From: Pseudobutyrivibrio xylanivorans DSM 14809
Lineage (GTDB): Bacteria > Bacillota > Clostridia > Lachnospirales > Lachnospiraceae
Assembly: GCF_900141825.1 (NCBI RefSeq)
Contig: NZ_FQYQ01000024.1
Span: 1 to 41,176 of the forward strand
Direction: 5' to 3'
Length of the DNA stretch: 41,176 bases
Part shown: in pieces, positions 1-41,176 of the stretch
How positions within the stretch are numbered: position 1 is the stretch's first letter
How the letters are laid out: each line of letters begins with the position of its first letter
Made by a program: the position numbers and the translations under genes
The notes under the pieces: model-generated
What the model was told of the DNA's origin: nothing
The model's database searches: none
The model's input: only the letters and a program-made list of their open reading frames with translations

Positions 1-92
<92 letters not shown>

Positions 93-289
93 AAAGTTTA
101 ATTCCGAATCAGTATAAAACTGACTTGTTTACTATAAAGGTTTCGTTTCATTAAGAAACTTAAATGAATTTCAAGGATACATGTTTCATTTTGAAAATGT
201 ATTAATTCAAGGTTTGTTTCACTGTTCAGTTATCAATCTTCGTTTATTTGTTTCGCTCTGTGTGACTTGCTGTCCCTCAGTGCTCGATT

Positions 290-318
290 ATAGTATCATC
301 CCAATCGTCTCGTGTCAA
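290..318 (-). promoter_or_regulatory. rRNA operon promoter
   Basis: The minus strand reads TTGACA (313-318), a 17-base spacer, then TACTAT (290-295), a near-consensus vegetative promoter. It lies about 200 bases upstream of the 16S 5' end, and the A/T-rich stretch before the -35 could act as an UP element. The roughly 190-base transcribed leader (93-283) would contain the usual antitermination and processing sequences; I do not recognise them with certainty. No second strong promoter was seen. Confidence 0.85.
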
Positions 319-551
319 CGCATTTTTTCATATTTTATTAAAGTAAATCTATAGCGCGAAACTGGAGATATTGTGCGAATTGTGTTAATTATTTACACAA
401 TAATCCATTAACCTCTTATTAGTGCAAATATACCCCCTCCGTACTGGAGGGTGGTCTAACACATTAAAACAATTACTGCTATTAGGATCTGATGCAGAAT
501 CTTTACTATTCTGAGCTCTAAATATCGATGCGGCATTTGTGATATTTTTAA
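319..551. other. Intergenic region without a supported gene
   Basis: This stretch separates the rRNA promoter from the end of the histidine kinase gene. It holds an A/T-rich region next to the -35 and a hairpin at 432-455 (stem CCCTCC/GGAGGG, loop GTACT, extendable past a one-base bulge). That hairpin is not followed by a T-run on either strand. A 61-codon minus-strand reading frame at 385-570 has no recognisable domain or good ribosome binding site and crosses the inverted repeat, so I do not call it a gene. Confidence 0.6.
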
Positions 552-592
552 TACTAAATGGTGAGGCCACATCATGACCTCACCATTTAGTA
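552..592 (-). terminator. Perfect 15-bp inverted repeat directly after the kinase gene
   Basis: The arms 552-566 and 578-592 are perfectly complementary (core ACTAAATGGTGAGG), with an 11-base loop, and start two bases past the kinase stop codon. Position suggests a transcript end for the two-component operon. Neither strand has a proper T-run after the stem, so it may be a non-canonical terminator or an mRNA 3'-end stabiliser. Confidence 0.5.
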
Positions 593-593
593 A

Positions 594-3158
594 TTATATC
601 TTATTAAATTCTACAACTGCCTTAAATAAATCTCCATCAATGGATAGCTTAAGTGTTCCACCCATAGCCTCTGTTAGGCTGCGGGCGATGGAAAGGCCAA
701 GACCATTGCCATCTGTGTAGCGGGACTTGTCACCACGAACAAATCTTTCCATAAGCTCATCTGCTGTGATGTTCAGCTCTTCCTTTGAAGTATTTCTAAA
801 AACAAATCTAAGCTTCTTATCATCCTGCTCTAAATCCACATATGCTCTGGTATTTGGCTGAGCATATTTCACAATATTACTCATAAGATTATCAAATACT
901 CGCCATAGGTATCTGTTGTCAGCCTGAAGATAAGCATCTGCAGCAGGAATGTTTGTCACTACTGTGATTTTATTGGCTTCAAGTCTGTCAGAAAATTCTC
1001 CAACGGACTGATTCAAAAGAGTTACTGCATTTACCTTTTCTATGTTAAATTTTATGTTTCCAGTAGAAACCTTTGATGCCTCAATTAAATCCTCGATAAG
1101 CTTCTTTAATCTCTTAGACTGTCTGTCCAGCACCTCCAGATATTCTTTAGCCTTATCATTTTCAATATCTTCTTTTTCAAGAAGATCCACATAATTGATT
1201 ATTGAAGTAAGTGGAGTCTTGATGTCGTGAGAAACATTTGTAATGAGCTCTGTCTTCATACGCTCACTCTTGGTTCTTTCCTCAAGTGCAACTGTGATTC
1301 CAGATTGAATATCATTCATTGCCTTTGCATGCTCTTCAAGAAAAAGTGGCATTCCCTTTAAATCTACCTGAGCTGTGGTATCGCCCTCTGCGAGAGCTAA
1401 GGCTGTGCCCTTTATTCTTGCATAGCTTCTTAAAAAGATATGTAGAAGAATTCCAAAAGCCACTTTTTCCATAAACCACAGGAATAAAACATCCTGCGCA
1501 TCTGTAACCATAATTCCAAGCCATTCAAGGATTACAATGATTACAAATATAGCCCATATTCTATAAGTCCACTTTATCGTGGAGCGTATATATTTTGTCT
1601 CCTGGTGAAAAACTCCAAGCCACTTTTTTATTATGCCTAATATCTTGCATATCAGACTATTCTTCCATACATGACGAAGCTTAACATTTACCGCAATATT
1701 TGAACTCCAAAGGAATCCTATAAGCACAGCAGCAATACCAGTAGCCGCAACAATCATTCCTATTAATCCAAAGGCTGATGAACCCAGTTCGTCAACTATA
1801 GAAACACAAACTCCAAACACAATAGACTCAGCAAATATAAATAACACAATCGCTAAATCAGCTGGAATTTTTTCAATAGGGCCTTCAACAATTCCCTCTA
1901 CTCCCTTCTTATGTCCTGCTGCACATAAGAACATAATCCAAGAGCCAAATGCAATAACAAAGGAAAGAATAGCTGCCAATAGAAGAATAACCTTCAAGGT
2001 TGGTGCAAGGGATGCAACTGCCTTTGCCTGTGCATAAAAATCATTTGTATATGTGTTTGCTGCAAGCTTTGTCTCATTAGGGAAGCATACCACTGTGTAG
2101 TAGGTTAAAGCAGGGTTATCTTCATATATACCAAAGAATGAAATATTATCTATTGATACCTCATGCTTTAATTGAGTGAGTTCTCCATGTATGTCTGATA
2201 AGTCAGCAACATTATCAAGACTAAGTTTTCCTGTAGCTCCATCATCAGTGTTTAAGGCTAAAACATAACCCTGAACTGAGTCAGATAAAGGCTTGTAGCC
2301 CTTGCCATCTATATAAAGTAGATTAGTATCTTCACCTGATGCGCCACTTTCAATAACAGTTTCTTCTGGCAGATAATCTGTAGTAACTTCTGTTTTTTCT
2401 GTATCTTCTGATGATTCAGTCTCCTCAGAATCTTCAACTACATAATAGCTTTCATCTTCCTGAACTTTCTCTGTTTCAGATGAACTATAATAGTTTACGT
2501 ATTCTCTTCCAGCTTCTAAATCTGCTTTATTATTATCCCAAATTCTAGAATAAATATTATTAGTATTAGGTGTTCCCTCAGGATGTTCACTAGTAACATA
2601 GCTACAATAATATTCCTGTATGGGATAGAATCTTCCATTACCAAAAACATAAGCCTTCTGTCCAATCAGGTCATATCCAATTCCTTCAATGCTAACACTT
2701 GTGTACACCCTTGAATAATCAGTACCAATGTAATTAGGTGTCCAAAAATCTAAAAGCTTCTCACTTAATTCAATTTCTGTATCACCATCGATTCCATAGT
2801 AATCTTTAAATGCATTCTTAGGAACTTTTACATCATTAAAATTTCGATATATGTAGGAGCTATCAGAATTGAGATCTATATCTTCAGTCTCCTTACCAGC
2901 GATAACTCCGTAGTAACAATTCATTCCTTCAAGTCGGCCTGAAGTAAATCCATTATCTGCATTATAGAGAATCCAGGTTGCATAATCTCTTCCAGCTTCC
3001 TTATATAGTTCGTTTTTGAACTCGCTGGTATTGCTTGAAAACAATCCCCAGTTTCCTAAAATGCCACATGCAAAAACACTAAATGCAAATATAAACGTAA
3101 ATACGGTACAGGTTATACCTAAAAATATCTTTCCAGCTCTGCTGTAAAATCTTTTCAT
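594..3158 (-). CDS. Membrane sensor histidine kinase
   Basis: An 854-residue sensor kinase that would phosphorylate the regulator encoded just upstream. An N-terminal membrane segment (about 11-33) is followed by a long extracytoplasmic region (about 34-385) containing a Glu/Ser/Thr-rich acidic stretch. A cluster of further membrane segments lies between about 388 and 600. The catalytic half has the HisKA box NVSHDIKTPL with His644, the N box around 756-764 and the G box DGNGLGLSIA around 816-825. AGGAGG lies just before the ATG, which fixes the start. Regulator and kinase are 45 bases apart and appear co-transcribed. The ligand is unknown and I do not recognise the extracellular domain. The C-terminal kinase core is complete. 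Confidence 0.93.
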   Translation of the reverse strand: MKRFYSRAGKIFLGITCTVFTFIFAFSVFACGILGNWGLFSSNTSEFKNELYKEAGRDYATWILYNADNGFTSGRLEGMNCYYGVIAGKETEDIDLNSDSSYIYRNFNDVKVPKNAFKDYYGIDGDTEIELSEKLLDFWTPNYIGTDYSRVYTSVSIEGIGYDLIGQKAYVFGNGRFYPIQEYYCSYVTSEHPEGTPNTNNIYSRIWDNNKADLEAGREYVNYYSSSETEKVQEDESYYVVEDSEETESSEDTEKTEVTTDYLPEETVIESGASGEDTNLLYIDGKGYKPLSDSVQGYVLALNTDDGATGKLSLDNVADLSDIHGELTQLKHEVSIDNISFFGIYEDNPALTYYTVVCFPNETKLAANTYTNDFYAQAKAVASLAPTLKVILLLAAILSFVIAFGSWIMFLCAAGHKKGVEGIVEGPIEKIPADLAIVLFIFAESIVFGVCVSIVDELGSSAFGLIGMIVAATGIAAVLIGFLWSSNIAVNVKLRHVWKNSLICKILGIIKKWLGVFHQETKYIRSTIKWTYRIWAIFVIIVILEWLGIMVTDAQDVLFLWFMEKVAFGILLHIFLRSYARIKGTALALAEGDTTAQVDLKGMPLFLEEHAKAMNDIQSGITVALEERTKSERMKTELITNVSHDIKTPLTSIINYVDLLEKEDIENDKAKEYLEVLDRQSKRLKKLIEDLIEASKVSTGNIKFNIEKVNAVTLLNQSVGEFSDRLEANKITVVTNIPAADAYLQADNRYLWRVFDNLMSNIVKYAQPNTRAYVDLEQDDKKLRFVFRNTSKEELNITADELMERFVRGDKSRYTDGNGLGLSIARSLTEAMGGTLKLSIDGDLFKAVVEFNKI

Positions 3159-3203
3159 ATCACCCTCCTAAAATCTCATCATTTGTTACTATTCACAGCA
3201 ACA

Positions 3204-3926
3204 TTATGAATCCATCTTATACCCGTGCCCCCAGACAGCCTTTAGGTATCTAGGATTGGCACTATCATATTCTAATTTTTCTCTGAGATGTCTGATATGA
3301 ACAGCCACAGTGCTTTCAGCCCCTATTACTGTTTCCTTCCAGACATTCTCATAAATGTCGCGTGGGGAGAGCACTTCGCCCTTATGTGTCATAAGAAGCT
3401 TTAGAATGTCGTATTCTAATGGAGTAAGTGATACTGGATTTCCATCTAAGGTGACTTCCTTAGATTTATCATGTAATTCAATACCACCTATTGTGATAAT
3501 ATCCGTATTTACGATATTCGCATTTCCGTTCTGAGAGCCAAGCATGGTATAACGTCTAAGCTGAGACTTCACCCTAGCCATAAGCTCCACCGGATTAAAA
3601 GGTTTTGTAACATAATCATCTGCTCCTACTGTCAGGCCAACCACCTTATCAGCATCCTCACTCTTTGCAGTAAGCATGATGATTGGTACATTTGACTCCT
3701 TTCGAATCTCAGCCATGGCAGCTATTCCATCCATTTCAGGCATCATCACATCAAGTAAGATAAGCTGCATAGTTTCGCCTGCTGGGCTTTTCATTATTTC
3801 AACTGCCTCTCTTCCATTTGAGGCTGATGTTACATTCATTCCCTCACTCTCAAGATAAATCCTAAGAGCGGATACGATATCCTGTTCGTCATCACAAATT
3901 AGAATATTATTCATTTTTTCTCCCAT
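3204..3926 (-). CDS. OmpR/PhoB-family response regulator
   Basis: A 240-residue DNA-binding response regulator, presumed partner of the adjacent kinase. The receiver domain (about 5-120) has the acidic pocket ICDDE, the phospho-acceptor Asp in LLLDVMMP, the Thr in MLTAKS and the Lys in TKPF. The C-terminal winged helix (about 145-238) ends in the typical HIRHLREKLE and YLKAVWGHGYKM motifs. Two starts four codons apart are possible (ATG at 3926 and at 3914), each preceded by a plausible ribosome binding site; the upstream one is given. Its promoter at 3954-3982 suggests the pair is transcribed separately from the AEC transporter operon. Target genes are unknown. Confidence 0.95.
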   Translation of the reverse strand: MGEKMNNILICDDEQDIVSALRIYLESEGMNVTSASNGREAVEIMKSPAGETMQLILLDVMMPEMDGIAAMAEIRKESNVPIIMLTAKSEDADKVVGLTVGADDYVTKPFNPVELMARVKSQLRRYTMLGSQNGNANIVNTDIITIGGIELHDKSKEVTLDGNPVSLTPLEYDILKLLMTHKGEVLSPRDIYENVWKETVIGAESTVAVHIRHLREKLEYDSANPRYLKAVWGHGYKMDS

Positions 3927-3953
3927 GTAACTCCTGTAATTAATTACAAGGTT

Positions 3954-3982
3954 ATTGTATTGAATAAATTTTTAAGTTCCAA
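3954..3982 (-). promoter_or_regulatory. Promoter of the two-component operon
   Basis: The minus strand reads TTGGAA (3977-3982), a 17-base spacer and TACAAT (3954-3959), about 28 bases upstream of the regulator start. It lies between the AEC transporter stop and the regulator, so read-through from the upstream operon remains possible. Confidence 0.65.
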
Positions 3983-3994
3983 GATGGTAAATCT

Positions 3995-4924
3995 TTAAGA
4001 ATTGATTAAGAATCTCTCACACAGGTAAATAAATGCTGGCAAGGTTAAAAGCATAATTATTGTGTTCTGCATTATTGTTGTGGCAGCATATTTTACATCT
4101 GCATCATACTTGCGTCCTATGATTACATTAAGTGAGCCTGATGGCATTGCTGTCAACAGAACCATTGTCATAGCAAGTGACTTTTCCACATGTAAAAGAA
4201 CTAAAACCACAAGTGTAATAGCTGGCACCAAAATCATTCTAAAGAAGGATGTAATGTAAGCCACCTTATCTTTTAGTACTTCGTCAGGCTTAATAGTATA
4301 AAGCTCCGCACCAATAATCATCATTGAAACAGGAAGCATACATCCGCCTAACACATCTACTGTCTCTGTTAAAACCACTGGGAAACGATATGGAATCACA
4401 TAAAGAATAATTGCAGCGATAGCAATCCATATGATTACATTCTTCATAATTGCATAGATGGAAATCTTTTCCTTCTCGCTCTGCAATAGCATTACGCCTA
4501 TAGAAAAATACACTACATCAAAAATGCAATTATATACTGCTGCATATAAAAGACCTGAGCCAGCCACAGTTTCTCTAATAATAGACATGCCAATAAAGCC
4601 AGTATTGGCAAATGCGATAAGCAAAGAAAACATTCCGCTCTTGGTCTTATCCTTAAAGAAAGGGCAACTGCCAAAATAACATAATGAAATAACAATAGCA
4701 TAGTACACTAACGTAAATACGATAGTATAACCAATTCCTATCATCTGTTTGATAGAAAAATCTGCCTGTGATGACACAAACAAATTGGCTGGAAGAAAGA
4801 TATATATCAACATTTCTGATAATCCTCTCTTCACAGCCTCATCCATAATTTTAAAATGTGCAGCAAAAAATCCTGCCGCCATCAAAACAAAAATTTTTAA
4901 AGTAATTGAAACTAATACACTCAT
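3995..4924 (-). CDS. AEC-family (auxin efflux carrier-like) membrane transporter
   Basis: A 309-residue, very hydrophobic protein with about ten membrane segments in two halves, the usual size and layout of the AEC family. Family members export or exchange organic anions such as malate, or amino-acid derivatives. Conserved-looking segments are the first helix, FANTGFIGMSII (about 105-116) and MPSGSLNVIIGRKY near the C-terminus. It starts one base after the stop of the 2-hydroxyacid dehydrogenase, so it is the last gene of the RocB operon. Export of the hydroxyacid made by that dehydrogenase is a reasonable inference; the actual substrate cannot be read from the sequence. Confidence 0.87.
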   Translation of the reverse strand: MSVLVSITLKIFVLMAAGFFAAHFKIMDEAVKRGLSEMLIYIFLPANLFVSSQADFSIKQMIGIGYTIVFTLVYYAIVISLCYFGSCPFFKDKTKSGMFSLLIAFANTGFIGMSIIRETVAGSGLLYAAVYNCIFDVVYFSIGVMLLQSEKEKISIYAIMKNVIIWIAIAAIILYVIPYRFPVVLTETVDVLGGCMLPVSMMIIGAELYTIKPDEVLKDKVAYITSFFRMILVPAITLVVLVLLHVEKSLAMTMVLLTAMPSGSLNVIIGRKYDADVKYAATTIMQNTIIMLLTLPAFIYLCERFLINS

Positions 4925-4925
4925 C

Positions 4926-5903
4926 TTACCTAACTAATTCAGTAATCTCCTCATTTTTTCCAGCGAGGAAATATCCAAGATTTGCCCCACTGATTCTTTG
5001 CAGTTTCTCGATAGACTCCTGACTGTAGAATGCACTGTGAGGTGTTATGATTACATTTTTTCGACGAAGCAGACTACATCTGTTTAAATCTGGATTCTCT
5101 TCTTCAAGAACGTCTATGCCCGCGCCTCTAATCAATCCCCTATTCAGAGCATTTACAAGAGCCTGTTCATCAACGCTGCCTCCACGCCCTACATTAATAA
5201 ATATCGGTCTACGCTTCATTTTAACAAAAGCATCCTCATTAAAAAAGTGTCTGTTTTCCTCGGTAAGATTCATATGATTAGTAATAATGTCAGCTCTGGA
5301 GAAAGCCTCCTTCTTGGTTACAAACTCCACTCCAGCCACATCAAACTGGCTGGCAGCATATGGGTCCACCGCCAGGACTTTCATTCCAAGAGCCAGAGCT
5401 ATAGTAGCCACACGTCTACCAATTCTTCCAAAACCAAATATTGCCAGTGTCTGGCTGTTAAGATTAGGATTTCCATCTATGGAATAATATTTCCATTCCT
5501 TCTTATCATTAATCTGTCTGTCATAGAATTTCAGATTACGATTCAGCGCGCACATCAGCGCAATGGCATGTTCTGCCACTTCTTGAGTACAATATTCCTG
5601 AATATGGCACACAGCAATATCATTTTGTCTGGCACTCTCAAGATTAATATTGGAATAGCCTACGCCACTAACTGAAATACATTTTAAACTTGGGCAGGCG
5701 GCCAGTATCTCTTCATCAGCCTCAATAAATCCAGTAACCAGCCCATCTGCATCCTGCAATACCTTGATAAAATCATCCTTATCCTTATAGGCATGAACTA
5801 CCGTATCAACTGGCTCGCCAAGTGCCTCCTCAATACTTTCAATTGTGATGGTATAATCCGCTTCCAATGCGCTTTCATAATCCGCAATTACGATTTTCTT
5901 CAA
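4926..5903 (-). CDS. D-isomer-specific 2-hydroxyacid dehydrogenase (NAD-dependent)
   Basis: A 325-residue enzyme of the D-2-hydroxyacid dehydrogenase family, which reversibly reduces 2-keto acids with NADH. The nucleotide loop GFGRIG is at 157-162. The catalytic residues are visible: Arg240 in NVGRGG, Glu in IDVLEEE (about 267) and His289 in ITPHSAF. The start codon is TTG, overlapping the TGA stop of the aminotransferase (TTGA), which implies translational coupling. Directly after an aminotransferase and before an AEC carrier, it is well placed to reduce a 2-keto acid made by transamination. A role as 3-phosphoglycerate dehydrogenase is less likely because the C-terminal regulatory domain is absent. 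Confidence 0.92.
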   Translation of the reverse strand: MKKIVIADYESALEADYTITIESIEEALGEPVDTVVHAYKDKDDFIKVLQDADGLVTGFIEADEEILAACPSLKCISVSGVGYSNINLESARQNDIAVCHIQEYCTQEVAEHAIALMCALNRNLKFYDRQINDKKEWKYYSIDGNPNLNSQTLAIFGFGRIGRRVATIALALGMKVLAVDPYAASQFDVAGVEFVTKKEAFSRADIITNHMNLTEENRHFFNEDAFVKMKRRPIFINVGRGGSVDEQALVNALNRGLIRGAGIDVLEEENPDLNRCSLLRRKNVIITPHSAFYSQESIEKLQRISGANLGYFLAGKNEEITELVR

Positions 5904-6970
5904 ACCTTAACCTCCGCAAGTATCTCTTTGATGGCAATCAGCACCACTGCCATCTCCTGCTCTGTTCCAATGGTGATTCTTAAATATTTATCCAGTTTTG
6001 CATCTGCAAAATGACGTGTGAGAATTCCCTCTTCCTTCAACTTCTCACAAAGCTCTGAAGATGAAATTGTGTCATGATAGCAGAATACAAAATTAGCTTT
6101 CGATGGAATAACATGAAATCCCAAGTTCTCCAAATCTGATTTGAACTGCTCTCGATTAGTTACAATTCGGTTAATACATTTATCCAAATAATAGGTATCC
6201 TTTACTGCTGCAATTCCTGCTGCCATAGTAACTGAATTAAGATTAAATGGATTAAATGAAAACTTAATGCTGTTCATATCCGCAATAATCTCTTTTGAAG
6301 CAATAGCAAAACCTATATGTGTTCCCGCCATATTTCTAGATTTTGAGAAAGTACGAACAACAACAAGATTTGGATACTTGGTAGCAAGAGGCAAACAAGT
6401 CTCCCCCCAGTAGTCTGCATAGGCTTCGTCCACAATAACCATTCTCTCTGGATTCTTTTTAACAAGCTTTTCGATATCATCGATTGGAATTGCTCGTCCT
6501 GTAGGATTATTAGGGTTTGCAAAAATAATATCCCCTTCCAAATCCATATAATCATTTATGTCGATTGAAAAATCATCCTTTACAGGAATCTCTTCCATAT
6601 CAAGTCCGTATGTCTTAGCATATGTGCGATAGAAGCCATAAGTAATATCTGGAAAATAGATCTTCATTCCTCTTCTGAAGAAACTCATAAGTACAAAGGA
6701 AAGAACTTCATCAGCTCCATTTCCAACAAAAACTTCTTCCTCGGTTACCCCATAAACAGATGCTACTGCCTTTCTAAATTCGTGACAATGTGGATCAGCA
6801 TAGTAGCTCATGTTCCAAATCTCACTTTTTGAAATAGCCTCAAATACCTTTGGTGAAGGTGGAAGAGAAGTCTCATTGGCGTTTAATTTGATATACAGCT
6901 TATCCTTTGGCTGCTCACCTGGAACATAAGGCTCCATCTCTTTATATTCATCTACTAAAAAAATGCTCAT
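5900..6970 (-). CDS. HisC-type (histidinol-phosphate aminotransferase family) PLP enzyme
   Basis: A 356-residue class I/II aminotransferase of the HisC subfamily. Family motifs are LNANET near the N-terminus, NPNNPTGR, VDEAYADYWG and TFSKSRNMAG, which holds the PLP lysine, plus a C-terminal YLRITIGTEQEM. It would transfer an amino group to or from glutamate/2-oxoglutarate. HisC-like proteins outside his operons often act on other amino acids, and no his gene is near. Its neighbours are a deiminase-type hydrolase upstream and a 2-hydroxyacid dehydrogenase downstream, so I infer an amino-acid-degrading role. It may still be the genome's true HisC. The gene begins 25 bases after the hydrolase stop. 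Confidence 0.88.
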   Translation of the reverse strand: MSIFLVDEYKEMEPYVPGEQPKDKLYIKLNANETSLPPSPKVFEAISKSEIWNMSYYADPHCHEFRKAVASVYGVTEEEVFVGNGADEVLSFVLMSFFRRGMKIYFPDITYGFYRTYAKTYGLDMEEIPVKDDFSIDINDYMDLEGDIIFANPNNPTGRAIPIDDIEKLVKKNPERMVIVDEAYADYWGETCLPLATKYPNLVVVRTFSKSRNMAGTHIGFAIASKEIIADMNSIKFSFNPFNLNSVTMAAGIAAVKDTYYLDKCINRIVTNREQFKSDLENLGFHVIPSKANFVFCYHDTISSSELCEKLKEEGILTRHFADAKLDKYLRITIGTEQEMAVVLIAIKEILAEVKV

Positions 6971-6995
6971 TACAATAGTGTCCCTTCATAATTAT

Positions 6996-7832
6996 TTATA
7001 TGCGTACAAGTGGAAATGTCATACAGTGTGGTCCACCGCCCGCTTTTAAGATTTCGGTAATATCCATTTCGATTACCTTCATGCCTCGCTTAACAAGCTC
7101 CTCATTAACCTTTTTATTTTGTTTCAGCGATAGCACGCAGTGATTTCCAAGAGCCTGCAAATTACATCCATGGAGGAAAATTGCCTCCTCTGGAACGGGA
7201 ATAAGCTCTATTCCTCTCTCTGCAAGGAGCTTCTTGAATTCCTCTGGTAATCCATCCACATATGCCACAGCCAGATGGTCATCCACCAGATTGAAGCACA
7301 TGTCCAAATGTAAATATTCCCGCTTAAGAGGAACTCCAGTAACCTCGTATCCAAGTGGCTCAAGAATTGCTTTCAACTCCGCAAGTCCAGCCTCATCTGT
7401 TCTGTCAGCCATGCCAACTGCCACCCATTTTTCATTCATAAACATGAAGTCGCCCCCCTCAAAGAGACCTTCCTTCACTTCTCCAATTTTAGGAATTCCA
7501 AGCTCCGCCATGCGCTTTTCATAATCAACATGCTCCTTATAGCGCATATCCAGCTTAAAGTTTCCAAGTATATATCCTTCCTTAACGCATCCTCCGAAAT
7601 CTCTTGCAAAAACTGAGTTTGGGCGCTCATCATCCGCATCTAAAAACTCTACTTCTACACCAGCATCCTCATAGCTTTTTACAAACTCCTCATGTTCACG
7701 AAGCATCACATCCACATCCATAGTGGTATCCTTCCACTTCTTTGCTATCTCATTGATTGGAGCTGGCTTTAAATACTCTGGTCTTGAAACCAAAACCTTC
7801 TTTAATTCCCCCGTTCCATTCTTAACAAACAT
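6996..7832 (-). CDS. Amidinotransferase-superfamily hydrolase (DDAH / arginine deiminase-like)
   Basis: A 278-residue guanidine-modifying enzyme. Hallmarks are the Asp in FARDFGG (Asp78), EGGDFMF (125-131), the catalytic His in HLDMCFNLV (His175) and the nucleophile Cys270 in GGPHCMTFPL. Family members hydrolyse the guanidino group of arginine, methylated arginine or agmatine, giving citrulline-type products plus ammonia or an amine. The length fits DDAH-like proteins and is shorter than the classical arginine deiminase (about 400). The ATG lies inside the 3' end of rocB (11-base overlap), so the two are translationally coupled. The exact substrate is not determinable, but amino-acid importer genes upstream suggest arginine or a related compound. 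Confidence 0.88.
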   Translation of the reverse strand: MFVKNGTGELKKVLVSRPEYLKPAPINEIAKKWKDTTMDVDVMLREHEEFVKSYEDAGVEVEFLDADDERPNSVFARDFGGCVKEGYILGNFKLDMRYKEHVDYEKRMAELGIPKIGEVKEGLFEGGDFMFMNEKWVAVGMADRTDEAGLAELKAILEPLGYEVTGVPLKREYLHLDMCFNLVDDHLAVAYVDGLPEEFKKLLAERGIELIPVPEEAIFLHGCNLQALGNHCVLSLKQNKKVNEELVKRGMKVIEMDITEILKAGGGPHCMTFPLVRI

Positions 7833-9459
7833 TTAAAAATACCTCCGTAGTTTTCATAATCAGCTCAGGTAACACTCCAAAGCTGTATGGCACCTGCAAT
7901 CTCTCAGTGCTTTTGTGTGCGTCCTTTCCATAGACTCCAAAATTGACTGCCTTAATGTTTAACTTTTTAATCAGCTCCAATGGAAGTGGATATAGCTGCT
8001 GCATCTGTGGAAAATTTTGTTTAAGTGTAGCAATTGATTCCATGGAATCATCCAAGGATAAATAACTGCTGTCCGACAGGCTAGGGAAGAATCCGTCCAT
8101 TCTATATTCAATGTTATTTTCTTCCTCCACTACCTTGAGAATCTTTTCCAACTTCTCTAAAGCCTCATCATTTTTCTCTAAGGTATTATGTGGACAATAA
8201 GGTGTTGCATAGTAAAGCACTACAACTGGATGATAAATATTTGCCATTGCAAGCAAAATTCGTATATACGATACAGGAATCTCCCTTTTATCCACTCCAG
8301 CCTCCTGTAGCTTTACAGTCTCCTCAGCAAGAATTTTATCTATGGATTCATCCTGATTCTTTACCAGCTGATATAAATCTTCATATGACATAACAGACCA
8401 GCTGTTTTTTATCTGCTGAAAATCTTTTCCCGACTTTTCACAATAGCCTTTGTACTTAATATTCAAATCTGCCGATGCTCGTCTAACAGCCTTATCCCCT
8501 GCAGACACAAGCTTTTTAGTAATGTCTCTGACATCTGCATTCAGCACAAAATAATTAAAATATACCAAAGCTTCCTTGGCTGTCTGCACGTTATACCAGC
8601 CCTTCAAATCCTTACTTTTCAAAAGTGTAGGAGGCAGAGCATATTCCCCCTCGTAGGAATCCGAATACTCAGGATTCAAATTTAATTCCTTTATTAACTC
8701 TGCCATCACTGTAGTAGGATCATAGCCCTCGAAGCACTGTCCCACATGAGTCTCTCGACCCTGAATATAAAAACAGGGAAGAAGCTTTCCGCCAACACCT
8801 GTATAAATATAATGATGCTTATCTCCAGGATACATAGGACAGGTGTAGTCATTATTTATGGCAAGTACATAATCTAAGTCATATTCTTTCTTTAGCTTTT
8901 CAATTACTTCTATTCCCTCAATAATTCCAGTATGAAGATTTTCTTCAACAGGATTCAAAGACAAAAGAATATTTCCCGATAAATCACTGACGTGCTCTGA
9001 AAGCTCCTTAAGCAGTACCATAAATACTGCATCTCCGCTCTTCATATCACAGGCACCGCGACCAAAAAGATACTCACCAGACTCTAAATCCTTTTTTACT
9101 TCCTCTGGCAATTCAATTTCCTTTAACTGTTCTGCCAAGCCATCACAATCAAAGGCATAGCCGGCAAGAGCCCCATAATCTTCCACTCCCACCGTATCGG
9201 TGTGGCCATGGAAAATTATGGTTTTACTATTTTTATCCTTCTCCCCAAGTAAAAGTGCAAACACATTTCTTCGTTCTAACTGATCATTCTTTAATGTCTG
9301 CACTATAACCTGATTTGGATGTTCCTTGAAATAAGGAATTGACCTTAAATAATCTTCAATGAACACCCCTATATCTTTTTCTCCCTTTGTTGTATTTACA
9401 CTGCTTACAGCCACCATATCTTTTGTCAGCTGCAACATTTCTTCATTTATTTTCAACAT
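7822..9459 (-). CDS. rocB: RocB-like M20-family peptidase/deacylase
   Basis: A 545-residue member of the zinc M20 family, of the long RocB type that in Bacillus belongs to an arginine-use regulon but whose reaction is unknown. Metal and catalytic motifs are HGHTD (His86, Asp88), GRGACDMKSG and NPVEEN, the last with the catalytic Glu. I use the ATG at 9459. An upstream in-frame GTG at 9480 would add seven codons, but it sits in the 3' arm of a terminator hairpin, an unlikely place to start. It is the first gene of a five-gene operon with the deiminase-type hydrolase, aminotransferase, dehydrogenase and AEC carrier. Access to the operon is gated by the hairpin element at 9470-9513. Confidence 0.85.
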   Translation of the reverse strand: MLKINEEMLQLTKDMVAVSSVNTTKGEKDIGVFIEDYLRSIPYFKEHPNQVIVQTLKNDQLERRNVFALLLGEKDKNSKTIIFHGHTDTVGVEDYGALAGYAFDCDGLAEQLKEIELPEEVKKDLESGEYLFGRGACDMKSGDAVFMVLLKELSEHVSDLSGNILLSLNPVEENLHTGIIEGIEVIEKLKKEYDLDYVLAINNDYTCPMYPGDKHHYIYTGVGGKLLPCFYIQGRETHVGQCFEGYDPTTVMAELIKELNLNPEYSDSYEGEYALPPTLLKSKDLKGWYNVQTAKEALVYFNYFVLNADVRDITKKLVSAGDKAVRRASADLNIKYKGYCEKSGKDFQQIKNSWSVMSYEDLYQLVKNQDESIDKILAEETVKLQEAGVDKREIPVSYIRILLAMANIYHPVVVLYYATPYCPHNTLEKNDEALEKLEKILKVVEEENNIEYRMDGFFPSLSDSSYLSLDDSMESIATLKQNFPQMQQLYPLPLELIKKLNIKAVNFGVYGKDAHKSTERLQVPYSFGVLPELIMKTTEVFLNVC

Positions 9460-9469
9460 TTTCCCAAAA

Positions 9470-9513
9470 TAAAAAGGCACTACATCTCTTACAATGTAAA
9501 GCGCCTTTGCTTT
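9470..9513 (-). promoter_or_regulatory. Hexaloop/terminator attenuator before rocB (copy 1)
   Basis: The minus strand carries a small hairpin (9498-9513, stem AAAGC/GCTTT, loop AAAGGC). The loop is also the 5' arm of an intrinsic terminator (9470-9508, AAAGGC with GCCTTT, then TTTTT). The two folds cannot coexist. It begins about four bases after the ABC ATPase stop, and I see no promoter, so it appears to act inside the operon on read-through transcripts. It matches five other copies in the window. Confidence 0.72.
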
Positions 9514-9516
9514 CTC

Positions 9517-10260
9517 CTATATTACTTTGTCTAAAAATGTTTTAAGTCTTTCTGACTGTGGATGCTCGAAAATCTGCTCCGGTGTTCCCTGCTCAATTAG
9601 CTGGCCTGCATCCATGAAGACTACCTTGTCTGCTACTTCCCTTGCAAAGCCCATCTCATGGGTAACAACCACCATACTCATTCCCTGGGATGCCAGTTCT
9701 TTCATTACATCTAAAACTTCTCCAACCATCTCTGGATCCAAAGCTGATGTCGGTTCATCAAACAACATAATCTTAGGATTCATGCAAAGTGCTCTTACAA
9801 TTGCAATACGCTGTTTTTGACCACCTGAAAGTTGACTAGGATAAGCCGCCGCCCTATCCGCCAAACCAACTTTCTCTAAAAGCTCCATTGCATATTCTGT
9901 AGCTTCATCCTTAGACTTACCTAAAAGTCTAGTTGGTGCTATAGTAAGATTTTTTAATATGTTCATGTTAGGGAACAGATTGAAATGCTGAAATACCATT
10001 CCCATTTTTTGACGATGCTTGTTGATATCTGTCTTAGGATCTGTAATTAAAACATCATCTACAAATATATTTCCCTCTGTTGGAATCTCCAACAGGTTTA
10101 GAGAACGAAGTAATGTTGACTTTCCAGAACCAGATGGCCCTATAATTACAACCACCTCCCCCTCATCTACATTTATGGAAATATTATCCAGAGCCTTGAT
10201 TGTTCCCCCTTTATAATATTTCTTCAGGTTTTCCACTCGAATTATTTTGTTATCTTTCAT
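9517..10260 (-). CDS. Polar amino-acid ABC transporter, ATP-binding subunit
   Basis: A 247-residue ATPase of the GlnQ/ArtP type. It has Walker [11 protein letters not shown]-loop [10 protein letters not shown], signature LSGGQKQR, Walker [13 protein letters not shown] and the switch His in VVVTHEMGF. The ATG at 10260 is chosen over the longer frame at 10290 because it follows AGGAGG and overlaps the permease stop by 11 bases, the normal arrangement in these operons. It energises the permease and binding protein encoded just upstream for amino-acid uptake. The family cannot be resolved to one amino acid from sequence, but the linked arginine-type catabolic genes suggest arginine or another polar amino acid. 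Confidence 0.95.
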
Positions 10261-10981
10261 TAGCTCGTAACCTCCTTTCCAATTTTCCAACGAGATATGT
10301 TAATACAAGTACTAAAAGAAGGTAGATAGCTGCCACACCAAACAGTGGAAGAAATGCTGAAAATGTACGTCCTCGAATTAAATCTCCTGCCTTTGTTAAA
10401 TCAGTAATTCCGATATAACCTGCAATTGATGTCTCCTTAATCAATACAATGAACTCGTTGCAAAGAGCAGGCAAAACATTCTTTACCATCTGCGGAATAA
10501 TTATATGAAACATCGTCTGAAGGTAATTAAATCCTAATGAACGTCCTGCTTCAAACTGCCCCTCTGGCACAGCCATAATTCCTGCACGGATGATTTCTGC
10601 CACATAGGCACCTGAGTTAATTCCAAAAGCAAATACTGCTATCTGAACATCGTTATTTGATGTGGCAAATACAATAAAGTAAGCAATCAACAGCTGCACC
10701 ACTGTAGGTGTTCCTCGAATTACTGTCAGGTAGATTTTGCAGATTACATTACAAACACTTAATATGTAGTATCCTAGATTTTTCCTTTTCTTCAGACTTT
10801 CAATGTTCTTATCGTATGTTGAACGAATTGAAGCCACCACTGTTCCAAGAGCAATACCGATTAGCACCGCGAACAATGTAATTTCAAGTGTTACAAACAA
10901 TCCTTCAATGATTAGCTTATAGCGTTCGTTCTCAAGAAAAACAAATTTGAAATCTGAAATAAATTTACTGTGCCACATCAT
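10250..10981 (-). CDS. Polar amino-acid ABC transporter, permease subunit
   Basis: A 243-residue inner-membrane protein with about five membrane segments. It has the His/Glu/Gln-permease signature regions [12 protein letters not shown] and [11 protein letters not shown], followed by the EAA loop around [21 protein letters not shown] that contacts the ATPase. It begins two bases after the binding-protein stop and overlaps the ATPase start. It forms the translocation pathway of the importer, probably as a homodimer because only one permease gene is present. Confidence 0.94.
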
Positions 10982-10983
10982 CC

Positions 10984-11760
10984 TTAGTCCTCAGCAGAAA
11001 TATATTTGCTTACAATTGAATCAATTGTTCCATCAGCCTTAAGCTTAGCTAATGCATCATTAATCTTTTCAAGAAGCTCTTCATCATTCTTTGAAACACA
11101 GATTGCATATTCTTCTTCGGCGTATGCTGAATCAAGTAATTCAAGTCCATCATTTGCCTTTACATATGCTTTTGCTGGCTCGTTATCAATGATTACACAA
11201 TCGACCTTTCCTGAAGCCAATGCCTGAACTGCATCAGGACCTGTTTTATAACGAACAATGGCATCATCACCGTAATCTTCTGTAGCGTAGATATCACCAG
11301 TTGTGTCCTGCTGAACACCAATCTTTTTCTCTGATGAAATATCGTCAATGGACTTAATATCTGAACCACTTGGAACGATAACTGACTGAACAGCCACAGC
11401 ATATGTATCTGAGAAATTTACACTCTTTTTTCTCTCATCTGTAACTGTCATACCAGCCATTCCCATGCTGTATTTACCACTCTCTACACCCGCGATAATA
11501 GAACCAAACTCCACATCCTCAATAACAAGTTCAAAGTTCAATTCTTCTGCAATCTTTTCAGCTATCTCAACGTCAATTCCTTCGTACTCTCCATTTTCAA
11601 CGAATTCATATGGAGGGAATGTAGCATTTGTTGCCATTATCAACTCACCTTCATAGTCTCCAGCCTTTGTCACACTAGCTGCAGACCCACAGCCTGTCAT
11701 CACTGCCATAGCAACTACCAGTGTCATTATCAATGCTACTAATTTTTTTCGTTCCATCAT
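10984..11760 (-). CDS. Amino-acid ABC transporter substrate-binding lipoprotein
   Basis: A 258-residue type 3 solute-binding protein. The chosen ATG (11760) follows GGAAGG and begins a lipoprotein signal MMERKKLVALIM ending in the lipobox MTGCGS, so it would be anchored outside the membrane at the Cys. The mature part shows the family pattern FPPYEFVENGEYEGIDVEIAEKI and MAGMTVTDERKKSVNFS. It captures a polar amino acid for the permease/ATPase encoded next. An upstream in-frame extension to 11835 reads through the leader terminator and is not credible. Expression should depend on the promoter at 11874-11903 and the attenuator at 11809-11851. Confidence 0.94.
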   Translation of the reverse strand: MMERKKLVALIMTLVVAMAVMTGCGSAASVTKAGDYEGELIMATNATFPPYEFVENGEYEGIDVEIAEKIAEELNFELVIEDVEFGSIIAGVESGKYSMGMAGMTVTDERKKSVNFSDTYAVAVQSVIVPSGSDIKSIDDISSEKKIGVQQDTTGDIYATEDYGDDAIVRYKTGPDAVQALASGKVDCVIIDNEPAKAYVKANDGLELLDSAYAEEEYAICVSKNDEELLEKINDALAKLKADGTIDSIVSKYISAED

Positions 11761-11808
11761 ACCATTACCTTCCTTTTCGTTTATTAACGTAAATGCGTTT
11801 TTGAATAC

Positions 11809-11851
11809 AAAAAAAGGGCATATGTCATTTGACATATGCCCCTTTGCACAT
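11809..11851 (-). promoter_or_regulatory. Hexaloop/terminator attenuator of the amino-acid transporter (copy 2)
   Basis: A 6-bp hairpin (11834-11851, ATGTGC/GCATAT, loop AAAGGG) overlaps a strong terminator. The terminator stem GGGCATATGTC/GACATATGCCC (816-826 with 831-841 of the 11 kb block) is followed by seven Ts at 11809-11815. It lies just downstream of a near-perfect promoter and upstream of the transporter ribosome binding site. A third fold is possible: 11843-11851 also pairs perfectly with 11865-11873, which would sequester the 5' arm of the small hairpin. Confidence 0.85.
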
Positions 11852-11873
11852 CGACGTTTTATTTATGTGCAAA

Positions 11874-11903
11874 ATTATATCTATCCTTTATTTTGTTTGT
11901 CAA
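11874..11903 (-). promoter_or_regulatory. Promoter of the amino-acid transporter operon
   Basis: The minus strand has consensus TTGACA (11898-11903) and consensus TATAAT (11874-11879), 18 bases apart. Predicted transcription starts near 11867, about 16 bases before the small hairpin of attenuator copy 2. Such a strong promoter followed at once by a terminator points to control after initiation. Confidence 0.88.
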
Positions 11904-11962
11904 CAAGAATGTTTATAACACTTTTGTGTATATTTATACTGCGTTAGAAATAGATTTTATTG

Positions 11963-14539
11963 TTAATTCTTAAAGCAAATTATCCTTTCTTTTTTCATAT
12001 CATTACACAGCATAAATCCCATATTACTTACATCGTATATACGAATTATCTCCTTGAGACTATCATACTTTGAATCAAACTCCTCAAGTATATTTTTACA
12101 ATCCTTCAAAAGCTCCATGTTGAAAATCTTAGTCTTATCATTTTCAAAAATAGCATTATAAAGAATTCCTGATTCCACCAAATCCTGAAAGAAATGGCTG
12201 CCATAAGAAAGCTCCGGATTGTATCCTGCTTCAGAATTTGCAATCTCACAAATGGCCTCGAATTCGCTGATATCTGCAAATGATGTTGGCACGCCAAGCT
12301 CTGGTGAAGTGGTACCAATGCGCCCCGGCACCATAAGAAGCAGCTTCTTGCCAGAATCCCTCATCTTCCAGTTTATAGTTCCAATGGCATTTGCGATGGT
12401 ATATTTGTCCTTGTAGTCCATGTTGTAATAATTTACAGGATCCACATAGACAATCATATCAAGCTTCTCAGAACGAGACAGTCCCATTGCCGACTTCTCA
12501 CATTCGAACAGTACCTTTTCAGCTCCAATCTCATCAGGCATTTCAAAGTCTCCCGAGTCCTCAAAAACCTGCAGAGGCCGGCACTGAAGTATGTTGATTA
12601 CATAATCCCCATCCTCAGAAAAATTAATGGTAAACTCTGTATCCACAGGATAGTCATATTCCTTCTGAATTGTCCCCAATATGTCCTTCATCTGAGCCAT
12701 AATCTCCTGTTTTTCCACAATGCCCTGACAGGATATAAACTGGATATCACGGTTGTGTCCCTGTTCCCTGAATAATCGCTCCACATCAAAGTCATGCTCC
12801 AACAATAGTCGCTGAAGATAATACGGCATAAACGGCTTAATCACATCCAGCTCCACCTGCTGCAATTTTCCTTCACTTCTGTTTATCAGTTCCAGCTTCT
12901 TCTGTGAATATTTATGCTTCTCCCCACAGTCTCTTGCAGTAGTAGCCTTTGGATTATCCAAACTTACAAGTCTTGGATAGGAGCCTTCCGTTCTATCTAC
13001 TGCCGATGTTCCAAGTCCCATAACAAGGCGTAGCATTCCAGCCTCAGGGTCTAGGCTTTCCATAAATCTGTATGGACTGTAGGAATAGCCAACACCTGCC
13101 GCACAAGGCATATAATATTCACCATAATAGGAGCCTGATACTCTCTGAATCAAAAGTGCCATCTGCTCATCACGGGCCTGAAGACCACGTCTATTTCTGT
13201 AATCCAATGCAGACTTACTCATGGTGCTGGCATATACTGTTCTGATAGCATCCTCTAGCTCATTTAATCTCTGATCCATATCACCGGCATTTGGGCAGAA
13301 AACTGATTCGTATTTTCCAGCAAATGCATTTCCAAAGCCATCCTCCAGAATAGAGCTGGACCTTACGATAATTGGGTCCTGACCATAATATTCCAATAAC
13401 TTTACCAGCTCCTCTTCCATATCACGGGAAAATTTTCCATCTAACAATCGCTGAGCAAATTCATCAGCCAGACTGAAGTATTCTTCTGGCTTTCTCTGAC
13501 GCACCCTAATATCCCAAAAATGATTTTCCACAATGAATGTATAGAACACATCAGAGCCTACATAGAAGGAATCATGAGGCTCGAACTTTTCCAAAATATC
13601 AGGTCTGTTATTCTCTATTATCTTTCTTGCCAAAAGCATTCCGCATGCCTTACCGCCAATCATGCCAGTACCTATCATTCTGCTTTTCACATGAAGATAG
13701 TCCTCTGGCTTGAAGTTCTCCTTTATCATGACACGCATTCGCTCATCTCTTGTCATCATGATATTGCACATCCTGCTGCACTGTTCGGTCACATCAATGC
13801 CATTTTCATTCATGGTTGCAGTCATGTCGAAAAATCTATCCCAGCTGTCTTTGTTATCCCTGTCGGCACTGTTTGCTTCTTTTTCCAAAAGCTGATAAAA
13901 ATGGCTGGCTCTCACACCGTCAAGCATCGGTGCAAACGTCCCTGCCTCTGGCTCATAAACGTGTGGTAAAAACATTGTTTCAGAATAACGGTTCCACACC
14001 TTATCCGGTCTTACAAATACATTATTCTTGTCAGAATATACATCTAAAAACAACTGGGTTGTATCACGAATTTTTGCAATAGCTTTAAAAGAATGTTTTC
14101 CTCGAATCAGAGGGAAGAATGCAACTGTATCCAGTTGAAAAAGATATGGACAGGTCACCTGGAAGAAATTTCCCATCATAAGGTCTGTGGCCCAGGCAGT
14201 CTGTAGCTCAGAAAGGCAGTCGAAAACATAGAAGGCGTCAACGCCCTCCTTCTCAATTATTTCATGGATGTCCACTGTGAAGGTTTCAAATCTGTGGGAC
14301 AGCTCCACATTTACAATCTTCAAGCCTTCCTGTGGCTCAAACAGGGGCTCATGGCTGGCAAACCTGATATAAATCAGGTTTTTTCCATCCTCTATTGCCT
14401 GCTGCACGTATGGCCCTGCAAACAGTTTAAAATCTTTCAGACTATCCACTCGCCAAACCACATTATCCCCCAGTCGAATGTTATCAAACTGCTCATCCAT
14501 CTGTGGAATTCCAGAACACACTCTATCAAACGCTGCCAT
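11963..14539 (-). CDS. PEP/pyruvate-binding (PPDK N-domain) protein with KaiC-like N-terminus
   Basis: An 858-residue protein. The middle (about 290-640) resembles the nucleotide-grasp domain of pyruvate phosphate dikinase/PEP synthase: GMIGGKACGMLLARKI, then DPIIVRSSSILEDGFGNAFAGKYES. I find no phospho-histidine swivel motif (TSHAAI type) or PEP-binding barrel, so it is not a complete PPDK or PEP synthase. The first 230 residues look KaiC/RadA-like (SGIPQMDEQFDNIRLGDNVVW) but have no GxxxxGKT at the expected place. The ATG at 14539 follows GGGGAGG; the longer frame starts inside the attenuator. The role is unknown. The leader carries the same hexaloop element as nitrogen genes here, suggesting a nitrogen-responsive function. 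Confidence 0.75.
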   Translation of the reverse strand: MAAFDRVCSGIPQMDEQFDNIRLGDNVVWRVDSLKDFKLFAGPYVQQAIEDGKNLIYIRFASHEPLFEPQEGLKIVNVELSHRFETFTVDIHEIIEKEGVDAFYVFDCLSELQTAWATDLMMGNFFQVTCPYLFQLDTVAFFPLIRGKHSFKAIAKIRDTTQLFLDVYSDKNNVFVRPDKVWNRYSETMFLPHVYEPEAGTFAPMLDGVRASHFYQLLEKEANSADRDNKDSWDRFFDMTATMNENGIDVTEQCSRMCNIMMTRDERMRVMIKENFKPEDYLHVKSRMIGTGMIGGKACGMLLARKIIENNRPDILEKFEPHDSFYVGSDVFYTFIVENHFWDIRVRQRKPEEYFSLADEFAQRLLDGKFSRDMEEELVKLLEYYGQDPIIVRSSSILEDGFGNAFAGKYESVFCPNAGDMDQRLNELEDAIRTVYASTMSKSALDYRNRRGLQARDEQMALLIQRVSGSYYGEYYMPCAAGVGYSYSPYRFMESLDPEAGMLRLVMGLGTSAVDRTEGSYPRLVSLDNPKATTARDCGEKHKYSQKKLELINRSEGKLQQVELDVIKPFMPYYLQRLLLEHDFDVERLFREQGHNRDIQFISCQGIVEKQEIMAQMKDILGTIQKEYDYPVDTEFTINFSEDGDYVINILQCRPLQVFEDSGDFEMPDEIGAEKVLFECEKSAMGLSRSEKLDMIVYVDPVNYYNMDYKDKYTIANAIGTINWKMRDSGKKLLLMVPGRIGTTSPELGVPTSFADISEFEAICEIANSEAGYNPELSYGSHFFQDLVESGILYNAIFENDKTKIFNMELLKDCKNILEEFDSKYDSLKEIIRIYDVSNMGFMLCNDMKKERIICFKN

Positions 14540-14569
14540 AAAAACCTCCCCTAATCCAAGTCCGTATAA

Positions 14570-14610
14570 TAAAAAAGGGCGCATGCTACCTGTAGCAAAC
14601 GCCTTTGTCT
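14570..14610 (-). promoter_or_regulatory. Hexaloop/terminator attenuator before the PPDK-like gene (copy 3)
   Basis: A small hairpin (14597-14610, AGAC/GTTT, loop AAAGGC) shares its loop with the 5' arm of a terminator at 14570-14606 (outer pairing AAAGG/CCTTT, inner arm TGCTA/TAGCA, then six Ts). The terminator stem has a bulge and a mismatch, so it is weaker than other copies. It also serves as the only visible terminator for glmS, so glmS read-through and the downstream gene would be controlled together. Confidence 0.75.
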
Positions 14611-14617
14611 TTATTTA

Positions 14618-14646
14618 ACTTTACATCTATTTGGGCTGATATTCAA
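14618..14646 (-). promoter_or_regulatory. Possible promoter of the PPDK-like gene
   Basis: The minus strand has TTGAAT (14641-14646), a 17-base spacer and TAAAGT (14618-14623). The -10 is a moderate match. Transcription would start around 14611, exactly at the 5' arm of the small hairpin. A nearby hairpin just upstream (GGGTTGA/TCAGCCC, 14634-14650) overlaps this promoter. Confidence 0.45.
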
Positions 14647-14693
14647 CCCTCGTTGTAGTCCGGTCCTGAAATTCCGTATCTATTCCATAAACA

Positions 14694-16508
14694 TTATTCA
14701 ACTGTAACAACTTTTGCCAAATTTCTTGGCTTATCCACATCAAGCCCCTTATCAGCAGAAACAAAATAGCAGTAAATCTGCAGGGCTACGATTTCTGGGA
14801 ACGCCATATACTCATCTTCCAGATCTGGCAATCCGATAACATGATATTCCTCAGAAAACTCTCCTTTTAGTTCGTTCTTTGCAAGCAGTACGACATTTGC
14901 ACCACGAGCCCTTATCTCCTTAACATTTGAAAGAGATTTAGGTATCAAATGAGTCTGTGTAACTGCTGCAATAACTGGAGTTCCCTCTGAAATAAGTGCA
15001 ATTGGTCCGTGCTTAAGTTCACCGGATGCATAGGCTTCCGAGTGAATATATGAAATCTCCTTAAGCTTAAGAGCACCTTCCATGAGAACATAATAATCAA
15101 GTCCCCTGCCTATCATAAACAAGTCTGATGCAGTAATTACTTCCTTTGCAAGCCTGTGAATAAAGTCCTTCTGTCCAAGGACTGTCTGAATTGCCTCTGG
15201 CACTTTTCGTAAGTTATCAATAGCTGAAGCAACATCTTCCTCACTCATCTTACCTCTGACAGTAGCAGTTTTTAATGCAACCAAATAGAAGATAAGAAGC
15301 TGAGTTGTATATGCCTTTGTACTGGCAACAGCAATCTCTGGACCTGCATCTGTATAGAGTGTATAATCTGCCACTCTTGAAATGGAAGAACCACGAACAT
15401 TAAGAATAGCAAGGCAAAGTGCTCCGTTTTCCTTAGCCTTGTTCATGGCTTCAAGGGTGTCTATTGTCTCACCTGACTGTGAAACAGCGATAAACAAAGT
15501 ATCACTGTCAAGAACAGTGTCTGAATAGATAAATTCTGATGCCATCTCGATTTCCACAGGGATACCACACCATTTCTTAAAGAGCTGTGCCCCCATCATG
15601 CCAGCATGCAAAGCTGTTCCACAGGCCACTATACAAATTCTGTTGAAGGACTGTAGAGCTTTATCCAGCTCACCATTAAATCCTAACTCTATTTCATTAT
15701 TGAGTAAGTAATTGGAAAGAATTCTGCGAATGCATGAAGGCTGTTCGAAAATTTCTTTTGCCATGTAATAAGGGAATCCCATTTTATCAACAGCAGAAAC
15801 CTCCCAATCGACCTTAGTCAACTGTACTTCCACTGGATTCTCATCAAAATCTTCGACAGTATATCCTGAAGGTGTCATTGTGAGAAATAAGTCTTCTCCT
15901 AAGACATAGTACTCCTTTGCATAGGCATAAAGAGCCGCCGGATCAGATGCAAGAATTGTCTGCTCGTCGGTCTTTGCTACAACAATAGGGCTGACATTTC
16001 TGACTGCAAAAATGGTATCAGGAATATCATCAAACATAATTACAAATGCAAAGGTACCCTTTAGCTTTTTGATAGTACGTTTGATTGCTTCCTTTGGATT
16101 GCCTTTATAAAATTTATCAATCAGAGCAGCGACCACCTCAGTATCTGTCTCAGAAACAAGCTTATCTTCCAGTTCGAACTCCTCTTTTAAAAGGGCATAG
16201 TTTTCGATAATACCGTTGTGAACAAGAGTAACTTTTCCTGATTTATGAGGATGGGCATTTTTATCGCTGACACCACCGTGTGTCGCCCATCTGGTATGAC
16301 CAATGCCGCAGCTAAAATCAGCGTTTGATGGAGCAATCTCTCTCAAATCACTGACTCTGCCCTGGCATTTATAAATCACAGACTGACACTCGCTATTTCG
16401 TCGCACCGCAAGTCCAGCACTGTCGTACCCTCTGTACTCTAATAACTCTAACCCGTTTAAAATATTCGCTAAAGCATCATTTCCAATGAATCCAATAATT
16501 CCACACAT
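14694..16508 (-). CDS. glmS: Glutamine-fructose-6-phosphate aminotransferase (isomerising)
   Basis: A 604-residue complete GlmS that makes glucosamine-6-phosphate from fructose-6-phosphate and glutamine, the first step to UDP-GlcNAc for peptidoglycan. It begins MCGIIGFIGN, with Cys2 the glutaminase nucleophile after Met removal, and has GHTRWATHG and the HNGIIENY segment in the amidotransferase domain (about 2-220). Two sugar-isomerase domains follow (about 285-410 with CGTALHAG and SQSGETIDT; about 455-590). It ends in the invariant DKPRNLAKVVTVE. It is expressed alone from the promoter at 16764-16792 and controlled by the ribozyme upstream. Confidence 0.98.
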   Translation of the reverse strand: MCGIIGFIGNDALANILNGLELLEYRGYDSAGLAVRRNSECQSVIYKCQGRVSDLREIAPSNADFSCGIGHTRWATHGGVSDKNAHPHKSGKVTLVHNGIIENYALLKEEFELEDKLVSETDTEVVAALIDKFYKGNPKEAIKRTIKKLKGTFAFVIMFDDIPDTIFAVRNVSPIVVAKTDEQTILASDPAALYAYAKEYYVLGEDLFLTMTPSGYTVEDFDENPVEVQLTKVDWEVSAVDKMGFPYYMAKEIFEQPSCIRRILSNYLLNNEIELGFNGELDKALQSFNRICIVACGTALHAGMMGAQLFKKWCGIPVEIEMASEFIYSDTVLDSDTLFIAVSQSGETIDTLEAMNKAKENGALCLAILNVRGSSISRVADYTLYTDAGPEIAVASTKAYTTQLLIFYLVALKTATVRGKMSEEDVASAIDNLRKVPEAIQTVLGQKDFIHRLAKEVITASDLFMIGRGLDYYVLMEGALKLKEISYIHSEAYASGELKHGPIALISEGTPVIAAVTQTHLIPKSLSNVKEIRARGANVVLLAKNELKGEFSEEYHVIGLPDLEDEYMAFPEIVALQIYCYFVSADKGLDVDKPRNLAKVVTVE

Positions 16509-16569
16509 AATTTATTCCTCATCCTTTCTATGAATGACAGCTACACTGTTAAATTTATTGTTAATACCT

Positions 16570-16705
16570 ATCGCACTGTTTTTGTTTTGCAGTTACCTGC
16601 ATATTTGCCAATGCGTACGCGCTAGGCTGCACGGGAGGGCACCCGCCGAATTTTCGAAAATCCCTCCTCCTCGTTAACCAGTATTAACTGGTGCATGGCG
16701 CTAAA
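16570..16705 (-). ncRNA. glmS ribozyme-riboswitch
   Basis: About 60-195 bases upstream of glmS the minus strand shows the conserved glmS ribozyme core. It has AGCGCC at the cleavage site (cleavage between 16702 and 16701), a short hairpin ACCAGT-TAAT-ACTGGT, the TTAACGAGG segment, then GGCGGGTGCCCTCCCG, and a 3' pseudoknot-type tail with GGTAACTGC. In this family glucosamine-6-phosphate acts as cofactor for self-cleavage, which lowers glmS mRNA. The 3' boundary is approximate. Confidence 0.93.
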
Positions 16706-16763
16706 ACGAGGAATAAATACGTGATTTCAAGACCTATTAAATTTTCAATCTACAACAAAAATG

Positions 16764-16792
16764 ATTCTAGTATACCTTATAACCCCTGTCAA
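16764..16792 (-). promoter_or_regulatory. glmS promoter
   Basis: TTGACA (16787-16792), a 17-base spacer and TAGAAT (16764-16769) on the minus strand. Predicted start is near 16757, about 55 bases before the ribozyme cleavage site. The -35 lies only a few bases after the T-run of the preceding operon's terminator. Confidence 0.87.
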
Positions 16793-16794
16793 TT

Positions 16795-16817
16795 AAAAAG
16801 CACACCCTCAGGTGTGC
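16795..16817 (-). terminator. Terminator of the Liv operon
   Basis: The stem GCACACC/GGTGTGC with a four-base loop, followed by TTTTT on the minus strand, sits eight bases after the stop codon of the ArAE-family gene. It closes the eight-gene operon that begins with the Liv binding protein. Confidence 0.88.
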
Positions 16818-16825
16818 CATCTCTG

Positions 16826-17332
16826 TCAGAATCCTAAAATATTTACCAGCACGCCTATTGCAATACCTATTACAGTATCCAAAAATCTGTTGCAGGCAAA
16901 TAAATATGGATTGGAATCCCCAATGTGATTTACAACAATACTTAAGAAAACCACACAGGAGAAATACGACGCCTGCTTTTTCTTAATTATTACTGATGTG
17001 TAAATAACAAACACAATCATCAATGAGATTAAGACTGAACCTGCAAAATCATAGCTTCCAATTTGGGGCAGAAACAACTGCTTAATAACTATATAAAGGA
17101 ACCCATAGAAGGTTCCTATAAATGTTCCAATCATTCTCTGCTTGGCATTTTTTATTGTGCTTTCCCTAGTTGCCTGCATGCACCAGAGAGCAGAAAGCTG
17201 TGAGTAAAACACAATTCCTGCTCCATTTCTATAATAATCCACTACAAAACATAATAAAACTGCAATGGCAGATTTAATTATTCTCATCCCGATTCTCGGA
17301 AATTCTACATGTAATTCTTTAAGTCTCTTCAA
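16826..17332 (-). CDS. ArAE/FUSC-family membrane protein (aromatic acid exporter-like)
   Basis: A 168-residue protein with about four or five hydrophobic segments. It resembles the membrane half of ArAE_1 (DUF939)/FUSC proteins: an N-terminal RIIKSAIAVLLCFVVDYY helix, then MQATRESTIKNAKQRMIGTFIGTFYGF and the final NRFLDTVIGIAIGVLVN. Full-length homologues usually also carry a soluble C-terminal domain, which is absent here. The start appears to be TTG at 17332, six bases after the stop of the alarmone synthetase gene. It is the last gene of the operon. Function is unknown; related proteins are proposed to export aromatic or other weak acids. Confidence 0.72.
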   Translation of the reverse strand: MKRLKELHVEFPRIGMRIIKSAIAVLLCFVVDYYRNGAGIVFYSQLSALWCMQATRESTIKNAKQRMIGTFIGTFYGFLYIVIKQLFLPQIGSYDFAGSVLISLMIVFVIYTSVIIKKKQASYFSCVVFLSIVVNHIGDSNPYLFACNRFLDTVIGIAIGVLVNILGF

Positions 17333-17337
17333 TACTT

Positions 17338-18327
17338 CTAGTCCACCAATCCATTTTGAAATCTTGATAAATGTTCGAATGGTAAAATCTGTCGGCCTCT
17401 GAAAAGGCCACAGCCATCATTTATCAAACTGTTATTCACTGCAGTAAACATATTTACATCTAGTTCCGATAAATCTATATTTTCAAGAGAGACAACTCTG
17501 TCATATGCTTCATCAAAATATTTACATTCACCTTTTGGAATCTCTATTCTTCTGTTTTTTTGCTGCTCCTGTGACTCCACATATCTCAGGTGATTTGATA
17601 CACCAATTTCTGCACTATCATCCATTGATTTTGTTCTTAGCTGAACCTCCACATGACACCTTGCCATATCATCAAACAGTGTCAGATGCAAAGATCTATA
17701 GCCTGCACTGGTAGGCTTATAAACATAGTCTCTATAAGTGGTCCACAAGCTCATATCCAACAACTCTGAACATTCCCGTCCAGTGGTATTTGCCTTAACA
17801 ATTGTAAAGCCCTGATCCTCCAAAAATGATGGCAATTTATTTGCAATTTCATATAAGAGTTTTATTTCTTCCTCTTCTCTGTCCTGCCCTTCCTGAAGAT
17901 GACACTTAGGTAGAGAAATAACTATGCGGTATGCAAGCAAGTCCCTAAAACAGCTTAGCTTTTCCTTTATTTCCTGAAGTGCTGGAAAGTGATGATACAT
18001 CTGATAATAATCATAAATGAAATCTACAATGTATCTATTAAACTTCTCCTCTGCCCTGATGATAGATTTAATTCGCCCCTTAAAGGTGAATGCCAGATAT
18101 GGATACTCCACCACCATATATTTATAGAACTCTCTAATTCTCTGGGACTGAGAAGTTAAAAACTCATTATGCTCCAGCAGCTCATATATAGTTTCAAGAA
18201 AAGAGCAATGAACTAAATCGATTTGATTATGTGTTGCTAATGCATTTTCCTCCAGGTCGTCTATGTATTTCTGAAGTATCCTAAAAATTGTTTCTCCGTC
18301 ATATAAATAGTCATTAAGTTTAATCAT
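17338..18327 (-). CDS. RelA/SpoT-domain (p)ppGpp synthetase-like protein
   Basis: A 329-residue protein with a RelA/SpoT nucleotidyl-transferase domain in its central part. FRDLLAYRIV corresponds to the DxxGxR motif (Gly replaced by Ala). YRDYVYKPTSAGYRSLHLTLFDD and VEVQLRTKSMDDSAEIGVSNHLRY match the substrate-binding and catalytic Glu/Gln/Arg motifs. There is no HD hydrolase, TGS or ACT domain, so it resembles a small alarmone synthetase with an extra roughly 100-residue helical N-terminus. The ATG at 18327 is preferred over the one at 18345 because GGAGAAGG lies just before it. It is co-transcribed with an amino-acid transporter and an amidotransferase-like hydrolase. Catalytic activity is inferred. 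Confidence 0.8.
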   Translation of the reverse strand: MIKLNDYLYDGETIFRILQKYIDDLEENALATHNQIDLVHCSFLETIYELLEHNEFLTSQSQRIREFYKYMVVEYPYLAFTFKGRIKSIIRAEEKFNRYIVDFIYDYYQMYHHFPALQEIKEKLSCFRDLLAYRIVISLPKCHLQEGQDREEEEIKLLYEIANKLPSFLEDQGFTIVKANTTGRECSELLDMSLWTTYRDYVYKPTSAGYRSLHLTLFDDMARCHVEVQLRTKSMDDSAEIGVSNHLRYVESQEQQKNRRIEIPKGECKYFDEAYDRVVSLENIDLSELDVNMFTAVNNSLINDGCGLFRGRQILPFEHLSRFQNGLVD

Positions 18328-18344
18328 GCTGCCTTCTCCGTACA

Positions 18345-19046
18345 TTATTTACATTTATTTATAAAAGCACTTACCAGCTTCATGCTGTCCTCATTACTCT
18401 CATAAGAAAACTCTGGGTGCCATTGAACAGCTATAGCGAATGTTTGATTTTTCACTCCTATTGCCTCAACAAGTCCATCCTCTGATACTGCCATCTTTTC
18501 CACCTCAGGTGATAATTCTTTTATGGCCTGATGATGATAACTGTTCACTTCATGAATACCCTCGCCCAATATTTCTGCCAGCTTTGTCCCTTTTAATATT
18601 TCAACCTTATGGGCCGCCCTGTCATATGGAGGTTCCATGTGATGCTCCACTTTACACTGATATTCTGTAGGAAGATCTTGATAAAGTGTTCCTCCTAAAT
18701 ACGCATTTACGAATTGAATACCTCTGCATATTCCAAGTAATGGTTTGTCATCTTCAATACATTTTTTCAAAAGAAAACATTCCATGGAATCCCTTTCAAA
18801 ACAATCCATGCCGCAAGTACTCTTCTTTTTCTCACCATACAGTGTGGGAGATACATCATGTCCTCCAGTAAAAAGAATACCAGCACAAAGGTTATATGCC
18901 TGTTCAAGCTCTTCTTTATCTGTGGTAAGGGGAAGCATTATAGGAAGTCCCCCGCATTTTTCCACAACCTTCATATATCCTGGAAGCATCCAATAGCTCT
19001 CTTTTTCGTCATCATATAATGGTATTAATCCAATAACCGGTTTCAA
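18345..19046 (-). CDS. Gamma-glutamyl-gamma-aminobutyrate hydrolase family (class I glutamine amidotransferase-like)
   Basis: A 233-residue protein of the peptidase C26/PuuD type. The nucleophile elbow is LLGICRGIQF with Cys near 100, preceded by GILFTGGHDVSPTLYGE. The catalytic His-Glu pair is in AVQWHPEFSY near the C-terminus. Relatives cleave gamma-glutamyl amides, releasing glutamate. The start is TTG, positioned by a perfect GGAGGTGA. It lies 28 bases after livF and its stop overlaps the frame of the next gene, so it belongs to the Liv operon. The natural substrate here is unknown. Confidence 0.88.
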   Translation of the reverse strand: MKPVIGLIPLYDDEKESYWMLPGYMKVVEKCGGLPIMLPLTTDKEELEQAYNLCAGILFTGGHDVSPTLYGEKKKSTCGMDCFERDSMECFLLKKCIEDDKPLLGICRGIQFVNAYLGGTLYQDLPTEYQCKVEHHMEPPYDRAAHKVEILKGTKLAEILGEGIHEVNSYHHQAIKELSPEVEKMAVSEDGLVEAIGVKNQTFAIAVQWHPEFSYESNEDSMKLVSAFINKCK

Positions 19047-19074
19047 AATTCACCTCCGAAATTATCACTTGTAG

Positions 19075-19779
19075 TTAAGCTGTTGTCCCCAAATATGCCT
19101 TCTTTACTCTTTCATCCTTCAACAGTTCCTTACCAGTGCCTTCAATGGTAATTCTGCCATTTTCAATAACATAGGCTTTATCTGCCACATGTAATGCCAT
19201 ATTTGCATTTTGCTCTACCAGTAAAACCGTAGTTCCAACCTCATTTACTCTTTTAATAATTTCAAATATTTCGTTTACGATTATTGGAGCAAGTCCCAGT
19301 GATGGTTCATCCATCATAATAAGCTTAGGATTTGCCATAAGAGCTCGTCCTACAGCAAGCATCTGCTGCTCTCCACCTGATAAAGTTCCGGCAGCCTGCC
19401 ATGATCTTTCTTTTAATCTTGGGAAGATGGAATAAACCTTTTCTATGTCTTCATCCAGATTTCCTTTTCTCAGATAAGCTCCTATTTTTAAATTTTCAAG
19501 AACTGTCTGGTCTGGAAATACATGACGTCCTTCTGGAACAAGTGTTATTCCATTTCGAACAATTTCATCTGTGCTGGAACCCATCAACTCCTTACCTGCA
19601 AGCTTTATACTTCCTGACTTTGCCTTTACAAGACCAATGATTGAACGGAGTGTACTTGATTTTCCTGCACCATTAGCACCAACCAAAGTTACAATCTGTC
19701 CTGATGGGACCACAAAACTTATATCCCTTACAGCCTCTATTCCACCATAATTTATGGATAATCCTTTAATCTCAAGCAT
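19075..19779 (-). CDS. livF: Branched-chain amino-acid-type ABC transporter ATPase
   Basis: A 234-residue LivF-type ATPase with Walker A GANGAGKSS, signature LSGGEQQML, Walker B LIMMDEPSLGLAP and the switch region VLLVEQNA. The ATG at 19779 overlaps the 3' end of livG by eight bases. The longer frame starting at 19857 lies within livG and is discarded. With LivG it powers import through LivH/LivM. The substrate may be leucine/isoleucine/valine or another compound handled by this family, such as amides or urea. Confidence 0.95.
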   Translation of the reverse strand: MLEIKGLSINYGGIEAVRDISFVVPSGQIVTLVGANGAGKSSTLRSIIGLVKAKSGSIKLAGKELMGSSTDEIVRNGITLVPEGRHVFPDQTVLENLKIGAYLRKGNLDEDIEKVYSIFPRLKERSWQAAGTLSGGEQQMLAVGRALMANPKLIMMDEPSLGLAPIIVNEIFEIIKRVNEVGTTVLLVEQNANMALHVADKAYVIENGRITIEGTGKELLKDERVKKAYLGTTA

Positions 19780-20569
19780 CTCGTTCCTCCTGTGTTCCAA
19801 GATAAGCTTCAATAACCTTTGGATCAGAAGCAACAGCTTCCGGCTTACCCTGCGCAATCATTTTTCCAAAATCTATACAATAAATATGATCTGAAATCCC
19901 CATTACAAGATTCATATGATGCTCAATCAAAAGTACTGTAAGATTATACTTATCTCTTATCTGACAGATGAATTCAGCAAGCTCATCTGTCTCCTGTGGA
20001 TTCATACCAGCAGCAGGCTCATCAAGGCATAAAAGCTTTGGCCCTGTAGCAAGTGCTCTGGCAATCTCCAGTCTTCTTTGCATTCCATATGGAAGACTTC
20101 CTGCCTCCCAGTCAGCATACTTATCCAGACCCTGCTCTTTTAAGAGCTGCCAGGTTTCTTCTCTGCTTCGCTGCTCCTCACTCTTATTTAATCTAAATGT
20201 AGCAGTAAAAGGATTCTGCTTTGCCCTCATATGCTTTGCTATCAACACATTGTCAAAAACTGACTGTTTTGGAAACAGTCTTATATTTTGAAAGGTTCTG
20301 GCAATACCAAGCTTTGTAATTTCATCTGGTGTATGAGAAATCTTAAAGCTGTTTGCTATAGTTTCACCGCAAAAATCCACCTTTCCATTAGTTGGATGAT
20401 ACACACCTGTAATGCAGTTAAAAGCTGTAGTTTTTCCAGCTCCGTTTGGTCCAATTAGAGCAACTATCTCGCCCTCTTTTACCTGTGCTGAAAAATCATT
20501 GACAGCAATTACACCTCCAAACTGCATGGTAAGATGTTCTATATTTAATACTACGTTTTTATCTGCCAT
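19772..20569 (-). CDS. livG: Branched-chain amino-acid-type ABC transporter ATPase
   Basis: A 265-residue LivG-type ATPase, the second nucleotide-binding subunit. It shows Walker A GPNGAGKTT, the long insertion typical of LivG (residues about 85-140), signature LPYGMQRRLEIARAL, Walker B LLCLDEPAAGMNPQET and VLLIEHHMNLVM. The ATG follows immediately after the livM stop. Confidence 0.95.
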   Translation of the reverse strand: MADKNVVLNIEHLTMQFGGVIAVNDFSAQVKEGEIVALIGPNGAGKTTAFNCITGVYHPTNGKVDFCGETIANSFKISHTPDEITKLGIARTFQNIRLFPKQSVFDNVLIAKHMRAKQNPFTATFRLNKSEEQRSREETWQLLKEQGLDKYADWEAGSLPYGMQRRLEIARALATGPKLLCLDEPAAGMNPQETDELAEFICQIRDKYNLTVLLIEHHMNLVMGISDHIYCIDFGKMIAQGKPEAVASDPKVIEAYLGTQEERDA

Positions 20570-21697
20570 CTATTCAGCCTCCGATACAGCTTTTTCTTTC
20601 TTGCTTCGCATTAGTTTCTTAGCACCATTTATTAATCTGTCCCAGGTAATCTCTTTACTTCCTGTAAGTCCATGGTTCCAAAAAAGTACCACCAGCATAA
20701 GAAGTAAACTAAACACAACCATTCGAAATCCATTTCGAAGCAAAGGAACATTCATGGCACCAAAGCCTGTATTTCCAATGCCTGGAATAAGTTCTGACCA
20801 GGTGTACTCTCTGTCTAAGAAACGTAACCACTCCTGCGAACCAGTTACTATAAATGCTCCCAGAATCGAACCACTTATACTTCCAATTCCACCAAGTACT
20901 ACCATCAACAAAATGTTATATGTCAAAGCAACAGTGAATGTACTTGTAACTGCTGATCTCATATATACTGCTAGAAGTCCTCCTGCCACTCCGGCAAAGG
21001 CACTTGTTACAACAAATGAAAGCTGCTTGGTTCTAAATAGATTTATTCCCATAGCTTCAGCAGCAACATCATCATCACGAATCGCTTTAAAAGCACGTCC
21101 ATAACTACTGTTCACCAAAAGAATCATAATAACAATACAGACAGCCGAAATAATAACGCATTCAAAAATACTTTTAAACTCTGGAATATTAGAAACTCCA
21201 TAAGATGCATTTGTAATTTTTCCCAAGCCATCCCAGCCAAAAATCGCTCTTATTATCTCTGAAAAACCAAGAGTTGCTATTGCCAGATAATCACTCTTCA
21301 AACGAAGCACCGGCCAGCCAATCAAGGCTGCAATTCCTGCACAGACCACTGCACATAAAATAAGAGTTACAATAAGTGGAAGCTTGATATCATGTAGCCA
21401 TGATGCCATTCCATACAGGTAGAAAATCTGGTCTCTCATCTCTACCGGAATAGTTAAGACACCAGTAATATATGCTCCAATGCACATAAAACCAGCTGTT
21501 CCAAGTGAAAACTGTCCAGTGAATCCAATAATTAAATTCATGGATACAGCTGCCACTGCATAAATACAGCTTCTTTCAATAATGGTAATTGCATAGGAAT
21601 GAACCACACTATCAGACTCCAAAATAAATAAGTATAAACAGCATAGTAAAACCGCTACTATGCTGAGTATTAAGTTTCTCTTCTCTTTTACTTTCAT
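20570..21697 (-). CDS. livM: Branched-chain amino-acid-type ABC transporter permease
   Basis: A 375-residue LivM-type permease with about eight to ten membrane segments, including GFTGQFSLGTAGFMCIGAY and the cytoplasmic coupling loop around GRAFKAIRDDDVAAEAMGIN. It ends in a charged cytoplasmic tail rich in Lys/Glu. The start has GAGGTAGG upstream and lies nine bases after livH. Confidence 0.94.
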   Translation of the reverse strand: MKVKEKRNLILSIVAVLLCCLYLFILESDSVVHSYAITIIERSCIYAVAAVSMNLIIGFTGQFSLGTAGFMCIGAYITGVLTIPVEMRDQIFYLYGMASWLHDIKLPLIVTLILCAVVCAGIAALIGWPVLRLKSDYLAIATLGFSEIIRAIFGWDGLGKITNASYGVSNIPEFKSIFECVIISAVCIVIMILLVNSSYGRAFKAIRDDDVAAEAMGINLFRTKQLSFVVTSAFAGVAGGLLAVYMRSAVTSTFTVALTYNILLMVVLGGIGSISGSILGAFIVTGSQEWLRFLDREYTWSELIPGIGNTGFGAMNVPLLRNGFRMVVFSLLLMLVVLFWNHGLTGSKEITWDRLINGAKKLMRSKKEKAVSEAE

Positions 21698-21706
21698 ATG
21701 CCTACC

Positions 21707-22585
21707 TCACACTTTCTGTACCGCTTTTTCACCAAACAAACCTGATGGTCTGAATATAAGAATAAGTACCAGCAAGGCAAAGGTAAAAGCATCACTAAAT
21801 ACTGAATAACCCATAGCCGTGATGACAATCTGGCAGATACCTACAATAAATCCTCCAATAACAGCACCCTGAATATTTCCAATACCACCTATGACTGCTG
21901 CAACAAAGCATTTCAATCCTGGAAGTGAACCGGAATAAGGCTGAACTGTATTGCGGTCTGTGAAATATAGAATTGAACCTACAGCTGCCAAGCCACATCC
22001 AATTACAAAGGTCGTTGTAATGATGTTATCAACCTTAATACCCATGATTCTTGCAGTTTCCTGATCCTTACTGCAGGCTCTCATGGCCATACCAAGTTTA
22101 GTATGATTTACAAGCATAATAAGTAGGAATGTAAGAACTATGGTAAGCACTGGGGCTATTATAGTTACTCTGGAAACACTTATATTTCCGAATGTATAAA
22201 CATGTTTTAGGATATCAATCTGAGGATAGCTCTGAGGCATTGCTGTAAAAAGATAGTTTGCAAGATTCTGTAAAAGATATGATATTCCTATGGCACTAAT
22301 CATTACTGACATACGAGGTGCACTTCTAAGTGGCTTATAGGCTATTCTCTCGATTACTACACCAAGTACGATTGTGCATAAAATGACAAAAGGTATCGCA
22401 AAATACCAAGGAAAAACAGCTAACGAAAAAATCATGAAGTATCCTGCCATCATGAATTCATCGCCATGAGCAAAGTTAATCATCCTAAGAATTCCATACA
22501 CCATAGTGTAACCAATAGCTATAAGTGCATAGGCTCCTCCAAGAGATAATCCATTCAAAAGCTGCTGCAACAAATATGAAATCAT
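21707..22585 (-). CDS. livH: Branched-chain amino-acid-type ABC transporter permease
   Basis: A 292-residue LivH-type permease with the conserved start LLQQLLNGLSLGGAYALIAIGYTMVYGILRMINFAHGD and the coupling loop MAMRACSKDQETARIMGI. The ATG at 22585 follows GGTGG. An upstream extension to 22639 is not credible, as it would cross the hairpin between this gene and the binding-protein gene. Confidence 0.94.
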   Translation of the reverse strand: MISYLLQQLLNGLSLGGAYALIAIGYTMVYGILRMINFAHGDEFMMAGYFMIFSLAVFPWYFAIPFVILCTIVLGVVIERIAYKPLRSAPRMSVMISAIGISYLLQNLANYLFTAMPQSYPQIDILKHVYTFGNISVSRVTIIAPVLTIVLTFLLIMLVNHTKLGMAMRACSKDQETARIMGIKVDNIITTTFVIGCGLAAVGSILYFTDRNTVQPYSGSLPGLKCFVAAVIGGIGNIQGAVIGGFIVGICQIVITAMGYSVFSDAFTFALLVLILIFRPSGLFGEKAVQKV

Positions 22586-22613
22586 ATAGTTTTCCACCTT
22601 ATCTATAGTTTTA

Positions 22614-22636
22614 GGGCTGTGTGTAATGCACAGCCC
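22614..22636 (-). other. Intercistronic hairpin between binding protein and livH
   Basis: Perfect 8-bp stem GGGCTGTG/CACAGCCC with a seven-base loop, starting 18 bases after the binding-protein stop and with no T-run after it. Hairpins at this place commonly protect the upstream mRNA end, so that binding protein is made in excess over permease. That role is inferred. Confidence 0.6.
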
Positions 22637-22653
22637 CATTTAACATTCAAATG

Positions 22654-23856
22654 CTATTTTTGTACTGTCTCAGTACTCTGATATGTCCATTCACCAGAAG
22701 TAATCTGGCAGATGTATGATGTATTTTTAATTGCATCACCATTAGCATCAAATTTGTATGGTCCGCATGCGTATCCTTCGCTCTCATCCAAAGCAGCCAG
22801 CGCATCTCTGATTGCCGGACCCTCTAATGAATCTGCAGCTTCGATAGCGTCACATAACAACATGTATGCATCGTAGGATACTGCGTGATTACCTACAATT
22901 GCATCTGTATCAAGGTTGGTAGCTTTTCTTGAAGCATCTGCATTGAGCCATTCCTTAAAGCCTGCATCAAATTCTGGATTACCACCCTCTGAATAGAATG
23001 TATCAGCTACAACTCCATTTGCATTATCACCAGCATCCTGAATAAGAACGTTTGAATACCAGGTATCTCCTGCAATCCACTGAACATCAAGACCTAAGTC
23101 ATGAGCCTGATTCAAAAGAAGTGGAGCATAAAGATAATCAGTAGGAGCGAATACAGCCTTAACACCGCTGTTCTTTATGTTTGTAAGAATAGCCTTAAAA
23201 TCACTTTCGTTTGTTTGGAATGTTTCCGAATCTACAACTGTACCACCTAAAACTGTGAATGAATCTGTGAAGGTCTTTACAAGACCTGATGTATATTCGT
23301 TACCGATGTTATCGATTGTAGCTACTTCTGTGAAGCCATTACTGTATGCCCAGTTTGCCATTACCTCGCCCTGGAATGGATCAAGATAACATGCTCTGAA
23401 GTAGTAATCATTTCCAAGAGTAACATTTGCATTTGTGCAGGATGTTCCGATTGCTGGAATCTTTGCATTGGAATAGTAAGAACCTGCTGCTATACATACA
23501 CCTGAACCGTATCCACCTACAACTCCAACAACGCCGTCAGCGATAAGCTTCTGTGCAGCTGTAACTGCCACTGTCTTATCTGACTGATTATCCTGCCAGT
23601 CAAGTTGAATTTTATATTCCTTACCTCCAACAGTTACGGTTGGGCGAACATAATTCGCATATTCGATAGCCAATTCTTCCTGTGCGCCACCGCCACCATT
23701 CTCACCTGTCTTTGGCTCGAAGATTCCAATCTTTATAGTATCTCCTGATGCCGCATCTGAGCCGGTTGAAGAGGACGATGAAGACGCACCACAGCCAATC
23801 AGGTTCACAGCCATCAAACATCCAAGAGCGATTCCAAACAATTTAGATCTTTTCAT
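22654..23856 (-). CDS. livJ: Branched-chain amino-acid-type ABC transporter substrate-binding lipoprotein
   Basis: A 400-residue periplasmic-binding-type lipoprotein. The signal MKRSKLFGIALGCLMAVNLIGC ends in a lipobox Cys, followed by a Ser-rich linker (GASSSSSSTGSD). The mature protein has the type 1 binding fold pattern IKIGIFEPKTGENGGGG, VVGVVGGYGSGVC and KIPAIGTSCTN. The ATG at 23856 has AGGAGG at the right distance; the longer frame to 23910 starts inside the leader. It is the first gene of the Liv operon and is controlled by promoter 23967-23995 and the attenuator at 23909-23944. Confidence 0.95.
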   Translation of the reverse strand: MKRSKLFGIALGCLMAVNLIGCGASSSSSSTGSDAASGDTIKIGIFEPKTGENGGGGAQEELAIEYANYVRPTVTVGGKEYKIQLDWQDNQSDKTVAVTAAQKLIADGVVGVVGGYGSGVCIAAGSYYSNAKIPAIGTSCTNANVTLGNDYYFRACYLDPFQGEVMANWAYSNGFTEVATIDNIGNEYTSGLVKTFTDSFTVLGGTVVDSETFQTNESDFKAILTNIKNSGVKAVFAPTDYLYAPLLLNQAHDLGLDVQWIAGDTWYSNVLIQDAGDNANGVVADTFYSEGGNPEFDAGFKEWLNADASRKATNLDTDAIVGNHAVSYDAYMLLCDAIEAADSLEGPAIRDALAALDESEGYACGPYKFDANGDAIKNTSYICQITSGEWTYQSTETVQK

Positions 23857-23908
23857 ATTACATTTCCTCCTTGGTAATTTCACTTTCGAAATGCATATAT
23901 GAATACGC

Positions 23909-23944
23909 AAAAAGGCGCCGCTAAAAATAGCGACGCCTTTGTCG
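23909..23944 (-). promoter_or_regulatory. Hexaloop/terminator attenuator of the Liv operon (copy 4)
   Basis: The small hairpin (23931-23944, CGAC/GTCG, loop AAAGGC) is followed by and overlaps a 13-bp terminator stem (AAAGGCG, CGCTA arms, loop TTTT) ending in TTTTT (23909-23940). It lies between the promoter at 23967-23995 and the ribosome binding site of the binding-protein gene. This is the cleanest copy: every base of the small stem is Watson-Crick paired. Confidence 0.86.
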
Positions 23945-23966
23945 AAAGCAAAATATATTTTTCTGT

Positions 23967-23995
23967 ATTTTATTAGTTATGCCCATTAATGTCAA
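23967..23995 (-). promoter_or_regulatory. Liv operon promoter
   Basis: TTGACA (23990-23995), a 17-base spacer and TAAAAT (23967-23972) on the minus strand. Predicted start is near 23960, leaving about 16 bases before the small hairpin. Confidence 0.86.
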
Positions 23996-24024
23996 TACAA
24001 TTTAGATTTAACATTTGGAAATCA

Positions 24025-24951
24025 TTATAATGGTATCAATTTAAAAGCCGCTGTGTTCTGATACACTATCGGGCTATCATATTCAAAGGCTATGATGCCA
24101 TCCTCCGGTGCTGTCACAGTCTGGATGATATCACCTGTTAGTGGCTCTGTGACATGTGCCATTACCTGTCCCATGATAACCACATCTCCTGCCTGAACCA
24201 GCGATTCCATAAAGCCTGCCGAACTGGTTCTGACACTAATAAAATTATTATTGTCAATCACTTTAGACTGACATCCCTGACTGTTTTCATAATCTATTAT
24301 TTTTTCTTTTTCCAGGAATGCAAGGACTGCATCCACTCCCTGTCTGGCGCTTTTCCTGTTTATCTTTTCCGTACTGGAAGTATAAATAGAGAAGGCAAAG
24401 GTGTCCCAGATTTGCCAGTTGTAGTTTAGGGTTGCTGTATCAAAGGGTCTTGGGTTGTGAAGTACCACAAATGGTAATCCGAACTCCTTCGCCATCTCCA
24501 CGTTTTCATTTCCAGTTTTCATGATTCTTACCTGCGGCACAAAATGCCCTGGCATATAAAAGGATGCAAACTGAATTCCATATCTGTAATCCTTTATCTG
24601 GTTAAATATTCCTGCAGCGATTCTCTGTGTGGTCTCGCCTTTATCATATCCTGGAAACATCCTGTTTATATCTGTATTGTCAATGCTCCAGAATCGTTTC
24701 TTGATATTTACAGAATATGGATTTCCGCAGGAAACTACCATGATTGATTTGCCCTGCCTAATCTTTCCCGCTTCTTCAAGCTTCTTTAGTTCCTTTATCA
24801 ACAAGCTGCACACGTATATCTGCTGGTATTCGTTACCTCTCAGACTTCCAACGATGCAGACTGATTTTTCACCTTCTCCAAATTTAAAGCCCTTCACCCG
24901 GAAGCTGTCTCTGTATAATCCGTTAAACGAATAAATAGTTTCTTCCTTCAT
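24025..24951 (-). CDS. AstE/AspA-like protein with altered zinc site (possible pseudoenzyme)
   Basis: A 308-residue member of the succinylglutamate desuccinylase/aspartoacylase family (M14-like). Aligned by eye to its neighbour, the first zinc-ligand His is Arg38 (SLRGNE, against GIHGDE) while Glu41 is kept. The substrate-binding NR motif (INRMFPG, Asn96-Arg97) is kept. The second His position is Phe128 (IQFAS, against DIHAS), although a His at 136 lies nearby. The C-terminal beta-domain (LTGDIIQTVTAPEDGII) is intact. The start overlaps the neighbour's stop (ATGA). Loss of both His ligands suggests it no longer hydrolyses amides; it may bind the product or pair with the active copy. Confidence 0.82.
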   Translation of the reverse strand: MKEETIYSFNGLYRDSFRVKGFKFGEGEKSVCIVGSLRGNEYQQIYVCSLLIKELKKLEEAGKIRQGKSIMVVSCGNPYSVNIKKRFWSIDNTDINRMFPGYDKGETTQRIAAGIFNQIKDYRYGIQFASFYMPGHFVPQVRIMKTGNENVEMAKEFGLPFVVLHNPRPFDTATLNYNWQIWDTFAFSIYTSSTEKINRKSARQGVDAVLAFLEKEKIIDYENSQGCQSKVIDNNNFISVRTSSAGFMESLVQAGDVVIMGQVMAHVTEPLTGDIIQTVTAPEDGIIAFEYDSPIVYQNTAAFKLIPL

Positions 24952-25925
24952 ACCTGATTCTCCAATAATACTTTTTCTTTGAGAATTCGTCCCATCAGAG
25001 AACCTTCTTCAACTACTGGGTATTCCCTGACTGTAAAAATCATCCCCTTCTCAGGAGCCGTTATTTCTGCCAATACAGCCCCACTTAATGGATTAATAAT
25101 TTTGCCTACAGATTCTCCTTTTTTCACCCTGCTTCCATGGTCCTTTTCCTTCATGTAAATTCCGGAACAAGGAGCATTGAGATAGCATACATCTTCTCCA
25201 TCGGCGTCATATGCTACTATAGCATTTCTTATTTCAGGCACCTCTCCAGTCCATATTCCCAATTCGCTCATAAGAGAAAAAATACCGTCTGTAAGCTGAT
25301 TTCCATATTCTTCTGTGATTCTCATACCCACCCCCATTTCCACAACAAGGGTCTTCGTTCCTTTGCTGTTAAGTGAATAGGCAAGAGTAGATTCCAAAAC
25401 TGTGCTGGCACCATGTACCCATATCAAATCCATATTTGCTTTCTTTGCTATAGGTACAAGTACATCAGCATTCAATTCGTTTATACGAATCTGTGGAACC
25501 TCTGTAAGGAAAATATTGCTGGCATGAATATCTATTACAAGATCTGCTCCCTCCAGTTCCTCAATAATTTTGTATGCCAGATACTCATTCATATCTCCAT
25601 CCAGATTGCCTGGAAAAATTCTATTCATATCCAGGTCAAAAGCTGGAATTCCTCTTGTAATGGAATCAATTCCAAAGGGATTCATCGCCGGATATATATC
25701 GACTATGCCGTTTAAGCTATCAACCTGCTCCCTAATCCTCCTAGATAGCTCATAGCACACATACTGTCCCTCCAATTCATCCCCATGGATTCCGGTCACT
25801 ATGCATATTCTTTTCTGTCTCTTCTTCCTGTCAGCCATGAATCTATGCTTCGTAATTACGAATCTCTCATCCACAGGAAGCGACAGCCTCACTACATCTT
25901 CAATTGATTCCAACAATTCCTTCAT
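24948..25925 (-). CDS. AstE/AspA-like zinc deacylase (M14-like)
   Basis: A 325-residue succinylglutamate desuccinylase/aspartoacylase-family hydrolase. It keeps the zinc site HxxE (His47, Glu50 in GIHGDELEG) and the second His (His134 in DIHAS), plus the substrate-binding Asn101-Arg102 in DMNRIFPG. The C-terminal domain carries LSGAVLAEITAPEKGMIF. Family enzymes cleave N-acyl amino acids or amide bonds next to a carboxylate. The ATG at 25925 lies within the end of the transglutaminase-like gene (26-base overlap). It would supply the hydrolytic step in an operon that otherwise encodes ligase-like proteins. Confidence 0.88.
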   Translation of the reverse strand: MKELLESIEDVVRLSLPVDERFVITKHRFMADRKKRQKRICIVTGIHGDELEGQYVCYELSRRIREQVDSLNGIVDIYPAMNPFGIDSITRGIPAFDLDMNRIFPGNLDGDMNEYLAYKIIEELEGADLVIDIHASNIFLTEVPQIRINELNADVLVPIAKKANMDLIWVHGASTVLESTLAYSLNSKGTKTLVVEMGVGMRITEEYGNQLTDGIFSLMSELGIWTGEVPEIRNAIVAYDADGEDVCYLNAPCSGIYMKEKDHGSRVKKGESVGKIINPLSGAVLAEITAPEKGMIFTVREYPVVEEGSLMGRILKEKVLLENQV

Positions 25926-26712
25926 CAACAACCTCTTCCACAACCACATTGACGTCCTGAATCTGAGTTACATTTCCGATGAATATCCCCTGATTTACAA
26001 GACAATCCTCTGAATCTCTTCCGTTAGATATTTTGATATATTCATCTCCCACAAGCTTATAATTGGTTGGATCAAACCCTAGCCATTTTCGGTCATTCCA
26101 TATCTCTACCCAGGCATGTGATAGTCCCTCTCCCATCATCATGCCTGCAACATAGCGACACGGTATACCTTCCATTCTGCAAAGAGAAAGCATGATATGT
26201 GCATAATCCTGACAAACACCGCTCCCGCCAGTAAGTGCCTCCTCCGAGGTTGTAGACATATTTGTAACCCCTTGCACATACTGAAAAGAATTACTTAACC
26301 CTTCCATAATAGCTGATGCCTTATCAAGAGCTGAGTCAAATCTTTTCAAATCAAGCTTCTGATAATACTCCAAAGTCCTAAGTCCTGGCTTTGTCTTTGG
26401 CGTTTGATATTTAAATATACCTATCTTGTGAAGTTCATCTGCTTTCTCGTACTCTTCTCTGCCAGTTACGGCAATTCCATTTACATCAAATCCGAAACTG
26501 TTATGGAGCTCATTTGTATATCCAAATAAGGTAATGTTTCCGTAGGAATCCTCATCCTCACTGGTCACATTATCTGGATATACCTCCACCGACATATTTT
26601 CGATTTTTTGTAAATCATTATCATGTGGAACACACTTAAGTGAAAATCTATGATTTTTTACGTAGTCACTAAAAGTAAGCTTCATATGATAGCCAAACTG
26701 TAGCTTTTTCAA
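25900..26712 (-). CDS. Transglutaminase-like cysteine protease/amidase domain protein
   Basis: A 270-residue protein with an N-terminal beta-rich domain (about 1-115, the bacterial transglutaminase N-region) and a transglutaminase core. The catalytic triad is visible: Cys167 in GSGVCQDYAH, His199 in LSHAWVEIW and Asp214 in GFDPTN. Such proteins usually act as peptidases or amide-transfer enzymes, and this subtype is typically found beside alpha-E and circularly permuted ATP-grasp genes. The start is TTG overlapping the previous stop (TTGA). No signal peptide is present, so it should act in the cytoplasm. Confidence 0.9.
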   Translation of the reverse strand: MKKLQFGYHMKLTFSDYVKNHRFSLKCVPHDNDLQKIENMSVEVYPDNVTSEDEDSYGNITLFGYTNELHNSFGFDVNGIAVTGREEYEKADELHKIGIFKYQTPKTKPGLRTLEYYQKLDLKRFDSALDKASAIMEGLSNSFQYVQGVTNMSTTSEEALTGGSGVCQDYAHIMLSLCRMEGIPCRYVAGMMMGEGLSHAWVEIWNDRKWLGFDPTNYKLVGDEYIKISNGRDSEDCLVNQGIFIGNVTQIQDVNVVVEEVVDEGIVGIN

Positions 26713-27383
26713 AGCTCCTCACCTACCAATTGTTCAATCTCATCTGTTAACGTCTCATAAGGCATATCATCCAACTGGACCAGATAATTTATGTGTGCCA
26801 TCCTCGTACTGTCATATCGCATGGTGCTTTTATCGATACGATTAGTCAGTCTTCTTGTCTCCTTACGAATCCTCTCCGGAAATACTTTTAATCGTGAATA
26901 TAAATCAATTCGTTCCACAAGCTTACCAACACGTATCATGTTCCGTATTGAGGACTCCTCAATGTCATCATCCGCCATTCCCCAGAATGCAGCTATATTG
27001 TCCGTCACATGCTGCAAGCCAATTAATGGTGATTTGTTAATTGCCGCCTGATTCATGGCATATACCGCCAATTGGATATATGAAAGGGATTCACTTCCGA
27101 TTTCTTCCCTTAGCACAATCGCATTATCATAGGCCCTCATCAGGTTAGAAAAGATTGAATTCTCATCCTCCAAAGAAAAGCAATATCTAGCGACAAAATC
27201 CTCCTTGCTCTTGTAGATGTTTGGAATATCCTGACTTTCACAGAACTTTTCGTACTCCAAATCATCAATATCAATCATTGAATCAAATCTGGCCTCAAAA
27301 ACCTTTATAGTTGTATACACTCGCTCTGTATATCTGCCAAGCCAGTATAATCTGTCTGTGTTCTCTACTGAGATAATACCCAT
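26709..27383 (-). CDS. Alpha-E (DUF403) domain protein
   Basis: A 224-residue, mainly helical protein of the alpha-E family, recognised by its start SVENTDRLYWLGRYTERVYTTIK and the later IGLQHVTDNIAAFWGMADD region. It has no known catalytic activity and is nearly always encoded with a circularly permuted ATP-grasp and a transglutaminase-like protein, as here. The start has GGAGGAG upstream and overlaps the ATP-grasp gene by 19 bases. Confidence 0.88.
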   Translation of the reverse strand: MGIISVENTDRLYWLGRYTERVYTTIKVFEARFDSMIDIDDLEYEKFCESQDIPNIYKSKEDFVARYCFSLEDENSIFSNLMRAYDNAIVLREEIGSESLSYIQLAVYAMNQAAINKSPLIGLQHVTDNIAAFWGMADDDIEESSIRNMIRVGKLVERIDLYSRLKVFPERIRKETRRLTNRIDKSTMRYDSTRMAHINYLVQLDDMPYETLTDEIEQLVGEEL

Positions 27384-28723
27384 GTATCTTTAAATCCTCC
27401 TCCCTGAGAAGAATTAACAATAAATGAATCTGGATTTCTGGAAAATCTGGTCAATCCACTTTTCCATACCATTGGTTCATCCCCCATAAGTACAAAGGCT
27501 CTCAAGTCCGCTTTTCTTGGAAGAAGCTCGCATTTTTCCATGATATCGATATCCAGAAAATCTATAACCTCCTGTGCAATAAATCTTCGAGGCTCACTCT
27601 TCAACATCTCCTTGAAGTTTACTTTTTCCTCTGAACTCATCTTGCTGCCGAACACTACTCCGTAACCACCAGCCTCTGCCACATCCTTTAAAACTAGCTT
27701 GTCAAAATTCTCCAGCACATACTTCATATCCTCTTTGTAATATGGTAAATAGGTTGGTGCATTCTGTAATATTGGTTCCTCTCCCAAATAATATTTCACC
27801 ATCTTTGGAACAAAATAATATATTCCCTTATCATCAGCCACACCATTTCCTGGTGCATTGATAAGTGCAACATTTCCCTTTCTGTAAATATCAAAAATGT
27901 GAGGAATGCCAATTACTGAATCCTTCCTAAAGGTCATTGGGTCAAGATATTCATCTGATATTCGTCTGTATACAGCTCCTACTCTCTCTTTACGTCCAGA
28001 ATAATCAATAAAATACAAGTGATCATTTTCAACTATCAGCTCGTGTCCAGAAGCCAAATGCGCACCTGTCTTTTCTGCAAGATACGAGTGTTCAAAATAT
28101 GCTGCATTATATCTGCCTGGAGTCAAGATGACCGTGTGTCCTCCCACATTCACATGGTCCATAGTACGACGTAGCATAGCGGCATAGTTTCTGTTGTCTT
28201 CAACATGTTTTCCCGTAAAAAGATCCGGTGAGCTTCTTCTGGAAATCATTCGCGCAATCATTGGGTAAGATGCGCCTGAAGGGATTCTTAGGTTATCCTC
28301 CAGAACATACCAGTCTCCATCCTTCGCCTGAACTAAATCAATACCTGCTATGTGGGCATATATTCCCTTTGGTGGCTTAATTCCATCGCACTGAGGTAAG
28401 TATCCGCTACCGGCATAAATGAATTCCTCCGGTATGATGCCGTCTCTAACAATATGCTTATCGCCATAGATGTCGTTAATAAAACAATTTAGAGCTACAA
28501 CTCTTTGCTTCAATCCCTTTTCAAGGTAAGTAAACTCATCCTTATCAATGATTCTTGGAATCATATCAAACGGAAAAAGCTGCTCTTTGAATTCATTGTT
28601 TTTATAAATTCCAAACTTAACACCATACCTGGCCAATTGCTCATTAACAGCCCCAGAACCTGCATAGATTTCCATATCCTCAACCCGTTCTTTTTTACTA
28701 AAAATGTCTGCGTATGTTGTCAT
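27365..28723 (-). CDS. Circularly permuted ATP-grasp protein (CP_ATPgrasp family)
   Basis: A 452-residue protein of the family formerly DUF404/DUF407. Motifs include GIDLVQAKDGDWYVLEDNLRIPSGASY (metal/ATP-binding part placed early by the permutation), AYFEHSYLAEKTG, NAPGNGVADDKGIYYFVP, VLKDVAEAGGYGVVFG and the end NSSQGGGFKDTWV. It is predicted to form amide or peptide bonds using ATP; the natural product is not known. The ATG at 28723 follows AAAGGAGG, while a longer frame to 28771 lies in the attenuator. It is the first gene of the five-gene operon ending at 24025. Confidence 0.9.
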   Translation of the reverse strand: MTTYADIFSKKERVEDMEIYAGSGAVNEQLARYGVKFGIYKNNEFKEQLFPFDMIPRIIDKDEFTYLEKGLKQRVVALNCFINDIYGDKHIVRDGIIPEEFIYAGSGYLPQCDGIKPPKGIYAHIAGIDLVQAKDGDWYVLEDNLRIPSGASYPMIARMISRRSSPDLFTGKHVEDNRNYAAMLRRTMDHVNVGGHTVILTPGRYNAAYFEHSYLAEKTGAHLASGHELIVENDHLYFIDYSGRKERVGAVYRRISDEYLDPMTFRKDSVIGIPHIFDIYRKGNVALINAPGNGVADDKGIYYFVPKMVKYYLGEEPILQNAPTYLPYYKEDMKYVLENFDKLVLKDVAEAGGYGVVFGSKMSSEEKVNFKEMLKSEPRRFIAQEVIDFLDIDIMEKCELLPRKADLRAFVLMGDEPMVWKSGLTRFSRNPDSFIVNSSQGGGFKDTWVLSQ

Positions 28724-28749
28724 GCTCTCTCTCCTCCTTTCTGTAAAAT

Positions 28750-28797
28750 AAAAAGGCGCCTCAAGCCACAATTGTGACTCAAAACGCCTTTGTTTGA
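28750..28797 (-). promoter_or_regulatory. Hexaloop/terminator attenuator of the ATP-grasp operon (copy 5)
   Basis: The small hairpin (28782-28795, AAAC/GTTT, loop AAAGGC, extendable by TC/GA past a one-base bulge) overlaps a terminator at 28750-28791. The terminator stem can be extended to about 18 pairs with wobbles and an AATT loop before TTTTTATTTT. It also lies just after nadE, so it probably ends nadE transcripts too. The transcript from the promoter at 28802-28829 would start at the hairpin itself. Confidence 0.84.
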
Positions 28798-28801
28798 TTA
28801 A

Positions 28802-28829
28802 AGTATACGGAAATTCAAAGAATATGCAA
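28802..28829 (-). promoter_or_regulatory. Promoter of the ATP-grasp operon
   Basis: TTGCAT (28824-28829), a 16-base spacer and TATACT (28802-28807) on the minus strand, in the gap after nadE. Predicted start is near 28795, within the 5' arm of the small hairpin. Confidence 0.7.
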
Positions 28830-28839
28830 CCGTTTTCTA

Positions 28840-30756
28840 TTAAATTATCTCAATTTCTTTCATCCAGAGATTTACTGCTGCATCACTTGGCATTCTGAAA
28901 TCTCCTCTTGGAGATAAAGTTACCGTACCAACCTTTGGTCCATCTGGCATACAGCTTCTCTTGAACTGCTGAGTGAAGAATCTCCAGTAGAATTTCTTCA
29001 ACCATTTAAGGATTTCTTCACGACTGTAGTCACCATCAAAGGATTTTTGTGCAAGCCTGAAAATCTTTGATGGTGAAAATCCAAAGCGAAGCATGTAATA
29101 CAAGAAGTAATCATGAAGCTCATATGGTCCCACCAAGTCTTCTGTCTTCTGTGAAATCTTTCCATCTTCATCTGGTGGAAGAAGCTCTGGGCTGACTGGT
29201 GTATCAAAAATATCTTTTAGTGTACTGCTGAGAATTCCCTCTGTTCTGTTTGCCTCATATTCCACAAGCCATCTTACAAGTGTCTTTGGGATAGACGAAT
29301 TGACAGCGTACATTGACATATGGTCCCCATTATAGGTAGCCCATCCCAGGGCTAGCTCTGATAAATCACCTGTGCCAATTACGATTCCACCAAGCAGATT
29401 TGCCTTATCCATAAGAATCTGGGTGCGCTCTCGCGCCTGACCATTCTCGTAGGTGACATCATGATTATTACTATCCTGACCAATATCTTCAAAGTGCTGG
29501 CTGACACTTGCTTTAATGTTAATCTCCTCAAGGGTTGTGCCATATGCTTCTGCTAGTCTGCAGGCATTGGTGTAGGTTCTGTCTGTAGTACCAAAGCATG
29601 GCATTGTAATGCAGTGGATTCCCTTTTTATCAAGTCCCAATCTGTCATAGGCCTGAACTGTAACAATAAGAGCAAGTGTAGAATCAAGACCGCCAGACAA
29701 ACCAATAACCACATTTTTGCAACCAATATGTCTGATTCTAGTCATGAGACCTACTGCCTGCATAGTAAGAATCTCCTCACATCGGCTTTCCAAATCATAT
29801 TTTACAGTAGGAACGAATGGTGTCTTTGGTGGAGCAAATGTTATCTTTGTCTCCACTGGCTTTAATGAAAACTCTGCCTGATGACTTTCACAATCCGTAT
29901 TTACGATAAATGTATTCATGCGCCTGCGTTCGTGTACTAATCTATCCACATCCACATCTGCGATTATCATCTCATTATCAAAGATTTTTGATTCCGCATA
30001 TACAGTACCATTTTCTGCAATGATATTATGACCTGCAAAAACCATATCCTGTGTAGACTCTCCCACACCTGCATCTGCATAAGCATAGGCACACAGAAGA
30101 CTTCCTGATTTTGCCTTAATAAGATTTTTTCTGTAATCAGCCTTTCCAATCACTTCATCACTGGCTGAAAGGTTGAAAATAATAGTAGCCCCGCTTTTTG
30201 CCAATTTTACTGATGGTGTATCTGCAACCCAAAGATCCTCGCAAATCTCGATACCAAATTTCAGATTGCTTATTTCTTTGCAGGCGAATACCTGATTACT
30301 ACAAAGAACTGCAAAGCCTGCAGCGCCAAAGCTAATCTCTTCCATAAGGCTGTCATCTGCAGGAGTGAAATGTCTCAGCTCATAAAACTCACTGTAGTTT
30401 GGAATGTTCTTTTTAGCTGTAGCTCCGAGAACTTTTCCACCTTTAATCACTGCTGCAATATTATAAAGCTTTCCTTTCACCTGATATGGCAATCCAACTA
30501 TAGAAACGATGTCCAAATCTGCTGTGGCACCAGCAATATCCGCCACTGCCTTCACTGCACCTTTAAGCAAAACATCTTGTAAAAATAAATCTCCACAAGT
30601 GTATCCAGTTATGCCTAATTCTGGGAAACAGATAATCTTTACACCCTGCCCCTCAGCTTCCTTTATCAATCTTACTATCACATCCGCATTGTGCTCAGTA
30701 TCAGCCACCTTAATGTCTGGTGTAGCACAAGCAATTTTTATAAATCCGTCTTTCAC
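28840..30756 (-). CDS. nadE: Glutamine-dependent NAD+ synthetase
   Basis: A 638-residue two-domain enzyme that amidates nicotinic acid adenine dinucleotide to NAD+ using glutamine and ATP. The N-terminal nitrilase-like glutaminase (about 1-280) has Glu46 in CFPELGITGY, Lys in KKNIPNY and the nucleophile Cys in GIEICEDLWV. The synthetase domain has the ATP loop GLSGGLDSTLAL and later GTGDLSELALGWATYNGDHMSMYAVN. The start is GTG with GGAAGG nine bases upstream. It is transcribed alone from a promoter in the divergent gap with the alanine symporter and controlled by attenuator copy 6. Confidence 0.97.
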   Translation of the reverse strand: MKDGFIKIACATPDIKVADTEHNADVIVRLIKEAEGQGVKIICFPELGITGYTCGDLFLQDVLLKGAVKAVADIAGATADLDIVSIVGLPYQVKGKLYNIAAVIKGGKVLGATAKKNIPNYSEFYELRHFTPADDSLMEEISFGAAGFAVLCSNQVFACKEISNLKFGIEICEDLWVADTPSVKLAKSGATIIFNLSASDEVIGKADYRKNLIKAKSGSLLCAYAYADAGVGESTQDMVFAGHNIIAENGTVYAESKIFDNEMIIADVDVDRLVHERRRMNTFIVNTDCESHQAEFSLKPVETKITFAPPKTPFVPTVKYDLESRCEEILTMQAVGLMTRIRHIGCKNVVIGLSGGLDSTLALIVTVQAYDRLGLDKKGIHCITMPCFGTTDRTYTNACRLAEAYGTTLEEINIKASVSQHFEDIGQDSNNHDVTYENGQARERTQILMDKANLLGGIVIGTGDLSELALGWATYNGDHMSMYAVNSSIPKTLVRWLVEYEANRTEGILSSTLKDIFDTPVSPELLPPDEDGKISQKTEDLVGPYELHDYFLYYMLRFGFSPSKIFRLAQKSFDGDYSREEILKWLKKFYWRFFTQQFKRSCMPDGPKVGTVTLSPRGDFRMPSDAAVNLWMKEIEII

Positions 30757-30773
30757 TTTAGTGTTCCTTCCCG

Positions 30774-30816
30774 AAAAAAATAAAAGACGCCCGCTAAAAA
30801 GCAGACGTCTTTGTCT
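30774..30816 (-). promoter_or_regulatory. Hexaloop/terminator attenuator of nadE (copy 6)
   Basis: The small hairpin (30803-30816, AGAC/GTCT, loop AAAGAC) overlaps a 13-pair terminator (AAAGACG with CGTCTTT, loop TTTT) followed by TTTTATTTTTTT (30774-30812). The gene upstream is divergent, so this hairpin cannot be the terminator of another minus-strand gene. This is the best evidence that the elements act as leaders. Confidence 0.86.
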
Positions 30817-30825
30817 TCATCTAAA

Positions 30826-30854
30826 ATTTTACTTCTTTTTTATTCTTTATTCAA
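30826..30854 (-). promoter_or_regulatory. nadE promoter
   Basis: TTGAAT (30849-30854), a 17-base spacer and TAAAAT (30826-30831) on the minus strand. Predicted start is near 30819, about three bases before the small hairpin. Confidence 0.8.
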
Positions 30855-30954
30855 CGGCATTTTGTAAGGCCAAATATTACGTTGTAGACTTTGTTACTTT
30901 AATGTGTTAAACTGTTAAAGATTTATTTTTGATTTAATTAGCGGAGGGTACAAT

Positions 30955-32484
30955 ATGGAAAACTTTTTATCACATGTCGAAAATATCAACAATGCGGTAA
31001 ACGGCTTCGTTTGGGGTTTACCTATGCTGATTCTTCTTGTAGGCACAGGTATTCTTATGACATGCCTTACCAGATTCTTTCAGATTTCCCATTTTAAGCA
31101 TTGGATAAAAAACACAATCGGTGGCATTTTCAAAGATTCTCATGTTACTGCTCACACTGGAAAAGAAGATACTCAGATATCTCAGTTCCAAAGTCTTTGC
31201 ACAGCACTTGCTGCCACAATCGGAACTGGTAACATCGCTGGTGTAGCTGCTGCTATCGCATCCGGTGGTCCTGGAGCAATTTTCTGGATGTGGATTGTTG
31301 CCTTCTTTGGCATGATGACAAACTTCTCCGAAAATGTTCTTGGTATCTACTACCGCAGAAGAAATGAAAAGAATGAGTGGTGCGGTGGTGCTATGTACTA
31401 CCTTCATGATGGTCTTGGTGCAAAGAATGGATGCAAGCATATTGGTGCTGGTCTTGCTGCATTGTTCAGTATCTTCTGTGTCATTGCTTCTTTTGGTATT
31501 GGAAACATGGGACAGATTAATTCCATCGCTGTTAATATGAACTCAGCTTTCGGAGTTCCAAGTATTGTTACAGGTATTTTCCTTATGTTCCTTGCTGGTC
31601 TCGTTATCGTAGGAGGCTTAAAAAGGATCGCATCTGTAACAGAAAAGCTTGTACCTTTCATGGCTGTTATATACATGATTTGTGCTATCATCGTTTGCTT
31701 GGTTCACATCAATCAGGTTGGCCCTGTTTTCACATCAATCATCAAGGGTGCTTTTGGTATGCGTGCTGTTGGTGGTGGTATCGTTGGTAGCGGTGTTGCC
31801 ATGGCTGTTCAGTGGGGAATGAAGCGTGGCGTATTCTCAAATGAGGCAGGTCTTGGTTCTTCTGTTATGGTTCACTCAAGCTCAAATGTAAGAGAGCCTG
31901 TTGTTCAGGGTATGTGGGGTATCTTCGAGGTATTTGCAGATACAATTGTTGTTTGTACAATCACAGCTTTTGCTGTTTTATCAAGTGGGCTTGTGGATTT
32001 GGAAACAGGTGTTGTTATTTCAGATCAGGTTTCTACTGCACTGGTAGCTGAAGCTTTTTCTACTGTATTCGGTCAGTTTGGCTATGCATTTATCGCAATT
32101 GCCATTTTATTATTTGCTTTCTCTACAACACTTGGCTGGAGCCAGTATGGTAGCAAGGCTTTCGAGTATCTCTTCGGAAGAAAGAATATTAAGTTCTATC
32201 AGATACTTTTCGTTTTATTTATAGTTGTTGGTGCAACAATGGACCTTACACTTGCTTGGGACCTTTCAGATACGTTTAACGGTATGATGGCCATACCTAA
32301 CCTTATCGGTGTAATCTCACTAAGCGGTACTGTTATGAAGATTACTCACAACTATGTTCAGAGAAATCTCCTTCATCAGGATGTGAAGCCTATGCTTTCT
32401 GCTTTAGACGATATTCAGGAATTACATGAGCAAGAGCTTTTAGAAAAAGCACTTAAGAAAAAGTCATCTGAAAAGACAGCCTAA
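30955..32484 (+). CDS. Sodium:alanine symporter (AGCS family)
   Basis: A 509-residue membrane protein with about ten to eleven helices that imports alanine or glycine with sodium. Family signatures are TALAATIGTGNIAGVAAAIASGGPGAIFWMW, NFSENVLGIYYR and WGMKRGVFSNEAGLGSSVMVHSSSNVREPVVQGMWG. The start has GGAGG seven bases upstream. It is the only plus-strand gene in the window, divergent from nadE, and ends in a strong terminator. I see no hexaloop attenuator in its leader and no clear promoter, only A/T-rich sequence between 30880 and 30930. Confidence 0.96.
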   Translation: MENFLSHVENINNAVNGFVWGLPMLILLVGTGILMTCLTRFFQISHFKHWIKNTIGGIFKDSHVTAHTGKEDTQISQFQSLCTALAATIGTGNIAGVAAAIASGGPGAIFWMWIVAFFGMMTNFSENVLGIYYRRRNEKNEWCGGAMYYLHDGLGAKNGCKHIGAGLAALFSIFCVIASFGIGNMGQINSIAVNMNSAFGVPSIVTGIFLMFLAGLVIVGGLKRIASVTEKLVPFMAVIYMICAIIVCLVHINQVGPVFTSIIKGAFGMRAVGGGIVGSGVAMAVQWGMKRGVFSNEAGLGSSVMVHSSSNVREPVVQGMWGIFEVFADTIVVCTITAFAVLSSGLVDLETGVVISDQVSTALVAEAFSTVFGQFGYAFIAIAILLFAFSTTLGWSQYGSKAFEYLFGRKNIKFYQILFVLFIVVGATMDLTLAWDLSDTFNGMMAIPNLIGVISLSGTVMKITHNYVQRNLLHQDVKPMLSALDDIQELHEQELLEKALKKKSSEKTA

Positions 32485-32500
32485 TTTATTGCAAAATTAT

Positions 32501-32543
32501 AGAGCTAAGACATTAGCATGTGCTTTGTCTTAGCTCTTTTTTT
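32501..32543 (+). terminator. Terminator of the alanine symporter gene
   Basis: A 12-bp perfect stem AGAGCTAAGACA/TGTCTTAGCTCT followed by seven Ts on the plus strand, 17 bases after the stop codon. The convergent Nudix gene ends nearby, but the minus-strand T-run is poor, so it serves mainly the plus strand. Confidence 0.93.
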
Positions 32544-32564
32544 GACTATCTTAATTCTATAACT

Positions 32565-33053
32565 TTAAATATTCTGTTCATGAAGTAATTTCATAGCTCT
32601 ATGAGAAATCAGCTCCTCATCAGTCATTGCCAGAAGCTCTTCCCTTGAAATCCAGCGATAATTAATTGTCTCACCCTGCTGCAATACTACAGAATCTTTT
32701 CCGCAATCAGTCTTGCACAGATATAGAACGTAAATTGAATGATTCTTATCCTGCACCATTCGACCAATTTCTTGTAGAGTTCCGTCAATTCCTGTCTCTT
32801 CTTTAAGCTCGCGCTTTGCTGCAATATCGGGATTTTCCCCTTGGAGGGCTGAGCCTCCAGCTGAAAGCTCCCACTGACCACCATGAGTTTTCTCATGGTC
32901 TCGTTGCATAATCAGATAGCTTCCGTCTGTATGCTTCACAATAATATCGCACACCAGGTGATATATATTGTCAGGGATATGCTGACCACGCACAAGTGAT
33001 GCACCTTCTATTTTAGTAAAATCCCTGTTGTACGCATCCCATATTTCTGCCAT
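32565..33053 (-). CDS. Nudix hydrolase
   Basis: A 162-residue Nudix protein with a complete box GGSALQGENPDIAAKRELKEETGI (G-x5-E-x7-REL-x-EE-x-G), which binds the metal and catalyses diphosphate hydrolysis. The first 40 residues resemble isopentenyl-diphosphate-isomerase-like Nudix proteins (WDAYNRDFTK), but the substrate cannot be told from sequence. AAAGGAG precedes the ATG and overlaps the stop region of the GNAT gene, so the two are co-transcribed. Confidence 0.92.
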   Translation of the reverse strand: MAEIWDAYNRDFTKIEGASLVRGQHIPDNIYHLVCDIIVKHTDGSYLIMQRDHEKTHGGQWELSAGGSALQGENPDIAAKRELKEETGIDGTLQEIGRMVQDKNHSIYVLYLCKTDCGKDSVVLQQGETINYRWISREELLAMTDEELISHRAMKLLHEQNI

Positions 33054-33063
33054 AAAAACTCCT

Positions 33064-33564
33064 TTATATTTCCTTCTTTGCTCTAATCACAGAATAATTT
33101 TTCAATTCACAGACATCACCAAACTTAACAAATCCATTCTTAGTCCAAAATGCTTCTGCCTGTGGATTGCCGTATACCCATGCCAACTGAATTGTATTAA
33201 AGCCATTATCAACAAGTACTGTAGACAATTGTGAAATAATATCACTGCCTATACCTTGTTTTTGGGAATCTGCGTCCACCATAAAAAATCCTATGTATGC
33301 TGCCTGTGGATTTGGGTATCTACAGATTAAGTCCAAAATTGCTACAAGCTTATCTCCATTGAAGTATCCCACATAAAACTTATCTGAGATTGTCTTGCCT
33401 AGAGGTACTGCTTTCATATCAGATTCTATGCTCTGCTCAGTAACATATGGCGGACGATAATCATAGTATAACTTATTTTTGCTACATAGATTATATATTT
33501 CAGGAATATCGTCCTTCTGCAGTTTCTTTACCACATATTCTTTTGAAAAAACATTTATGTCCAT
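33064..33564 (-). CDS. GNAT-family N-acetyltransferase
   Basis: A 166-residue GNAT protein. The acetyl-CoA-binding motif A is FFMVDADSQKQGIGSDIISQL (Q-x-x-G-I-G), and motif B lies around NTIQLAWVYGNPQAEAFWTKNGFVKFG. I use the ATG at 33564 because GGGGGT lies just upstream; the longer frame to 33582 lacks a ribosome binding site. A TATAAT box sits about 26 bases upstream, without a clear -35. The substrate is unknown, and the next gene is a Nudix hydrolase. Confidence 0.88.
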   Translation of the reverse strand: MDINVFSKEYVVKKLQKDDIPEIYNLCSKNKLYYDYRPPYVTEQSIESDMKAVPLGKTISDKFYVGYFNGDKLVAILDLICRYPNPQAAYIGFFMVDADSQKQGIGSDIISQLSTVLVDNGFNTIQLAWVYGNPQAEAFWTKNGFVKFGDVCELKNYSVIRAKKEI

Positions 33565-33663
33565 ATGATACCCCCAATTCATGTTGGATTATATTCCGTG
33601 AATAATTGGAATTTATCTAATCTTAACATGATTGAGTGCCCATTCTGTGACCAGTGAATTTAT

Positions 33664-33867
33664 TTATAAGATTCCACCGTATTCGTATCCAGCTTCCTCA
33701 ACTGCTGCCTTAATAGCTGACTCATCAACATCCTTTGAATTTGTAATTGTTACAAGATTCTCCTCGTGTGATGCTACTGCGCTGTCGATACCATCAATTG
33801 CCTCAAGTGCCTTCTTTACATGAGCCTCGCAATGCTGACACATCATTCCCTTAACTGTAATCTTCAT
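33664..33867 (-). CDS. copZ: Internal CopZ-like copper chaperone reading frame (in frame with copA)
   Basis: The last 67 codons of copA begin with an ATG preceded by AAAGGAAG about ten bases upstream, followed by KITVKGMMCQHCEAHVKK. That is a full-length CopZ with CxxC at its residues 10 and 13. Independent translation would give a free cytoplasmic copper chaperone alongside the fused ATPase. This is inferred from the ribosome binding site only; the in-frame context makes it an alternative product, not a separate gene. Confidence 0.5.
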   Translation of the reverse strand: MKITVKGMMCQHCEAHVKKALEAIDGIDSAVASHEENLVTITNSKDVDESAIKAAVEEAGYEYGGIL

Positions 33868-36204
33868 ATTATTTACTTCCTTTCTATCCTCTTTAGTTTC
33901 TTGTTCTATTAAAATCCCTGATACAGGGTTCTTAATCTTTTTATCTTTTGAACTATCATATGGTTTAATCAAGTTGAGCCTAAGGGCATTACTTACAACA
34001 CAGAAGCTTGATAGTCCCATTGCCGCTGCTCCAAAGATTGGGTTAAGCTCCCATCCAAACGCAGCAATATAGCATCCTGCTGCAAGAGGAATTCCAAGCA
34101 CATTGTAGAAAAATGCCCAAAATAAATTCTCATGAATATTTGTCAGCGTCCTTCTTGAAATTCGAATAGCTGCTACAACATCTTTGATACTACTCTTCAT
34201 TAATACTACATCTGCAGCATCAATTGCAATATCTGTTCCTGCACCTATGGCTATTCCAAGATTTGCAGATGTAAGAGCTGGCGCATCATTTATTCCATCT
34301 CCAACCATGGTTGTTGTGCCATGCTCCATAAGTTGTCTTATCACAGTTTCCTTCCCATCTGGCTTAACTGAAGCAACGACCTCATCAACACCGGCCTGCT
34401 CAGCTATGGCTGCTGCAGTGATTTCATTGTCTCCTGTCAGCATTACCACATGGATTCCCATGTTCTTAAGTTCTGAAATAGCCTCCCTAGAATCTTCTTT
34501 AATAATATCAGCTACGGCAATTATTCCAAGAAGTTTTCCTTCTCTGGCAAATAGTAGAGGGGTCTTTCCCGACCATGCAAGATTATTAACTATGTCATTA
34601 TCTTCCTCATTAAGTTCACCAACTACACCCTTGATATATTTTGTGTTTCCACCATATATCATATCACCATCAAGCTTTGCTTTTATCCCGCTTCCAGAAA
34701 GTACTTCAAATTCAGTAGTTTCTTTCAGCTCCAAATCTCTCTCAGAGGCATATTCTGTGATGGCTCTAGATATAGGATGTTCACTCTTTGCTTCCAACGC
34801 GTAAGCTACTTTTAACAACTCCTCCTTAGAAACATCTACAGGAATCAAATCTGTTACCTTCATCTCTCCTGTTGTGATTGTACCAGTTTTATCCAGCGCT
34901 ACAATCTGAGTTTTACCTGCCTGTTCCAAAGAAGCTGCTGTTTTAAATAAAACCCCTGTTTTTGCCGCAACACCATTTCCAACCATAATAGCTACTGGTG
35001 TCGCCAAACCAAGCGCACATGGACAACTTATTACAAGAACCGCTACTGCTCTTGCTATTGCATATCCAACTGTCTGTCCAACCAAAAGCCATACAATAAA
35101 CGTAATCACAGAGATGGATATTACCGCTGGTACAAAAACTCCTGATACTTTATCTGCAATTTTAGCAATTGGAGCCTTTGTAGCCGCTGCATCACTCACC
35201 ATCTTTATGATGGCAGAAAGTGTGGTATCCTCACCTACTCTCTTCGCCTCACAAACCATATAGCCAGAAGAATTTATTGTGGCCGCATAAACGTTATCTC
35301 CTACAGATTTCTCTGCTGGTACACTCTCGCCTGTGAGGGCTGCCTCATTTACTGCACTTTCTCCATCTACCACTATACCATCTACGGGTATACTGTCCCC
35401 TGGGCGTACTACGAATCTGTCTCCCACCTGCACCTGTTCTATAGGAACTGTCACTTCTGAACCATCCCTAAGAACCACAGCTGTTTTTGGAGAAAGATTC
35501 ATTAATCCCTTTAAAGCATCGGTAGTCTTTCCCTTTGATTTGGCCTCTAACATCTTACCGACTGTAATCAACGTAAGAATCATAGCCGCAGCCTCAAAAT
35601 AAAACTGCTTCATGAAATACATGACCTGCTCTGTATCATTTATAAGTACTGCCGATGTCATAGCAAATAATGCTACAACGCTATATGTATATGATGCTGT
35701 AGCACCTAATGCCACCAATGTATCCATATTTGGAGATTTATGTATTAGCCCTTTGAAGCCACTGATGAAAAACTTTTGATTAATCACCATGACAAGTCCA
35801 GCTAAAATAAGCTGATACAATCCCATTGCAACGTGATTACCATCTAAGAATCCCGGCAATGGCCAGTCCCACAGCATATGTCCCATAGATACATATAAAA
35901 GTGGAATTAGAAGAATAATTGAAGCAATCAATCGCTTCTTCATCTTTGGCGTCTCTATATCCTTCAGTGAATCGTCGTTTGATGTCTGAGCCTTTGAAAC
36001 ACCATCCACCTTTTTGCTGGCGCCATAACCTGCTGCCTCTACAGCAGCTATTATGGCTTCTGGCGAAGCTGTTCCTTCTACTCCCATTGAATTAGTTAAT
36101 AAACTTACTGCACAGCTGTCTACACCATCTACAGCACTTACTGCCTTTTCTACTCTGGTCTGGCAAGCTGCACAGCTCATACCTGTTACTTTATATTGTT
36201 CCAT
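33664..36204 (-). CDS. copA: Copper-exporting P-type ATPase with N- and C-terminal metal-binding domains
   Basis: An 846-residue P1B-type ATPase that exports Cu(I). An N-terminal HMA domain has Cys11-x-x-Cys14 (GMSCAACQ). The transport core has TGESVPAEKS, the membrane metal site SCPCALGLATPVA, the phosphorylated Asp in DKTGTITTGEMKV, and GDGINDAPAL. Unusually, the C-terminus is extended by a complete second HMA domain (780-846, GMMCQHCEAHV), which in many relatives is a separate chaperone, CopZ. An internal ribosome binding site precedes that domain. The gene lies 36 bases after csoR and is controlled by the CsoR operators. Confidence 0.96.
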   Translation of the reverse strand: MEQYKVTGMSCAACQTRVEKAVSAVDGVDSCAVSLLTNSMGVEGTASPEAIIAAVEAAGYGASKKVDGVSKAQTSNDDSLKDIETPKMKKRLIASIILLIPLLYVSMGHMLWDWPLPGFLDGNHVAMGLYQLILAGLVMVINQKFFISGFKGLIHKSPNMDTLVALGATASYTYSVVALFAMTSAVLINDTEQVMYFMKQFYFEAAAMILTLITVGKMLEAKSKGKTTDALKGLMNLSPKTAVVLRDGSEVTVPIEQVQVGDRFVVRPGDSIPVDGIVVDGESAVNEAALTGESVPAEKSVGDNVYAATINSSGYMVCEAKRVGEDTTLSAIIKMVSDAAATKAPIAKIADKVSGVFVPAVISISVITFIVWLLVGQTVGYAIARAVAVLVISCPCALGLATPVAIMVGNGVAAKTGVLFKTAASLEQAGKTQIVALDKTGTITTGEMKVTDLIPVDVSKEELLKVAYALEAKSEHPISRAITEYASERDLELKETTEFEVLSGSGIKAKLDGDMIYGGNTKYIKGVVGELNEEDNDIVNNLAWSGKTPLLFAREGKLLGIIAVADIIKEDSREAISELKNMGIHVVMLTGDNEITAAAIAEQAGVDEVVASVKPDGKETVIRQLMEHGTTTMVGDGINDAPALTSANLGIAIGAGTDIAIDAADVVLMKSSIKDVVAAIRISRRTLTNIHENLFWAFFYNVLGIPLAAGCYIAAFGWELNPIFGAAAMGLSSFCVVSNALRLNLIKPYDSSKDKKIKNPVSGILIEQETKEDRKEVNNMKITVKGMMCQHCEAHVKKALEAIDGIDSAVASHEENLVTITNSKDVDESAIKAAVEEAGYEYGGIL

Positions 36205-36240
36205 ATAACCACCTATTTTTTCTGTTGCTATACGTTTCTG

Positions 36241-36576
36241 TTACTTCATAAGCTTCTGTAATGTACAAACAAGCTCATCAATCACTTCGTCATTGCCTTC
36301 TCTGATATTATCTGCCACACATGTCTTCATATGATTAGCAAGCAATACCTTGTTAAAACTATTCAGTGCAGATGTAATAGCAGATACCTGTACAAGAATA
36401 TCAGTACAGTATGCGTCTTTTTCAAGCATATTCTCTACGCCTCTCACCTGTCCTTCAATTCTTTTGAGCCTGTTCATGAGATCCTTAAACTCTTTATCAT
36501 CTCTTTCTTTTGTCTTACCTGAACAGCAGCAACAATCCTCCTGAATCATTTTTTCTTTATTTGAATTTTCTGCCAT
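36241..36576 (-). CDS. csoR: CsoR-family copper-sensing repressor
   Basis: A 111-residue, all-helical repressor of the CsoR/RcnR family. The copper-site pattern Cys...His-x3-Cys is present: AYCTDILVQV and LANHMKTCV. The core RLKRIEGQVRGVENMLEKDAYC matches the DNA-binding first helix. The N-terminus is extended by a Cys-rich DCCCCSGK segment that could also bind metal. Two operator-like palindromes flank its promoter, so it should repress itself and copA until copper binds. Confidence 0.95.
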   Translation of the reverse strand: MAENSNKEKMIQEDCCCCSGKTKERDDKEFKDLMNRLKRIEGQVRGVENMLEKDAYCTDILVQVSAITSALNSFNKVLLANHMKTCVADNIREGNDEVIDELVCTLQKLMK

Positions 36577-36612
36577 GAATTATCTCCTTTTACATTTCTA
36601 ACCGAATTTTAT

Positions 36613-36671
36613 ATACCCCTATAGGGTATCCTTTTTGAATGAATTATATACCCCGTAGGGTATATTGTCAA
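36613..36671 (-). promoter_or_regulatory. csoR-copA promoter with two CsoR operators
   Basis: TTGACA (36666-36671), a 17-base spacer and TATAAT (36643-36648). A palindrome with TACCCTACGGGGTA core (36646-36665) fills the spacer and overlaps the -10. A second one (36613-36629, TACCCCTATAGGGTA) lies downstream of the predicted start. Both match the G/C-tract palindromes bound by CsoR repressors. Confidence 0.9.
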
Positions 36672-36732
36672 CAATGATTTAATACATACTATTTTCGCAT
36701 AATAAGACTACACTTATGCCTATGTTGTGTAG

Positions 36733-36769
36733 AAAAAAAGAGATAGGTTTTTAGCCCATCTCTTTTTTT
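36733..36769 (-). terminator. Terminator of the MerR-HAD operon
   Basis: Stem of GAGAT and GG arms flanked by A-run and T-run (AGAGATGGGC on the minus strand), starting four bases after the HAD gene stop. The A/T runs make it usable on both strands. Confidence 0.85.
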
Positions 36770-36772
36770 GTT

Positions 36773-37513
36773 TTATTCTATTATCTCTGTAAAAAACGGT
36801 GGCTTTGAAATAAGTTTAACTTTATCCTTATCTGCGCCACAACGCCCCAAATCTCTTTTAATATCCCAACTTGGGTGATTGTAAGTATTAAGGAAAATAG
36901 CATCAATTCCCACAGCAGTAGCCACTCCTACATCAGCAAGAACTTCATTTCCTATCATCACACACTCTTCCTTTATAAGGGAATGTTTATCAATTAGCTC
37001 CTGAAGAAATTTTCCATCTGGCTTTTTTATTCCCTTATCTGAGGAAATAAAAATATCATCAAAATACTTTGTGAGATCAGTATCTTCCAATTCCTTTTCA
37101 GTAAATCGTCTTTGAGCATTTGATAACAGATATATATTACAACCAGCGTCTTTAATGGCAGTCAAAGCCTCTGCCACACCCTCATATCTTTTCAACTTTT
37201 CTCTAGAAACTTCTCTAAATGAATTACAAAGCTTTCTCATTTCTTCATCAAAGACTGGTTTTCCTATGAGCTTTTCAAAAACCCATTCGATTTTAATTTC
37301 TGGATATTTACTTCCATTTTCCTTAGCCAGCTTTTTCTCCTCAGATTTACAAAGCTTTAAATACTCCTGGTTTAACTTCTTGGGTTCAATCTTAGTTCCA
37401 AAGTTTTCTTCAAGATAAACCGACATGTACTCCCAAAGTTTAGGATTTTTCTCATCAGTATGTATATCAATTAGTGTTCCATATAAATCAAAAATGTAGT
37501 TCTTGTATTTCAT
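36773..37513 (-). CDS. HAD-superfamily hydrolase
   Basis: A 246-residue HAD phosphatase. Motif I is IFDLYGTLID (nucleophile Asp, with Tyr in place of the second Asp, as in the YjjG/dehalogenase-like branch). Motif II is YLLSNAQ, motif III Lys is in SSDKGIKKPDGKF, and motif IV is MIGNEVLADVGVA. A helical cap lies at about 20-90. I use the ATG at 37513, about 20 bases after the stop of the MerR-methyltransferase gene. The longer frame to 37576 overlaps that gene and has no ribosome binding site. The substrate is unknown. Confidence 0.88.
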   Translation of the reverse strand: MKYKNYIFDLYGTLIDIHTDEKNPKLWEYMSVYLEENFGTKIEPKKLNQEYLKLCKSEEKKLAKENGSKYPEIKIEWVFEKLIGKPVFDEEMRKLCNSFREVSREKLKRYEGVAEALTAIKDAGCNIYLLSNAQRRFTEKELEDTDLTKYFDDIFISSDKGIKKPDGKFLQELIDKHSLIKEECVMIGNEVLADVGVATAVGIDAIFLNTYNHPSWDIKRDLGRCGADKDKVKLISKPPFFTEIIE

Positions 37514-37532
37514 TATCTGTTTTTGCCCTTTT

Positions 37533-38711
37533 CTATTTGTAGCAGTGATAAAAGATTGTATCGATATCCACCACAACGCTTTCGTTTTCTTCTAGCAACT
37601 TTGCAAAATGTTTCTCTAATTTAGCCCTGTTTGCCTTAATATATTTTCCGCTATTCGGATAACGTCGATTCATTCTTTCAATCAATTCTTCAACCGTGGT
37701 ATATCTGAGTGGTCCAGGTATTTTTGTTACCTGTACTTCACGAAAAAACTCTGAAAGCATAGCCTTAGTCTCTGCCTGACGTCTCTCCATTGCTTCTCTT
37801 TCCTCTTTTGCAAATCTATTGTCTACACCTGCATCAGAAAGAATCTGCTCCCAGAATGCGTATTCTTTAACCACGCCAAAGTAATTTACTGAAAGCATTC
37901 CACCTGGCTTTACTGTCTCTGCAGCACGGCTAACAAACTTTTTTATATCTCCTAAAAAATTAAGGAGGTAATGAGCAATAACCTTATCATAGGAATTTGG
38001 CGTAATATTATCCCAGGTGCGGACATCTTCAAGATCTCCCCAAAATAGAGAAATATCTACAGCTTCTGGCAATGACTTTTTGTTATCTTCAATATACTGT
38101 GCGAAATCCTCTGCCCAACTTTCTTTTACATCATATCCATCAATAGTTATTCCCTCAGGAATTCTATCCCAGTTTTCTCTCCAAAGAGCAGAATATCCAC
38201 AACCTAAATCAAGACCTTTTTCATTTTTCTTCAAGCCCAGATTATTAAAAATTTTCTCGTACCACTCTATGCCATCAGCTGCATGAGCCACCGCGTTTAA
38301 ACGTCTTGAATCTGCACGTTGATCTTTTTCAACTTTTCTGATAATGTTTGCAGCTAAGTCCCAGTTAGCCTTCTCCTCTGTTCTTGCAAGTACAGCCTGC
38401 ATGGCCTTAACTGCTCGTTGAAGCTCTAGAATCTTATTCTCTGTCTCCTCAATCTGCTGTTTTAAAATATCAGCAATTGGCTCTCTTTCACCATGTTCAA
38501 GATTATCCTTAATCTCTTCTAAACTAAATCCAACATGCTTTAAGGCAATTATTTTCTCCAAAACATTAAGTGATTCATTATCGTATAAACGATAATTTCC
38601 TTCAGTATACCCAACTGGCTTAAGTAGCCCCTTCTCATCATATAGTCTAAGTGCTTTCTGTGTTACTCCTGTTCTCTCTGCAATTTCGCCTGATGTCATT
38701 TTCTTGTTCAT
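37533..38711 (-). CDS. MerR-family regulator fused to a SAM-dependent methyltransferase
   Basis: A 392-residue fusion. The N-terminus (about 4-72) is a MerR winged helix: MTSGEIAERTGVTQKALRLYDEKGLL. A coiled-coil (about 75-115) typical of MerR dimers follows. The rest (about 150-390) is a class I methyltransferase with the SAM motif GLDLGCGYSALW and the KVIAHYLLNFL region. The methyltransferase part occupies the effector-binding position, so its substrate or SAM may be the signal. AAAGGG precedes the ATG. The promoter at 38779-38809 has the 19-base spacer typical of MerR-controlled promoters. Confidence 0.9.
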   Translation of the reverse strand: MNKKMTSGEIAERTGVTQKALRLYDEKGLLKPVGYTEGNYRLYDNESLNVLEKIIALKHVGFSLEEIKDNLEHGEREPIADILKQQIEETENKILELQRAVKAMQAVLARTEEKANWDLAANIIRKVEKDQRADSRRLNAVAHAADGIEWYEKIFNNLGLKKNEKGLDLGCGYSALWRENWDRIPEGITIDGYDVKESWAEDFAQYIEDNKKSLPEAVDISLFWGDLEDVRTWDNITPNSYDKVIAHYLLNFLGDIKKFVSRAAETVKPGGMLSVNYFGVVKEYAFWEQILSDAGVDNRFAKEEREAMERRQAETKAMLSEFFREVQVTKIPGPLRYTTVEELIERMNRRYPNSGKYIKANRAKLEKHFAKLLEENESVVVDIDTIFYHCYK

Positions 38712-38778
38712 AATTTTACCCTTTCCGAGGAAAGATTTACATGCATGTTTATTCCCCTAACTCATCTTTACAAATCAA

Positions 38779-38809
38779 AGAATAAAGTATGCCCCAGGGG
38801 AAGAGTCAA
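38779..38809 (-). promoter_or_regulatory. MerR-type promoter with 19-base spacer
   Basis: TTGACT (38804-38809), a 19-base spacer with the palindrome CCCCTGGGG, and TATTCT (38779-38784). Over-long spacers with a central palindrome are the hallmark of MerR-activated promoters, which fits autoregulation of the downstream MerR fusion. An alternative -10 (TTTATT) with a 17-base spacer overlaps it. Confidence 0.72.
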
Positions 38810-38818
38810 CAAGATAAT

Positions 38819-39565
38819 TTATTTTTCTTCAAAAACTTTTTTATAAAGCTCCTCATACTCAGTTTCACTTATTTCATTGTCATCTTTATAGTAGGATTTC
38901 ACACCTGTATCTTCCCAGTCTTCCCATCCAAACCTAAGTGAATCTGTCACCTCAAGATCACCATTAAATTTAGATAATTCGTATGTACATCTACCACCAT
39001 GTGTTGTATCGCTATGAACTATCCAATATGCACCGTCATATTTCGTGTAAGAACACATTGCAGCTGTTCCTTCACCCTGAGAAAAACATACAACCTTACC
39101 ATCTTTACAGTCAAAACACATATCTCCGTATACAGGATTCTGTAAAATGAATTCAACTTCACCATCATTATCTAAGTCAACCGGCTCCATTTTTTCTACC
39201 AACATGGTGACATCTAACTCTTCCTCTGGAGTAGAATCTTCAAACTGAAAGTAAGTGTTATCCATCGTCCAGGTAGTATCATCATAATAAGAACGAGCTT
39301 CAGCCTTAATCTTACCATCACAAAAAGCCTGAAATAATTCTTCCGGTGACATCTCTGCTATATCTGTGTCAATTTTTTCCTCACCAGCCATTGGTACTTC
39401 AGAATCCTTTAGGGTAACATCCTGCTTTTCTTGATTCTGTGCAATCTCTGTATTGTCATCTACATTGTTTGATTGCATGAAAAACCATACTCCGTATCCA
39501 GTTATCAATAATATTGCCACTATTATTGTTGTTATTGAGATTATTCTCTTTTGCTTTCTTCTCAT
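38819..39565 (-). CDS. Unrecognised membrane-anchored extracellular protein
   Basis: A 248-residue protein I do not recognise. Residues 1-10 are Arg/Lys-rich, followed by one membrane helix (about 9-29), so the rest should be outside the cell. The mature part is acidic: a Glu/Asp/Gln-rich linker (about 33-75), then a domain with PVDLDNDGEVEFILQNP, which resembles FG-GAP/calcium-loop-like DNDGE repeats, and further YWIVHSDTTHGGRCTYEL. A GGGAGAG lies rather far (14 bases) from the ATG. No neighbour suggests a function. Confidence 0.75.
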   Translation of the reverse strand: MRRKQKRIISITTIIVAILLITGYGVWFFMQSNNVDDNTEIAQNQEKQDVTLKDSEVPMAGEEKIDTDIAEMSPEELFQAFCDGKIKAEARSYYDDTTWTMDNTYFQFEDSTPEEELDVTMLVEKMEPVDLDNDGEVEFILQNPVYGDMCFDCKDGKVVCFSQGEGTAAMCSYTKYDGAYWIVHSDTTHGGRCTYELSKFNGDLEVTDSLRFGWEDWEDTGVKSYYKDDNEISETEYEELYKKVFEEK

Positions 39566-39602
39566 TTTTGTAAATTACTCTCCCAAATAATTATCAGCTA
39601 TA

Positions 39603-39881
39603 TTAGTATTGAGTGATGAAGCTTCGCTCGTCTTCTTCTACAGGAATTCTTTCTTTTTCAAGACCATGAATAACTATATATCTATCTGAAGCCATTGATT
39701 TTAAGAACATATATATTTCCTGTTCTGTACCCTGGATTTCAACAGAAACTGAGCCATCATATTCATTCTTCACATATCCCGTCAAGCGATATTGATTAGC
39801 AACATTACAAGCCTTATACCTAAAACCCACACCTTGTACTCGCCCTGTAAAAACCATTTTATATCTTACTAAATCTCTCAT
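39603..39881 (-). CDS. acyP: Acylphosphatase
   Basis: A 92-residue acylphosphatase that hydrolyses acyl phosphates. The catalytic Arg is in GRVQGVGFRYKA (about residue 21) and the Asn in LTGYVKNEYDGSV (about 39), both family-defining. The length is typical. GAAGGG precedes the ATG. It is transcribed towards the unknown membrane protein gene, 37 bases away. Confidence 0.93.
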   Translation of the reverse strand: MRDLVRYKMVFTGRVQGVGFRYKACNVANQYRLTGYVKNEYDGSVSVEIQGTEQEIYMFLKSMASDRYIVIHGLEKERIPVEEDERSFITQY

Positions 39882-39945
39882 ATCTTAACCCTTCATCTAT
39901 AAGAATCACATAGAACTATAATACACTATTACTAACATTAAATGT

Positions 39946-39979
39946 AAAAAAAAGAGATGGATAATATCCATCTCTTTTT
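39946..39979 (-). terminator. Terminator of the rRNA/tRNA operon
   Basis: Stem GAGATGGATA/TATCCATCTC followed by eight Ts on the minus strand, about 13 bases after the last tRNA gene. Confidence 0.92.
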
Positions 39980-39991
39980 CCTTTAATTAAG

Positions 39992-40065
39992 CGTGCGTGA
40001 GAGGATTCGAACCCCCGACACCTTGGTCCGTAGCCAAGTGCTCTATCCAGCTGAGCTACACACAC
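39992..40065 (-). tRNA. tRNA-Arg (anticodon ACG)
   Basis: Full cloverleaf: acceptor GTGTGTG/CACGCAC, D-arm TAGCTCAGCTGGATAGAGC, anticodon loop GCTACGGA, TTCGAAT loop. No CCA encoded. Last tRNA of the cluster. Confidence 0.96.
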
Positions 40066-40093
40066 ATATAAAATTATTACTTCAAAGAGTAAA

Positions 40094-40177
40094 TGCCGTA
40101 GACCGGAATCGAACCGGTACGATGTCGCCACCACGGGATTTTAAGTCCCGCGCGTCTGCCAGTTCCGCCACTACGGC
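40094..40177 (-). tRNA. tRNA-Leu (anticodon TAA)
   Basis: Acceptor GCCGTAG/CTACGGC, anticodon loop CTTAAAA and a long class II variable arm (GTGGTGGCGACATCGT), as expected for leucine. No CCA encoded. Confidence 0.96.
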
Positions 40178-40196
40178 ATAGTCTATAAAAGACTAA

Positions 40197-40269
40197 TGGG
40201 ACCTACAGGGCTCGAACCTGTGACCCCCTGCTTGTAAGGCAGATGCTCTCCCAGCTGAGCTAAGATCCC
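40197..40269 (-). tRNA. tRNA-Val (anticodon TAC)
   Basis: Acceptor GGGATCT/AGGTCCC, anticodon loop CTTACAA, TTCGAGC loop. No CCA encoded. Confidence 0.96.
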
Positions 40270-40289
40270 ATAATGTTAAAACTGGAAAA

Positions 40290-40363
40290 CGACCCCAGAG
40301 GGACTTGAACCCTCGACCTCCGCCGTGACAGGGCGGCGCTCTAACCAACTGAGCCATGAGGCC
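40290..40363 (-). tRNA. tRNA-Asp (anticodon GTC)
   Basis: Acceptor GGCCTCA/TGGGGTC, with two G-T pairs, anticodon loop CTGTCAC, G discriminator as in other aspartate tRNAs. No CCA encoded. Confidence 0.96.
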
Positions 40364-40385
40364 AAATTTTTTATTTGATAGAAAG

Positions 40386-40459
40386 TGGACCCTCAGGGAC
40401 TCGAACCCTGGACCGACCGGTTATGAGCCGGTTGCTCTAACCAACTGAGCTAAAGGTCC
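40386..40459 (-). tRNA. tRNA with CAT anticodon, probably tRNA-Ile2 (lysidine type)
   Basis: Acceptor GGACCTT/AGGGTCC, D-arm TAGCTCAGTTGGTTAGAGC, anticodon loop CTCATAA. The acceptor and anticodon stem (CGGCTCATAACCG) resemble the Bacillus tRNA-Ile2, whose C34 becomes lysidine, more than elongator tRNA-Met. Identity as isoleucine is therefore favoured but not certain. No CCA encoded. Confidence 0.93.
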
Positions 40460-40525
40460 ATATTGTAACACTAACAAGCAAGACCCTTATAAAAAAAATT
40501 GGCCTCTTTCTACTCAATAGAAAAA

Positions 40526-40598
40526 AGCCGATGATCGGACTCGAACCGATAACCTGCTGATTACAAATCAGCTGCTCTGCCAATTGAGCCACATCGGC
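40526..40598 (-). tRNA. tRNA-Thr (anticodon TGT)
   Basis: Acceptor GCCGATG/CATCGGC, anticodon loop TTTGTAA, TTCGAGT loop. No CCA encoded. Confidence 0.96.
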
Positions 40599-40626
40599 TT
40601 AATACTAAGTATTGCCTTTAGGCAAA

Positions 40627-40698
40627 TGACTCCGACGGGAATCGAACCCGTGTTACCGCCGTGAAAGGGCGATGTCTTAACCGCTTGACCACGGAGCC
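40627..40698 (-). tRNA. tRNA-Glu (anticodon TTC)
   Basis: Acceptor GGCTCCG/CGGAGTC, D-arm GTCAAGCGGTTAAGAC, anticodon loop CTTTCAC. No CCA encoded. Confidence 0.96.
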
Positions 40699-40779
40699 AA
40701 ACTAGCTGAAATCCAACGCCTGAACTCAGCGACTGATTAATAATAACATACAAAATTGAAATAATCAACTCTATATGAG

Positions 40780-40852
40780 CTCCCCAAGTAGGACTCGAAC
40801 CTACGACAACTCGGTTAACAGCCGAGTGCTCTACCAACTGAGCTATTGAGGA
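40780..40852 (-). tRNA. tRNA-Asn (anticodon GTT)
   Basis: Acceptor TCCTCAA/TTGGGGA, D-arm TAGCTCAGTTGGTAGAGC, anticodon loop CTGTTAA, G discriminator. It begins only about 80 bases after the 23S 3' end. No CCA encoded. Confidence 0.96.
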
Positions 40853-40929
40853 ATATTTATCTTTGGCTGCAATAGCAACCTCAAAACTTCATACAGATTA
40901 CAAGAATTAGTCTACATATCTTTTCCTTA

Positions 40930-41176
<247 letters not shown>

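Follow-up and report, generated by a model that had tools for sequence, protein, structure and literature searches.

The window analysed here is a stretch of 41,176 nucleotides from Pseudobutyrivibrio xylanivorans, a rumen/gut bacterium. Its minus strand, on which all features below lie, carries six putative antiterminator hairpins with six-base loops, each overlapped by an intrinsic terminator with a U-tract; an earlier note on this DNA had claimed six such overlaps, and all six are present where it placed them. The hairpin AAAGC[AAAGGC]GCTTT (9498..9513, loop in brackets; terminator 9470..9508) precedes rocB, a RocB-like M20 peptidase gene (7825..9480). It is an intra-operon element, a few nucleotides past the stop codon that ends the preceding ABC ATPase gene, and the true start of the peptidase gene is probably 3' of the terminator. 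ATGTGC[AAAGGG]GCATAT (11834..11851; terminator 11809..11845) stands before a polar amino-acid ABC importer of the SBP_bac_3, permease and ATPase type (9520..11835), with a predicted promoter, TTGACA-18-TATAAT (11874..11903), ending 24 nt before the 4-bp stem. Between glmS and a PPDK-like gene lies AGAC[AAAGGC]GTTT (14597..14610; terminator 14570..14606), whose stem, AGAC/GTTT, includes one G.U pair; here too the true start of the downstream gene, which encodes a PPDK_N-domain protein (11966..14584), is probably 3' of the terminator.

CGAC[AAAGGC]GTCG (23931..23944; terminator 23909..23940) precedes a Liv-type branched-chain amino-acid ABC importer (19078..23910) made up of a Peripla_BP_6 binding protein, two BPD_transp_2 permeases and two ATPases, and a predicted promoter, TTGACA-17-TAAAAT (23967..23995), ends 22 nt before the hairpin. 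AAAC[AAAGGC]GTTT (28782..28795; terminator 28750..28791) stands before an operon for CP_ATPgrasp, Alpha-E, transglutaminase and two AstE/AspA-type proteins (24028..28771); its predicted promoter, TTGCAT-16-TATACT (28802..28829), ends 6 nt away. The last, AGAC[AAAGAC]GTCT (30803..30816; terminator 30774..30812), precedes a gene for NAD synthetase with an amidase (CN_hydrolase) domain (28843..30756), and its predicted promoter, TTGAAT-17-TAAAAT (30826..30854), ends 9 nt before it. The hexaloop is thus AAAGGC in four copies, AAAGGG in one and AAAGAC in one. Seven composites in the window fit the pattern C[A..G..]G with a stem of 4 bp or more and an overlapping terminator, whereas sixty dinucleotide shuffles average 0.33 and never exceed 2; the one beyond these six, at 13943 within the PPDK coding region, is probably there by chance.

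When fetched loci were searched with a loop-plus-U-tract pattern, stem positions 2-4 were paired in 62 of the 65 matches that had a strong terminator and the stem was present in one of the six without; as that pattern left the 5' arm free apart from its closing C, the pairing is not a selection artefact. Among 25 distinct stems, position 3 pairs in 96% and position 4 in 88%, compared with 41% and 46% after shuffling of the partners, and position 5 pairs at chance level, so that the stem is one of 4 bp. The covariation score of 35 distinct hairpins, preselected for pairing and for A1/G4, is 0.826, compared with 0.198 shuffled. The compensating stem changes noticed at the outset are thus borne out. 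For the loop, the earlier note held that A1, A2, A3 and G4 never change, which is true of the six window copies and fails in relatives, where positions 2, 3, 5 and 6 vary (AATGGG, AAGGGC, ATGGGC, AAAGAG). Because most of our scans required A1 and G4, their constancy was examined apart, with the loop unconstrained, in 42 leaders chosen by gene position: a C[A..G..]G hexaloop hairpin-terminator occurs in 35 of them, and in the 22 that hold a single hexaloop hairpin-terminator, A1 and G4 are present in all except one (21/22).

A covariance search, one of the checks that the earlier note had named, reaches beyond the window. Among the 150 of 952 first-look candidates of the genome that were scored, the model matched ten sites at E<0.01, namely the six window sites and the leaders of gltB, asnB, amtB-PII and glnA; they fall into two genomic clusters, and the scores then drop from 24.3 to 18.6 bits. 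A search of the genome contigs with the query P0001 alone gave 17 loci. A looser genome pattern was set aside: it matched 57 times and its reversed control 31 times, and by eye most of its matches form no such terminator. At family level a stricter pattern was likewise dropped, and since its reversed control was sizeable we relied there on the covariance model. Among the best 29 family loci, sites lie before GSIII, gltB, asnB, amtB, PII, GSI, gdhA and other nitrogen-linked genes. The motif is found in 90 of 131 ANTAR-positive family genomes, the other 41 giving no covariance-model match, compared with 2 of 19 ANTAR-negative ones (Fisher 1.6e-6); across the class the counts are 35 of 54 and 5 of 45 (Fisher 3.9e-8). 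Two family and five class genomes have a model match and no detected ANTAR, one of these matches at E 1.2e-6. In the genus set, 7 of the 19 GSI leaders lack the element, and it is absent from 8 of 20 family glnA leaders inspected.

The ANTAR gene that the earlier note had also called for exists, and the genome encodes only one. It closes the cluster gltB-gltD-asnB-GSIII-amtB/PII-GSI-ANTAR, directly after the type-I glutamine synthetase, and its product matches PF03861 (ANTAR) at 1.6e-16 and 60.3 bits, above a cut-off of 27.3. Three of the residues with RNA-contact roles in EutV (PMC8934654), K149, E160 and M172, are identical in 85 of 85 aligned ANTAR proteins. Position 164, a Tyr in EutV, is His, Tyr or Phe among these proteins and His in the Pseudobutyrivibrio one; the equivalent of EutV R142, a widely varying position, is Met. 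At the phospho-acceptor position, Asp54, Asn stands in the Pseudobutyrivibrio protein and in 26 of the 27 genus members, the other showing a gap, and Asp occurs in none of 29 family members and in 13 of 29 members from the class search. Because this Asp is missing, the sequence suggests a pseudo-receiver or partner-controlled protein rather than one that is phospho-activated in the manner of EutV.

We consider it very likely that these ten sites form a regulon run by the single ANTAR protein, each site being a single-hexaloop antiterminator. By default, the leader RNA would adopt the intrinsic terminator, whose 5' arm starts with the hexaloop bases (AAAGGC in most sites), and a short transcript would be released. 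In the active state, the ANTAR protein would recognise the 4-bp hexaloop hairpin, by A1, G4 and the closing C-G, as it emerges from the polymerase, and would hold it; the 5' arm of the terminator would then be sequestered and the polymerase would read into genes of nitrogen assimilation and scavenging. Both the binding and the resulting read-through we infer from sequence. As each site has one hexaloop, often at the predicted 5' end of the transcript, an upstream recruitment hairpin would not be used. Nitrogen scarcity is the presumed signal, and the ANTAR protein would be controlled by a partner protein and not by a kinase, with GSI and the PII domain of the AmtB-PII fusion as candidate partners. 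The ANTAR regulon proposed in the earlier note is therefore largely upheld by the ten sites, the ANTAR gene and the co-occurrence across genomes, but that note had missed the dual-hairpin nature of the published targets.

That omission matters, as the ANTAR antitermination targets described in PMC3369931 and PMC5821096 are dual hexaloop hairpins. In the eut system, EutV requires both hairpins in vivo, the upstream P1 included, across a short linker of 5-12 nt (PMC3369931), and for that reason a single hairpin might be too weak. The regulon could then be a canonical dual-hairpin one whose P1 is degenerate or unusual, with a loop other than A1/G4 or a stem below 3 bp, and so was missed. One locus from another Clostridia family (L277), with an AACGGC hexaloop hairpin directly 5' of the terminator hairpin, speaks for this. 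We took the published definition of P1 literally and scanned up to 60 nt upstream in 87 leaders, with mononucleotide shuffles as control. Stems of at least 3 bp occur in 19 leaders (15.7 shuffled); those of at least 4 bp in 10, a little over the shuffled mean of 6.4 and inside the shuffle range (maximum 13); and those of at least 5 bp in 2 (2.4 shuffled). P1-like hairpins thus do not exceed chance. A single gltB-lineage hairpin, which overlaps the -10 region, accounts for five of the ten 4-bp cases.

The predicted promoters point the same way. Several leaders have a predicted -10 box so close to the hairpin, ending 6-12 nt 5' of it, that the hairpin would be the RNA 5' end. Promoters scoring at least 8 of 10.6 and ending no more than 15 nt before the hairpin are found in 17 of 27 family leaders, compared with 1.0 in shuffled sequence. 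A predicted -10 box 6-15 nt from the hairpin, which would leave no RNA for a P1 should these promoter calls be correct, is seen in most gltB/GSI, all scored CP_ATPgrasp/NADsyn and most family leaders. The distance is 20-39 nt for asnB, 22 nt for LivJ and 24 nt for SBP3, where about 13-32 nt of RNA may precede the hairpin, and some asnB leaders could accommodate a small P1. Of the canonical ANTAR target features, the A1/G4 hexaloop with its stem of 3 bp or more and the terminator overlap are present and P1 does not rise above chance, and we regard a hidden dual-hairpin regulon as unlikely. We also weighed, and set aside, the idea that upstream stretches complementary to the hairpin act as built-in antiterminators in the GSI and SBP3 leaders; the GSI upstream arm lies within predicted promoter DNA and is, by eye, not conserved across all species.

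With the single-hexaloop antiterminator as the preferred reading, the position of the hairpin at the RNA 5' end may substitute for P1 in recruitment. We think it probable that Clostridia, and chiefly Lachnospiraceae, control their nitrogen genes with an ANTAR antiterminator of minimal form. It would consist of a single 4-bp hairpin with an A1/G4 hexaloop as the first transcript nucleotides, without a recruitment hairpin; its reader would be an ANTAR protein that depends on no kinase, has its gene beside glutamine synthetase and is probably gated by GS or PII. The hairpin could instead be an antiterminator controlled by a metabolite or by an RNA-binding protein other than ANTAR, given that its binding by ANTAR is inferred and that other single-hairpin antiterminator systems exist (PMC5821096). 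We hold this to be very unlikely: the A1/G4 hexaloop, the AC/GU top pairs, which the mutationally studied eutP hairpin shares, and the genome co-occurrence all point to ANTAR, and a gathering-level Rfam scan of the window matched glmS, tRNA and rRNA only, with no leader RNA at the sites, and matched nothing in two fetched loci (L002/L003). Hardly credible is the remaining alternative, that these are ordinary intrinsic terminators, with AAAGGC frequent at the 5' arm owing to A-tract/U-tract symmetry and the small hairpin arising by accident: arms opposite a U-tract do begin with A's, and A1-A3 alone are weak evidence for that reason, but the stem goes with the strong terminator, shuffled windows yield few composites, loop positions 2 and 3 vary while A1 and G4 hold in the position-chosen leaders, the motif co-occurs with ANTAR across genomes, and among the scored candidates of the genome no model match beyond the ten sites exceeds 18.6 bits.

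Lachnospiraceae are a major family of the gut and rumen, and to our knowledge their nitrogen control is poorly described. Our analysis supplies a candidate regulator, a target motif and a gene list for it. Judged by sequence, a regulon of 5'-terminal single-hexaloop ANTAR antiterminators appears to be a variant that is new relative to dual-hairpin targets. With a structure published in 2022, the minimal binding motif was redefined to a single hexaloop, and the authors called for work on the role of single-hexaloop motifs (Walshe 2022, PMC8934654). If our reading is true, these leaders would offer many natural single-hexaloop cases and would bear on the view, drawn from eut, that neither hexaloop is dispensable in vivo.

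The gene arrangement recalls Clostridium NitR, an ANTAR-type protein encoded directly downstream of glnA, as our ANTAR gene lies immediately 3' of glnA; we know of no description of the RNA target or regulon of NitR. For a single-hexaloop nitrogen regulon, we found no description in the PMC titles and abstract openings searched. Ramesh 2012 (PMC3369931) predicted ANTAR regulons for nitrogen in Desulfotomaculum and other organisms. Several targets there, as here, precede the genes for glutamate synthase, glutamine synthetase, the ammonium transporter and PII; those came from a model requiring two hairpins, whereas the sites here have one. Pseudo-receiver or partner-controlled output, suggested here by the missing Asp, is shared with AmiR, under AmiC (PMC8934654), and with NasT, reported to be under NasS control (PMC3795266). 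The eut, nas and ami targets are dual-hairpin, that of AmiR having belonged to the dual-hairpin seed of PMC3369931, and each Pseudobutyrivibrio site has a single hexaloop. The closest comparison is with EutV and eut of Enterococcus faecalis (PMC3369931, PMC8934654), with which our system shares the A1/G4 hexaloop, the mutual exclusivity of hairpin and terminator, an ANTAR protein and several sites per genome. It differs in having one hairpin where eut has two, often at the predicted 5' end of the transcript, in a receiver without the phospho-Asp, and in a regulon of central nitrogen assimilation.

Read directly from the sequence, all six minus-strand elements on this entire contig (41,176 bases, from a 3.4 Mb genome with Pseudobutyrivibrio predominating among its closest named relatives) have the hairpin of 4-6 bp and the hexaloops that the earlier note described. 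The hexaloop and the 3' stem strand of each hairpin form the 5' arm of a terminator with a U-tract, so that hairpin and terminator are mutually exclusive. A scan for such composites returned seven in the window vs 0.33 on average over 60 dinucleotide shuffles; the seventh lies inside the PPDK coding region and the others are the six elements. Below the hairpins are genes for a polar amino-acid importer, a Liv-type importer, an M20 peptidase (RocB-like), a PPDK_N protein, a CP_ATPgrasp/Alpha-E/transglutaminase operon including two AstE/AspA-type proteins, and an NAD synthetase with an amidase domain.

CP_ATPgrasp and Alpha-E, here in the operon at 24028-28771 (minus strand), likewise lie downstream of an element at one family locus (L337). 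Upstream of the PPDK attenuator lies glmS, itself preceded by a glmS ribozyme (16562-16713, minus strand), which places two unlike leader controls in series. The SBP3 importer leader (11834-11875, minus strand) starts with TTTGCACAT, which is able to base-pair with the ATGTGCAAA stretch in the hairpin and so form a possible third fold. The window ends (1-92 and 40928-41176, minus strand) are within rRNA genes, and eight tRNAs lie at 39992-40852.

A covariance model (R1), whose sole structure is the 4-bp antiterminator stem, was built on 31 genus leaders, six from this genome. The genome search that the earlier note had called for gave ten matches at E<0.01, the weakest at 24.3 bits and the next candidate at 18.6 bits (scores were computed for 150 of 952 first-look candidates). 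The window sites account for six of these matches; the other four, found by scan and pattern too, are leaders on contig 28 of gltB, asnB, an AmtB-PII fusion and type-I glutamine synthetase (GSI), identities backed by Pfam. The ANTAR gene that the note had also wanted sought is present, as the genome's single match, encoded by the last gene of this cluster. The 581-aa AmtB carries its PII domain at the C terminus (11352-13097, minus strand, of L002, the locus with amtB and GSI glnA). By eye, a palindromic repeat-like stretch lies immediately upstream of the amtB hairpin (L002, about 13165-13270, minus strand), likewise in L162, and sequences upstream of this hairpin are strongly divergent among species. 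The predicted GSI glnA promoter DNA (L002, about 11285-11325, minus strand) is, also by eye, a near-complement of hairpin plus terminator arm in several species, not all.

The same element recurs in many orthologous leaders across the genus, where the loop-plus-U-tract pattern has 84 matches, in 26 of 29 genomes, and the reversed pattern six. Stem covariation scored 0.826 vs 0.198 shuffled, with three of four stem pairs varying on both sides, among 35 distinct hairpins; since these were chosen for pairing, A1/G4 and a G-C closing pair, two tests free of such selection weigh more. Where a match to loop and U-tract has a strong terminator, stem positions 2-4 are paired at 62 of 65 sites and position 5 is at chance level; among six matches lacking a terminator, the stem is paired in one. 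Choosing 42 leaders of gltB, asnB, amtB and GSI by gene position, with the loop left free, yielded a hexaloop hairpin-terminator of some kind in 36 and the C[A..G..]G type in 35 (gltB 5/5, asnB 10/10, amtB 8/8, GSI 12/19). Hairpins of other loop sizes turn up too in several of the leaders, and the hexaloop is therefore one structure among others there. Beyond the six elements, for which the earlier note had given A1, A2, A3 and G4 as constant, A1 and G4 are kept in 21 of the 22 leaders having exactly one hexaloop hairpin, and positions 2, 3, 5 and 6 vary there. Two genus members (L178, L195) have an element ahead of a RidA-type (Ribonuc_L-PSP) protein gene, with Pfam run on L178 only.

An ANTAR match was found in 28 of 29 genus genomes, one per genome. 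R1 searches, run with stricter filters when more than 40 genomes were covered, matched 90 of 131 ANTAR-positive vs 2 of 19 ANTAR-negative genomes in the family sample (Fisher 1.6e-6, kinship uncorrected) and 35 of 54 vs 5 of 45 in the class sample (3.9e-8, kinship likewise uncorrected). Genes downstream of the element at the best 29 family loci include GSIII, gltB, asnB, amtB, PII, GSI, glutamate dehydrogenase, CTP synthase, an amidophosphoribosyltransferase-like protein, PPDK and CP_ATPgrasp, and a GSI-like gene is immediately upstream of the ANTAR gene at each of the 20 ANTAR loci fetched from the family. One class-sample genome (G216) has a motif match at E 1.2e-6 and no detected ANTAR protein; G244 and G272, of the same family group, have ANTAR. 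Hexaloop-terminator modules also occur in pairs, about 100 nt or less apart, before CTP synthase (L333), before amtB (L327) and in G225:C5.

By sequence, this genome's ANTAR protein matches Rv1626, EutV, AmiR and NasR in the PDB. EutV K149, E160 and M172 are unchanged in all 85 aligned relatives; in this protein R142 is replaced by Met, and Y164, which in EutV stacks on G4 (PMC8934654), by His. At the receiver phospho-Asp position, 26 of 27 genus members have Asn and the other a gap; Asp occupies it in 0 of 29 family members and 13 of 29 class-search members. A pseudo-receiver under partner control has a precedent in AmiR (PMC8934654); the adjacently encoded GSI and the PII domain on AmtB would be natural candidate partners.

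As defined in PMC3369931 and PMC8934654, the ANTAR target is two hairpins, each of at least 3 bp with an A1/G4 hexaloop; in the eut target the linker is 5-12 nt and the upstream hairpin, P1, is required in vivo. Upstream of 87 hairpins, such a P1 with a stem of at least 4 bp was found in 10 cases vs 6.4 in shuffles. P1 and linker need about 17 nt of RNA, making P1 impossible in short-spaced leaders, provided that the predicted promoters are correct. The end of the predicted -10 box lies upstream of the hairpin by 6-8 nt for gltB (13 of 17 leaders), by 6 nt for GSI (8 of 12) and CP_ATPgrasp (all four), by 9 nt for NADsyn (both), by 7 nt for PPDK (both) and by 12 nt for another importer (all three); in the rest of the gltB and GSI leaders the promoter scorer picked other sites, with a similar box at the same place in most. 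The distance is 20-39 nt for asnB, 22 nt for LivJ and 24 nt for SBP3. At family loci, a promoter scoring at least 8 of 10.6, with its end no more than 15 nt upstream of the hairpin, occurs in 17 of 27, vs 1.0 in mononucleotide shuffles. The amtB sites have no consistent predicted promoter and rocB a weak one (score 7.0), so both elements may be intra-operon. Of 20 family glnA leaders, the scan found the element in seven; on visual reading L222, L223 and L230 also carry it clearly, L235 (whose first loop base is G) and L239 have imperfect versions, and the remaining eight lack it. A hexaloop-terminator lies upstream of GSI at 8 of 20 class loci, P1 not being found within 60 nt, and at L277, another locus of that set, the arrangement is possibly dual.

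The best-supported reading is nitrogen-regulated antitermination via a single-hexaloop ANTAR system, for which the sequence evidence is strong. We propose a model where formation of the antiterminator hairpin would exclude the terminator and ANTAR-type antitermination would allow read-through, with ANTAR binding, the transcript starts and the nitrogen signal as its predicted parts. The ANTAR nitrogen antitermination put forward earlier is favored by the genome's own ANTAR gene, the nitrogen-gene leaders and the co-occurrence, but the second hexaloop of the published target was looked for and not found, and for this reason we place the elements outside the dual-hexaloop family as defined. The likeness to ANTAR antitermination would lie instead in the same mode of working.
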